From Lichenostomus cassidix (taxonomy: Eukaryota; Chordata; Aves; Passeriformes; Meliphagidae), in assembly GCA_008360975.2 (NCBI GenBank), contig CM039182.1, positions 14,666,324 through 14,730,323 of the forward strand: a stretch of DNA of 64,000 bases. The letters run 5' to 3'. Of this stretch, positions 1 to 64,000 are shown piece by piece (position 1 is the first letter of the stretch; every line of letters begins with the position of its first letter). The notes under the pieces were generated by a model. It worked only from the letters and a program-made list of their open reading frames with translations. It made no database searches and was not told where the DNA came from. The translations under genes and the position numbers were made by a program.

Positions 1-1935
1 CCACAGAATAGTTTGAGTTGGATGGGACCTTTAAAGGTCATTTAGTCCAAACCTCCTGCATCTTCAACTGGATCAGGTTGCTCAGAGTCCCATCCAACAT
101 CACCCTGAATGCTTCCAGGGATGAGGCATCTACCTCCTTTCTGGACAACCTGTGCCAGTTTTTCACCATCCTTCTTGTAAAAAGTTTCTTCCTTATATCT
201 AATATCAATCTACCCTCTTTTAGTTTAAAACCATTCCTCCTTGTCCTGCTGGAAAGGAGGAATGCCCCTGTTAAAAAGTCTGTCCCAGTCTTATAATCAC
301 CTTCTGCAGACCTGAAAGGCTGAAATCAGGTCTCCCTGGAGCCTTCTCTTTTCCAAGCTGAACAGCCTCAACTCTAAGCCTTTCCTCAGAGGAGAGGTGC
401 TCCATCCCTCTGATTATTTTTGTGGCTCTGCTCTAGACTTACTCCAACAGATCCATGTCTTTCCTGTGCTGAGGGCTACAGAGCTATAGCTGCAATATTC
501 CAGGTAGGATCTCATGAGAGTGGAGTAGAAAGGGGCAGAATCACCTCTCTTGACCTGCTGACCACGATCCTTTTGATGTGGCCCAGAACACATTTGGCTT
601 TCTGGGCTGCAGGTGCTCATTGCCAGCTCATATCCAGCCCCTCATCCACCAGTTCCCCAAAGTTCTTGGCAGAGCTGCTCTCAATCCCTTCATCCCCCAG
701 CCTGTACCGACTGACTTGCCCCAGCCCAGGTGCAGAACTTTGCACTTGGCCTTAACAAACCCCTCATAAGACTCCCATGAACCCGCTTCTTGAGCTTGTC
801 CATGTCCCCCTGGATGATATCCCATCCTTCAGGAGTGTCAACTGCACCACTCAGCTTGGTGTCATCTGCAAAGCTGCTGGGGGTGCACTCAGTCCCCTTG
901 TGTCACTGAGGAATAAATGAAATAACACTGGTCCCCATACAGACCCTTAAGGACACCACTTGTCACTGATGTCCACCAGGACTCTGAGCTGTTGACCACA
1001 ACTCCCTGGGTACAACTGTCCAACCAACTCCTCATCTACCCGACAGTCTATCCCTATCTCTTCAATTTAGAGAAGGATGTTGTGGGGGACTCTGTAGAAG
1101 GCCTTGCAGGAGCACAGAGACATCCATAGGCTCCCTTTGTCCAGTGATGTAGTCACTCAACCACAGAAGGCCCCTAGGCTGGTCAGACAGGACTTGCTTT
1201 GGTGAAGCCATGCTGGCTGTCTCAAATCACCTCCCTTCCTCCATGTACCTTAGCATAGCTTCTAGGAGGATCTGTTCCATGATCTTCCCAGGCACAGAGG
1301 TGAGGCTGACAGGGCAGCAGTTTCCAGTATCCTCCTTTCTACCCTTTTCAAAGATGGGTGCAATGTTTCCCTTTTTCCAGTCACTTGGGCCTTCACCTGA
1401 CTGCTCAGATATCATGGAGATATATCAGCCAATTCCCTCAGGACTCTGGGATAAATCTCACTGGGTTCTATAGACTTATTTTGTTCAGTTTCCTCAGGTA
1501 GTCATGAACATGATCTTTTCTTATAGTGGGAGGGACTTTCCCTCCCCAGTCACCATCCTGCTGTCCACCCACTCAAGAGGTGTGGAAAGAGATTGCCATT
1601 GAAGACTGAGGCAAAAAAGTAGTTGAGCCTTCTCCTTGTCCATTGCTACCAGTTTTGCTTTGACCTTCCATTTCCAGCTAATATACCTGTAGAAGTCCTT
1701 GCTATGCTTTGCATCCCTTGCCAAGTTCAGCTCCAGCTTCACCTTGGCCTTCCTAACCCCATCTCTACACAGCTGGGCATTGTCCCTATACTCTTGCCAA
1801 AACACCTGTCTCTGCTCACTGACTCTGCATTTGCTTCTTCTCTTCAATAATCCATGTTGGTGTCTTTCCTTCTGTTCCCAATTTAGTACACCAGGGGATT
1901 TAGAGCTCTTGGGCTTAATGGAAAGCATAAATGGT
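1..1935 (-). mobile_element. CR1 LINE, 5'-truncated, reverse-transcriptase region plus 3' end
   Basis: Chicken-repeat-1 family non-LTR retrotransposon. The left end, read on the minus strand, finishes in the typical CR1 3' terminus (GGACCTTTAAAGGTC-like stretch, then the CACAGAAT-type end). The minus-strand frame at 1227-1415 encodes a CR1 reverse-transcriptase segment ([36 protein letters not shown]). The frame at 1521-1928 encodes the preceding part of ORF2. Frames at 414-825 cover the distal part. Coding is split among frames with stops, so the copy is dead. It lacks the 5' UTR, ORF1 and the endonuclease, which is usual for 5'-truncated CR1 insertions. It lies about 1 kb downstream of an SVIL exon, in an SVIL intron and in the gene's own orientation. 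The right boundary is approximate; the left end coincides with the window edge. Confidence 0.92.
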
Positions 1936-2963
1936 TGAGTTTATACCACTTATCTCAGTTTCTTAGAAACAGTCAACACTGTTGCATTATGTCAACAACT
2001 GCTCAGCATGATGCAGGTAAGTTTAAAATTAAGTCCTCACCATAATTTACATCATTTTTAGTTCCAATATTTTAACTTAAGTTTTTACAGTTATTATTTT
2101 CTATCCATCCACCTACCTAGAAATTAAAGACTCGCACTTAGAGGAAAATCACACTTTTAAAAAATTCTTAGTCACCAAAAGAATTTGACAGAGCTTCTAC
2201 ACTATTCTGTAAAATTATAATGTTAAATTAATGAAGACTATTTTTTTCCTTTTGGAACAATCTGGTTACCATGTTACAGTAGTAAATTTGTCAAATCTGA
2301 AGCAATTCAGCATGGAATTTTAACTCTCTCCTCTGCCCCTTCACACACACTTATGGCCTGATATTATCTGAAAGATTGACTATCACAGTTCAAAAGGGTT
2401 TTTACACTGTCACATCAGGAAAACAAATCAACTATTATTTCAACTGACCCAAGACACTCTTCAGCTTTTAAGTCTGAAAACTCTTTTATTTTGGCAGAAG
2501 CCATCATAAAGATAAAAAAATCTTCACTGAGAAACAGCTTGCCTCTACTTGGAAGCTCCCAGCAAACAATTACAAGATACAGAAGAGAAAAAGTTGAAGA
2601 TTTGGTCCCTAACAGGTTATTAAAAAAACTAAAAACCAAACCCAAGCAGATTTAGGACCATTACTCCTTCAATTTCTAGTTTTTGTCCTCCTCGTAAAGG
2701 GCCTAATTTTAGCGAAAGTTCTAAAAATATAAAGTGAAACCAAGGACATAGCTAATTAGAGAAATATATAGCCACTTCCTTGTATCAGAAACACACTGTG
2801 ATACAATAAGACCAACTAATCCAGCTTGAGTCATCCAAAGCAACTAAATATATTCTTCAAGGGTAATAAATACATTCTCACAAACACTGTAGATACTGAT
2901 GCAAAAGATGATTAAGATAAAGGAATCAATCTACAGCAAAAAAAAAATAAACATCATGCTTAC
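1936..2963. other. SVIL: SVIL intron (partial), 3' of exon 2964-3627
   Basis: Unique AT-rich sequence between the donor of the 2964-3627 exon and the CR1 element. Frames here are short and unlike protein. An A-run lies at about 2939-2948 next to the donor. I see no further exon; the next SVIL coding exon must lie beyond position 1. Confidence 0.7.
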
Positions 2964-3627
2964 CTTTGTCTGGTGTTACTGTGCAAGGGCTGGTCATTCT
3001 GCAGGTGGGTCGGTGAGGCTGCCCGCTTTGGTGAAGAGAGGGACTCTTGGGGGGTTTGCTTTGGTGATATTGGCACTTCATTATAGCAGGAAGATTCTCG
3101 TCCAGAAAGTGAGACAGAACTATCCAAGGCTGCTGAAGGGTCAGAAGCCTGTCTAATGGCACTGTCATCATCTGCCTTTCTAGCACGCTTTTCATTGGAG
3201 AGGTCATCTTTATCTTCATGGCTGGAGTACTCTCTGGAATCAGAAATCACACTCTTTGACGCCTTTGTCTCAGTCCTGGACAAATAGAGGGTGCCATAGT
3301 CCTTGTTTTCATCATCTTGCCTTTCACTTTTCACTCCCTTTCTCTCCACGCTGTCGGGATCTTTCCTTGCCCGCGTATATCTGGATGAGTAGTCAGAATC
3401 CAAATCAGAATCAAGAGATAATCCATACTTTTCTGCCAGCTGGCGTCGCCTCTCTGCCTTGTACCTAGCTATTCTCTCTGCTTTTGACTCTAGTTCCTGG
3501 ACATCCATGTTTGCTGTACTGTACAAGGGCTCTGGATTACCTCCTGTGATTTCTGCTCGGTATCTGGATGATCGGGGTTGTTTCTCTACAGAAGAATCTG
3601 AAGTTTCCTCCTCTTCATTTGATCTTC
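2964..3627 (-). CDS. SVIL: Supervillin, N-terminal exon (664 nt)
   Basis: Large N-terminal coding exon of supervillin, a membrane-associated actin- and myosin-II-binding protein of the villin/gelsolin superfamily. It begins after CGACAG and ends ACAAAG|gtaagc. Phase: two bases complete a Gly codon, then 220 codons, then AG of a split codon. Diagnostic stretches are RSNEEEETSDSS and SKAERIARYKAERRRQLAEK, which match the vertebrate SVIL N-terminus. The rest is a polar, Ser/Asp/Lys-rich, probably disordered region with proline-directed Ser motifs (ISPKQTP, LSSPKR) and basic clusters (NEKRARK). In mammals the first roughly 170 residues bind myosin II and the adjoining region binds F-actin. The gelsolin repeats and villin headpiece are encoded outside the window. 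The frame at 2960-3694 overruns the acceptor and continues past the donor, so the exon limits come from the splice sites. Confidence 0.96.
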
Positions 3628-4049
3628 CTGTCGAAAGTAGAACATATATGAGCAAGTCCTTCCCAAAACTCCAAGTACCCCACCCACCACTCAAACTGAG
3701 TCAACTAAAAGCTTTCCATTATCTTACAAATCAAAGTGACTGCACAGACACATTATATTTTTGCACTTTTGTCTCCAAAAGCACATACAAAAAATTAAGA
3801 AATGAGTATTAGTAACAATTCTTTAATAAGTAATAGTTCTCAAATCAAACAGTTATTTTAAAGCAATAAGAATAATCAACCTTTTTCAAATAAGACAATT
3901 GGAGATTTAAAAGGCAAATTAAAAAAAACCCAAACAAACAACCTGACATAGATATTCTTTAGAAATCTTCTCTAGGCACTGCATAACTGATAGTGCAGCA
4001 AACATGAAGTAATTCAGCAGTGCAAGACTGACTGACATGTGCTACTTAC
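3628..4049 (-). other. SVIL: SVIL intron (422 nt)
   Basis: Short intron between the 4050-4201 and 2964-3627 exons. It begins gtaagt and ends in a pyrimidine-containing CGACAG acceptor. It is AT-rich, and I see no repeat or further exon in it. Confidence 0.9.
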
Positions 4050-4201
4050 CTAAATGGGGGCTGTACGGGTCAGTTGCCCGCATATATCTTGGTGTGTCTT
4101 CCTCTAGCAAACGGTGTGTGACTGATCCTGGGCAGTTTTGTAGAAGCATAGGTTGTGTATCATTTTCAATTCCCTCTAAGCGCCTAGCTATTCTTTCTTT
4201 T
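4050..4201 (-). CDS. SVIL: Supervillin, exon carrying residues just after the conventional start
   Basis: This 152-nt exon lies between ATTTTTCAG and TTTAG|gtaagt. It supplies the last base of an Arg codon, 50 codons, and the first base of a Gly codon. The product reads [14 protein letters not shown], then a stretch including [15 protein letters not shown] and ending near PHLG. This is the almost invariant start of vertebrate supervillin (human: [13 protein letters not shown]..., [12 protein letters not shown] from general knowledge of the family). The first helix is basic and repeats the pattern of SKAERIARYKAERRR in the next exon. In mammals this segment lies within the myosin-II-binding part of the protein. 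Phase joins exactly to 4326-4377 upstream and 2964-3627 downstream. Confidence 0.96.
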
Positions 4202-4325
4202 CTGAAAAATATGCGAAAAATGTGAAAACAGGCATCTTGAAGATTCACAGGGAGAGTTTCTATGAGGAGGTAACAAAACGAGCAGTGTGTTTTGTTTTAC
4301 AGACCAAAGACTTTTTTTCTTTTAC
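4202..4325 (-). other. SVIL: SVIL intron (124 nt)
   Basis: Very short intron with donor AAG|gtaaaa and acceptor ATTTTTCAG. At 124 nt it is the smallest intron in the window. Confidence 0.9.
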
Positions 4326-4377
4326 CTTTTCATTTCCAAAAAATCTCGGTTGTTTGGTTCAAAGAGTTTTCTTAATT
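4326..4377 (-). CDS. SVIL: Supervillin exon with the conventional start codon, open upstream of it
   Basis: A 52-nt exon between TCTCAGTTTCAG and ATGAAAAG|gtaaaa. The ATG at 4333-4331 followed by AAA AG, with A from the next exon, gives MKR, the accepted supervillin N-terminus. The ATG has G at -3 (GAAATG). The 44 nt before it have no stop: two bases of a split codon, then LRKLFEPNNRDFLE. Those residues look like real protein, being charged and helix-compatible, and they run straight into [10 protein letters not shown]. Incoming phase is 1 (one base supplied by the exon before), which the 9204-9295 exon satisfies with a G to give Glu. Whether the upstream part is translated depends on the transcript. 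In a transcript from an internal promoter it would be 5' UTR. Confidence 0.92.
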
Positions 4378-7300
4378 CTGAAACTGAGACAACAAAAGAT
4401 TATGTAGTTTTTAAGACAGTAAGTTTAAGAAACTTGCTAAAAATGCTTTAGAATAAGAAGGAACAGTCAAATAAAGTTCAGAGGTTTGAAATAGCTTTTG
4501 TCAGGAAATGAGCATTTTCCTCGTTTTCCTGGTTTATTTAGGCTGTGCTGTTGAAAGTGCACTAGGCACATAGGTGTGACCACCAAGTAGTCCTCCCCTC
4601 CATGTACTTCCAGGATGATCTCAAATCTGCTATGCCATCTAGCAGTTTTCAGGATCTAGTATATACTGGACAAGTCCTATTTTGATTAGCTAAGGTCAAG
4701 CATACATACTCTAGTAACACATTTCAAAACCAGTTAGTATGGAAATTCTGTTTACCCTGTCTACCCTCCCCTACTCCCAAAGGTCAGGGACTGACTATGT
4801 TTAAAGGGAAGCAGTGTCCCCTATTCCTTACTTTCCTCCACACCCTTATATTGACCAAGAATTCCAGTGAATTCCCAAGAATTTCCAAGAAACCCAGTGA
4901 CTCACTGCTGAAGTGAAAATTACTGTGCACCATCATGATATTCCTGCATGGTTAATCACTTTCTATTTTGCAAATATAAGGGAATAACTTTCCCTTATAG
5001 TTTTAATTGGACACACTTTCATCCTCTTCCCCTACACTCTTTGCTGGTGTTAAGTGCTAGCAGACAGCTGCACAGTCCACAAAGCAGCAGTGAACTGGGA
5101 TGAGGCATGATGGATGAAGTAATCCCTATATATACACACACAAGTGCATGTGCAAACCACTGGAGCAGTGAGTGCTGCACAAATAAGTGCTGTGTGACTT
5201 CTTACCACCAGGAAGAGAAACTGTCCAGGCTGTCAAGGGAAGCAGTGGACTGGGCTGGGGGTGTGCCCAACATACAGACAGGCACATCCACACCCCCCCC
5301 CCGTATTGCTGCCTTGGCAAACATGTGGTGCTGAAAGCTGTGTGCACCTATTCTGAGCCAATGCACCTCTGGCATTCTAGAGGGATCAAAAGCTAGAGCA
5401 AGCCAAAGTCTAAGCCTGGTAAACTGGCCAGATTGCCACCAGAGGCACCTGATGAGTCAGGAGTGTCTAGTAGACACTGTTCCACTGCAGAGGTAAATCT
5501 ATCAGCTCTTTTTTCTTGCTAAGTATCTAGAGCATTTCATTGCTCTAGATACTTAGAAGATAAACATTATTGAAACACCACCCTTTTAAAGGTCAGATGC
5601 ACCTTTCTTCCCTTCCCTCTCCTGCAGGAACCTACATGCATGGCTTGGTCAGGGTTCCAGCTCAGCTGACTCATCCAGGAAGTTTGCTGTAGTCAATACC
5701 AGTGCTCATACCTCACAAATAACTATTGACATTGCCTGTCATATCAACCTGACACGCTGAAAAGCCTGAAAGTAGGACGACAGATAAAATGTGCTGGATC
5801 AGCAAGAGTGAACACATTCTGATCCTGAACCAACACCAAAGCAAAGATGAGCCCTTATGTTGTGTTTTCACAGACTTTCCTCTCAATGCATGAACAGTTT
5901 CCATTGTAGCCCTGCCTACTCAAGCTGTGCTAGCAGTGGACCTGTATGAAACAGAGAACTTACCCAATTGAAACCAGCCTTCATTTCAGATCCACGCCAA
6001 AGGAAATGATTTCTCATAAATACTTAGCTCTCACCTCCCCAGGTTTGCTTCTATTTAATTATGTTCCATCAGCTATTAAGTTTTTCTGTTCCATCTGTTG
6101 GCCATGTATACCTAACATTTTCTTTTGTCAAAACAAAACCCCATAATTGTCTGTCTTCAGACAAGTCAAAGGCCTCTGGAGCTCACAGTTAGTCAAACCA
6201 GACTCCATCCAAATCCTGATCCACCTTTTTTCCCTAGTCACCAGTTTATACAGTCACCAAAACCATAATCAGAGAACAGGTCTTATACACAGCTTTAGTA
6301 AAGCTCTAAATAATAGCTTCATTAATTAGCAAGTCTTCTTTCCCCCCACCCCCAGAAAAGGAAACTTGACTATAAGTTGTCCACATACAAGAAATGTGGA
6401 ACATCCAAAGAACTCCCAAAGCATTAGCTCAACACCCTCTTGCTACACGCTAGCTGAAGTTCCAGAGATTCTACCATCACTTTGCAGTCCTAAAAAGAGC
6501 ACTGATCTCATGAAAAATGTCTCCAACACCTTCCCAAACAACATGGGACAAGAATAGCATGGGACTACTCTATGCTGCCTTACACTTTTTCCAAGCTTGA
6601 GATTACAGAAGTAATTTCAGCTAGGTTGGCCAACATCTGCAGAATTTTTTTGTGAAAGCAGTTCCAGCAATATTCTTCTTTTGGTGAGGTGGGAAAGAAA
6701 AGCACACAAAAAGCAAAACCAAAAGAAGATAAAATGCAGAAAGTCTTCTACTCTACTGGTTTCTTTTTGATGAGTAAAATATTTCACTTAAAAACATGAA
6801 AACCAGTTGGAGACATTTCACTCCCAAGGACACTGGTTGGCCCTTGCAAACATAGGTGATCAGGTTCCTCCTTTTTAAGTCTGCAATTTGAATATGCTGG
6901 TGCCACTTCCCATCTCTTCACAGGATGTTTTCCCATCACAAACAACACCATGGCAGCACTAAAGAATAGCAACACTTCTGCCTAAATGGTAGCACAAAGA
7001 TCTGATTCAGCACACACGAAAAGACTAAGAAGCTTAAAATAATTAATTTCACGGTAAAAGCTCCTTATCTAGATTACTTCATGGCAACACACTTTGTAAG
7101 CACTGCTGGTCAGTTAAGGGCAAGGGGAAGAACAGCCACGGTTCAGTCACAGCCCTGAACTTGAGGGTTTATTTTAGGATGTTGAGCAGAATGCTATCAT
7201 AGGATACCCTCTAAGGTAAACAGCCAAGAGGCATCTTAATTTTGGTAACTGTAGACCTTCAAACCAAAATTTACCTTAGAACACCAGTATTTAGGAAAAA

Positions 7301-9203
7301 TGGTACTGTTCCATGTTTTGTCCCAGAATAAAAAACAAAAAGTACATTTACAGTGCACCTTATATTTTAAAAACTCCTCAAATTAAGGTGAAATATTACT
7401 TACAGAAATATATATTCATAGAACTATTTTAGAAACGTGCTACAGAATATAAACATGTTTATGCTGAAAGCCCTCTTTGACAGCTGCAGAGGGAAAATGT
7501 GAATGAAGTTGCAGCAATGTGACAGCAGTTTCCATTTTACAAAACAGAAGTTGTAACAACTCAATTAAGCCTTCAAAAAATTCATAATAAGAGAGCGAGC
7601 ACGTACATTTGTGAAGCCTAGATAGACACGGATCAAAAGGTTACCTGCCAGGGAATTAATTTCTCAGAGATGGTAAATAACCATTGCAACACAGATACAT
7701 ACATTTTCATTCTGAGGAAAATTTAACACAGTAGCAATGTCTACCAGGCTCATTCCTGCTTCTTCCTCTCCACAACTGGAAAGCTGATAGTCTTAAAACT
7801 AGGCTGGAGAAGCATTTATCTTCTGTTTATACCAGCAAAGGTTTATTGACATGTTCAATGCCCAGCTGCAGACCTCAGTTCAGACTGTATCAGTTGAAAA
7901 GCAAACATATTCCTTCAGTTTCTCAATATGTACAAATCTGGGTCAAAGTTAGGCTCTAGAAAGGACAAATAACCTGGATTTTCAAAAAGCTCTTTACTTC
8001 AAGTAGTTCCCTCAGAATGAAACCAAAAGCTCCCACTGCTGTTTAAGTCCAGTACACACCCAGTATGATGCCTCTATTATGAGAATATTTTTTTGAAAAA
8101 CAGAAACACTCTGGAATAGAAATTAGTTCACTGAGAGGCAACTTACAGATAAGGTTTCTCAAGTGGAGAATCAATTAACTTGCTGGCCACATGATTGTAA
8201 GGCTAAGTGTGAGGAATAATGAGGGACTCTGCATTTTACTGTCTGGTGCTCTCAGCAAGTCTGTGTTGTATAAAGACATATCACTCTATTCCATCATTCT
8301 GCCAACAAAGTTTCTTTCTGAACATCTGTAATGATTATATTTAAAAGCAAGCATGTTGCTTAAATAACACTTAAATGTTATGCGGAAGAAGTGCTCCTGT
8401 CTAGAGGAACTCTGCAACAAATAGCATTAAAAGAGCAAGCCAGTTCCTTTACGTTGGGATTAGAGCATTTAGCCTTGTCTGAAAAGGGTAAATATCACCA
8501 GAACATACACACACAAAATTTTAATCAAAGTTCTGAAGTCCACAACATCCTTGACTGATGGAAACATCTTTGTGCCAGTTGCACATAGTTCTTCAGTCAA
8601 ATGTCACCCTTTATGGGTCAAACAGATTGTGATTTTCTCTAAATAATTCAAGAGAGTTAAATTCTTGCCTCTACCTCAACAATGTCAAATAATAAAGATG
8701 GAAGTGCTGTTTTCTTCAGAGGTTATTCAGACTAAGATAGAAATTTGGAACAAAAAAACCTAAAAAAACCCCACAAACAAAACTCCATATGTACTGCAGG
8801 CCCTTTAGCATGCAAGACAAAAGACTCGAGTTGGTTAGTTGGTCAGTTGGTCATGCCAACCACCAAAGGGGCCTCGAAAGAGCCATGGCTCTTAACAAGT
8901 CAAGTTAATACTTTTGAACTCAGGATTAATCAAACTGTACAAAGAATCTCTGAAGTTTTGAATTTCAACTACTAACCTACTGAAACCAGGAAAACAAAGC
9001 TGAACTTTATAAAGCAGGGATGTAGCAAGGCCTTGTAAAAGAGCATTGTGGTTCATCCTGTTTCATACTTCACAGGGGAAAGAAAGCTCATTTACAAAAC
9101 ATCTGTGCCTAAGTGATTTTAACTATGCCTTGTACTTGTATAGACTAAACTTCATGAGCTGTTAAATTACTGTTTGTGCTCATAATGTGTCTCCCTTACC
9201 TAC
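4378..9203 (-). other. SVIL: SVIL intron (4.8 kb)
   Basis: AT-rich unique sequence between the 9204-9295 and 4326-4377 exons. It holds a perfect 16-bp hairpin at 5519-5556, a 10-base C run at 5293-5302 and short A-rich tracts near 8750-8780. The open frames are short and have no recognisable protein content. Confidence 0.75.
5519..5556. repeat. Perfect 16-bp inverted repeat with 6-nt loop
   Basis: The left arm CTAAGTATCTAGAGCA (5519-5534) is followed by the loop TTTCAT and the exact reverse complement TGCTCTAGATACTTAG (5541-5556). Pairing stops on both sides of the arms. It is too short for a microRNA precursor of usual size. No mobile element is recognisable around it. Confidence 0.9.
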
Positions 9204-9295
9204 CTTTCGGAAGTACTGCTAAGAGATTAGCATCAATATCCTTTGTGCTGTTCGCAAGTTCTTCTTTATCTTCAAATGAGAACTCCTTCTGGAAA
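9204..9295 (-). CDS. SVIL: Candidate upstream SVIL coding exon (92 nt), N-terminal extension
   Basis: Acceptor GTTGCTTTCAG and donor CCGAAAG|gtaggt bound 92 nt. In the frame that joins SVIL it encodes 30 codons, including FQKEFSFEDKEELANS and a segment ending LLAVLPK. The final G joins AA of exon 4326-4377 to make Glu, giving LPKELRKLFEPNNRD across the junction. The composition is protein-like: acidic and helical, with a hydrophobic end, and free of stops. An alternative acceptor 7 nt further in (TTTCCAG, exon start 9288) would give phase 0, but only the longer form fits the exon at 14361-14427. I recognise no domain. Membership in SVIL is inferred from phase and continuity; the known human protein starts further downstream. 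Confidence 0.8.
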
Positions 9296-12200
9296 CTGAA
9301 AGCAACATCTGTTTTACAGAACTGTGGATGTCTCTGCTACAAATCAAATAAAGCCAAGACACAACCAATTTGCTGCAAGATAGTTTAACAGAGATACCAA
9401 AGAAAATATTTTCCATAAGAATGAGCTAAGAAATAACCCAAAGAAACTCAGAAAGCCAAACCTAACATAATTTGAAACTTGTTTGGAACTGACTGTGACA
9501 CATTTTTGCATTAAATTACTGACTGGAGACTGCCTTCAAAATGCTCTACTAAATAATTACATTTAAAATAACCTATATTGAATGGTTCTTCATAAATATT
9601 AAAACATATGTCATCAAATGCAGTACGGCATGTACACTCCACCTAGAAGCCTTCTGCACGACTACCCTGTTGCTGTTACTGCACTGTTCTCTGGATCTTA
9701 CATGGTTTATAATATGCTAACATGAGTATCAGACCATTTAATTTTACACCATGTCTTTTCAAAGCAGGCAAAAGGCCCATTTAGATGAAATAAATTATTT
9801 CTTTAAATATCTTCATTAAATATACAATTTTTAATTGCAAAATGTAGGTGTCCTCATGGTCTACAGTAGATACTAACTCTCTTTCTTGAAAGAGACTTTC
9901 TTGAAGGAAGTGTTCCTCCTCATAAGCAAGAATTTTTTCTTAAAATTTTAAAAATAGGGAGCAAACGACTATATTCTGCCATTGTGACTTCTAAACTATC
10001 CCAGCTGGGCATAAGAAGTTTACTAAAACCTTTAGTAAACTGTGTAGACAGGTGTAACAGATACAAATCCTCACAGTGATGCCAGGTTCTTCATTTTGTC
10101 ACTGTAGTGATGTGCCATACGATTTAATGTCATTCTGATAAGAAAAACTGCACAGTCTTACTGTTGGAAAGTCCTTCCTTAGGACAGATTTTAAATGGCT
10201 TTTCTTTTTCCCCAAGGGTATGAATTCTGTACTCGCTATTTCTGAAGAACAATTCTCATTGAAAAGAGCTTTAATATATATTGACTAATAATATTTTTCA
10301 TAACTATATGCTTTTTATTGTCTATAAATAACATTCCTTTTGAAGATATTGAGGGGAAGAATAAAACCCTTGAAATGACAATGAAGAAACTGGGCTGTGT
10401 CACAACCAGGCACAATGCCACCTGCTGCAAATTGTCTCCAACAACTGCACTTAGAGAAATGATTCCAGGTGCTGCCAAGAAAAGCAATGTTAGCCACTAC
10501 AGAAAATAGCAAATAGAAGATGAAGAGCTGCAATAAGCTGTCCATTAGAGAGAACTATGTATCCTTACAGGGCAAACACACTGTAATTGAACTAAACAAA
10601 AATCAAAACACAATGAAAAAATGGCACACAGCAGCAAATGGATCCATGTGTCATCTGAGACTGGGCAGAGACTCAAGAGAGCTAACTGCATGTTTCTCTA
10701 TGTCTAACCCCACATTGCCAATGCTTGTGATTCTTACTAGTCTCACAGTATGTTATTTTCTTACAGACTCGTCTTCTGGAGAATCCCAGATGGAGAGATA
10801 CCCAGTTCCCATTTGAAAGCAGTTTCTACTCCTTTTAGCTGAGGATGAGTTTGAAAAATGCAAATAATATTGGTCTAAGGCTATAAACCAAGCCCAAATT
10901 TACTCTGCCAAATCAACTTAATTACTTAAGACAAAAGTGCTGCAGAATCCAGCTCATGACTTTTGAATATTTGGGCTTTATTTAGCAGTATCTCCACTTG
11001 CTTCTGTAATGCCTGTGACAGTGCAGCACCTTAAGTTTCCCCAAATTAGGGACTTTGTACAGGAAAACATTCACTCAAACAGCAAAATCCTTGTTTCAAT
11101 TAACTGTGCATAAACACCTACCATAATGCCTAATTCCCACATGAATTTCCAAGAGTAAAGTCACAGATTCAGGATTGGCACTAGCCTCCTGGTTCTAAAA
11201 ACAACTGTATTATTGGATTGCTTGTAAACTAGTTACATTCCCTCCTGCTCATCCCTCCAGGGAGTTCCAGGGACTTTGAAGGCAGAGGTCCTTTAAACCC
11301 TGTTAAATGTCTTTCACTGGGTTTCCATCCATTTGTTCTCCTGCCATTGTTGTCATTTACCTTGCTTATTTTTCTTAACAGAGGTTATCTACATGAACTC
11401 AACTTCCTCAAGACAGACTCTCCATTTCTTTATCTGTAAAAATGTTCTTTACTTACTCCAGTTTTAAGTAATCTTTTTTGTATATAGTGACCAGAACTGG
11501 GTAGTCTTGATTCCAGACTTGGGTCTTAGCAATATCTTATGAAAATAGGATTTTTAATAGAAAAAGCATTATTATATGACTAGCTAGCTGCATGCTGGGA
11601 TCTATAACATATTTGCCTTTTTACATATACACTATGTTGCTCAATCCTGCATGAGAAACTAATATGCAAAGGCTTTGCTTTCATCAGCTGCAAGTGACAG
11701 AAAAATTTATCAGCCCCCAATGCACCACTGTGCACTTAGTATTATTACATTACATCCTTTTTCTATTACTCCTCAAGGTCATCCAGTTCTTCCTGTATGT
11801 GAGCTCCCTCCTGCTTTGTACAGAGGGTGGCTTGCAACCTTTGCTCACTGGCAGATTTCATTAAAATTCCTTAAATAACCACAAACTTCCTAAGCTTAAC
11901 CCTCGCTGTGCAACACAGAATCACAGGTTATCTGCTTTGTCCAAGTCCCTTCATAATTTCCCTTATTTTCCCTCATTTTCCACTTCCCTCTGGACAGACT
12001 GTCAACCTTTACTGTTTATTTCTAAAAGATTACCAACTTTCATATACTATTTTATCCACAATTTAGGAGTTCTATCTCTTCAGATGTTTTTCTGCTCTGT
12101 CTTGCTAAGCTGCAGGTGGGATTGCTTGTTTTAAATGTTTGCACATGAGAAAAACAAAATGTTTTAATCCAATGTATAATTACATTGCTTTCCCATGCAC

Positions 12201-14360
12201 AGAGGATTCAGAGACAGCACTGCTCTGAAGATGATAGAGTCAAGCCAAACAATTGAGTATTTATAGACACATTCATCAAATTAGTTCTAAAAATGAAAGT
12301 AGGCATATTTAGGACATGTCACAGTGTTCAATAAGAACATTCATTAGGAATCTAAATTGAGTTGGAATGGTGCTAAAGCAATTCCAAATAGAAAAAAAAA
12401 ATTATAGGAGGCTACTCATCACCACATAAAAGTATTTTAAAAAACAAACTTGTAAGTAAATCCTTAACAAGACTTCCCTTTTTCCTCAAAGGGATCTATC
12501 CAGACGTTTCCCTGCTTTATTAGCTTCTCTGCTGGACAAGCAGTTGCAGCATCAATTCAGCTGCTGAAGCAGAGTCTGATAGCCAGAGTTGGATTCCCAA
12601 ATATATTGTACCTTCAAACTCACCCAAACCCCTCTTCTCGAAAGACCATAACTACATCTAGCCATGCTATAAATTCAGGTGCAGATTCTGAGCAGTAGCA
12701 CTATGAATTTCTGCACTTAAGAGCTTGGCTATGTACATTTATAATTAAAATAATTATGGAATACATGGGTTTCTCTAAATAAAAAAAAAGAAATCAGAAG
12801 TTTTCAAGAATTCTTTCTTAAAGTCCCCATTAAATCTGGATACTGAAAGATGAACATCTTGTCCTTTCCTTGCCTGAAATATAGCCTGTGATCATGGTTT
12901 AAGAAATGAAATCAACAGCATGAGTTTCCACCAGTTTGCTTCACAAAGGATTTGTGTGTGGCTTGGCCTCAGGGTCCTAACAAACTCATAAAACTCTCCA
13001 ATGTTCAGGAATTCAGATGATTCCTGTTAAAACACAGGCAACAGCATTTCACAATCTCAATGGTTTTACTTTAAAAACAATGTGTAATGTAGCATTAGTA
13101 GAGTATTTGACAGTCTCTGTAGTTACACTGTTCTGGCAACTTCCAAAGTGAGAGTGAGCTTCATTCTGTACATCAGGGATTCCAGGCTGAAAACTTCATC
13201 TGCTGCTGGAGCAGCAGCAGCATATGGTTTCTAAATAGCTGCCCCACTAACCTAGTTACATGCCCAAAAGCAACCAGAAGTTTGATCCAAATGCCACTGG
13301 TAACACTGACCTGCCATCCCAATTAAAGCTGTGGCCTATACCGAGATTTTATGATTAAAATACAAAATCCCCTTGTACACCTGCCAGCTAGGTGCTTGGT
13401 GTTCTCTTTTCTTATTTTTCTCTACCTCCAGGAGAATTTCCTTCCCTGGACTCTTATGTAAAAGGTCCATTTTACAGTCACGTCCTTCTCTGCTACTCTC
13501 ACTGCTACTTTCCCCTGCCTGCTTTCATAGCAGTGTGTCTTGCACACCTATTCCCTCCAGCTCTCTGCAGGACCTATGGAACAACAGCAGGGAACCAGGT
13601 GTGCTCTAGCCTGTGCACTGACTGAGAAGAAGCTTGCAAACATCAGCTTGTGCACCTGTGGCAGGTGGATTCCTGTGCAGCTGAGCCAGTGAAACAGCTG
13701 GTGCGGGGGCAAGAGTCAATCCCCACCTCCTGACCTCCTCCTGTGCCACTATGAGTGAGCCCAGCAAGCTCATGTGGACACCAAAAGCAGCTGGAGAAAG
13801 GATGGGAAGAGAGAGTGAATGTGACCTGCCATCTTGCTTAACTGTTTAAGTGTACCCCCTTACCAGCCTTGTGGAACTGTGCCCTAAGAATGCAGACAAG
13901 GAGGCAGCACAACTCTGCATGGAAGCAACACCACCTGTCCATTCACCTCTGCAGTGTCCCCCTTCTCCTCTGTCCCCCAGATTGCTCCATGCAAGGATGT
14001 ATAATGAATTCATCCACTGCAGCCACCTGCTTTTCCAGACAGGTAGGTGTTCCAGGCTGGTTCACACTGCACCTCTACTCTGTCCATGCCATGCAAGGAA
14101 AAATGGGCACTGCAATGGCAGGAGGCTCAGTGCACAGTGGGACTTTTCCTTTAGTAATGTCAGCTATAAATTTTAACATTATTTAAGAGGCAGTCGGTGT
14201 TTTCAACACTTTTTCAGAGCATCTGCTCAACGCAAAAGCTTGGTCCCATGAGAGGACCAATAATTACTTTTCCTGACAAAAGAATAAAAGTAGATTTGAA
14301 CAATGATGGAAAGTTACTGCAACCAGTCATCTTCACTGGGCTAAAAAACCTGGACCTTAC
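9296..14360 (-). other. SVIL: SVIL intron (5.1 kb)
   Basis: AT-rich intron with a 10-bp perfect inverted repeat at 10018-10040. A stretch at 13600-13980 is somewhat richer in G+C, but I found no splice-bounded open exon in it. Other frames, such as 98 aa at 10520-10816 and 108 aa at 13850-14176 on the plus strand, do not look like protein. Confidence 0.7.
10018..10040. repeat. Perfect 10-bp inverted repeat, 3-nt loop
   Basis: GTTTACTAAA, then ACC, then TTTAGTAAAC. It is a short hairpin of AT-rich composition within an SVIL intron. It may be a chance structure. Confidence 0.85.
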
Positions 14361-14427
14361 CTTAATGCTCTCTTCCTTAGGAGCAATCGTGAAGGCTTAA
14401 ATCTGACTGAGTTTCCTTTGGCAAAAT
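14361..14427 (-). CDS. SVIL: Candidate upstream SVIL coding exon (67 nt), basic segment
   Basis: The acceptor is excellent, a long T-rich tract ending ATTTCACAG, and the donor TTAAG|gtaagg is strong. In the SVIL-joining frame it gives AT of a split Asp codon, 21 codons (FAKGNSVRFKPSR, then LLLRKRAL), and AG, which takes T from exon 9204-9295 to form Ser. The segment is strongly basic (KPSRLLLRKR) and could act as a nuclear-localisation-like or membrane/actin-contact patch, but that is inference. A second frame is open for 16 codons and ends at a TAA (14379-14377). It belongs to the 178-residue chance frame that spans the exon and the intron upstream. Confidence 0.75.
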
Positions 14428-17290
14428 CTGTGAAATAGAAAAAAAACACACAGTTGTGAAGACGCTGTAATAAATGGGGAACTTTTGGTAAACTAGGTTA
14501 TAGTTTCTAATCATAGAAAGAAAATCACTATCAAAAGACTCTGCAGAGGCCTTCTCTCTAATCAAAGGAGCACCAGCTGGCATGTCCAAGATGGTGATAA
14601 ACCAAAGCCTTGCAAAAATGAGTACAGACAGCAGACAAATCAAAAACATCAACTCTTGATGGAAATGCCATGTTCTACTCCTAGTATTTGTGGTATAGCA
14701 CTGCAGTCTGGGGTGATCATTTAAACTAACTGTTTCCCAGTGTATAAAATGGGCAATAGACATGTTTATGAAGCACTCTGCAAATGAGAAATGCTGCAAG
14801 CAGCAAGAGTCTTTTTGGCTGCAGCCTGGCAATACCATAAAAACTGCATATTCACTGCAGAAGCCAAGAGATGTCCAGCTGAGGATCTGTTGCAACAGTG
14901 TTACACCACCCATGACAGAAATATTTCTGAAGATTGCCTACTGTTTGGGAGCTTCCTTTTTTTTTTGTGTAGCCTTACAACATGCATTTCACAGAGGAAC
15001 ACATGTTTACACTGAGAGCAAAACTGTGTCAGATGCAGCCTCATGTTCAAAAAGTACATATTGCAAAGCTCCTAGGTTCCCAAAACTGTGTGAACCACAA
15101 CAAGCAATGGGCAATCTCCCCACCCTCTCCCTGATTAAACTTTTTCATTTCTGCAGTCAAGTGCATCTCCAGAGGGCTCAATGATGAGCAGTGCTCCAAG
15201 CACCCTCTCCCTCCCTCCACTGAGGATGAACCAAGAGCCTCAGAGCTTTGCCAGCCAGGGAGCAGCTCCTGGGCTGAGACTGCTGTGCAAAAACACATGG
15301 AGCTGCTCATGACTCACTGCCAATGAAAAATTTCCTTCCATCCCCATCTGTATTAAATCTACTACCCAAGACCCTAAGTCAATGAACAGTTGGTCACCGA
15401 TACAGCAATCATTTTATTTTTCAAAGACAGACCCAGACTTTAGAACACTTCAAATGCAGCTACACTCCTTTTACTCTACCTCAGAGCTGAGATTTAACTA
15501 TTTCAAAGAAGATGTTAACTGCAAAAAAATTTTTTTTGCTTATGCACAATATTTTAAGTCTGGGTGGAATATCTCTTATTTGTGCAGAAAGGGTTTAGTA
15601 AAACTTATAGCTGACAATATGGCTCATATTTTAGAGAATGTAGATTTTATCTATGCCTTTCAAAACTTTTTATCCTCTTCAATTTCCTTCTACCACCTCT
15701 ACAGGTATAAAGATTGAAAAAAAGGTTAAAAAAAAAGTAATAGAAAGAAAGATGATTTTAACAACTTGATAAAGAAGCTTAAAATGTGCAAAAAGGCATT
15801 TTTAGGCATCTGCTACACGTCAGTGCAGATTTCAAGCAGCTTTGCTAATAGCATTTTTCAACTTTAATAGGCAACTTTTTCCTGTTTTTGTTAACATTCA
15901 TTTTCTCTTTCCATTAAATGGAGAATAAAGCACATAGATTATACAGAAACATCTTGCTAGACCCAAACAGAATATTATAAGAAAAACAGAGTGAATGGTA
16001 TATAAATCATTACAATTTTACACTCCAACATTAAAAAGAATACTCTGAGCCATACGGATCCTCTAAAAAGGCCAGATTTACATTACTTTGAGAGGACTCT
16101 GCACTAACTTCCAAAGCCCAGCTCAGTATCAGCTTAGCTAATCAGAACCAGGCATATCTTAGATTTATAGCTGTTCTAACAGGATACAACCCATCCTAGA
16201 ATTTTTGGCACTGGAACAGCTGTCCACCATGCAAACCACAAGCAGACCACAGAGAAATTCTGCCTAGCCCAGCCAAAACTGGGGAGGGAATGTGAGAACG
16301 GAAGAAAGTAGCCTGCATTGCTTCCCTGGGAGCAGGGAGGGAGAGGGGCTGCTGAGAGAAGCACATCAGCCACTGAAACACATTCAGCAGCATTCACACA
16401 TACCACATCTATAACGCCTCAAAATCATCTTAAAACTTTGCAGTTTCACAGGGGTGAGCTCCAATCCTCCCCCACACCCCAAACACAGAAAAACTTAGCA
16501 GACAATTAAATTCCATTACACGGTTTTGATATTTTATGTATCTCCCCCTGTTCAAATTAGACACCATGTGGGGGGGATTGAAGTCCAATAAAACTTCCTT
16601 ACCACAATATGGAAGTCTTAAATACAAACACAGGAGGAAAAGTAAAACAACTCTGCATCAAAAGGCAATAAATATGCCCCCAAAAGAAACATCAGTTTAG
16701 CAGAGTCTTATTCAATGGTTAATTTAAAGATAAAAAAAACACTCTCACAGTACTTGATAGACAGAAGGAAAATATTTGCAACAGCATTTTGTTCTGTTTT
16801 TTACTGACGAATTCTAAACATGTTCATAATCATATTATAGCAATTTAAAATATTTTTATTTAAAATTAAGAGTGTATTTACTGAAGTGTAAATCAGACTT
16901 GCTCCCAAGTTTAACCATTTGCTCAGGCAAGTACCCCTCCCTCTTAGGTACAAACTACCGGATAAAACCACTAACCATAATTTAATATACAGGAAATTTA
17001 AAATGAAGAAAAGAAAAAGTAGATGCAACCTCCCAGTGTTACTTAGTATATTTAAAGGCCTTAAGTCGGTGGCATGCTAAGCTAATTAAAAGATCCATCT
17101 AATCGGATCTTTCAAAAGTGTCCTTTAGGAAATAACAAAATAGCCTAGGTGACTAACTGCATACTGATTGCTAAAGTACCTAATGCAGCTGCAGGAGAGC
17201 CAGTCAAACAATATTTACACATGCATACATACATACGAGAGATTAAACACACACAGACTGCATTTTCTTTTATCTACTTGCAACTCTTAC
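14428..17290 (-). other. SVIL: SVIL intron (2.9 kb)
   Basis: Intron between the 17291-17343 and 14361-14427 exons. It carries a weak MIR-like stretch near 14722-14787 and is otherwise unique and AT-rich. The 178-aa minus-strand frame 14377-14913 mostly covers this intron and reads as Cys/Phe/Leu/Ser-rich noise. Confidence 0.7.
14722..14787 (+). repeat. Possible ancient MIR SINE fragment
   Basis: The order TGTTTCCCAGTGTATAAAAT, GGGCAATA, ATGAAGCACTCTGCAAAT recalls the MIR core (TTTCCTCATCTGTAAAATGGG, then a run ending near AAGCGCTTTG). The resemblance is from memory and weak; only a profile search could confirm it. Confidence 0.3.
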
Positions 17291-17343
17291 CTTGCTCCTC
17301 AGAGAATTTAACATTTCCCAAATAGCTGGAGATCCAAGGATTT
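17291..17343 (-). CDS. SVIL: Candidate upstream SVIL coding exon (53 nt); in-frame ATG at its acceptor
   Basis: The acceptor has a T-rich tract ending CATGTTCAG, and the donor is GAGCAAG|gtaaga. The SVIL-joining frame gives A (completing Arg), then NPWISSYLGNVKFSEEQ, then G of the Asp codon completed by exon 14361-14427. The sequence just before the acceptor reads ACC ATG TTC AG, in the same frame. A transcript beginning nearby and not using this acceptor would therefore start MFRNPWISSY, with A at -3 of the ATG. Both forms place the same Arg. A second frame is also open here and contains an upstream ORF starting at 17314. The exon is the first after a 38.5-kb intron. I know no homologous domain. 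Confidence 0.74.
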
Positions 17344-17707
17344 CTGAACATGGTTGCACAAACAAAGGATTCAGCAAAGAGAAACTACAATAGCAGCTAA
17401 TTCTCCACCAGCCACAGCCCTTAGGCCTGTCTTAGCAATATCGTGTAGAGATTTTTCATAGCACAGGACTGGAGCTGTCAGGCTATCGCGTCCCAGGGAG
17501 TACAGTAAATGCATAGCAATAGGCTGCAAGCCGGAGCAGCTCAAGCCAGTAATCAGATTACAAACAGAAATTAGGCACATGAATGCTAAAACAGATTGGG
17601 CAACGGTGATTGGGAGATTTATAATATTACCACTTCAAAGATCCAGCCAAATCACACATTATATTCCTGCAAAATGAATGCAGAACTCCTAAATGTCATA
17701 TTAAGAA

Positions 17708-17755
17708 ACCAACCAAACAAAAAAAACCCCAAAAACAACAACAAAAGAAAAAACG
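17708..17755. repeat. A-rich low-complexity tract
   Basis: A run of A with scattered C (AACCAACCAAACAAAAAAAA and similar). It is simple sequence without an attached recognisable element. Confidence 0.8.
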
Positions 17756-18340
17756 CCAAGAAGAGGAATAATTCTTTCATATCTCTAATCAGGATAAACT
17801 GCAGTGCTTACTTAAGAAAAGCAGCACCCAGGCTGCCAAAAAATGGACTCTGATAATCATAGCATTATGCTTAAATGTTTTGCCTAACTATTAGTTGGAA
17901 CATTTAAAACAGACAAGATTTATGGATAACATATGAGCAAAATTACTGGTGGGGGTAGGGATTTAAGAACAGACACCACAGCTCCAAATATTTTAATTCG
18001 AGACAGAAGGTGAAAAATTGCACAAAAGTACTGTCTAGCTACCTTTTTTTTTTTTTCTTTTTTCCATTAAACAGATTTGATGGATTTTAGATTGAAGAGT
18101 TGGAACCCTTTTAGTTAATTTTGAAAGTCTGGAAATATTTGTTTGCAATGGTGCAATAACCCTGGCTCAGTCACCCACACTGAACTACCTGATGGTCTAA
18201 CACAGACACAAAGAAGCATTAAATATGTGACTGAAACAGGTCCATGCACTTAACCCCATCCAAACAAATAGGGAAGTCTATCAGATTCCCTCCAACAGAC
18301 CTCTTCCCTTCCAAAAGATTTCAACTACCATCAGTATTAC

Positions 18341-18750
18341 AGGCTGAGAGAGTTGGGGTGGTTCACCCTGGAGAAGAGAAGGCTCCAGGGAGACCTTGGA
18401 GCACCTCCCAGTTCCTAAAGCAGGGCTACAGGAGAGCAGGAAAAGGACTTTACAGGGACCTGTAGATCAGACAAGGGGTAAAAGCTTTAAACTGCGGAGT
18501 GGTAGGATATTAGGAATATAGATTAGATTAGATTAGATATTAGGAAGAAGTTCTTTACTGTGAGGGTGGTGAGGCACTGGCACAAGTTGCCCAGAGAAGA
18601 TGTGAATGCCCCATCCCTGGAAGTGTTGAAGGCCAGGCTGGATGGGGCTTTGAGTTACCTGGTCTAGTGAAAACTGTCCCTGGCAGGGGGTTTGGAATGA
18701 GATGATCTTTAAGGTCCCTTTCATTCCAAACCGTTCTATGATCCTGTGAG
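18341..18750 (+). mobile_element. CR1 LINE 3' end
   Basis: Plus-strand CR1 3' region. It contains the signature order GGTTCACCCTGGAGAAGAGA, GGCACTGGCACAAGTTGCCC, TGCCCCATCCCTGG, GATGATCTTTAAGGTCCC and a CTATGATCCTGTGA end. It is severely 5'-truncated and opposite in orientation to the CR1 at position 1 and to SVIL. An internal pentanucleotide expansion sits at 18519-18538. Confidence 0.93.
18519..18538. repeat. (TAGAT)4 microsatellite inside the CR1 copy
   Basis: Four perfect TAGAT units grow out of the TAGATATTAGGAAGAA segment of the CR1 3' region. This is a local slippage expansion within the element. Confidence 0.9.
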
Positions 18751-21700
18751 TAGAAAACTCACCACAGGACTGAGGTTGTCAGGACCATGAAAAGGTAGAC
18801 TAGAAACCCAAGACTGAAGTTCTTGACTATTCTAACCTGTTTCTGTGATACCTGGTGCAACTGAACCCTGACCTGTGCTGGGAACCTCAATGTACAGGCA
18901 GAATATGAGCAATGATGCTGTGAAAGAGACTGCTTAACCATGGGTGAAAAATATACTCTATCAAAAACCTGTTAATGGCAGTTCACTCATCAGGAAGTTG
19001 TATTTAGCCTACCTAGGTCATCAAAACATGGTTTTTCATGCTAACAAGTTATTGCAATGGATAGAAGAATACACATTCCATCTTGTCTAATGTACCTGCT
19101 ATTTGTTTTAATCTATTTATTTTAAAACACATAAATAATGTTGGAGTCACCCTAATCAAAGCACCTTTTCTTAGCTGATCTTTCAACAGTCCAGAGCTCC
19201 CTTGAACAAGAGCCACCCAACACAAGGAGCATGGCCTTGAAACCTCTGACTCACCAAGTAACATTCTCTGTTCAGAAATATTTGATGGTACATACCACAT
19301 TTTTTTTCTTTGCCTGTAACCTTGCTATCTCTCATGTTTAATTCTAACCACTCCCAGCACTACCAACAGAACACAAACACTGCTGTGCACTCTTGACCAG
19401 CTGTAAAGGCCTCCTTATACTTGAGCCTAATATAAACCAAAAATATAATCTGTTGATGCTAGTCCAAATTTGCAATTAACCTGAAAATCTAGTGCTTTAT
19501 GGCCTAGGCATAAGTGCAGGTGTGCTTAAAACACAAAAACAAGATGGGGCGGAACTAGCAAAGCAGCTGCTAATGGAGAAATTCTGGACCAGTATATGTG
19601 TTGGTATAGCAACAAGAGACACCCTGTTCTGAAAAAAACCCCTTCTTTCTCAGCCCTGCTTGTGGGAAGATTGTTTACTTGATCTTGTGAATAGAGGTAT
19701 TATTACTTGGAGCATTTTTAAGCATCTGTAACTCATCTGGTACACAGTAAGGGAAGCTTCTCATCAAGAGCAGGTAAACACCACTCATTTGACAAATTTT
19801 GTGTCTGCAATCTCTAGCAAGGCTGAAGGAGAAGTTAGACTTGACAGCTGAGCTGATGCAATAGCTCAAGGCTGCCAAGAAAGACAGTCCTAGCCGTCGT
19901 TCCCTCTGCTGCAGGACCTCTGCTAGGTCCTGCTCCCCTAGTGACCCAGCCTGATGACTAAACTGGTAGTAAATATTCCCTTTTAGTTTTGCTGGGTATG
20001 CTTTTCAGGAGGTGCCAGAACAAAGAAAAAGGCACAGGATCTTATGATCAGAACAAGGATCAACCCTTCTAGCTAACAAAGGAGGTGAGCTCAGCTCAAA
20101 TGTCACCCCCTGTCTGGCAATGTCCCCTATAAGAGAGAGGAGGGGTATTTGTGGAGGGAGGGGTTGGGCTCCCACACTCCTCTGCTATACATCATCCCTG
20201 ACATTTTGTCCTCAGCATCCTCCTGGTGAATGAGGTGCAGAAGGGAAAGCACACAGAGCTGCAGAAAGACAGGAAAACTCTGGAGTGCCTTTCACAATTG
20301 TGTAATTTTTAAATGGGTTCTTGCTTGTGCTGTTCCAATTCTACCCACAGAAGACAGTAAGAAGCCAGTCTCTCCAATAGGTCTGGCTAACACCTGGGAA
20401 GAAATATCTGTCATAGACTTTGGTACAAATAGAACTCCTTTTCCTACTATATACAGCTGGCAGGTCAAGAATCCAGGGGCTACCTCATGGGACCAAAGAG
20501 AATTTTTATGGAGGAAAGTAAAATATTCAATAAAAACAACATCTCTATCAAGTTCTTCACAAAAATTCCTAGAGTTTGGCTTCAAGATCTCTTCACATTA
20601 GGTTGGAAGGTGATCACCAGCCGCTGCTCTGTGCACAGTTACCTATCATGTAACATAAATGTCACTGCTATTCATACTGAAACTGTGCTGCTGTGCAGAA
20701 TCTCCCATCCCAGAGTTAATTCAGCATTGATTCGAGATGAGGGGTATGTGCCAACACTGCTTTCAATACTAAAACTCTTACAGCTCTGAGATGCTGGAGC
20801 CTTAGGGTATTACAGCAATGCCATGCACTTCACACAGATCATTGGGAATATTTAGCTGTAGGTAACTGACCACTTCTGCCCCTCCTTTCCAGCAAAAAGA
20901 CATAATCTATTGTAAGAAAAGTCTGTGTGCTGCCTCTTAACCAGCTTTAGCAGTGGAGAAAAACAGTAAGCATGCAGAAAAAGTAACTCAGTAGAGTCAA
21001 GCAATGGTATGAAGAAAAAAAGTCTTAGATTTAGCATTTTGTTGCTTGTTTGAAAACAGCAGGTTTAAGAGCAATGCTTTCCCAGAGGAAAAGAAATTAA
21101 TCTCCAAATACTTGATGAGGATAAGAGGAAGAGCAGTTTGTCCTTCAAAAACGATCCAGTCTCCAGGACCTACAAGTGTGCTCAGCCAAACCATGTTATC
21201 AAGGCTGTGTTACAAATCGGTAGTAATGTTCTTGTTCCCCTCTGCCATCATTAATTCTTGAGCATTAGCAGCCTCCAACATAAGCAAACAAAGAGAGAAC
21301 AACAGTTCAGCCGTCAGAAAGGGGGGCAGCCCAGCGGGAAGCTAAGTTTGCAGTCATCTGGGCTTAGAGCTCGAGGTTAAGCATGTATACATTTCAAATC
21401 TGAGACTACTCATGAAAGACCAGCTGGCAGTTAAATGCTGTTCTGAAGCTTCCCACAGGAAGAGGAAGAAAATATCTTCCTTTTGTCTGGCAAAACTAAT
21501 AGCTCTAATCAAAGCTGGAGTTTAAACAACGTGCAGAACATTTCCCAACTCAGAGGGCTGCCAGCCCCAAAGCACTGAGGAGTTATGAACCAGGTCCCAC
21601 CAAGATCAGGACTTTTCTCCTCCTGAATTTTGATCACTTACAAATTTATATTTAGAAGTGTTCCTTTGTGATAAGGAGAAGCAGATACTTTGTTGTGACT

Positions 21701-23903
21701 TGCAGTTATCATAAAAGCAAAAATCAAAGAAGCCCATGACAGCTGTTTGAAGAAAACCTAAAAATAAAATAAAATATTGAAGAAATCAACAATGCAGAGG
21801 AAAGAAAACCCACAGTGACTGCAGTGAAACTGTCTGCAAATATGCCAGTTAGGTAAACAGGAATCTGAGCAGCACAGAAAACTGAGATGATGCGTATTAA
21901 TGAAATGATGAAATCATATTTTCATCCACTCTCCATGGGTACAGATGTAAAGGAGCTCACGAATTTTATTCAACTGCTCTTCTGGCCAAGGTGAGCACCC
22001 TTGGAATAGCTAGTCTGCATGAGCTATGCCAAGATCTGAGATGCTGTGGATGACTGCAGGAATGAAGGTCAGAAGACTGGGCTAAAGCAAACCACTCTTT
22101 TCCGTCAGTCCATCTGACCTCCTGCTCCAGGCTGCAGGCTTCCTGCCTACCCCATACCACCCTGTCAGCTTTTGGCACACAGGCATATCTTTCCAAAGGA
22201 AAATGGCAAGGCACTCCCTTTGCTTACTTCCCTTTCCTCCCACTCTCCAGCAATTTCTGCCAAGATGCTCAAGAAGTAAGTTAGCCCAAAGCTGAAGGAC
22301 AGGTCGAAAATCCCCCAGATTACTTCAGGAATACAATCACTTAACGGCTCAAGTCACATCCCAGCAGCCCAGATTACAATCACAGGATAAATTCAGGGCT
22401 GGCCATTCCAGTCAGGTTTGTCTTTTCCATCCAAACCCCACGTATGTGGGCAAGTGGTAATTTCTCATTTTTTTAAATGGAGGTCATTTGTATGAACTTT
22501 AAAAATAGGATGAAGTTTCCTGACATGGTGTCATCACTCCAGCAGAAAGCAAATGAATCCTTTCCAAATAACGACCCTGGCAAAAAGATTTATGTTTGGC
22601 CAGTGATCGTGTTGTGGACAAGTCTTCACTTAAACTTGAGCACTGAGTTGCTTGTGTAGTGCACTTTAAAACAGGTCATATGTAAAGATGAAAAAAGCTG
22701 ATTAGTGAGATTTATAAAGGGAACTGAGGTTTATAGTACAAAATGTGTTGAATGAATATGGATGGTCTTTTTGTATGCGCTATTTAGTAATGTGCTCTGG
22801 GAAAAGGGAGAACAACAGGTATTTTTGTATCCACACTGTAATTCCCCTTCCAGTCTCCAGATTACTATTTCAGATTTCACTCAACCCATTAATTTCAGCA
22901 ATTTATTACTCCTAAAAGGAGATTTTGGTACCTTTCAATTTTGTAACACGTTTTCAGAATAAGAAACACTAATCTAATGTCCTGTGACATCCCTACATCT
23001 CATACCACTGTTTGCAAAATTGTATGGCCAGACTGTAGCATATTAAAAGATGTCCAAGGTTTTCCTCTTTAGGAGTAGGACCAGTCTAGAGGAGCTCCTT
23101 CAAGGAAGTTCAAAGGCCACATGCCCTTTTCTCAGTGGGGCACATTATACAAATTCAGACCTATTTGTCTCTGGGCCCAAAGTGGTAACAGAAGATGTCA
23201 GGCGTGAACATGGCCCTTTCTGGATTGAGGAAATGGCTGGAAAGAAGGGAAAGGCAGGAACTCATCTGCCAGCAATACATACAATCTAAATCAGCTCAAG
23301 GACTTTGAGGAGACATGGGGTTTCTATCCAGCAAAACAACACTTGAGAGCATTTCAAACCACAGCTCTCTGAAGCAGCTGCAGCTCAGAGTGTGAAGGCA
23401 CAGGGTTAGTCACAGCTCTGTGGACATCCTTCACCAGAGTCTCGTAGCATCAGCTTCTCCTTTGCTATTGCAGTGAACAAGAGCTTTGCTGCTGGGGTGA
23501 CCACAGGCTGAAACTGCTGCTGGGAGTCTGTCTGTAAAACTTGTGTCCTTCCAACAAGCAGCCAGGGATTCTAGGATGGGCCTCCCCATCTTCTGACTTC
23601 TAGCATCTGCAACCAGCATGAGGTTGTCTCCTTGCCTGGAGCAGCAAGTGGCCCCATGCAGTTAAGTGACACAAAAAGTCCTGCCACACTACTGAGTTTT
23701 CTCCTGGCTGCTCTTGAACACCTCTCCACTGCTACCTCTGCATGCATGTAAAAGCCCAATAAGGAAGCAGAGAGAGGCAAGCATTCCCCAAGGAAGAATT
23801 TATAACAAAGTTCTTTGGCTCTTCGTGATAGTCATCTAATGAAAATACCAATTTTGTTTACCACTGTGATGTGACATTTCACAGGCCACATCCTATCCCT
23901 GCT

Positions 23904-23912
23904 ACTTACCTG
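23904..23912 (-). promoter_or_regulatory. SVIL: Juxtaposed acceptor and donor, possible recursive splice site
   Basis: On the minus strand TTATATTTCAG is directly followed by GTAAGTAGC. This is a full-consensus donor abutting an AG acceptor, the arrangement of a zero-length recursive-splicing point. It lies in the longest intron of the window. The pyrimidine tract is only moderate. It could equally be the donor of an unseen noncoding exon. Confidence 0.3.
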
Positions 23913-24351
23913 AAATATAACTTTTCAAGCCTCAAGCAGACAGCAACCTTGCAGACAAGAAATCCATGACCCCAGCTCCCATCCTGTTTATGGCATGTTG
24001 CAATGCTTTCTCAGAAAATTAAATATTTATTAAAAGAAATAAAGAAAAAATGTATGCTTTATTCAAGAGCTGATGGTCAAGATAGGACAGCTCAGCTGTA
24101 AGTACTGTCACTGAAAATAGTGTCACTATGAAAAAGGCATGTGTACCATACCTAATGTGCAACCAGCATGGCTAAGCAAAAATTAATGAGGAAAGAAAAT
24201 CTAACCCAGTGATACTGCAGTTCTGGAGTCTGTTCTCTAGGGAGCAGGTTTAAATTCATGGCAGCTATGGCGTTTTTCTCTTTTTTGCCCTCATTCACTC
24301 CCAAGACCTCTGCAAAAATCACCAATGGTGCTCAGGGGGGTACCAGTTACG

Positions 24352-24387
24352 AATAGGAAGTCAGAAGTCAGATCCTGACTTCCTATT
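24352..24387. repeat. Perfect 13-bp inverted repeat, 10-nt loop
   Basis: AATAGGAAGTCAG (24352-24364) pairs with CTGACTTCCTATT (24375-24387). Partial further copies of AGTCAGATC occur in the loop and just downstream, so a local duplication and inversion is likely. Confidence 0.88.
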
Positions 24388-24959
24388 AGTCCTATAGGAA
24401 TCACAAGTCAGATCTGAAGAGCCTTCCTAGAGCTGCCTGGGAAAGTTTGTACAGCGTCTCCTTCACTAAATCTATGGAGATTACACTAAATGAAAAACAT
24501 AAATACTTTTTTAAAGGCTTCTTCCAAGTGAAAGTCAGTTTTCGTGATGGGTGGGTATGAAGCAACCTAGCCTAGTCCTGGTCTGTACACAGGCAGTGGA
24601 TGCAAATATTCCCCTTCTTCTAGGAGGAAGATAATAGCACTAGCCAGTAAAAATCAGTTTTCCAATAAAGGGCATAAAACTGCATAATAAGAGAGGACAA
24701 ACAAGCCCCAAAGCCATTAAAAAAAAAAAAAATTATTCCTCCTAGTCCAGGTATTCCTCTGAAAGCAGGCAGCACAAGGAATGAAAACACTTCCCAGCAA
24801 AGGCCCCCACAGGGTGTTTCAGAATATGGGCTGACAGAGTGAACTGGCATCATAAGGTCATAACCAGGCACATCAAAAACACGCCAGAAGGAGAACTGCA
24901 GCTCCTAACACTGACACAAAAGGATTTCACTTTGAAAGCCACCTCTAGCACAACTGGTG

Positions 24960-25460
24960 CTATTTGCCGGGCAGGCTCAGAGTGACAGCTGGGCTCAGCA
25001 GCAGCAGCAGCAGCAGCAGCAGCTCGCTGTCAGCGCCGCGGTTCTGGGTCGCCTCTCGCGGGGCGTGCGCTGGATCCGTTCTGGGCTGGCGGCTCTCACC
25101 CGCAGCATGTTCTGTCCCCAGACACGGCTGCTCAGCTTGCCTAATAAGGCCACACGCCAGTTGACTGGCTGGCTTATAGGTCACCCAGTGTTTACCTTGC
25201 GAGCCGGCAGCAGCTGGAGCTCCCAGCCCTCCTCCGCTCCGGGCAGCGCTGCGCATCAGCCCAGCGCCGCTCACGGCTCGGGGGGACACGCTTTGGTTTG
25301 AAACTGCAGGGAGTTCAGGTACAGCTGCCACCACGGCACACTGTAGGACCGCTAGACTGAAAAAATAATCGGGTTTCTCACTGCGTGAATTGCTTGAAAG
25401 TAGGGCAGCGGCGAAGGTACGAAAAGCCACCTTCACAGCGGCAAGGCGGCAGACAGGTAC
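24960..25460 (-). promoter_or_regulatory. SVIL: CpG island, probable internal SVIL promoter and first exon
   Basis: This is the only CpG-dense stretch in the window, with more than 35 CpG in roughly 430 bp (about 25020-25450), while the flanks have almost none. It is GC-rich and holds a (CAG)9 run. On the minus strand two good donors could end a first exon: CTCGCAAG|gtaaac (exon end 25196) and CTGCGG|gtgaga (exon end 25100). No acceptor is needed if transcription starts here. Plus-strand donors also exist (TTCAG|gtacag near 25318, ACAG|gtactt near 25456), so divergent transcription is possible. Spliced to the downstream exons, the first SVIL-frame ATG would be the conventional one at 4333, which fits a promoter for the known protein. 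The 158-aa minus frame 24960-25436 (poly-Leu from CTG) is not credible as a gene. Confidence 0.7.
24996..25022. repeat. (CAG)9 trinucleotide repeat
   Basis: Nine uninterrupted CAG units on the plus strand (CTG on the SVIL sense strand) at the edge of the CpG island. It falls just beyond both donors proposed for the first exon, so it would be intronic or in promoter-proximal sequence. Confidence 0.97.
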
Positions 25461-26991
25461 TTGTCAAACACCAGAACCAAGGGAACTAGATGAAAGCAAG
25501 GTAGAGATACTCATTTGAGCACTACTGTTTAATTATTTATTACTCTTGATCAGTTATGGTGAGATTTGCTGCAATTCAGACAGATGGCTTCAAAGGTAAT
25601 GATTTACCCTCCCCAAAAATAGCTGTCTGGCCAAATAATAAAACCCTTCTTCTGCTGCTTCCCTTGTGATTCAGTCTATTTTCTCCTTTACACCTCTCCT
25701 AAGGCAACTTCAAGATGCTAGATTTGGATACTGTCCTATCCTCTTTCCCAGCACAGTCTGTGAGGAAAGCCACGAGGCTGCTGTGCAGTTAGAGCTGGCA
25801 GACAGAAGAGCAGCACGGGTCACCTCCTGTCACAGCACTGCCACGAGACCCCTGCAAGGGGCCACTCACAGTGGCTGTTCCCTTCAGGTCAGTACAGACT
25901 GTGCATTTCCATCCTCCACCAAAACCACCTTGTAAGGTTTAAATACCCACCTAATACTACCAGATACAATGATGTATTTATCACATGATTCAGCTTGAAA
26001 AGTCTTGACCTCAGGGAGTACAACTAAATTATGATTATTACCCCACTGAAGTAACCAAACTACCATAGCTATGTCCTGTTCCTGCAATAAACCTGAGGTT
26101 CACACTATTATAATTAAAAGAGATAGAATATATGACCCATTCACTCTTAAAACAGTGCATGTTAAAAAACAGCTGACAGTTTGTAAGCTTAGCCATTATA
26201 ATTTTGGGCTGAAGCTGTGCCCAGATGCTCATACATATCTTGGCTCAGAATTGCTGACTTTCTGCTCAAAGTCTGTTCTCACCCAAAATATGCTTCACCT
26301 ATACAAAGAGGGACAGTTAGACATGATTACACAAAGGTAAGCCCCAAAATAAGCTAACTCACTTTGTGTCCAATTTGCTTAGATCAGCAGCACAGTATGC
26401 TCTTATGCATATCAATAATGAATGCTGGAGGAAACAAAACAACAACACACAAGGAATGAGAACTGCTGTGTGTGCATTAGACATGCCAAGAGTTTAAGAA
26501 GTCAAGATAGCCCTGAACTATGAAAATCAGTCACACTTCACAGAGAAAAGCTACTGGACTTGCACTACCTGCTAGAGGAAATGGGTTCACCCATTTGCTT
26601 CAAGTCTCTCTGAATACACACTGACAAATCCAAAGTATTAGGGGAACACTACTTCTCTTGGTTAAAAAGGAGAATCTCAATAAACTTAGGCAAATCCAGA
26701 AGAGAACACTCTGACACCCTCACAGGTGACTGCTTATTTGACACCAGTTGATTTAGGACTGTTTGTGTAACTGCACACGAGCAAAGGCTTTTGAATGCTT
26801 TTATGCTCTCACAGTTTTAATTTTAAATGGGATATAATGTTACAGCTGACTTTTCTCCATTTTAACACTCGCATTTTCCATCTTTGCTCGCAGACATGAA
26901 TTTCAAGACAGGCTTCAGGAAGGAATTTTGGAAACACAGCAGTATCTCCTTCCCTATGCTAAAGAATGGTGGGGGGTGGAATAGAATAAAC

Positions 26992-27006
26992 TTTTTTTTT
27001 TTTTTT
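26992..27006. repeat. T15 homopolymer
   Basis: A run of 15 T on the plus strand. No retroposed body is recognisable next to it. Confidence 0.9.
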
Positions 27007-28549
27007 AACATCTGTATTCTGAATATTTTAAATGCAAAAGGACAGCTAAGTGGTAGGGAAGTCACCCTCCTAAAGAAGCCTGGCTTTCTCACTGCTCAGG
27101 ACAAAGCACAGTTACTGTACTCAGTCAAACCTGACTGGTGCAGAGCTAGAGAGTAAAACTCTCATTGAATTCTTCAAGAACAGGCTAGAAAAGCAACTTC
27201 AGCAAAATCTGTGCATATTAAAGGTGATGCTGAAAGAACAGAATAATGGCTCACGTAAGACTTTTGCCTAAATCAAGGCTGAAGAGTATTTTCCAACACT
27301 CATTCCCCCAAAAAGGCCACCTTCTCCAGTGACCTTATGGGAATCAACTGCCACCCCAGCTCTCGGTCACACGAGAGGAAACACATCCACCATGAAATCA
27401 CCAGTTATGTGCTGCAGGCACACATTCCCTGAGAAGACAGATGGGGTTTCAGTGAGGTAACGGGGAGGTGTTCTTCCCCAGTCTACAGATGGTCAGGTCA
27501 AGCTCAAAAGTAAGGCATCGTGACTTTGTTGAAATGAAATGAAGTGAGCAGAGAAAAACAGCAGAGAAAACAAATGAAAGAACAAGGGCAGCTGCTGGGG
27601 AAGCCAAGAGGTTTGTTACAGTCCAGCTCGCCAGAGCCACCTCATGAACAGAGAGAGAGGACAGCCCCCAAGGCTGGTGCAGTATTGATGCCTGTGTGGT
27701 GGCTGGAAAGAAGCAACCAGCCACACCCCAGCTTTTACTGACACGTGGAAGAGTTCAGCTGCATTTGCGCCAGAGTTCAACTTCCCAAGACTAGAACCAC
27801 CATTCCCAGCTCTACTCCTTTTAGTCTCCCAGCTCTCATCCTTGCCAATCTGATTTTATTTCCACTGTCTTTTGCATACTTCCGCCTTCCTCCTGTACCC
27901 CATCATATGGGTAAATCCTACTGCACTTCTATTCTTCAGTGTTTCCAAAGGTACTTCCCCTTCTCCCCTGGCTCTTTTTCCTGCTCCCACTGCAGATCCT
28001 CCCATTAGAGACCCACTCTCCTCACTGGCTCTCTTAACCCACTTCACTCCATCCTGTCCACAAACCTGGCCACCTTTTTGAGAAGGGTTTTGTTTTCCTT
28101 CTCCAGGAGATTTCAGTAAAGGTCTGTCCAACCTAGCACACTTTATTAGGAGAGAACTGATCATGGGAAACTAAGGAGGTGTATTATAGAGAGCTGAACC
28201 AGCTGCAGTGCACACAGCTTAACTTCAGCAGCACATTATGGAGTGGGCCAACAACCAGAAGGTCATAGTGTAAGCATGCTGATACTCTTGGGCATTTTTT
28301 TCTTGCAGGTAAATTCCCGTCATCAGTCAACTTGTTTGTCCCATGAATAGCATCAAAGGAATGCTGCACTGTTTGAAGAGAGGCACTAAGCATGTGTAAT
28401 GGAAAGAGACATCCCTTAAAAGAGAGAAAAGGCAGGCAGCTTGAACAAATTAAGGGTTGGAAAGAATGGACTCCCTTGACATCTGGATGGCCATTGGTTA
28501 TTATAGTAATACACCAACAACCAGTTAGAGAAAGGGTGCTGGACTAGGT

Positions 28550-28587
28550 CCTTGCAAGGCAAAGAAAAAATACCTTGCCTTGCAAGG
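28550..28587. repeat. 13-bp inverted repeat built on CCTTGCAAGG palindromes
   Basis: CCTTGCAAGGCAA (28550-28562) pairs with TTGCCTTGCAAGG (28575-28587). Each arm contains the self-complementary decamer CCTTGCAAGG, so several alternative hairpins can form. Confidence 0.88.
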
Positions 28588-31500
28588 TATTTGTCTAAAA
28601 GTGAGGCAAAACCACTGCAGAGGAACAGCATATAATCATCAAAATCACTTCCTAGCACAGTGGGACACAGCCCCGTGCCAGGTGATGCTACAGAATGCTC
28701 AGTCCCAGGGCCCTGTCACATGTGAAGACAGCCTGATGCTCAGCTGATGTTCAGCTGCCACAGCCCCTCAGGAGGGGCTGCAAAACCCAGCAGGGAAATG
28801 GGGTAAGTTCTGCAGCAAGACTTCTCTCTGCCACCCACACCACAAACTGTCTCCAAACCCAGGACGTGGCAGTTCTCAGGAGAAATGAAACGTTGCAAGC
28901 CTTGGGGAATTTTGGGGTACAGGGACCCCAAGAAGCTTCATTGTTAAATGCCCCATCATCCTCTCAGGCACCATAAAAGCTGGACCCACAGTTTGTGATT
29001 CAAGCAATGAAAGGCAGCTGTTCACAAGCTTCAGCACCTTGACCCAGCATGTACTGGATAGGCACACATGTAATTCATGCACCAACTTTATTGTCAGCAC
29101 AGTGTCCTGCCCACAGAGTCTACAGGAAGATATTCTTATGGCCTGAATAAAGTCCTTCCTAAATCAGGGAGCCTCTGGGACCCAGCTGGGAACTTCATTT
29201 TGGCTCACCAGCACTACAGGCATATTTATTATTACGTTCTATCTCTACATTCCACACAAAGGATTTTGAAGTCCGAACAAGATGCTTGTTTTCCTCGTTG
29301 CCTTTCTATACCTGGCCTGATTTTTAAGTGCTCATGGACAAACTGAATAAAATACAGCAGAAGAAGAGTTAAGTAATCCAGCATCTTCTCTAATGATTTA
29401 ACAATTTGTATTGCAGTTGCATACACATAGATTGCTTTGACTTTAAAAAATCAAGTTCATAAATAGTCAAGTAAACAAAAAAAAAGGGCTCAGTAAAGGC
29501 TACATTTTAGGACATTCAGACTATCTTGTAAATATACTGTTTGCCAGTGGTTGTAAGTCAAACTGCAGCAGTATTTCAGACAGCCATGGAAAGTATGCCT
29601 GCATTAAAACCCAGCACAAGAAACTTTAAATTCCTGACATCATGTGGCCATGCATGAGATCACTGTGAAAAGCTGCAACATTTTCTTCAGCTCTTTATTT
29701 TTGTTTCCTGAGAAGTTTGAAACCATAATCAGCAGCTTATACCCAAAGCCTAGATGTAAAGTCAGCACAGGCTGGAGTAAGTCCAGGAGTTGCATTAGTT
29801 CACAATATGCAGGAAAATAACAAAATCCTATCCAAGGAGATCCAGAGCACTAGAATGCTATTTAATGAAGGCTGAACAAAACTAGAGGAAATCTGCTTTA
29901 GTGAGGACACTATATAGCGATTTCACTTAGAAAGCCTAATTTCATTTTTATAGTCAAATTCTCACTTTTCCCCTCAAGGGTATGTGTGCATATGTGTGAA
30001 AGTATCCTATTAAACAATTTGGCATATGCAAGTTCTCAACTAGGTCCTTTTTTGAGAGCTTTTTTTGGCGAAGTATTATCATTATTTCTTGTAAGTCATT
30101 ATGAGGAACTGTGTGAGAGCATCCAGTTTCTAGTATTTCAAGGGTCTGTGGGTGGGTAAAACACACCTGCATAGGAACTGGGTTTTACAGGAAGAAATGT
30201 TTCATTGGTTGGGATGGGTTTTTTTACGTTTTTTTTCATCTATTGACTATAACAAAATTTTATGTCACATAAATAAACACACAACTCACCTATCCTAACT
30301 TTTTGTCATGCAATCAGGATGCAAAGAAAAGCAGAAGTCAGGAAACTTGGTCAGTAATCTTGAAAAATTACTTCCAAAACCAGAAAGGCAGGGGGGAGAA
30401 AAAGGAGTAAACTGAGGGATGCCATGATGAATCAGCCCTAGGAATGCCAGAAATTAACATTTAGTGTGGACTGCTCTCTTGTTTTGTTTCAAACGTTGTT
30501 TCTCTGTGGAAGTCATACAGTTAGCTTTTCGAATTGGTGAAGCAAACCACTGAGGGTGTTCCACCATCACTGCTTTGTGGAAAATACCTTAATGGGAACA
30601 TCCAAAAACAAACATTGTTAAATATTGTAACAAATTTATCCCTCACTACAGAAAAAGAAAACTAAGAAAACTAACATTTTATTTCTATTTCTTTATCTAC
30701 AGGGCTTAACTGCTTCCATTCATAGACTCTTTTTCCCCCTTTAATATCTTATATTGTGAGAAAAATAAACAAGTGTGGGCTCCACACAGAATTTTTCAGT
30801 TTTTAAGTTTGAAGACTGCAGCAGGCCTTTTGCTTCCTTTGGGTTACCCTTTCAAAGAGATAGGGGGTGGAAAAGAAGAACTCAGAACAGATTTGGGGTC
30901 CAACTTTGTTGGAGGAATATACAGTTAATCCACTTCCATCTACTGAAATTGCTACAAATAACTTTTTTCCTCTTCCCATTTTTAATCCCATCAAGTATTA
31001 TGCCAGTTAATTCTCTCTCTTTCCAAGCACTGATATTATTAATTAATCAGGATGGAGTCCTATAAATACTCTTATTTCAACTTTATAGAACCTGCTGGCT
31101 ACCTCTGCCATAAATAAAAGCTACTTATACACCATGCAGCCAATATACAAAGCCCCTGTCTGTTAGAACTGAGCCATCACACTCCATTAAGCTCCAGTCA
31201 GATTACAGTTTTCCTGTAACTTGTTCCACATCAGTCTAATACTTCCACTTCTTTTTGGTCAAGTATGAAAACAATTTAGCTTCTGATATTACCTTGCCTA
31301 TGAACTTGCTACAGACAGGCCATACTCAATACTGCTGATCCCTCAAGACCAGTCTTGGGGTGATCTGGTGTCCAGTTTAGGTTTTCAGGATATTTCCTGG
31401 GACTCATAAGACAGGCTATTAAAGCAGTGGTAATACTGCTGAAGTGGTAGTGGTGGAGGGCATTCACATCTAATTAGAGGTAAATTCTTGACAAATTTGA

Positions 31501-34500
31501 GAGCAAACCACAAAAACCTTAGCTCCAATGCTAGCTACGTGACCAAAGACTTCTGTGACTCAAGTATCCATGAAAGGGATATTTTAACACACTTCAATCT
31601 TTAAAAAGTTTCCATAAAACTACCTTCAAGTAAGCCAAGGCACAGCTACACCATATCCTACAACATCAAGGATCACAGAAGATGCTGCAGTCTCTCCCTC
31701 AGTATATCCCACTTGCTGGGCAGCTGCTCCCAATACCTGACAACATTTTTCAAACTGTTGGTTCAGCAGGTTGGAGGAAGCTGTCTTCTGGCAAAGAAAG
31801 ACAAATGCTAGCACAGCTACACCCCTTCCTGGCAAGTAATTTATCTGAATTAGATTAAGCTTTTCTGACCTCCTCCACCTTCCCAGGGCTTGGGTTAAAT
31901 TCCAGGGTTACCTATGCAGCCCCTGCTGTACTAACGGGACACAGCTGAGTAAACAGCTCTGCCCTCCTGCCATACAGCAGTGGGACTCAGGAAAATGAAC
32001 AGGCTGCTTCCTTGGACTGCTGACACCACTCCAACAGCATCCATCCTTTTGACCATTGTAACTGATACTGGAAGTCAGTCTTGCATGATAAAGGCAGATA
32101 CCATAACTTTAAAATATACACAGAGGTTAATTTAGAGGGCATTTGTACAGACAGCCCATCAAACATAACTAAGAAGTCAGATGAGCAAGCGAGAAGATTG
32201 TGACTTCTACTTTAATATGTTTAATCTTTAACGACATTGCTTTAAATATAGTATTTATCAGTTTAGGATACAGCACTACAGAAAAACATCGAAAAATTTT
32301 TTCTAAAGAGCATCTTAGAGTTCTCTGCTCTCCACAGTGTACAGTGCAATATACAGATAGTGAATGAAGCATCAGATCTGTATTGAAACCACACTGATAA
32401 CACAACCTAATTCAAATCTTAGAAACAGCACACTGCCGACTCTGATAGCAGCACAAGTAAAGCATCTTGAAACCTTTTTTTTCTTTTTTTTAATATTTCA
32501 ACTCTAAATTTGGCTTCTGCTTGAGGAAAAGAATAGACTTAAATAAAGCCCACAAGCATTCAGGGCTTCTTGTAAGAATAGATTTTGATCAGATTTTAGA
32601 AGTAAATACTTTGTGCTTTAAAAAAACAATAAACATTAGAAGTTTAGGGTTTTTATTTCTTTTTGCCATTATCTTTATAAATATGAACTGTGTGTTAAGT
32701 AACTTCTTAAGTTAGTTGTGTAGACTAAGGATGGCAACCAACTGACAAAGAATGCCTGAAACTAAATTTGTCTGATAAAGTTCCTTTAGATAAAACCAAC
32801 AATTTGTCTACAAATAACTGAGGTGGCAATCAAGATTCTTACAAATCCTACAAAACCAAAACCTTACAGAGAGAGGACAAAGAACTGAAATTTCTTATCC
32901 CCAAGATACTGAGAACAGCCATGAGCTCATCAGGTGCTGATTTTTAAGCCTCCCCCTGTTTATCAGGCTGTAAAGTCCTTATTTCTTTCTACAGTATAAC
33001 AATCATCTTCTCACCCTCCCCCCTCCACTGAAGGAATATCATACCAGCAAGCTCCTTTTTGGCAGTTCAATGCATGTCTGATTAAACAGAGCAGTTTTTC
33101 ATAACTTCTGTTTAACCTTGAAATCTGCTGCTTCTATTTCAGACCTGATGAAGTGCTGGTGTGCCTGCAAGCTTGGCTCATTTTTTCCCCCCATACCAGC
33201 TGGTCTAATAAATTACCTCTTCCTAACAACCTCATGTTAGCTATGTCCTTAGATCATACACAGCTAAACACTATTATACCACTTCAAACTTGTATTAAAC
33301 CATGATAAAGAGTACTGCTGGTTTAGGAAATTATTAAAAAACCAAAGTCACCCAAACTACTACCTTGAATTACAGGTAGCTACTCACCTTCCCCACTCAT
33401 CACATAAATGAGGATGCAAAGGATCACTTATTAAATAGTTGCCAGGATCATGAGCATTTTCTGTTTAACCTGCTCTAAAGGTATTAAAATGTCCAATTGA
33501 TATATTTTATTATAAGTTTGAAGTGACTCCAGGAATGATGGCTAGGTTCCCAAACTGTCTGCTAGAGACCATGAGCGTAAAACACACAGTTTGCATGATT
33601 TAAACTTTAAAGAAACTTTTTCACCTAATTTGAGAAAGGGAAGGGGGTGGGGAAGAGCAGTTTGTTGCAGAAAAATCACCTCTTTTCAATGCATGGGTAA
33701 AAGGTCCTTTCTTTAAGGTCCGGCAGTTGGAGGCTTAGCTCCCCTTTCAGACATGCCTTTATTTGGAAACAATGCAGAGCAGGCAGGGCAGGGCAGAGCT
33801 TTTTCATAGATGCTGCCTGGCCACATGCAAGCCAACAACAACTTGGCAGAATGAGTGGCAGCTCTGCCCAATCAATGCAGCCATATGCTCCTCCAACACA
33901 AAAACACAAGCGTGGAGTTTACGGTTTGAAAAAGCAAACAAACAAAAAAACCCTTTGTGATTGTTTATTAATCACTGAAGGAAGGAGGCGAAGACCAGAG
34001 CTCCATATAAATCCTGCCAAGCTTGAGGCTCACCCAGCTGTGCTCTTTGGGGCACAGGGCTGCCTGCAGCACTGCAGTGCAGCTGCTCTGGAGCACAAGC
34101 ACCAGCTCCAGGTGAGAATGGCATGGGGACAGGAGCTCACTGAAGTGCTGACAAATGACTCTATGTAAATCTCAAACTGCACACCATCAGTGCACCAAAA
34201 TGCAGGAATTTGGGGCAGATCCCACAATGGTGTTTGGTGTGGCTGTTCCAGCAATACCTGCAAGATGGCTCCTTGAGATCACATCCCCCTTCTTCCCACA
34301 GACACGGAGAAGAGACTATTTTTACACAGCTGCTGACCACTTGGACAAAAATAAATGGGAGTAAAACTTGAGGCCAGCCATCTTCCTGATACTCCTATCT
34401 CCCAGAGGCCTCGGGAACATTAGTGGCAGAGGAGACCAAGTGAGAAGAGCAGACCCCAAGAATTTGAAGTAAAAACCTGACCTCAAGTGAAAGATCAGGA

Positions 34501-36287
34501 TCTGCTTGCATTTTCTTTCTGCACCCTGCTTTCTCTCACACCAAGAAACACTCTCAGCTACAAAAGCTGACATATCCTCAGAAATTTTTCTTTTTTCTTT
34601 CAGAGAAAGAAACTTCATCAAGTCTCTTCCATTCAGGTTTTCTTCCCTACCTTCTTCCTCTCTAGTATTGCCAAGGTCAGGTACAGGAACCACACAAAAA
34701 GGCATGAAAGAAAACAAAAAGAGGAGGTATCTATTTAAAGGTACTTTCATCCTCTTCAGAAAAAAAGTTTTTGTTCCAGAAGTTAAAGTTCACATTCTGC
34801 ACAATCTTTAGCTTGTGGTATTCCCTATGCTCCTGAAGCATTGGCTCAGTGCTGTTGAACTGAGGAAACAATATCCACTTCACTGCTGATCCTAGCACTG
34901 GTGCTGGGTGGACCAAGACCACTAAGCCAGTTTCTCACCTCCAGCCTGTCCAGACAGCAGTGTTCACAGACACACCTGGTGTCTATGATAGGAACCATTC
35001 CTATCCATCCTTTGATGGACAGTTGATATGAGAAAGAAAGGGGAAATACTTAATAAACTATTGTTTTGCTAAGGAAAAGCCCAGATTTCCAACTAACAAG
35101 GTTTTCCTTTCCAGTGGACAGATTTGTGGTGAAGATTTGGCATGTGTTCAGTTCTTCCTCTGTGGCAAGTTACTTTGCTGTCTCCTGCACGGATGCAATC
35201 AGCACAACTCTGGCTGCCTGCACATGACATGCAAAAGCCTCTCGTCCACAACATTCTTGAACTTTGTTTTCCTGCAAGATGAAATACATCTTGCAGACGT
35301 ATATTTCTATTTTTCTGCCTGATCTCATGTATAGAGGCCACACTGTTAAAGCATCTGTAAGCAGGAAGAAGGTGGGCAGGAGAAAGAGTTTCTGTGGCAC
35401 AAGTCCCTCTTGTAGGAAAAGGGCTCAAGGCTGAGCAGTGTGGAAGAACTCATGCTTACTTAATTATGCAAACTGCAGGATTAGGTAAGTGATAAATATG
35501 CTTTCCTCTCAGAGGACTCTGAAGGCCTCTGTCAAAAACACAGCCTGTGTTTTACACCCAAAAGTAGACACTGCCTCTTTAGCCACCCTACAACATGGGC
35601 TGCTGAGGTTAATAAAGGATTTTCCTCCTCTCAAAATTGCATCACATCTCACTAGACATTACCATTTTCCTGTTGCACTCCCTGAATTGATGAGAGCTCT
35701 TGGAAGTATTATTTCTGATAAAGTGCATTTCAAAATCTAAGACTTTCTGCATATTCATGGTCACAAAGCATCTCTATTAGACTGACTGGCTGCTGAAGAG
35801 TTGCCTCTTAAGAAGAAAGACTTCAATTTCAAAGCAAGTTGGAATGATTTTCTAAATCATCCTAAACCTTCAGAAACTATTTAACATTTTGAGATTCACA
35901 GTTGTTTTCAGCCCTTTTACTTGGATTTAAGAACTGCTTCTTAACATGTTAACAGTGGTTTTTTCAACTGTTTCTTGGCCAAGCAAATAATTGGTTTAGA
36001 TTTTAACTTTCTATAACATCTGAAACAAAATTTCAAGTATTATTTTGTTCCTCTTCCTCCTACAGATTGTGCCATTAAAAGGGTCCTGTGGTACAAATTT
36101 TGAGTCAAGAAACACAGTAATGTGCTATTCCTTTTCACCCTTTCTATTTAAGAAAGAAAATATTAGAAGTGGAACAGTAACATTAATTTCAGTAAAATCC
36201 TACAATTTAGAACTTTAACTGGCTAATTCCAGGGTAGCTATACTCATGTTCAGTAGTCTTGCCCATTGCACTACTACAAGAACATAG

Positions 36288-36422
36288 GAAGAGTCACAGA
36301 ATATTCTGAAGGGACCCACAAGGATCATTGAGTCCAACTCTTAAAGTGAATGGCCACAAAGGGTATGAACCCACAACCTTGATGTTATTAGTACCATGCT
36401 CTAACCAAGTCAGCTAATAAAT
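36288..36422 (-). mobile_element. tRNA-Ile-derived SINE with CR1-like tail (TguSINE1 type)
   Basis: On the minus strand the element starts with a tRNA-like head. TTAGCTGACTTGGTTAGAGC (A-box region) is followed by ATGGTACTAATAACATCAAG (anticodon-arm region, tRNA-Ile with AAT) and GGTTCATACCC (degenerate B box). The 3' part (GGACTCAATGATCCTTGTGG, ending ATTCTGTGACTC) is a CR1-type tail. This head-tail combination is the songbird TguSINE1 family. The B box has lost the canonical CGA, so polymerase III activity is unlikely. Ends are approximate. Confidence 0.85.
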
Positions 36423-37002
36423 ACCAGGGACTGGCATTGGCATCTCTCCTAAAGTTTTAATCAATGCTGTAAAAAAATGCAATACCAACTGATTGCTACC
36501 TTGAGTAAGTAAAGTTAGGGAAGTATTAGTATACCCTGCAATAAGGCTAGTGAACACTACAGAACTACTACAGATTGCATACAACAATTGGCAATTTTCA
36601 AGAGAGCCACCACAGCAGGGCAGCCCAGTCCTGCAGAGCACTTCATGACAAGTGAGTGAGCCAGAAACTGTGATCAATTCAGTGACAAAAATAAGCTCAA
36701 AAGACATGAACAGCAACTCAGCTACTAGAAGCTGATTTATTTCCACAGTTGCTGGATGTAAATACTTCCTCTTCCCTGCACTGCTAGACTTTCAGTTCAA
36801 GGAATATATATTAAGAGATACTACATATTAAGAGAACTTACATCCAACACTGTGGCTCCCTCTGATTGTTGTATTGTGTTAGAGCTGTTGTGAGAGTATG
36901 TTCAGCCTAGTTAGCCAAGAACTTTACCACCTCTATAATTAACTCTGGAATCTGACATCATCATCCCCTCAAGGTTCTCTTAAAATTTTAATAGCCTGGT
37001 TG

Positions 37003-37014
37003 ATGAATATTCAT
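37003..37014. promoter_or_regulatory. ATGAATATTCAT palindrome, MORE-type POU site
   Basis: A perfect 12-bp palindrome that fits the ATGMATATKCAT consensus for paired binding of POU factors of the Oct class. It is followed by TTGCC. Functional use is not shown by the sequence. Confidence 0.35.
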
Positions 37015-39085
37015 TTGCCAGCATTACACTTCCCGGGATTTATGAAAACGCAATGGCATGTCAGTGCTCAAAGAGGTTCTATTATTTCTGCTTCTTCCTT
37101 AGCATATTTATTACAAGTCAGAAAGTGCATCAAGCCTGCAGTTGGTGCAACCATCTGGGTGGTTTCATAGAGATTAACTGGCACAGCAGACACTGAGTGC
37201 TGCTGCTAAGGGTGCCTATTAATCCCTCCAGTGGATGTGATGCTTCTTCACAAGCCTCATTGGTTCTAGGCTATAAAACCTGTTTCTTCCTTATCTCCTC
37301 CTTTTTCTCTCCTCCTACGTGACACTGCAATGACAAGCCAAGCACACGACAGCCAGCTGTTCAAAGGCTGCTCCTATGCAAGAGAACAGACACCCAAACC
37401 ACAGAGTTTATCAGATGTGTGCACCAATTATTCCCCACAGTCAGCTTGTTTCAGCAAGTGCTACAAGGCAGATGGAACTGGCACAGTGCAACAGCTAAAT
37501 AAACTTTGTGACACTTTGGTCCATTACCAAGAGACATAATCAGTTGTTCTGTATCAACATGTACAATTTGTTTGACAGTTTTTCGTGTTTTCCAGATTGT
37601 GACTGAGCTGAAGTTTTAGGCTGCTGGCTTGGACATTACTGTGTGTCACAGACACAAGACCCACCCACCCCCAGCTGTGAAGCATCTCCAGTTCTCAAAG
37701 GAGAGATCAATAAACATCCATAATGCAGGTAGATCAAAAGCTCCTATGAATTTAAATAGGGCAACAAATATTTAGAGCACAGCTTGTAAGAAATGTGAAA
37801 TTCAAGGCTACATTAAATGTAGGTGTGTATTAAGCCAGCAGCTTCCTCCCAATAATTATGCAAACTGTAAAGCAAAACTAGAAAGCAAAATAGTGTCATT
37901 TCTTCTATATATTGCTTATCTATGTTTCTCCTTTGTCAGCAGAGAGGCAGCTCAGCAAAGCCTAGAACTACTTTTGTCATTTCCTGGCAAAACCAATTTA
38001 GTTAGAACTTTCTGAAGTTACTGTCAAACCTTACCTTAGAACAATTGATGCAATTATGTGATTTTCACCTCAGCACTACTGCTTCAGAACAAACAAGGTA
38101 AGAGGCTTGATCTGTCATAAATGAGCATTTCAAGCTTCTGATTTCTGTTTCTGCTCCAAATATTTACAGAACAATGAAAAGCTCTCAGTTTGGAAGAGTA
38201 ATTTCCAACAGTGCCATTTGGCAAATGCAGTATTTAAAGGCATCTCCAAAGAGAACCTCTAGACTACTCAGCAGGAAAAAAAGAAAAGAGAAATATAAAC
38301 AAAGAATTACAATTAATAAAAAAAGGATATAATCCCTGAAGGGAAAGGAAGGAAAAATTAGAGATCAGCAACTCAAACAGTGAAGAAAAAAGGTCAGAAG
38401 TCCTGAAGGATGTAATCATGAACCCATTTTAAAAAGGGAAAGGCTAAAACTGTGACTGATACAATGGCCTATGGGCCAATCCAGAAAGGATGAAGTACCA
38501 TAAATCAAATGGCTTTATAGAATGTCATTGCTTGCAATTTTTGACTCGATTCTTCCTCTAGCTCCCAGGTCACAGCTTTGGCCAGACACTGCGTTTGGGA
38601 AGACTATAGCAAATTCCTACCAAAACCTGGGGAAAAGCTTTGCACTGCAGGCAGTCCTGGACACTGCTCAGGGTACAGCAAGCACACATCACTGTGGTTG
38701 AATTACAGTATTTCTGTTTGCTTCTGCAGAGAAACCAGCTTATTTGGTCTTGTTTTTTAGCTTCCTAGCCTTCTTTGGGGAGGGAATAATTTATACTATG
38801 TCTTAGAACACAAAGACCTATTGTCAAAGTCACAAGCTGCCTGTTTGCCCTAACTGGGAGAGATCCTTTGTGGTAGAGGGGGAAGGGGAACCTTTCACTT
38901 GGACAGGATGTCCTTTAGAAGAAGAATGTTTTGTTGTTTTTAATTATTACAGTTTTTTTATTAAGCAACAGAAGTTTAAAATAATTTACTTCAAGAACCT
39001 CTGAGCCAAAAGCTTGATTGTTGCTTTGCTGAGAGCTACAAAAGTAGGTGAAAAAACCCAAACTGAGTTTGGCCTGCAGAACTCT

Positions 39086-39125
39086 ACCACCACCACCATC
39101 ACCCCCCTTTATTTATTTATTTTTA
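39086..39125. repeat. Short (ACC)n and (TTTA)n simple repeats
   Basis: ACC units at about 39086-39101, then a C run and three to four TTTA units to 39125. Ordinary microsatellite sequence. Confidence 0.8.
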
Positions 39126-40123
39126 GTGGCTTGCCAGTTAAATCTCTCTAGACTACAATGAAACCAGGTTTGGGTAGCTGTCAACCCTTAAAGCTAAACA
39201 GCTACAACACTTGGCAGGTGGTTTTAAGACTTTTAGCTACGAAGAAAAACATAATAGGCTGGATAAAGTGAATGCCCAATTTTTTTTTGGCGCCCAATAC
39301 TCTTGTAAGATATACAGCCATGCTGGCCAGCTTCAGGGTCCTGAATTATGTAAATATTCCCAAACACATTGAGCTTGTCTGCCTTGCTGGACCACCCACT
39401 GGGAGTATAACTTGATGGCCATGGGAACAGTACCACTAACTATATTGTTTTTTACTGAACTCTACTGAATACACTTAACCTCCAGTGAACTGACAAAATT
39501 ACTCCTCTGTGGAGGAAGATCCACACATGTCAGCCCAGCAGGAGTTGCAGTCAGGCATCCTTTTGCAGGCAGAAGGGCACATCTCAGCTCCATAGGCTTT
39601 CATGGTTAGTTTTCACCCACCAATTTAGCAATATTCAAGGACCACACTTGTGCTTTGCTCCCCTGCTAACAGTGAAAGTATTTAACACAAAAAAATCTCT
39701 GTTTGTGGAAGCAACATAGACACCAGAAAACTTCAACTAATTGCTACATGACACAAGAGAGAAGCAATTCAGAAGTGTTAATCAGCCTGAAGCTCATTTC
39801 ATCTCAAACCATTCATCAGACTCTGCAGTTGAGCAGCAGGTTGTGTTTCACAGACTGAATCAAAGATATGAACAAGGAGTAAAACACCCCCAGGTACCAG
39901 AGGAGGCATTGTCAGGGTACAGGTCATGTAAGTGAAGTCATGTTGAGAATGAGCCATTTACACCTCCTGGGGTGTAATCCCATGATGCAACACCTAGATT
40001 AAATCTCAGACTATTACCCCAGCATATCAACCCTGTCTGCTCCCAGCAGAGGTGACTGGAGTTCCTGTTTAAACTAGCTCATTTATCCAATAAAGACAGT
40101 AGAAACAAAAAATGAGAGAGCGC

Positions 40124-40219
40124 CTCTTGTGACTCTTAGGGATGGTGCTGTGCAGGGCCAGGAGCTGGACTCAATGAGCCTTGTAGGTCCCTTACAACTC
40201 AGCATCTTCTGTGACTCTT
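40124..40219 (+). mobile_element. CR1 3' tail fragment
   Basis: GGAGCTGGACTCAATGAGCC, then TTGTAGGTCCCTTACAACTC and a TCTGTGACTCTT end, form a CR1-type 3' tail in plus orientation. The same tail is used by the SINE at 36.3 kb. TGTGACTCTT occurs at both sides (40128-40137 and 40210-40219) and may be a target duplication or the element's own terminal repeat. Confidence 0.8.
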
Positions 40220-43200
40220 GAAGTGCTTCCCTTGAAGACACCTCTACCTTTCCATCCCAAAGCCTGGTCTCTAAGCCTTGATCCCTTTCAACTCCTGCTT
40301 TTCTCCTCTGTCTCTCCAAAGTATTGCACAGGGAGGAAGTGGCCTGCTGTGGAAGGCTGCTTGTGACATCAGAAGTACAAGAAAATGAGCCTAATAGTTT
40401 TTGATTTACCTGAAGTGTTTGCTGAGAAGAATATGTGTGGAGCCACATTTTCTCTGACAATTAACTTCCATGGAGTTGTGCTGTCATGACATTTCATGGT
40501 CTACATTCAGTTTCTCACAGGCACTGGAAGCCACTCATAAAATTCTACTAAATTACTGGCCCCTACATTTAAATCAAAAATATTTGTCCATTCAATATTT
40601 CACTAGAAATGTGCTACTTCTATGCTGGCTTCAATCAAGCTGTAAAGTACTTGTGATATCAAATATAAGTCTTTCATAGCTGCAATTCAAAATTATGCCC
40701 CAATTTTACTTATAACTATTTTTACCTAAGTCCAAACAAGCCAGCACAGGCAGTATATGAGCTTTGGTCATTTGAGACAAAAGTTTACACATAAATCAAA
40801 AGTGCAGAGCCAATTAATTGCAAGCAGAAGACTGTTCAAAATTAAGTCCTCATGACACTCTTCCAGAAGCACGACACAGAGGCAAGTAGATCATGGGCAG
40901 TTTTAACATTGGGCTACAAGACACAGCAGTAAACTTGGTCCAAAAATCAATACAGTGTCTTAAAAAAGGAGAACTTCTCTTTTGCATAAGAATATTAGCC
41001 CAACACTCGCACAACACATTTTCCTACCTATCTTACCACCATTGTCTTGAGTCTCTAAATCAAGCAACTGAGGCAATCACGAGCACAGTATGACAGACCT
41101 CACATCACAAACATTTAAATGTTGACATCCCACCTCATGAGGTGAAAGCAAAGCACTGAGGAAACTCACAGAGCTCACAGGCCCTCCAGTTTTTGTCTCT
41201 TCTCCTACCATCTAGCCCGAGCCACCATAGTGTCACTCACCTGTCCTACATGTTCACTCCCACACTGAGCACTTCTTTGCAAACCCTGACGCTTCCTCTG
41301 CTGCTAATTCAGCACCCACACTGACACATCCATGGTGAGCAGGTCTGGGCAACCCACAGGGCTTGAGAGGAAGGGAAAAAAACTTCTGACAGAGCAGGTC
41401 CCTGATCTGTATGGTCGTGTAGCCAATTGATGCTGTTGGAGAGAGTGGTTCTGGAGCAAACTGGCAATGGAGAGACAAGTGGGAAGGATTCCTAAAGTGA
41501 TATTTTAAAGCAAGGTTGCCACTTTCACTATTCCTACCTGCCAATCCAAACCATCAGCTGCGTAAAGTAGTCAGAAGAACAAGCCTGGTAACCTTGGCCT
41601 TAAAGATTTGCAGAACATGATCCAGTAGGTATGCTGCAGTGTCTAACATAAGTGGACAGCAACCATCATTCCTGACAATAGTAGGAAAGGATGGGACTGG
41701 CCTCACCAGACAGTATGCAATTTCCTAGCTATTAACAAAAAACTGAGGAGACCTTATTTTGAAACTTACCCCCCTGAAGCCTGAATCCACTCCAAGACAA
41801 CCTTAAACACAAGGCCTGAACAGCAAGGCTGCTCTTGGCCTCTCTTGTTTAAAGCAGAGCAGCTATGAAGAACACAAAGTTTCATCCATGATTTTATGGG
41901 TTTTTTTCTTCAATTAGTAATTGCTATGAATCCTAGTTAATATGTCTGGAACACATTACTTGCTCAGAGAACAAAATGTTGGACAGAAGTGTCGATACTA
42001 TGTTTTCTCCTTTGACTTAACCCTTAAAAACCTTTGTAGCCAACAAATACACATAATCCAAATAGCCAGTAACACAATTAACACCAGAAAATGTAAGCCT
42101 CTATGACTCATTCTGAGTACATGCCAGGATGGATCATTTTTCTTTGCCCACCTAAACATAGCTCTTACACAGAAAGGGTTTGTGACTTCATCTAATGACT
42201 GAACAGCAAAGGCTTCCAGCCTCTGATCAGAAGAGAAATGCCAACCATTTGCATATACAGGAGCTTTTTTCTAACTTCATAACTTTCAGTTCCTTTCAGA
42301 GTTCCTCTGATCCAAACATTTATCTCTTAGCTGGCACACTATGCTGTAAAGGAGTATGCAATCATCAAACCTATCCTTTCAAGCTCTGATGTACTTCAAG
42401 ACAACCAATTCTTTGCTACCTTTTCAAAGAACTTAACCTAACCAGGTTTTCTACACTTAAACATGCCACCTCGTTAAGATCTCCATCTGGACAGGTCACT
42501 CTTCAGATACACACAGCAATCAGGAGCCCTGATGAAGACCTGGTATAGATTCCTACATTCCAATCCTGCTGGCACCAGCATTGAGCCTGCCTGGCCCTTC
42601 ACTGCACAGCTCACAGCTGCTCAAAGGGGCAACACGTTTGTGTAAGTCTGTTTGCCCTCTACAGACATTTATACACACATCTACCTGCCTGATCCACACT
42701 CCTCCAAAATCCTTGGGACATGTCAAACGTAGATTTACATGGTATTTCATAAAATTTACCTTTGTCAGCATACGTGGTTAGTTCAGTTAGTTCTTATTGC
42801 TCTGAATAAGCCAAAGGACCCTTATCCTTTCTAGAAACATCAACAAGGGGGAACAAAAAAAAAAATCAAAGTTATCCACACATTAAATACAAACCATTTT
42901 GGTAAACAGATGTTTCTTCCACAAGTGTTCTAATTGACTAATATTTTGGGTACATAACCATTCTAGTCAATCATCACAGTCCTAGATGATTGCTACATAA
43001 AGCAGAATTGACCACAGGAAAACTCCAAATGGTTTTGTTCATTCTCAGTACAGTTGGTTGACTGAAAGTGCAATGTTGATTTTTTGCAGAGTTACAGTTT
43101 CCAATAATTCCACATATAAACTGACAAAGCATTTTGACAACAGCAAAACCACATCTGTCACAATTACATTTGTATCATACCTTTACATATCTGTGCAATG

Positions 43201-46200
43201 ACAAACAGAGTAATTTAGTATGTAGAGCTCTATAAACAAAACACATTCTATACTGTTTTTAAAGTACAGTTAAAGGGATGGAAGTAAGAAAAGATGGGAA
43301 ACTTCAACCTGAGAATTTTGTATTTAAATCTGTAATTCAGCCTTTAAAGACCTGAGTTAATTTTGCAGGTATGAAGTTGCCCATTCTAAAACTCAGCCTC
43401 CATCTAAAAATGCAGTTTCCTTACTTGCCAAGCCAACCCTCACTATCCTATCAGAATGAAAGGATGGGAGTTGAGCTGTGTTTTTGAAGTGTACAACTGT
43501 GTACAATTCACACAGCTTTTCCTGAGTACAACTCAGGGAGTTAGCATATGTTTCTTATCTGAAACAGGTTAGTAAAAACTAACTCTAGGGCATGCAGTAA
43601 GCTTTATTTGCCTCAGCTTCAAGTTGCTTAGAATTACCAACACTGAAGCCTTGAGTCTGCTCTTCAAATGAATTATATACTCTGGATGTTTGACTACAAT
43701 AAGAAATACATCATTCAAGGTTAGCTTTACTCACTGCAAAAAAAAGCTACTTCTCTTCACAATGAAGAGGTAAAAAAGTGAAATCTGTGCTGCTGGAGCA
43801 ACAATTGTGTCAGTTATTCAGCTCCAGTTGCCAATGTTAAAACATCTGGCAATTTATTTTTATTGGAACTGAAGGCAGGCAGGTGTTACAATGACTGACA
43901 CCAAAGCCAAGTGAACCCAGGTCTCAACTCCCAGACCTAACTTGTGGCTACAGGGTTAGCCTTACCAAACCCTAGACACCACTGGAATGGCAACAGCTGC
44001 CTGAAATGGTGCTTTCAGTAGGATTTCACCTCACTTTCAGGGCCAGTTGCCACTTAAGAGAAAATGACATTGAAATACTGTCCATTTTTCACTCTAATAT
44101 AAACAGTTGGGGCAACTATTTTCTAAGAGTTAAAGGGTTATTCTAGCTGTCTCTAAGGCTTAACTGGGCTTCTTGTCAGAAAGGGCGAGATTGAAAAAGT
44201 CACATGTGAGGCACATATGACTTGCATATTCTCTAGATCATTTGGTGCAACTGTTTTGAAACATTAATCCACACTCCTTTATCCTTCTGCAGAGAGCTAA
44301 TAGGAGACAGTGCTACCTTTGTTTTGTTTTAGGGAGTAGACAGTAATTTTGTCTAAATCTACAGCTGATATAACAGAGCAAGAATGAAATCCTGCACATC
44401 TTTCCTGACTGCCAAGAATATTACAGGTATAAGCCATAAGGAGCACATTTGGCAGTCATTAGCTCCATGGAAATATTATTTACTTCTCACAGTACTTTGG
44501 CACACAATCTCTGGACTAACACCTGAATATAGTCCCTTTGTAACAGACACTGGTAACACCATGGCATTTTTTGGCGTCAAATGGCACAGTTCTGTCAGGA
44601 AATTGCACACTTCCTTCATAATGGACTGATGGAGCCTCAAGTTGCTTTAGAAATGTATCTGGCCTTAAATATTATGACACATGATGCTTGATCTCCAAGT
44701 CCCTCGTGATGTTTTTTTGCATACATGAAGAGAGACATGCCTGGAAAACCAAATTATTTTAATCTGGGTCTTTGAAAATAGACTTTACAGATTTTTTTTT
44801 AGCTCTGAAAACTGACATCATTAGAACAAAGAGAGACCATTCCATCAACTAAATCCAAAAAAATCAGCAAAGAGTTAATGCATAATTGTTGCACCCTCTC
44901 TACTGAAAGACTCCCTTCAACACACCACCACGTGAATCAGTGACATCAGAAGCATTTTTATCACCAGTTACCCAATGCATTCTTATCTGCTTAAGGCAGA
45001 CTCCAAGTAGGACATGTTTTGCTCATTAAAAATCACGACCTTCCAATGTGTCTATTAACTCTAAAGTGTCTAGCTGGGAATATAGCAAAATCAGTGAGTA
45101 AATAAGGTGAGACCATTGCGCACATCAATTCCTTTGCAAATTCCCTATTCTCCTCCAGTAGCCAAATGGAGGCTTCTCCATGGAGAAACAGAAGTCAGAA
45201 GCTTTTGCATTCAGCAAGAAAAACACTGCAGACTGCAAGGCCTCTGCAAAGTGAATAATCTCAGCCACCCTCTTACTGCAAACTATTCCACAGCTTTTGC
45301 CTCCTGAAAATTACAGTGTAATTTCCATCCACAATAGCAAACACATGTTGGAACAAACATGAACTCAAACAATGGCAATTTAAACTAAATAAGCTAGTGC
45401 AATTTTCTCCTCTGTTCATTATATTAAAGGTTTCATAGACAAGAACTGATCTTGTGAACATGTTCTAAGAAAGTAAAATGGCAATGATGCATTTAAAAAA
45501 CCCCAAAACCACAAACCACAAATTTCACACATTCTTAATCACCTATTGCATAAAAAATATATTAAACTATATACAACTTTCAAACCACTTAACATAAACC
45601 TAGACAAGAGAAACCTCAGCTCATACTGTGTTATAATGTGTAAGACAGGCATTTTCCAAAAAGAAAACTGGCAAAAGACTCCAATGACCTGTTTGGATAT
45701 CTTGGTCACAAATGGCTCAACTCCACCATCTCCAAGTCTACCTGGACTCACTGTGAGGGGAAAATGTGCACTACCATTTTACTTTACCTCTACTAGATAG
45801 TTTTAGGGAGTTCTGTGTACAGTCATAATCTCTGTTCTCTGCATAAAAAGTAAACATGGCATAGTTTAAAGACAGATTAAAGCTGCTTGTATTTTTCCAC
45901 TACCTTATCCCATATAAACTCCCAAACACAAAGAATTTAGCAAAGAAATGTCAAGTGCAAAGCTACAGTCCTGCTGAATAAAGCTCAGAGAAATCTGAAA
46001 TCCTCCTTTCTAGTGGAAAATTTTGCAAAAAATGTCATTTAGCAATGCATGGGAGAAGTAGAATTAGCGCTTACATTGAGATGGGGAAGAAAATTTACCA
46101 GTTCTAACAAGTTTAAATATCTGCTGCAAAAAGAGGAGCTGATATTGTTACTTTTCATCAATCAAAATGTTTCTTGCATTGCACCATTAGTGCATTTGAA

Positions 46201-47027
46201 TTTGAAATTGAAGTTAAGAGCTTCTACAAACTGTGGGGTATCTAACATCCATATCTGATGTCTCCATGGTCTGTTTTAAGGCTTTAGGGCATTGACACCT
46301 TCTAGCAGGTTTACAGGAGCACAACAGGCATGTTAAAATGGTAGAGCAATTTATAGCAACTTGCTTTTAAAAATATAATTGGCAAAGAAAAAAAAAATCA
46401 GAGCATATAAAAAAGGATGCTGATTCAAAATACTAATTTTATTGGAAGCAATGTAAAAACATTTAAAAGTCAGGTATCAGACTGAAGCACACATCTGTTA
46501 TAAAATACAAAAATTAAGAAGCTGTCTGAAGAAGTATATTGATCAGGCAGTTTCTTCCTAACCCTTGCTACTTCTGCAGGTAGAAGGATTCAATCTCCTG
46601 TAAAATACACAGATAGAGGTGATTATTTAAATGTATATCCAATTAAGTCTGTGTGAGAAAGATTCACTATATGGAGGTGCTTATTCCAATAAAATATTCC
46701 TATCTCTAAACTCAAAGTCGTTTTAAAATAGTAATGCTCCAGACATGTTCTGTCTTCTGGTATCCCCAGGGCTGAAACAAAAGTTTATATAATTCAGAAT
46801 AAATTTCTAGATCTATTTGACAGAGAAATAGAGATCTATAATCCAAAGAAAATGGAAGGTGGTCTTAAATTCCTAGTTCCTGAAAGGGAAATTGAGAAGC
46901 AGAAATTTTTTTGTCAAGGACACTATTCTTGTGTTTCTGGTGATTAACATACAGCACCTGGAATATCCTTGAAGCGAGGCAACTCCCCTTCCAATCCCCC
47001 TGTCCCTTGTGCTCCCCCCCTGCTAAC

Positions 47028-47103
47028 AGGCTGGAATAAACCCACTCACATTTCAGCCTGACAACGCTGCAAATTTTCTCAAACAAATGGCTCGAGCAAC
47101 TGC
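47028..47103 (+). repeat. Diverged 76-bp direct repeat, copy 1
   Basis: It matches 47526-47601 at 68 of 76 positions (about 89%). It contains GGCTGGAATAAACCCACTC and ends with TGGCTCGAGCAACTGC, identical in both copies over the last 16 bases. Several differences are CpG-to-TpG/CpA type. The flanks differ. An AATAAA in the unit suggests, without proof, a remnant of a transposable-element end. Confidence 0.85.
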
Positions 47104-47525
47104 AAGCAAAGATATTGCTGCAGGACAGGAGGGTGAAACAGTGCCAATAACTTCTACCTGCAGTGTCCTGGCAATGTTTAAAAGTAAGAGAATAAAAAGT
47201 TCAAGGAAGTTTTCCTGAGAACTCTTCAAGTCTCAAAATGCAGCACAGTTATCCAAAGCAACAGTACTCACATGTATTTATAGAACTTGTTAAACACAAG
47301 AGAAAATTACCACTGAAAAGTTTTGTTATTACAAAAGTGTTCTTATAGCTGTTTGTAGTACTGTGGCTAAGGTTAACCTAATAAAACCGAAAAAGAGAAA
47401 CACATCACACAAACCAACCGGCGACAGGACTTTCCATTCATAGCAGAATGAACTCATCTTCTAAGCAAAACCACGAGAATAAAAACACAAAATGCCTTAA
47501 GGAAGGCTGAAGGACTGGCATGCAC

Positions 47526-47601
47526 AGGCTGGAATAAACCCACTCGCATTTCAAGCTGACAATGCTGTGAATATTCTCAAACAACTGGCTCGAGCAACTG
47601 C
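47526..47601 (+). repeat. Diverged 76-bp direct repeat, copy 2
   Basis: Partner of 47028-47103, 498 bp downstream in the same orientation. This copy keeps more CpG (CACTCGCATT against CACTCACATT), although copy 1 has ACAACG where this one has ACAATG. The similarity fades at both edges. Confidence 0.85.
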
Positions 47602-49574
47602 GTGCAAGCTCCCCGAGTGATGTGCTACTTACTTCAGGATCCTGTAAAAAATCCACTTGTCTGCCTTTACACAAAGAGGACAGAAAGAAGATACAGATGC
47701 AGCAAAAGGGGTCAAAGTCTTCTCAAAATAGTTACTGATAACGCCTGAAGCTCTCTTTGGCCAAGTACTTCATAATTCTTGTTTTAGAGAAGTTCCTTGC
47801 ATCAGCTAAGATTCTTTTCCCAAGAACCTAACACTCACCCGCTTAGAAAACAGAAAAGTGACTTCACAAAAGTTACCAAATATCAACATGCATGGCTGGC
47901 AAGTACATGTGCAGTCAAGATGATTCAGATAAGTCAGATAAATTTAGAACAGCGCTTTCCTAAAAGCATGCGTTCACCAAATGCAGTAAATATGCAGGAG
48001 CTATATCCAAGTGCTGATTCCAAACATCAGAGCAAAAAATTTATTAGTGAAAATCTCCTTTTAAGAGTTCGCTGCCATCTGAAGTCCTCAACAGTGTTAT
48101 TCCTTGATCTGCCTTTAGTATTTCCATCCATCACTGGATTTATCCACATAAAAAGCTATAGGCTCTCCAACCTCAGAGGACTAAGCCAAATGCAGTGTGG
48201 CAACCTCACATAGGACCAGCCTTTTATGGTTGGAACAGTAGAGCTTTGATACAGCTAATCTACCATAAATAGCTCTTGAAACTCAGAAGGATCAAATCAG
48301 CTGTTGCAACAGTCCCAGCCTGTAGCTGCTTCAAATCCAATTATACTGTCAACTCTGTCTTGCAGCTCTCCTTTTTTTCCCCTCATCCAAAACATTTTTA
48401 GTCCTCCTCCTGCCAGAAATTGGAAGCTGCTAAGGCAAACACAGCAGAATCAAACCCATTAAATAAAAATTTTAAACAAATGCACAAGTATTCTTACAAT
48501 TACCTTAACGAAGACAAGCTTTATTCTCTTACAAAGCAGCTTAAGTATTTGATACCCATAAAAAAGAAGTTATCAGCCCTGACTTATTATGCAAACACAT
48601 AATTTGAAATAAGCAAACAGTTCCAAGAGCAGCAAGCACAGCTTTGCAAGGTGGGTGAAATTAAACAGATAAACTTCATGGAGCACTATCCATGTTCCAA
48701 ATTAAGGCATAAGGCACCGAATTGTTTACGTATTTTTTCTGTAACCTAAATACACTTAAGAAGTACTACAACACCCTATTATAAATCCTTGAATTACAAT
48801 ATTTCCTTTCAGATAGCTAGAACCATTTTCCCACAAAGAAGTTGAGAACTATAATTTAAGAATTCTTACAGAATTAAAAGTTTCTAAAATATATGTTTAC
48901 TAACTATATAAGTTAGTATAACTGAAAATTACTACTAGGACTACAAAAGAATAGTAATTACTGAGAAACCAGTGCAGTGACATTGTTCTGGAAAAAAAAA
49001 ATCAGGTTTGGATCCAATGAAACACAGGTGAGCAGCATTATCTTCATGGTTCACTTCACAGTGCAAAGAAACAGTGCACAACGCAAGTGCGTAAGTACAT
49101 ACAAATAAAAGGTATTTTTCCAACCATATATTATTAACGTCCCACCAGTCTTTCCAAAACATTACATCCCAAAACATCAATTACTCCAAGTGCAGTACAG
49201 GAACTCTGGTACTTCAAAGGGGAAGAAGTGTCTTGTGGGTACAGTCTGTATCTGTCTCCCACAAGCACGTAAATTCTGAACATTGCCAGGGCATGCTCCT
49301 AAAATACTGGGCAGTATCTACACTACATCTAGACATCAATCCTTCTTGTTCAAGCAAGGCTAGAAGAGGATTGCCAATTCCTGGTATGCAAACTGCTTTA
49401 AGGGCCTCTAGAAGCTACTGTAATGGAAGGATCAAAATAAAAAAATCAACATCTTTCACTTAATGGAAAATTGTCAGCCACACACCAGCTTATTGGTCTT
49501 TGCGCTTGGGTTACATTTTATCATCTAATTTAAAGGGCCTGGGTTTTAACAGATTTGCAAAGCATGTAACATAC

Positions 49575-49602
49575 CTTGAACACAAAAAGAGTCACTAATT
49601 GC
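49575..49602 (-). other. SVIL: Splice-bounded 28-nt segment, possible alternative exon
   Basis: An excellent acceptor (GTTTTGTTATTGTCTTTGCAG) and a fair donor (TCAAG|gtatgt) enclose 28 nt. In the frame after exon 55821-55908 it reads Arg, then QLVTLFVFK, and ends in phase 0. That does not fit exon 17291-17343, so inclusion there would shift the frame. It may be a cryptic or noncoding exon. Confidence 0.25.
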
Positions 49603-50833
49603 CTGCAAAGACAATAACAAAACAACTTCAATTAAGTGTGGGTGGGTGAAATGAACTGGTTTGCTACCTCCTTTAAATTATTCTTGGAGAACCCAGCTGG
49701 GCCAACTGCTGAAAGTCTCAGTAAAGTCAAAGAGCTATAAGAAGGCACAGAGAGTTTTCTCTTTAGAGCCTAGCAAATGCCCTACTGAATCAATTCAGAT
49801 ACATGGGGGACAGTGAGCTTTTCATTAGCATGGAGTAAACTCAGCATGTGACAAGTAGATTAAACAGACCAGCAAGATCTGCCTGAGTAAGTTTATCACT
49901 TTGAATAGAGCTTGTAGAACATGTCGCATTATGCTTCTGCATTGTGGTGAAAAAAAAGTAGCTGAACCAACTGCTGACAAAAGTTCAACAGAGCTCTTAA
50001 AAATGCAGCAGGCATGCTTGCAGCTGGTATAGAGAAAGAGCAGCCGAGAGCACTCTGCCACAGCACAACCACTGGTGCTTTATGCCCTATCCATAACCAT
50101 TAAAATCCAAGGTCTTTTATTACTGTGGAATTTGAAGGATGCAAGTTATGACATGGAAACACACCCCCTCTCTAGAAGCAAGACAGGGATTGCTTGTTTC
50201 TTTTATAGAAACCACTCTACATTCATTCTCCATATCACACAAGAAGCTATGTTGAAGATTTCACATTTGTACCTAATTACAGAAATAAAAATGCTGCATG
50301 TGCTTTTTCATAGAACATAGGCTTCCTTGACTATAAGCACATAAAGCAGAGCTGCCTACCACAGAAATACAGCAGATCCTTCCCCTTCCTCCCCAATACA
50401 AAACTTCTGTAAACACAGAGTAGAGGAAGCCACAGACAATACATTAGTTAACCACCATCCCTTTACAATGAGCCTAAGAGCCAGAATGTATCTTCCAGAC
50501 ACAATCAGCTCTATCATCAAAGAGAGTAAGACATCATGTACTTCTCAAGCCACAGGTTCTGTCCCAATGAAGACAGAAGTACAAATTAACAGACACACTT
50601 CTGATACCAAGGTCTTGCTTTTTAGGAGAGGATACGTGTTTCAATGGGCAACAGTCAAGAAATAACACCAGTGAGTGAAGTGCACACAGCGTGCAAAGTC
50701 TGGATTAAAGCATTCTCTTACTTAACAATTCAGCTTCCCAGTTTACAGATATGTTCTTTGGGGCTAGGGAGGGGAGGGGAAGGAGAGACTTCCCAGAAAA
50801 AATCCCAGACAAATTTAATAAAAAGTGACTTAC

Positions 50834-50865
50834 CAGCATCCATTGTTAGAATCATGACCCCACTT
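50834..50865 (-). other. SVIL: Splice-bounded 32-nt segment with ATG, possible alternative exon
   Basis: The acceptor GCTTCCTGCTTCCTGGGACACAG-type tract (ending GGGACACAG) is pyrimidine-rich, and the donor GATGCTG|gtaagt is strong. The 32 nt contain two in-frame ATGs (MILTMDA) and end with one base of a codon. That phase fits exon 14361-14427 (giving Asp) and exon 4326-4377 (giving Glu, MDAELRKLFEPN), so it might begin a shorter SVIL isoform. It does not fit exon 17291-17343. Confidence 0.33.
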
Positions 50866-51106
50866 CTGTGTCCCAGGAAGCAGGAAGCCTTACCCATCCA
50901 GTGTATGCGAATGACTCAGAAGGACAGCATGGCTTTGTTTCAGCTTATATCTTCTGGCTCATTCACCCCTCCTCCCCTTTGTGGGATAAAAGTGTTGCCT
51001 GTGCCTGGCCATCCCCATTGGCTCAGCTAGGGGAACCTACTCATTTAGCACATTCAAGTTTCTGTGAGAGCCTAAAGTGACTCACAGAGGAGTTTTTATT
51101 TATCTT

Positions 51107-51169
51107 AAAAAAAAAAACCCACCAAGCACCAACAACATTTAAAAAAAAAAACAAACCCAACACAAACAC
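51107..51169. repeat. A-rich low-complexity tract
   Basis: Two A11 runs separated by CA-rich sequence. Nothing else is recognisable. Confidence 0.8.
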
Positions 51170-54100
51170 TTTTTGTCTTTCTGAAAAAAGAAATCATTCA
51201 TTCTTTCACTATCAGACACATATTACAGTGATGTTATTGCTACAGGGACAAACAATTCCCTGCACTCTGAATCGAGGACAAGGTGGCAAATCAGGGAGCA
51301 TAGTCACAGAGTCTGCAGTAATCCTCAGTTTAGCTGCATTGTCTGTCCATGGGAAGAAAGCCACATGTTTTGTGTCAAAGCCTATCCCATCCAATCCAGC
51401 TTGATCCCAAAACTGAGCATCCCCTGGTTTTCCAGGTAGGATTTCCTCTTCCATTTTTTTTTTTAAATAGACAGAACAGTAAAAGATTGCTGTCTTAATG
51501 AAGACACACACCCACACTCTACAGGTTTAGCTCTGAAGTGAGAAAAAAAGAAGCAATTTTTTTCTTAACCTCCAGGATTCTCTAGGTGTAATAATTGGTA
51601 TAATCTAGGCTCTGCCCAAAGAATTTTGAAAGCTGTTACAATCTAATTGTGAGCCTCCTCTCCAGTGAGATAACAGTGTTTAAAAAAAAAAAAATATCCA
51701 GTCAAGAGATATCACAACCCATTGTTAACTTTGATCAAACCACAGGACAGCCTAAAAATTGCATTTGGGTGAGCAGCTGGAGAGGAACTGAATTTGTTCC
51801 TTTCTACATTGCAAAATCCTTAACAATTTGCAGTCAGACCCTGAAAGGGAGCTGCTCTATCTTGGCACCATGAGCTGCCAACAGACTTGCTCTCTGTACT
51901 TAGGAATTCAGCAAGCACACAGAATGAAACACCGGTGCTCCTCGGCCCTGATAAGAACTACCTTTGCTAAATAAAGCATGGACATATTAGGCTACTGTCT
52001 CACCACATTACTCACCACTAGATAACCTAAGATTCATAACTCTGCGATACAACCACAAGTGTATTTTGGAAGTGTTGCTTGTGGTTGTTGAAATAAACAG
52101 AGTACTCCCTCTCCCCCCTCCTTCTGTTTTTAGAAAAGGTATCAGTTGCAAGTCACAAACACCAAGGTTTGTAGAAGCCACTAATGAAGTCAGAATCCAC
52201 AATTCAAAGAAATTAGCAAAAGCAGCACAACTGAATCATTGCTTCTCAGATTTCCTGACCCTCTCTCCTTTTGCAGTGTGGCTTTACAGCAACACACTTG
52301 AGTCACTATGTTTGGGGGGAAACATATTCCTGAGGTGGAAAATTTCTGATTTTTTCAGTAGGGCACTGCAATAAAAGCTTTGGGAAGAGGCATGAATAAT
52401 TCAGATCCAAGAAACAAAACTGAAATCTTTCAGTCAATGGAAATTAGGGAGAAATTACTCAGGTGGACAGGTTGCTCCTCAAAAGCCATACTATAGAAAG
52501 AAGTATAGTGTCAGAACTGAATGGATTTGTGGTTTCATCCAAAGTTTACAATTTTCCAATGGTCAGGACACTGTTTTGATCGTAATAAATAGCTAAGGAC
52601 ATTTGGCAACAGCCCAGGCCATGTGCAGAGATACATGTTAAACTTCTGGAGTTATCAGGTAATGCTTCTTTCTTACCAATAATTACTAATCTGAAGAAAA
52701 AATACAGCAGTAAGGAAGATGCTTTTTACTCTCTCTATTCCGCCCTTTTTCACCTGATGTCTTCACTAAAAATTTCCAATGCTCTAACCAAAATTCATGA
52801 AAACGAAAATCAAAGTTTTGAGGATGCCTTCAAGTAATGCAATCCCAAAGGCTGGGAGGAACTCTATGGAGAAAATAGTCCTTACTAACAAGGCAGAAGG
52901 GGAAGAGCTTTTAGCTTTTAGTAGATTTTTAAGTACAACTGAAGATCTCGACTCTCTACACAAGACACCAGGCTAATTCAACATGAACACTCCCATCCTC
53001 AGGTGAACTGAGTGTGAGTAACACTGACAGAGAATACCAGGCTCAACAGGTACTATGCCAAGCAAACATATTTCAAGAAAAGCATTATTATATGCTGAGT
53101 AAGAACAAACCACTTTCAACAGGATGACATTTCCTATAAGCTTGGCTTTCGCAAGAAGTACCACCACCCTGGAACAGTAAAATGCAGAAGTTCAAGCAAA
53201 TGGTTCTCCAAACAGCAAAAAAAGAAACCCAACTGCAAGGTCAGCACTGGATTGTGAGATACAGTATGCACTATTTTTTAAAATGGTGCAAGCATTAATA
53301 ATTCAGCTTACAACACATTCCAAAATGCAGCCGAATTGAAGCCATAGCAGAGAGGAACAATCTTACTGATTTCTGAGAAAATAAATAGGAAATACATCTA
53401 TTTGCCTTTATCCTCAGAAGGGAGAGGATTAGGTTTTCAGCTAGGTTAGCAAGAACACTGACCTAAAGGGAACTGCTGCACAGACACGGGATTTACAAAA
53501 ACTGGGCCTCCCCAGTGTTCCAACTCTATTCTAGATTTGCAGAAATTAAATGCTTCATTGTCTTTCAAGCTACACTAGCCAGCAAAAGTTGGCTGAAATT
53601 TATGTAATTAAAAATATCAGTATAAAGTATCAGAAGGAACACTATGTTTCTTCCCATATAAGCAAGGCTGCTAAAGTGTCCAGCAAGACAGCACATGAAT
53701 TTGCACATGAGGCTTTGGCTTTGTTGACTTTGTGGAAGCTATGCAATACAGGTAGCACATGATAAATGGTATGGTGCTAGCAAAGCTAACACACTGTAAA
53801 TCAAAACCACAAAATGCCTGTCTATAAACCTGTCCATTCTACTGTAATGATATGAAAAGAGAGTGTGACTAATCTGATTGTGCTCTGCACATTTCCCAGC
53901 CTCTGCAGTCAACTGGCTAGTCTTACTCAGATACAACTCCAGCAATAAAGTAGAAAGCTGGGTCATGATCCCCAGAAATCACTTTTTTTCCCCACCATTT
54001 TTCAGTCTAATAATCTGAAATCCATGTAATTGCTTAATGAATATATACTATAAGGCAGTAACATGTACAGTAAATAGTGCACAGTATTGCAAGATGCTGT

Positions 54101-55820
54101 GGGAAAACTTGAACCCATTCATCTGAAGACTATATCCAAATAGCACGTGGCTTAGTTGTCAATGTCCAGCTATATCACATCAAGTGTGTAAATTGCATCC
54201 TGTTAAACTCTAGTTCTGTAAATTCTCTACTAAAATAACCTGGTTTTAGTTGTTGATTTTTTAAAATACAGCAGAATACTCATTTGCATGGTCTAATAGC
54301 ATCAATCTTCTGAAGGTTACAACAATTTTATGATGGTATATACTAAAAACAAGCTCAGCAAGAAATTCTCTGAAGGCTTGACTTACTTGAGTCTTTGTTG
54401 AAAGAAGTTAAGTCCATATTACCCTTAAAAAAGCTAAATTCCCATGACTGTTCACATAATTTTCAGTACCTGCATTAGTGTTGTAAGAACACACTACTGC
54501 TGTTCACCTTCATTAAATTATTCACTGTATAGAAAGTATGCAGCTAATAACTGTGATGTGATGTGCTGGCTCTAAGATTTTTGGAGGAGACTTTATTCAT
54601 ATGCTTTAATTCTGAATTGTCAAGATTCAGTTCATGTTTTCCATGATCATACTCCAAGCTCAAATCTTCAGGAATCAAGGTTGGGTTTTGCTTTTCTGCA
54701 AGTCCTTCCAACTTTTCAAGCTTTCTAGCATGTGTAAGAGTAAGCACTGTTCCCAGTCCCTTATTTCTTTGTAAGTAAGATGTTAAAACCAGCAGAAGAT
54801 TTCATTCAAACTTCCACTCTTTACACTGTATTCTCCCAGACTTCAGAAGCTATGACAAGTTGCAAGGAAAACAGCTCTCACATAATTCTGGAGCAACAAC
54901 TGAAGTGGTGCCTTCCATACCTCTGAGAGAAAACATAGCTATGTGTGGCAAGAGAACTAATAGGATGACAGCTCTTGCCTGGCAGTATGACCAGAATTAG
55001 ACATCAATTCTCTTTTAGGAAGGTTGAAATATAGATCATCTATGTACTGATTTTGCTGATGCAAACCAGTGAGACATTACTGATCACATCCAAGAAATCA
55101 CATCTCTCCAGTAACAAAAATTAACAATTCTCCAAGAGCAAGATTAATCCCAGGCATTACAAAAACTTTGCCTTTGTGGGACCAACAGAACTTGCAATGC
55201 ATGTAACATACACAAAAAGGTCCCTTTTGTTGTTGGTTTGTGTTCACATTGGGAAATGCTTTTCCATAGCCAAGAACTGAAAAAAAACCTGAAACAAATC
55301 TAAACTGCAAATATTTAATTGAAAGTCTGCAACATGAAGTGAGCAACATGAAAAAGGTACAGACCTGTAATTAATTAGAATATTACATTTGAAGGAATCA
55401 AATGTACATAGTCTAGAATGGTTGAAGGTATTTTGTTATACAATATTTGGAAGAAGGAATAATAGGAAGGCTGGAACAGGAGGTTCATCTTGGCTGCCTG
55501 TTGCCTCTCAGTGAATACTGAGATGAAGTTTCAGGAGCTCCTATTGTCACTTTATATTGAATAACATTTCTTTCCAAGGCAGTATTAGCATTTCCTAGGT
55601 ATTTAAATACCAATCAGCTTTTCTGAAGGTCCTAAGGTCTACTCTTGAATCTTAACTACCATATCACTGCACTTTATTAAGCGACATATATACTAGGAGG
55701 CACACATGGCTTCTTTAAATGTTTGATACAAACAACTCCAGGAAGAAAAAAAAAAAGAAGAAAACTAACAGCTCATAGTTCTTGGTTCACATCTGCATCT
55801 ATTTTTCAGCAAAGGCTTAC

Positions 55821-55908
55821 CTTAAATCCCAGCCATCCAGGCCTGACCCTCTAGGTACAGCTGCATCACCTTGTCCAAGTGGCTCCCAATCCGAAGGCAG
55901 TGCTCCTC
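55821..55908 (-). CDS. SVIL: Candidate upstream SVIL coding exon (88 nt)
   Basis: The acceptor (GTTGTGTTTGTTTCTTGTAG) and donor (TTTAAG|gtaagc) are both strong. In the SVIL-joining frame it contributes GA (completing Gly), then 28 codons beginning GALPSDWEPLGQGD and ending GSGLDGWDL, then AG completed by A of exon 17291-17343 to give Arg. The segment is Gly/Asp/Trp-rich and probably disordered. A second frame is open too (EEHCLRIGSHLDKVMQLYLE, ending in TAA one base before the exon end) and looks at least as protein-like locally. The first frame is preferred because it alone continues into SVIL and connects upstream to exons 59400-59454, 61293-61353 and 63906-63940. Confidence 0.72.
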
Positions 55909-58900
55909 CTACAAGAAACAAACACAACCAAGTATGGGTGAGAACCACAAATGCATCCCAGGGTATGACAACCATTTCAGAACTAGCAGGAAGATGCACA
56001 AAGGAGATAAACTGATTGACTGCAAGGGATGAAGCAGCTTAGAGCATATTGCTACCCTGCCCATTCATATAGACAAGATCATCACCACAGGCAGCAGCAC
56101 TCTTCAAAGCCCAGCTATGGATGCACTGCAGCCACACTCACAGAGAAAGAAAGGTCTTGCAGGTTTCCTAGGAACCCCAAGGAACTTGACCTTCCACAGT
56201 TGCTAGTCTGACCCTCTAATAGGAGACACTCTTGAACTACCAACTTCTCTAGAAACTCTCAACTTTCCCTTAGCCACCCCACAGGAAGTCTGTGTTAGTC
56301 TTCCAACAAGGTCAAGCAGCACCTGAGATAATAACAAAACCACCAGAATCTGCCAAAATACTTTACCCTCAAAATCTTTAATTTTAAACATCAGTGGGTG
56401 CAACTGAAAAAGCCAGTTCTCTTTCTAGAACCACAGCAATCAGGAGACAGACCCAAGACTTGTAGTGCAGAACATTTGACCTATCAAGCAGTTCTGCAAA
56501 CGCCACCTGCCACACGGCCTGAATTCTGATCCCCACACCTTGAACAACTGGTTTGATTTTCTTTGGCAAATACAAACCACCTCTAGCTGTGCCTGTAGCA
56601 TTAATTGCAGGGTGATTCAGCCCACATGGATACTCATGTTGATGAAGTATCCAAGTTAGATGGTTTCAAACTAGCTGCATTATCCCAGCACCGCGTTGTC
56701 CTTAAAGACACCAATTCCTTGAACTTACAGAAACTTAAAATAACCAACTACTCCAGGCTTCTTACTCTGTTCTGTACCATATGCAGTTGTTTCTTTCACC
56801 TGAGCAGTGAAGAGTTCTCCATTGCAGACCTGAACTACCTGAAGCAGTCATTGCACAGATTATTGTCTCCCTCCTCTTACAGCTGGTAAGTGAAATAACA
56901 TTTTTACTCTTGCCCAGCTCAGGCTCGACTCACCTGCATATGTTTAGATGCCAAATATATTGCTTTCACTTTCATAACTGCTTTATTCAACTTGGGTTTT
57001 TTTAATCTATGAGGAGGTACAAAATGAAGTCATGGTATCCTGTGTGACTAGAGCAACAACTTTCAAGTGCAGTCAGGTCACTGCTCTGCTTCCTGCAGCT
57101 GCTGAACATGTCAGACTCTAATAACAGCATCTAGAGAAGAGGTCAAAACAAAAATAATTCATTGAAAAGACAGATATGATAGAAATTTTTTCTGACTGGG
57201 GAAAACTAATTTTGGAAGACAAGCAGACCCCCAAACACAGACTACCTTAGAATGCATGAGAACAGGTAGGGCAGCAAATCAGTCTTGTTCCTAATGTTAT
57301 GTAGCTGTTCACAACAATTGAACTAGGCCAGCTTTTAAGATCTACCCACATTTATCTCTGTGTTCAGGGAGGAAACTAGCTTAAAGTTCCAAGAACATGA
57401 TAAACCACATGCTGTTGTTTTAGCATTTCCAACTTCAATTCCCCTCAAATGAGCATTCCTGTACATTAGAAGGGTAAATGGGTGGCACTCACTTCAGTCT
57501 GGTAGGAAAGGAGAGGAAAAATGATAGTCAGCAATGGACAGCTGAAGAAAGAGAAACTAGTTATTCCACTATCACATAGTTCTTGGTTCTAAATTCCTTC
57601 TTGCTACTTAACTGTAGGGCTGCTTGTTTACTTCTGCTGTTCCTACTTTATTCCTCTTTACATATCAGTATTTTTAATAAAAACAGAAAAGAAAGGATTG
57701 GAAATCCAGCTATAGTTTTGGTCAACTACTTCACAGATTTCCTGGAAGTAACTGTGAAGTGGGAAGAGGGAACATTTACAATGCATAGAACACATTAAGC
57801 CTGGTGCACACTACCACTGTCCCACTAATACATTTTATTAACTCATTTTTTGGGGCAAATTCCTCTTTTTTTTTTTGGCAAATCCTACATTTGTGTATTG
57901 GAACAAGAGAGAGAAGACTGGGGTGCTGCAGTTTTGAAGGCCTGCAGCTTTGAAGTCTGCCAAAGCCTTCCTTTTTAAAGGAACCTTAAATAACTGGTGT
58001 AAGTTGAAATATCTTGACAGAGTGGTTTGGGTTCTTTTTAATATATTTACATGTATTTGCCTATGTGACTATATTCTTCAAATCTTTGATAGTGCCAGGA
58101 GTCTTATAAGAAATTTTGGCAAGAACACATGACAAGACAAACATAAGGGATATAGAGCACCTACCAGGAAACATTTGAGATTGAAATCAAAATGCGAGGG
58201 CTGGCAATTGAAATCTAATCTTTTCAAGACTGACCTTGAGTGCAACTTTTTGTGCTCTCTCTACACTTCATCTGAGAAATGCCTGGCAAGCCACTTGAAC
58301 TGTTTGTCTGATAAGCCCTGTATTTTGAGAGTTTAGAACAAAAGCAGGAAAACACACTCCAAATACTAATTTTTGCCCTCTTGATGGACTCTTCTTTATT
58401 ACACAGACAGATTCTGGAATGAGTCAGTACATCATGAAAGACAGACATGAAAATATCATTTGGATACTTGATATTATGAACTAAAAAGAGGGGCTAGTGG
58501 GTAATCATCTCTGCTTAGCCATAAAGATCCATAATTTTTGATCCAGGAGAATAATCAAACTTACATTTCTTCCAGACAAATATTCTTCTAGGTGCAGATA
58601 CCATCAAGATTTGGACTGATTTAACACTTGACAGTTGACCCAAGAAAGACTGTCACTATGTGCACAGATATAGAGCTGCTCTGCAAGAATCTGCAGTGCT
58701 CCATCAGGCTGTTCACCAGGCTGGCTACAGGACACCTACACCACCTTCTTCACTTCAAGATAAGCCTCCTAGTTCCTGAGGTCTTACACGTAGAACAGAT
58801 TTTGAAGAGTTTCACTGAAACAAATTAGGGTTGCGTCCCTTCAATCAGAAAAGGATAGGAAAAGGAAAGAAATTTTTGAGATGTTTTCTTTGTTGCCTAA

Positions 58901-59399
58901 AGACTTAGATCACATCAGTTTTGCAAAGCCATCACCTCCTCAGGCTCTTGCCCAGCCAAATGAAGCCTAACACCACAGAGATGTTTTGATGAAGCCCCAT
59001 TCTGCAAAGCCTTGCTACATTTTCATTTTTTACATTAAAAAAAAAGATGCAGCCTGGCAAAAGCTGGGAAAGAGGTGGAGGAGTACAATATCTTCCCTGT
59101 GAAGCCAGGAATTCTCACAGAGAGTTCAATTAAACCAGAGTCTAGCAGCTCCTTCACACTATCTCAGCTGAGGTGTTACCCCTCCTAATGCTCCAGAGGC
59201 ATGTAACAAAACATACTGGGCAGCAGCCAAGTGCAAAGAGATTTTCAGACTGCTGGTTTTCCTTTGACTATGTCGCCTCCCACTTCCACTTCACAAAAAA
59301 AATAGGCCACAAAGATGTTAATCAGTGCAAATCTAGGTCTCATGAACACTCAGAATATCACTTAAGAAATGCAAAATTCCACTCCACGCCTGCACTTAC
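55909..59399 (-). other. SVIL: SVIL intron (3.5 kb)
   Basis: AT-rich intron. It contains a strong acceptor and donor only 6 nt apart at 57493-57498, and an isolated strong donor ATGCAG|gtgagt ending at 56934 with a weak acceptor tract before it. A plus-strand acceptor-like TCCCTCCTCTTACAG lies near 56868-56882 and is followed by CTG and GTAAGT. No repeat family is recognised. Confidence 0.6.
57493..57498 (-). other. SVIL: Possible 6-nt microexon
   Basis: The acceptor tract TTTTTCCTCTCCTTTCCTACC plus AG is among the best in the window. It is followed by ACTGAA and then GTGAGT, a strong donor. Read after exon 59400-59454, inclusion would give GAC then TGA, a stop. It could therefore act as a poison microexon, a recursive-type splice point, or nothing. 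Confidence 0.25.
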
Positions 59400-59454
59400 C
59401 CTCTCTGTTGGAGCAGCCCTGTAAACTCTTAACACCCCATGTTCTTCCATTTTT
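59400..59454 (-). CDS. SVIL: Candidate upstream SVIL coding exon (55 nt)
   Basis: The acceptor GAGTTCTTCTGAAATGCCTCAG (here given as its last bases ATGCCTCAG) is fair, and the donor AGAGAGG|gtaagt is strong. The frame that joins exon 55821-55908 starts in phase 0 and reads KNGRTWGVKSLQGCSNRE, plus G completing Gly. An overlapping frame contains an ATG (59450-59448) and reads MEEHGVLRVYRAAPTER into the second frame of exon 55821-55908. The phase-0 start fits the phase-0 end of 61293-61353. The small size and moderate acceptor make this one of the less certain links in the chain. Confidence 0.6.
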
Positions 59455-60003
59455 CTGAGGCATTTCAGAAGAACTCTACACAAGAATAACAGGATAGAGG
59501 CACTCTTGTTTGTAGCCAGAAAACACTCAAGAGCTCAAATCCACCCTACTGGGCTTTTTTTCACCATCTTACTTAAACTGTCATTTGCAATGTCATCTGC
59601 CCCAGTCAGCAGGACTCTCCTTCTGTGCACTTCCTTCCCATTTCACCTCACATAACACTGCTGTAGCTTGACCATCTGCTCTAGTGCCCCTGCCCAATGA
59701 TGTCTGCAGAAGAAATCTCCTTTCACACATTCCAGATGTTTAAAGAAACTTATTTTCTGGAGAACTGAAGAAGACGTACTGAGGAAAGAATCTCTACAAG
59801 TATTGTGACAGAATTGTACCTGACTGTGCTTTCCTCAACACCCAAAAGTGAAGCCACCCACCTGGAAGTTACCAGCTCAGTGCTCAGGAAGCTGACACCT
59901 ACTCTAAAAATAATAGATGCATGTGCAATTCCCCCACTATGCCCTTAACAGGCACAGTGAACAAGCTAAGGATGACTCCTGTAAATACACACTGGCATGT
60001 GTA

Positions 60004-60031
60004 TTTGGTTCAGAAATGCATCTGAACCAAA
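60004..60031. repeat. Perfect 10-bp inverted repeat, 8-nt loop
   Basis: TTTGGTTCAG (60004-60013) pairs with CTGAACCAAA (60022-60031). It is a short hairpin in an intron. Confidence 0.85.
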
Positions 60032-60131
60032 AAGTCATGGTATTGCAATGAAAGATGAATGTCTGAGGTGCACACTGGAGCAACTGATTGTGCATATTCA
60101 CACCTACCACATCAAAGTACTCCTACTGACA

Positions 60132-60155
60132 CTTGCCTAATATTTGTTAGGCAAG
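60132..60155. repeat. Perfect 9-bp inverted repeat, 6-nt loop
   Basis: CTTGCCTAA (60132-60140) pairs with TTAGGCAAG (60147-60155). It lies about 100 bp from the preceding hairpin. Confidence 0.85.
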
Positions 60156-61016
60156 GAGAATTAAAAGTAGGAAGCTCAAAAAAGTCTTTTAGCCAAGAAA
60201 GTCACAAGACACTTTAATGTGAATTTTTTTCCACAGTAACAGGCTACAGTTTCTCTTAGAATCTGGTTTCAAAGTTGATGAAATAGGATTCTGCAAGAAA
60301 CTCTATACCACAGCACAGAAGCTCCCATCATACACTGACCTCTAGTGTAATAAAGACTCAAAACATCAGAAGTCTCTTTGAAGGCTTAGAAAATTATAAT
60401 TTTTTTTTCCCAGCACTCTGAAGAACATTTTCATGTAATAAAACAGACTGAAGTCACAAGGGCTTCCCAGGATTACTCTTAATTGTTTAACAAAACTGGA
60501 GCACGGGTTAAAGAAGCTACAGAACTTAAATAGTTTTAGGGATGTGAAGTTGCTGCTGTGTTTACATAAAGTAATTCACATCAAAGCTGCATTTAACTAC
60601 TTTGAAACAAGCTGAATTTAACACCTACGCATTCTGAATGCACAGATTTGTTTCCTAACTACAGTTTCACAAAGCTAAATTAAAAAACATTTAATATAGA
60701 AACATTCAGATTGGGCAAGTCCTGTATCAGACAGATCATTATTAGATCACCCCAAATTCTGCATCAGACTTCCAAAGAGCCTGTAGACAGAGCTGCTGGC
60801 TCAGATGTATTTCCTGTAGCCAGCACTGAAGACACAGAGTTTTCTGGAAATAAAATATAAAGAATATAAATATAAATATATGAATAGCTCCTTGCTCCCT
60901 GAAGACACAGGGCTCACAGAGGTACATGGGGGTGGCCTCTTTGCCCAGGCAGCCTGGGGTGAGAGAGTGGCTGCTTGGTTTGGATTAGCAGCTTTTGAAA
61001 AGGGTAAAAACATTAC

Positions 61017-61068
61017 CAAGCAACCAACCAACACCAAACAAAAACAAACAAAAAAAAACCCCAAAAAA
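61017..61068. repeat. A-rich low-complexity tract
   Basis: CAACCAACCAACACC grades into A/C-rich sequence. It is similar in style to the tracts at 17.7 and 63.0 kb. Confidence 0.8.
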
Positions 61069-61187
61069 TTAAGTTAGCTTCAAAAACTGTCAGCTTAGGA
61101 CTCACACAAAAAGTTTTCCCCCAGCTTTTAATATTAATGAATCTGCATTTTGTTGTGGGCTAACTAGAGTTTTATAAGAATTACTTG

Positions 61188-61208
61188 ATTAATTAATTAA
61201 TTAATTAA
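61188..61208. repeat. (ATTA)5 microsatellite
   Basis: Five tandem ATTA units, self-complementary as TTAATTAA. They lie 85 bp from the donor of exon 61293-61353, inside the following intron. Confidence 0.95.
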
Positions 61209-61292
61209 CAAATTCTAAAAGAACAGAACAATTGAAATGGATGCCCAAATTATTTAGGTCTTCTCTGCCACTTCTGTCCACTCCCTACTCAC

Positions 61293-61353
61293 CTGCCTCT
61301 GGACAACAAATTCCAGAGATGCTCCCTTTACTTCAGACCATTTCTCACACCTC
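61293..61353 (-). CDS. SVIL: Candidate upstream SVIL coding exon (61 nt)
   Basis: The acceptor ATTCCCTTCTTTTAAAG and the donor AGAGGCAG|gtgagt are strong. Only one of three frames is open. It takes G as the last base of a split Arg codon, then reads 20 codons with RCEKWSEVKG and ends EFVVQRQ in phase 0. That fits the phase-0 start of 59400-59454 and the two-base overhang of 63906-63940. The residues are charged with an amphipathic strand. No domain is recognised. Confidence 0.63.
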
Positions 61354-63905
61354 CTTTAAAAGAAGGGAATCATTCAGAAGCTTCTTTTCAAGTGAAGTGA
61401 TATTTTCAATGTGAGCAATCTTTCCCAAGTCTGAAAAGCAGGCATGCATGGCAATGTTGGAACAAGAGCTTTTGCATCCACTCTAGAGTAGAAGCTCTTA
61501 TAAGCTTCTTATAAGCTCTTGTCTTTTGAACAAGATTTCAAAAAGCTCAGAAACATCAAATTCAGAAAGAGCTAAGCACAGCATGAAAACAGCCATCATA
61601 ATATGTGAGGGAAGTTTTCAGCAATCGTGTCAGAGGTAGATGTTTGAAACTAAGTTCATATCAATGAAAAGAGCCTTTATATTTGCAGTCTCAGATTTGA
61701 GTCTGTGAAGATAAACTAAAAAGTGAGGACTGAGTTTTTATTACTGATTTCTAGCTGTGAATACCAGAACTCGACAAACCCTTATCTGTAATGGCAATAT
61801 CTGAAAGATAGCTTAAAATTACTGAAAAACCTCACTACTTAATGATGTGTTCAAACCTACACAGTTTCAGACCACTTCTGAAATACAACTATTAATTAAT
61901 ATCTGCTTCTCTCCTTCTGCACAGCAGTGAGCTTTTTACCAGCCCTACACCTGAGTTCCACCTCAGCATCACTTGTGACCTGCATCCTGACTCCGATTTT
62001 TGGATATACTGTATCCTGTAATCTAATGCTAGCAGTCTCTCCTGCCAGACCAAGGTGATAGCACCAAACAACACTTCATTACAGGCTGTAGTGAAGTACA
62101 GCACCCTTCATGCAGTTTGGCAATCACTCTAGAAGAATGAGGACTTCTAGCTTCTGCCCCAGAATGCTTCCAGTCAAGTCTACCCATAAGAATTGCTTTT
62201 GTTTTCTTTTCTGTATCATGGTTATTTTATAGCCAAGAACTCTTACTGCAGCTATAGCATGGAGACAAACAGCAGCAGTCAGGATTTACAAGGATATTGG
62301 TCACCAAATTAGAACATTTCAGGCAGAGTTGTGAATAAGATTCATGCTTTAATACGAGAGATCCTGGCTTGAGCCACTTGGCCACACTTTGTTTCCAACA
62401 CAAGGAAGCCAACTTAGCCACCTACTTACCTCACCTACAGCCCAAACATCACTCAAATAAGAAACTACATTGAGAAATCCCTTTATTAGTTTATTAGAAA
62501 TTCCTTAAGGGTTTAGCCTTCTGCTAAACTCTAATTTCTATCCAGAAAACAGTTTGCCACCAACTAGGAAAGCACAATAGCACTCTCCCAGCTCCAAGGG
62601 AGGAGCAGTTGAGGCACAGAGCACACCAGACCTCTGAATAAGTGACTGCAGAAATGTGTGAGTGAGCTCCAACAGCTTGCACAACAGATCCTTCCCATTG
62701 TATTTGACAGAATGCGTCCTTCCAACTATTTTTTTCTCTAAATTCTTGTATTTAATTCAATGCATGTGGTGAGGGGAATGACTTTCAGAACAGTGATGTG
62801 CACCAGTACACAGATGTTCCACATTTGTCATGTCACATGAACCTTGTGGCTAACACCCAAACTTTAAAAGTCTAAAAAGCCTCCTACATAAAAATCCACA
62901 TGATATATTTGTTCCTAGAAGAACATCAGACAACATATTAGATTGCTAGAGACAGGTTTTTCCAATAGTATCCATCTTGAAAAAAAACAAAACCAAAGAA
63001 CCCACCTGCAGCAAGCTTTCTTTGATTTCAAGAAGTTAAAAAAAAACCAAAAACATACAAAACCAAAAAAACCCCAACCAGATGCAGAAATTAAGACAAG
63101 TGGTAGCTTGACAAAATTTATCAGAGCTAGGAGAAAGCCCTTCAAATTGAATTAACTGCAGTGTATTGTGTAAAGAAAATGCACATATGTTACATCTGAT
63201 CACATCCAGCATATTTTTTGGCTAGCCCTTTTTCTAAAGAAACTTTAAAAAGAAGTGACACACACAGCTTCATAACCAGCACAGAGCTCCAAAATCTTCA
63301 CTCAAAACAGTTTCCTAGTTTCTTTCCTCTCAAATGAATTCAAACAAAAAAAAAAAGCATAGAAATTGATGCTAGAATACATGACCTAAGCCCTCAGACC
63401 CTTACTTTCAGAATGGCTTTTGTAAAGTAAATAGCTCAAAATTCTGTGCATCCAGCAATTCCTGTGCCCAGGATTGGTGAAATGCTCCATTCCAAATTCT
63501 GTATTAAACCACTGGTTAAGTGTCAGCTGCAGATTGTGTGAGTTATCCAGCAACTGTGACCAACTGTTTTTTTACCAAATTGGCAATATAATACCATGTA
63601 ATAATTTGTTTCAGGCATTAACTCCTGAGCTGTCTTTATTAAAAGGCATTAGTCTTTATATAGAAATGTGCTGTAGTTGACAGAACACTGTCCAACCAAA
63701 AACCACATTTCTAAGGGAAGATTAGCTCAAGTTAATTATGAATTCCTCATGAAATGCACCCAGTTTACACCTGAAGATCTACAGTTATGACCAGCTCACT
63801 ATGTTTGGATTTTGGCATACACTAGAAAGCATCTATTAATTCATACATCAGTATTTGCAAACAAACAATAAATTCAAGTAGAATAAATCTAAAGCCACTT
63901 CCTAC
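61354..63905 (-). other. SVIL: SVIL intron (2.6 kb)
   Basis: AT-rich intron with an A-rich tract at 63037-63080 and tandem TCTTATAAGCT units near 61496-61517. A splice-bounded segment near 62430 ends at the strong donor GGTGAG|gtaagt and is open in one frame (SYLSDVWAVGE), but its phase does not fit the neighbouring exons and its acceptor is weak. Confidence 0.6.
63037..63080. repeat. A-rich low-complexity tract
   Basis: A runs interrupted by CC pairs (AAAAACCCC type). Simple sequence. Confidence 0.8.
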
Positions 63906-63940
63906 CTGTTACTGCATTTGACAGGCCTGTGGTCAGCACC
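63906..63940 (-). CDS. SVIL: Candidate upstream SVIL coding exon (35 nt), most 5' in the window
   Basis: The acceptor AACCTCTCTTGTGTTGTACAG is excellent and the donor AGTAACAG|gtagga is good. Read in phase 0 it gives GADHRPVKCSN plus AG, which takes G of exon 61293-61353 to form Arg, continuing into RCEKWSEV. The junction places two Cys close together (CSNRRC). It contains no ATG in this frame, so the start codon of the extended product, if real, lies beyond the window's right edge. The short length limits confidence; a second frame is also open here. Confidence 0.58.
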
Positions 63941-64000
63941 CTGTACAACACAAGAGAGGTTTCAATTTCTTGCTGACAGAAGCTTGTGTGACCTTGGCAA
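63941..64000 (-). other. SVIL: SVIL intron (partial) at the window edge
   Basis: Only the acceptor-side 60 nt of the next intron upstream are visible, including the pyrimidine tract used by exon 63906-63940. Confidence 0.55.

Follow-up and report, generated by a model that had tools for sequence, protein, structure and literature searches.

The best-known human supervillin forms are numbered from a methionine opening the sequence MKRKERI, a numbering that would omit part of the bird protein. Mammalian supervillin and archvillin (SV1–SV5) come from the same gene as the one analyzed here and have the N-terminal core and the following exons in common with it. An account of the mammalian isoforms, in excerpt, mentions no upstream start (PMC6192639). 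Excerpts of other papers report that the supervillin N-terminal region binds myosin II and F-actin, cite a study describing an 830-residue disordered N-terminus, and place SVIL in chicken hair cells (all PMC4944918); they also list a turkey supervillin-like gene among those richest in splice events (PMC13215552) and an unannotated human SVIL exon validated by RT-PCR, its position not specified in the excerpt (PMC4878813). Among the titles and abstracts of one open-access library, a scope outside which most subscription papers lie, we found no description of the N-terminal extension treated below.

We analyzed a 64,000-nt stretch of Lichenostomus cassidix DNA (assembly GCA_008360975.2, contig CM039182.1, positions 14,666,324 to 14,730,323 of the forward strand), referred to below as the window. 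On sequence comparison, the window holds the 5′ part of the bird SVIL (supervillin) gene on the minus strand, and the gene is an ordinary SVIL gene. The conserved N-terminal core of supervillins, ...LLEEDTPRY and SKAERIARYKAERRRQL, is present in the window gene, and the long-form bird layout, with one of two first exons followed by three further exons in frame, is found as well. The gelsolin repeats and the villin headpiece are indicated indirectly, through downstream matches of the Cyanocitta cristata supervillin P0121. Every one of the 20 scored matches of this protein (from 141 first-look candidates) fell on the contig and strand of the window gene, in a series running from the window to the match of residues 2233–2287 of 2313 at 14617080; the families PF00626 and PF02209 are precomputed on the P0121 protein entry and do not derive from the DNA of the window genome itself. 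The known supervillin exons E5 (4050–4201, ending ...YSPHL) and E6 (2964–3627, RSNEEEETSDSS...SNTRQ) lie on the minus strand. No Pfam family was found for positions 2960–3640 or for the 167-residue extension proposed in an earlier note on this DNA, and nothing in the PDB matched a 135-residue N-terminal piece by sequence. Positions 1–1925 look like the remnant of a CR1-type retrotransposon.

Upstream of E5, sequence comparison makes it close to certain that the 5′ part of bird SVIL is built from two alternative first coding exons, E1b and E1a, and three common exons, E2–E4, encoding a tail of 90 or 91 residues. All five lie on the minus strand. E1b (50834–50897) reads MGKASCFLGHRSGVMILTMDA plus one base of the next codon, its ATG being at 50897–50895, and the coding part of E1a (17291–17351) reads MFRNPWISSYLGNVKFSEEQ plus one base, with the ATG at 17351–17349. 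The two exons, at 50.9 and 17.35 kb and 33 kb apart, would each provide a start codon, each with an in-frame stop upstream, and would both splice to the one acceptor at 14427. From there, E2 (14361–14427, DFAKGNSVRFKPSRLLLRKRAL), E3 (9204–9295, SFQKEFSFEDKEELANSTKDIDANLLAVLPK) and E4 (4326–4383, VSELRKLFEPNNRDFLEMK) would continue in the same phase to the previously accepted start methionine, which is carried by E4 and sits at residue 91 or 92 once the tail is counted. The predicted products are supervillins with a mostly disordered tail ahead of the mammalian-style start. Splicing by script gave an E1a form of 364 and an E1b form of 365 residues, both free of stops. Among the best 120 of 3371 proteins, the E1a form was matched best by P0121 (351 of 366 aligned positions) and the E1b form by at least six proteins, from Corvus hawaiiensis and Cyanocitta cristata (353 of 367).

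These comparisons come from two homology searches. The first used the proximal frame together with the known exons and returned 159 proteins, of which 120 were considered, 32 inspected and 17 aligned. The second, with an X-padded query limited to residues 1–210 of the corrected N-terminus, returned 3371 proteins; the best 120 were used, all of them birds by label. As the latter were ranked by score, the sample favors carriers of the extension, and forms starting at MKRKERI would come lower in the ranking and are outside the count. Predicted gene models make up many of the matched entries, and the models of different birds can have errors in common. Within this sample, mean identity of the matching proteins to the window was 0.94 for E1a, 0.99 for E1b, 0.91 for E2, 0.99 for E3 and 0.98 for E4. 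Bird models such as Cyanocitta cristata isoform 6-T6, Gallus gallus X19 and Taeniopygia guttata X15 have the same E2–E4 and start with MFRNPW or MGKASC; over the part compared, the NCBI and UniRef bird models differed from the window by substitutions and small gaps only, with no structural difference.

The first exons account for all starts in the sample: MFRN opened 49 of the best 120 of 3371 and MGKAS the other 71, and Cyanocitta cristata carries both (P0121 for the one; P0182 and P0189 for the other). The peptide of E1a opens with MFRNPWISSY, and 11 codons 5′ of its ATG there is an in-frame TAG, at 17387. The earlier note, which had joined eight minus-strand exons into one frame, considered that frame open at its 5′ end; the TAG closes it. 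Its piece 17291–17343 is genuine SVIL coding sequence, with a wrong 5′ edge placed at least 8 bases too late; the acceptor chosen at 17343 falls on the head of the E1a frame (ATGTTCAG, Met-Phe-Arg). E1b was absent from that exon set. Its 21 residues agree at every position with those opening bird supervillins (21/21), its donor is GTAAGT, its splice phase into 14361–14427 is the same as that of E1a, and an in-frame TGA at 50918 lies 6 codons 5′ of its ATG. A short upstream frame, ATG CTG TCC TTC TGA, is also seen ahead of E1b.

Two stop-preceded first coding exons feeding the one acceptor at 14427 have the arrangement expected of alternative first exons, and probably of alternative promoters. 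The 71 carriers of E1b in the best 120 of 3371 belong to species that we recognize as passerines. A first exon gained in passerines, giving a lineage-specific supervillin start with its own promoter, is a tentative and rather doubtful reading of this distribution; E1b forms from birds outside the passerines would probably score too low to enter the best 120 of 3371. The sole segments with a CpG observed/expected ratio above 0.5 were 25001–25500 (GC 0.61, ratio 0.74) and 25251–25750 (GC 0.47, ratio 0.54), and the CpG-rich patch 25001–25750 is a possible, putative SVIL promoter.

The common exons are found throughout the bird sample. E2 had an ungapped match of at least 70% in 120/120 of the best 120 of 3371, and its acceptor and donor ranked 11 of 4830 AG and 8 of 3920 GT dinucleotides. 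E3 reached the same level in 113/120, and the remaining 7 carry a one-residue deletion inside it. Its acceptor at 9295 is weak (score 1.0); a stronger one (8.7) at 9288, 7 bases inside E3, is unused by the best 120 of 3371. E4 was again matched in 120/120 of this sample. All 120 read VSELRK, placing the beginning of E4 at 4383 and adding Val-Ser to the exon 4326–4377 of the earlier note, which is real coding sequence cut six bases short. The two positions mark tandem acceptors 6 bases apart (4378–4383, minus strand), with Val-Ser in or out. Since the frog protein P0025 is without the Val-Ser pair, both acceptors may serve among vertebrates. One bird protein, the sole entry with a 118-letter start among the best 120 of 3371, has 21 additional residues inserted between E2 and E3; judged by 88% identity, it is probably Limosa P0169. 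By eye, about 14208–14275 on the minus strand resembles this P0169-type piece, and a TGA breaks that frame here.

Outside birds, the first search found sequence 5′ of the accepted methionine in the fish proteins P0017 (paddlefish), P0027, P0032, P0036, P0039, P0040, P0043 and P0054, as well as in frog P0025, mole P0015 and the mammal-like short-contig proteins P0008, P0009, P0011, P0012 and P0016. Ray-finned fish (paddlefish P0017, Eleginops P0040, Liparis P0054, Alosa P0039) have an E1a-like M(F/Y)RNxWIS and E3–E4 as in the window, whereas their E2 is strongly diverged from it: P0017, P0040 and P0054 begin with MFRN, the latter two reading MFRNPWISSY, and P0039 contains MYRNPWISNY with more sequence upstream. 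E3–E4-like sequence also occurs in frog P0025 and, among mammals, in mole P0015 and the mammal-like P0008, P0009, P0011 and P0012, with another stretch occupying the place of E1a/E2 in P0008 and P0015.

This distribution bears on whether the upstream exons are translated. They could be transcribed as 5′ UTR only, with translation from the accepted methionine (residue 91/92) and an upstream frame open by chance, in keeping with the mammalian numbering and with one short bird model, P0001 (labelled partial), that is given from this methionine. However, the upstream peptide is kept in frame from birds to ray-finned fish, its own start MFRNPWISSY included, and across E1a–E4 the matching proteins of the best 120 of 3371 retain high mean identity to the window, which leaves untranslated exons a very small chance of being the explanation.

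Translated alternative first exons followed by E2–E4 agree with the earlier note that supervillin has a longer N-terminus, read in the frame of the accepted start, at a length of 90–91 residues rather than about 165. The note also thought this N-terminus likely to be undescribed, a view that the entries of many birds in NCBI and UniProt/UniRef overturn: on sequence comparison, the extension is not new, being already in public gene models. Its caution that existing gene models might hold the form was borne out. Among the seven exons that it had placed upstream of 4326–4377, 14361–14427 and 9204–9295 have correct borders and 17291–17343 is real, and the four distal pieces (55821–55908, 59400–59454, 61293–61353 and 63906–63940, minus strand) found no protein match at E ≤ 1. 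When residues 1–82 of its frame, comprising the four distal exons and two further residues, were searched, 15 candidates shared words with the query and none had an E value of 1 or less. Against the genome of the bird itself, the peptide of the note gave five matches at E ≤ 0.001, all within the window.

The case for the eight-exon frame had been that a stop-free, in-phase chain of this length exceeds chance expectation. The chain does have AG/GT borders and 167 stop-free codons, and the other two frames of the joined exons contain several stops. We computed the longest phase-matched open chains by dynamic programming, with simple splice scores from approximate frequency tables. With lax thresholds, matched to the weakest of the seven upstream exons, the longest chain had 20 exons on the minus strand and 17, 17 and 14 in the three phases of the plus strand, and it averaged 11.9 (range 5–29) over 40 first-order Markov windows. 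Under stricter thresholds, it came to 10 on the minus strand and to 12, 14 and 12 on the plus strand, while the 40 Markov windows gave a mean of 4.0 and a maximum of 9, with at least 7 exons in 5/40. Since the plus strand yields 12, 14 and 12, the stricter excess over the Markov windows is not specific to the gene strand. The claim to exceed chance thus fails, and an in-phase exon chain alone is no evidence of coding. The note had itself warned of selection bias, correctly: its way of choosing exons, by splice signals and open reading frames, produced both the distal exons and an open 5′ end as artifacts.

A coding role for the full eight-exon frame, as an extension of about 165 codons open at its 5′ end and reaching 63940 or beyond, has next to no probability: its valid borders, 167 joined codons and good scores for several distal donors and acceptors are set against the chance occurrence of such chains on the opposite strand and in Markov windows, a frame that crosses a conserved start codon preceded by an in-frame stop, and a distal part that found no relative, none of nine short words from it occurring in 240 fetched proteins (0/240), a count that is weak alone, as these proteins were found via other parts of the frame. 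The four distal pieces were accordingly rejected as coding exons, given that chance chains are common, that no protein matched these pieces at E ≤ 1 and that they lie upstream of a start with its own upstream stop. They may be 5′ UTR exons. More generally, by-eye chains of in-phase exons carry little evidence, and it is homology that shows which three of the upstream exons are real and which four are false.

In the corrected gene model, this bird supervillin can begin at either of two starts and carries a conserved tail of 90 residues. An AlphaFold2 model was made for the paddlefish homolog P0017 (17 sequences), not for the bird protein, and had a mean pLDDT of 53 and a pTM of 0.24. Low-confidence helices covered part of E3–E4 (residues 48–78), and residues 16–44 fell below 50. 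For P0017, the model gives no confident prediction of a stable fold and says nothing beyond that; it fits the disordered N-terminus cited in an excerpt of PMC4944918. The tail would extend a supervillin N-terminus that is already disordered and binds myosin II and actin, and it is most likely a flexible extension with short putative motifs. Through such motifs it may tune membrane or cytoskeletal targeting. One example is RKRALS, a basic stretch ahead of a serine, which resembles a candidate site for basophilic kinases.
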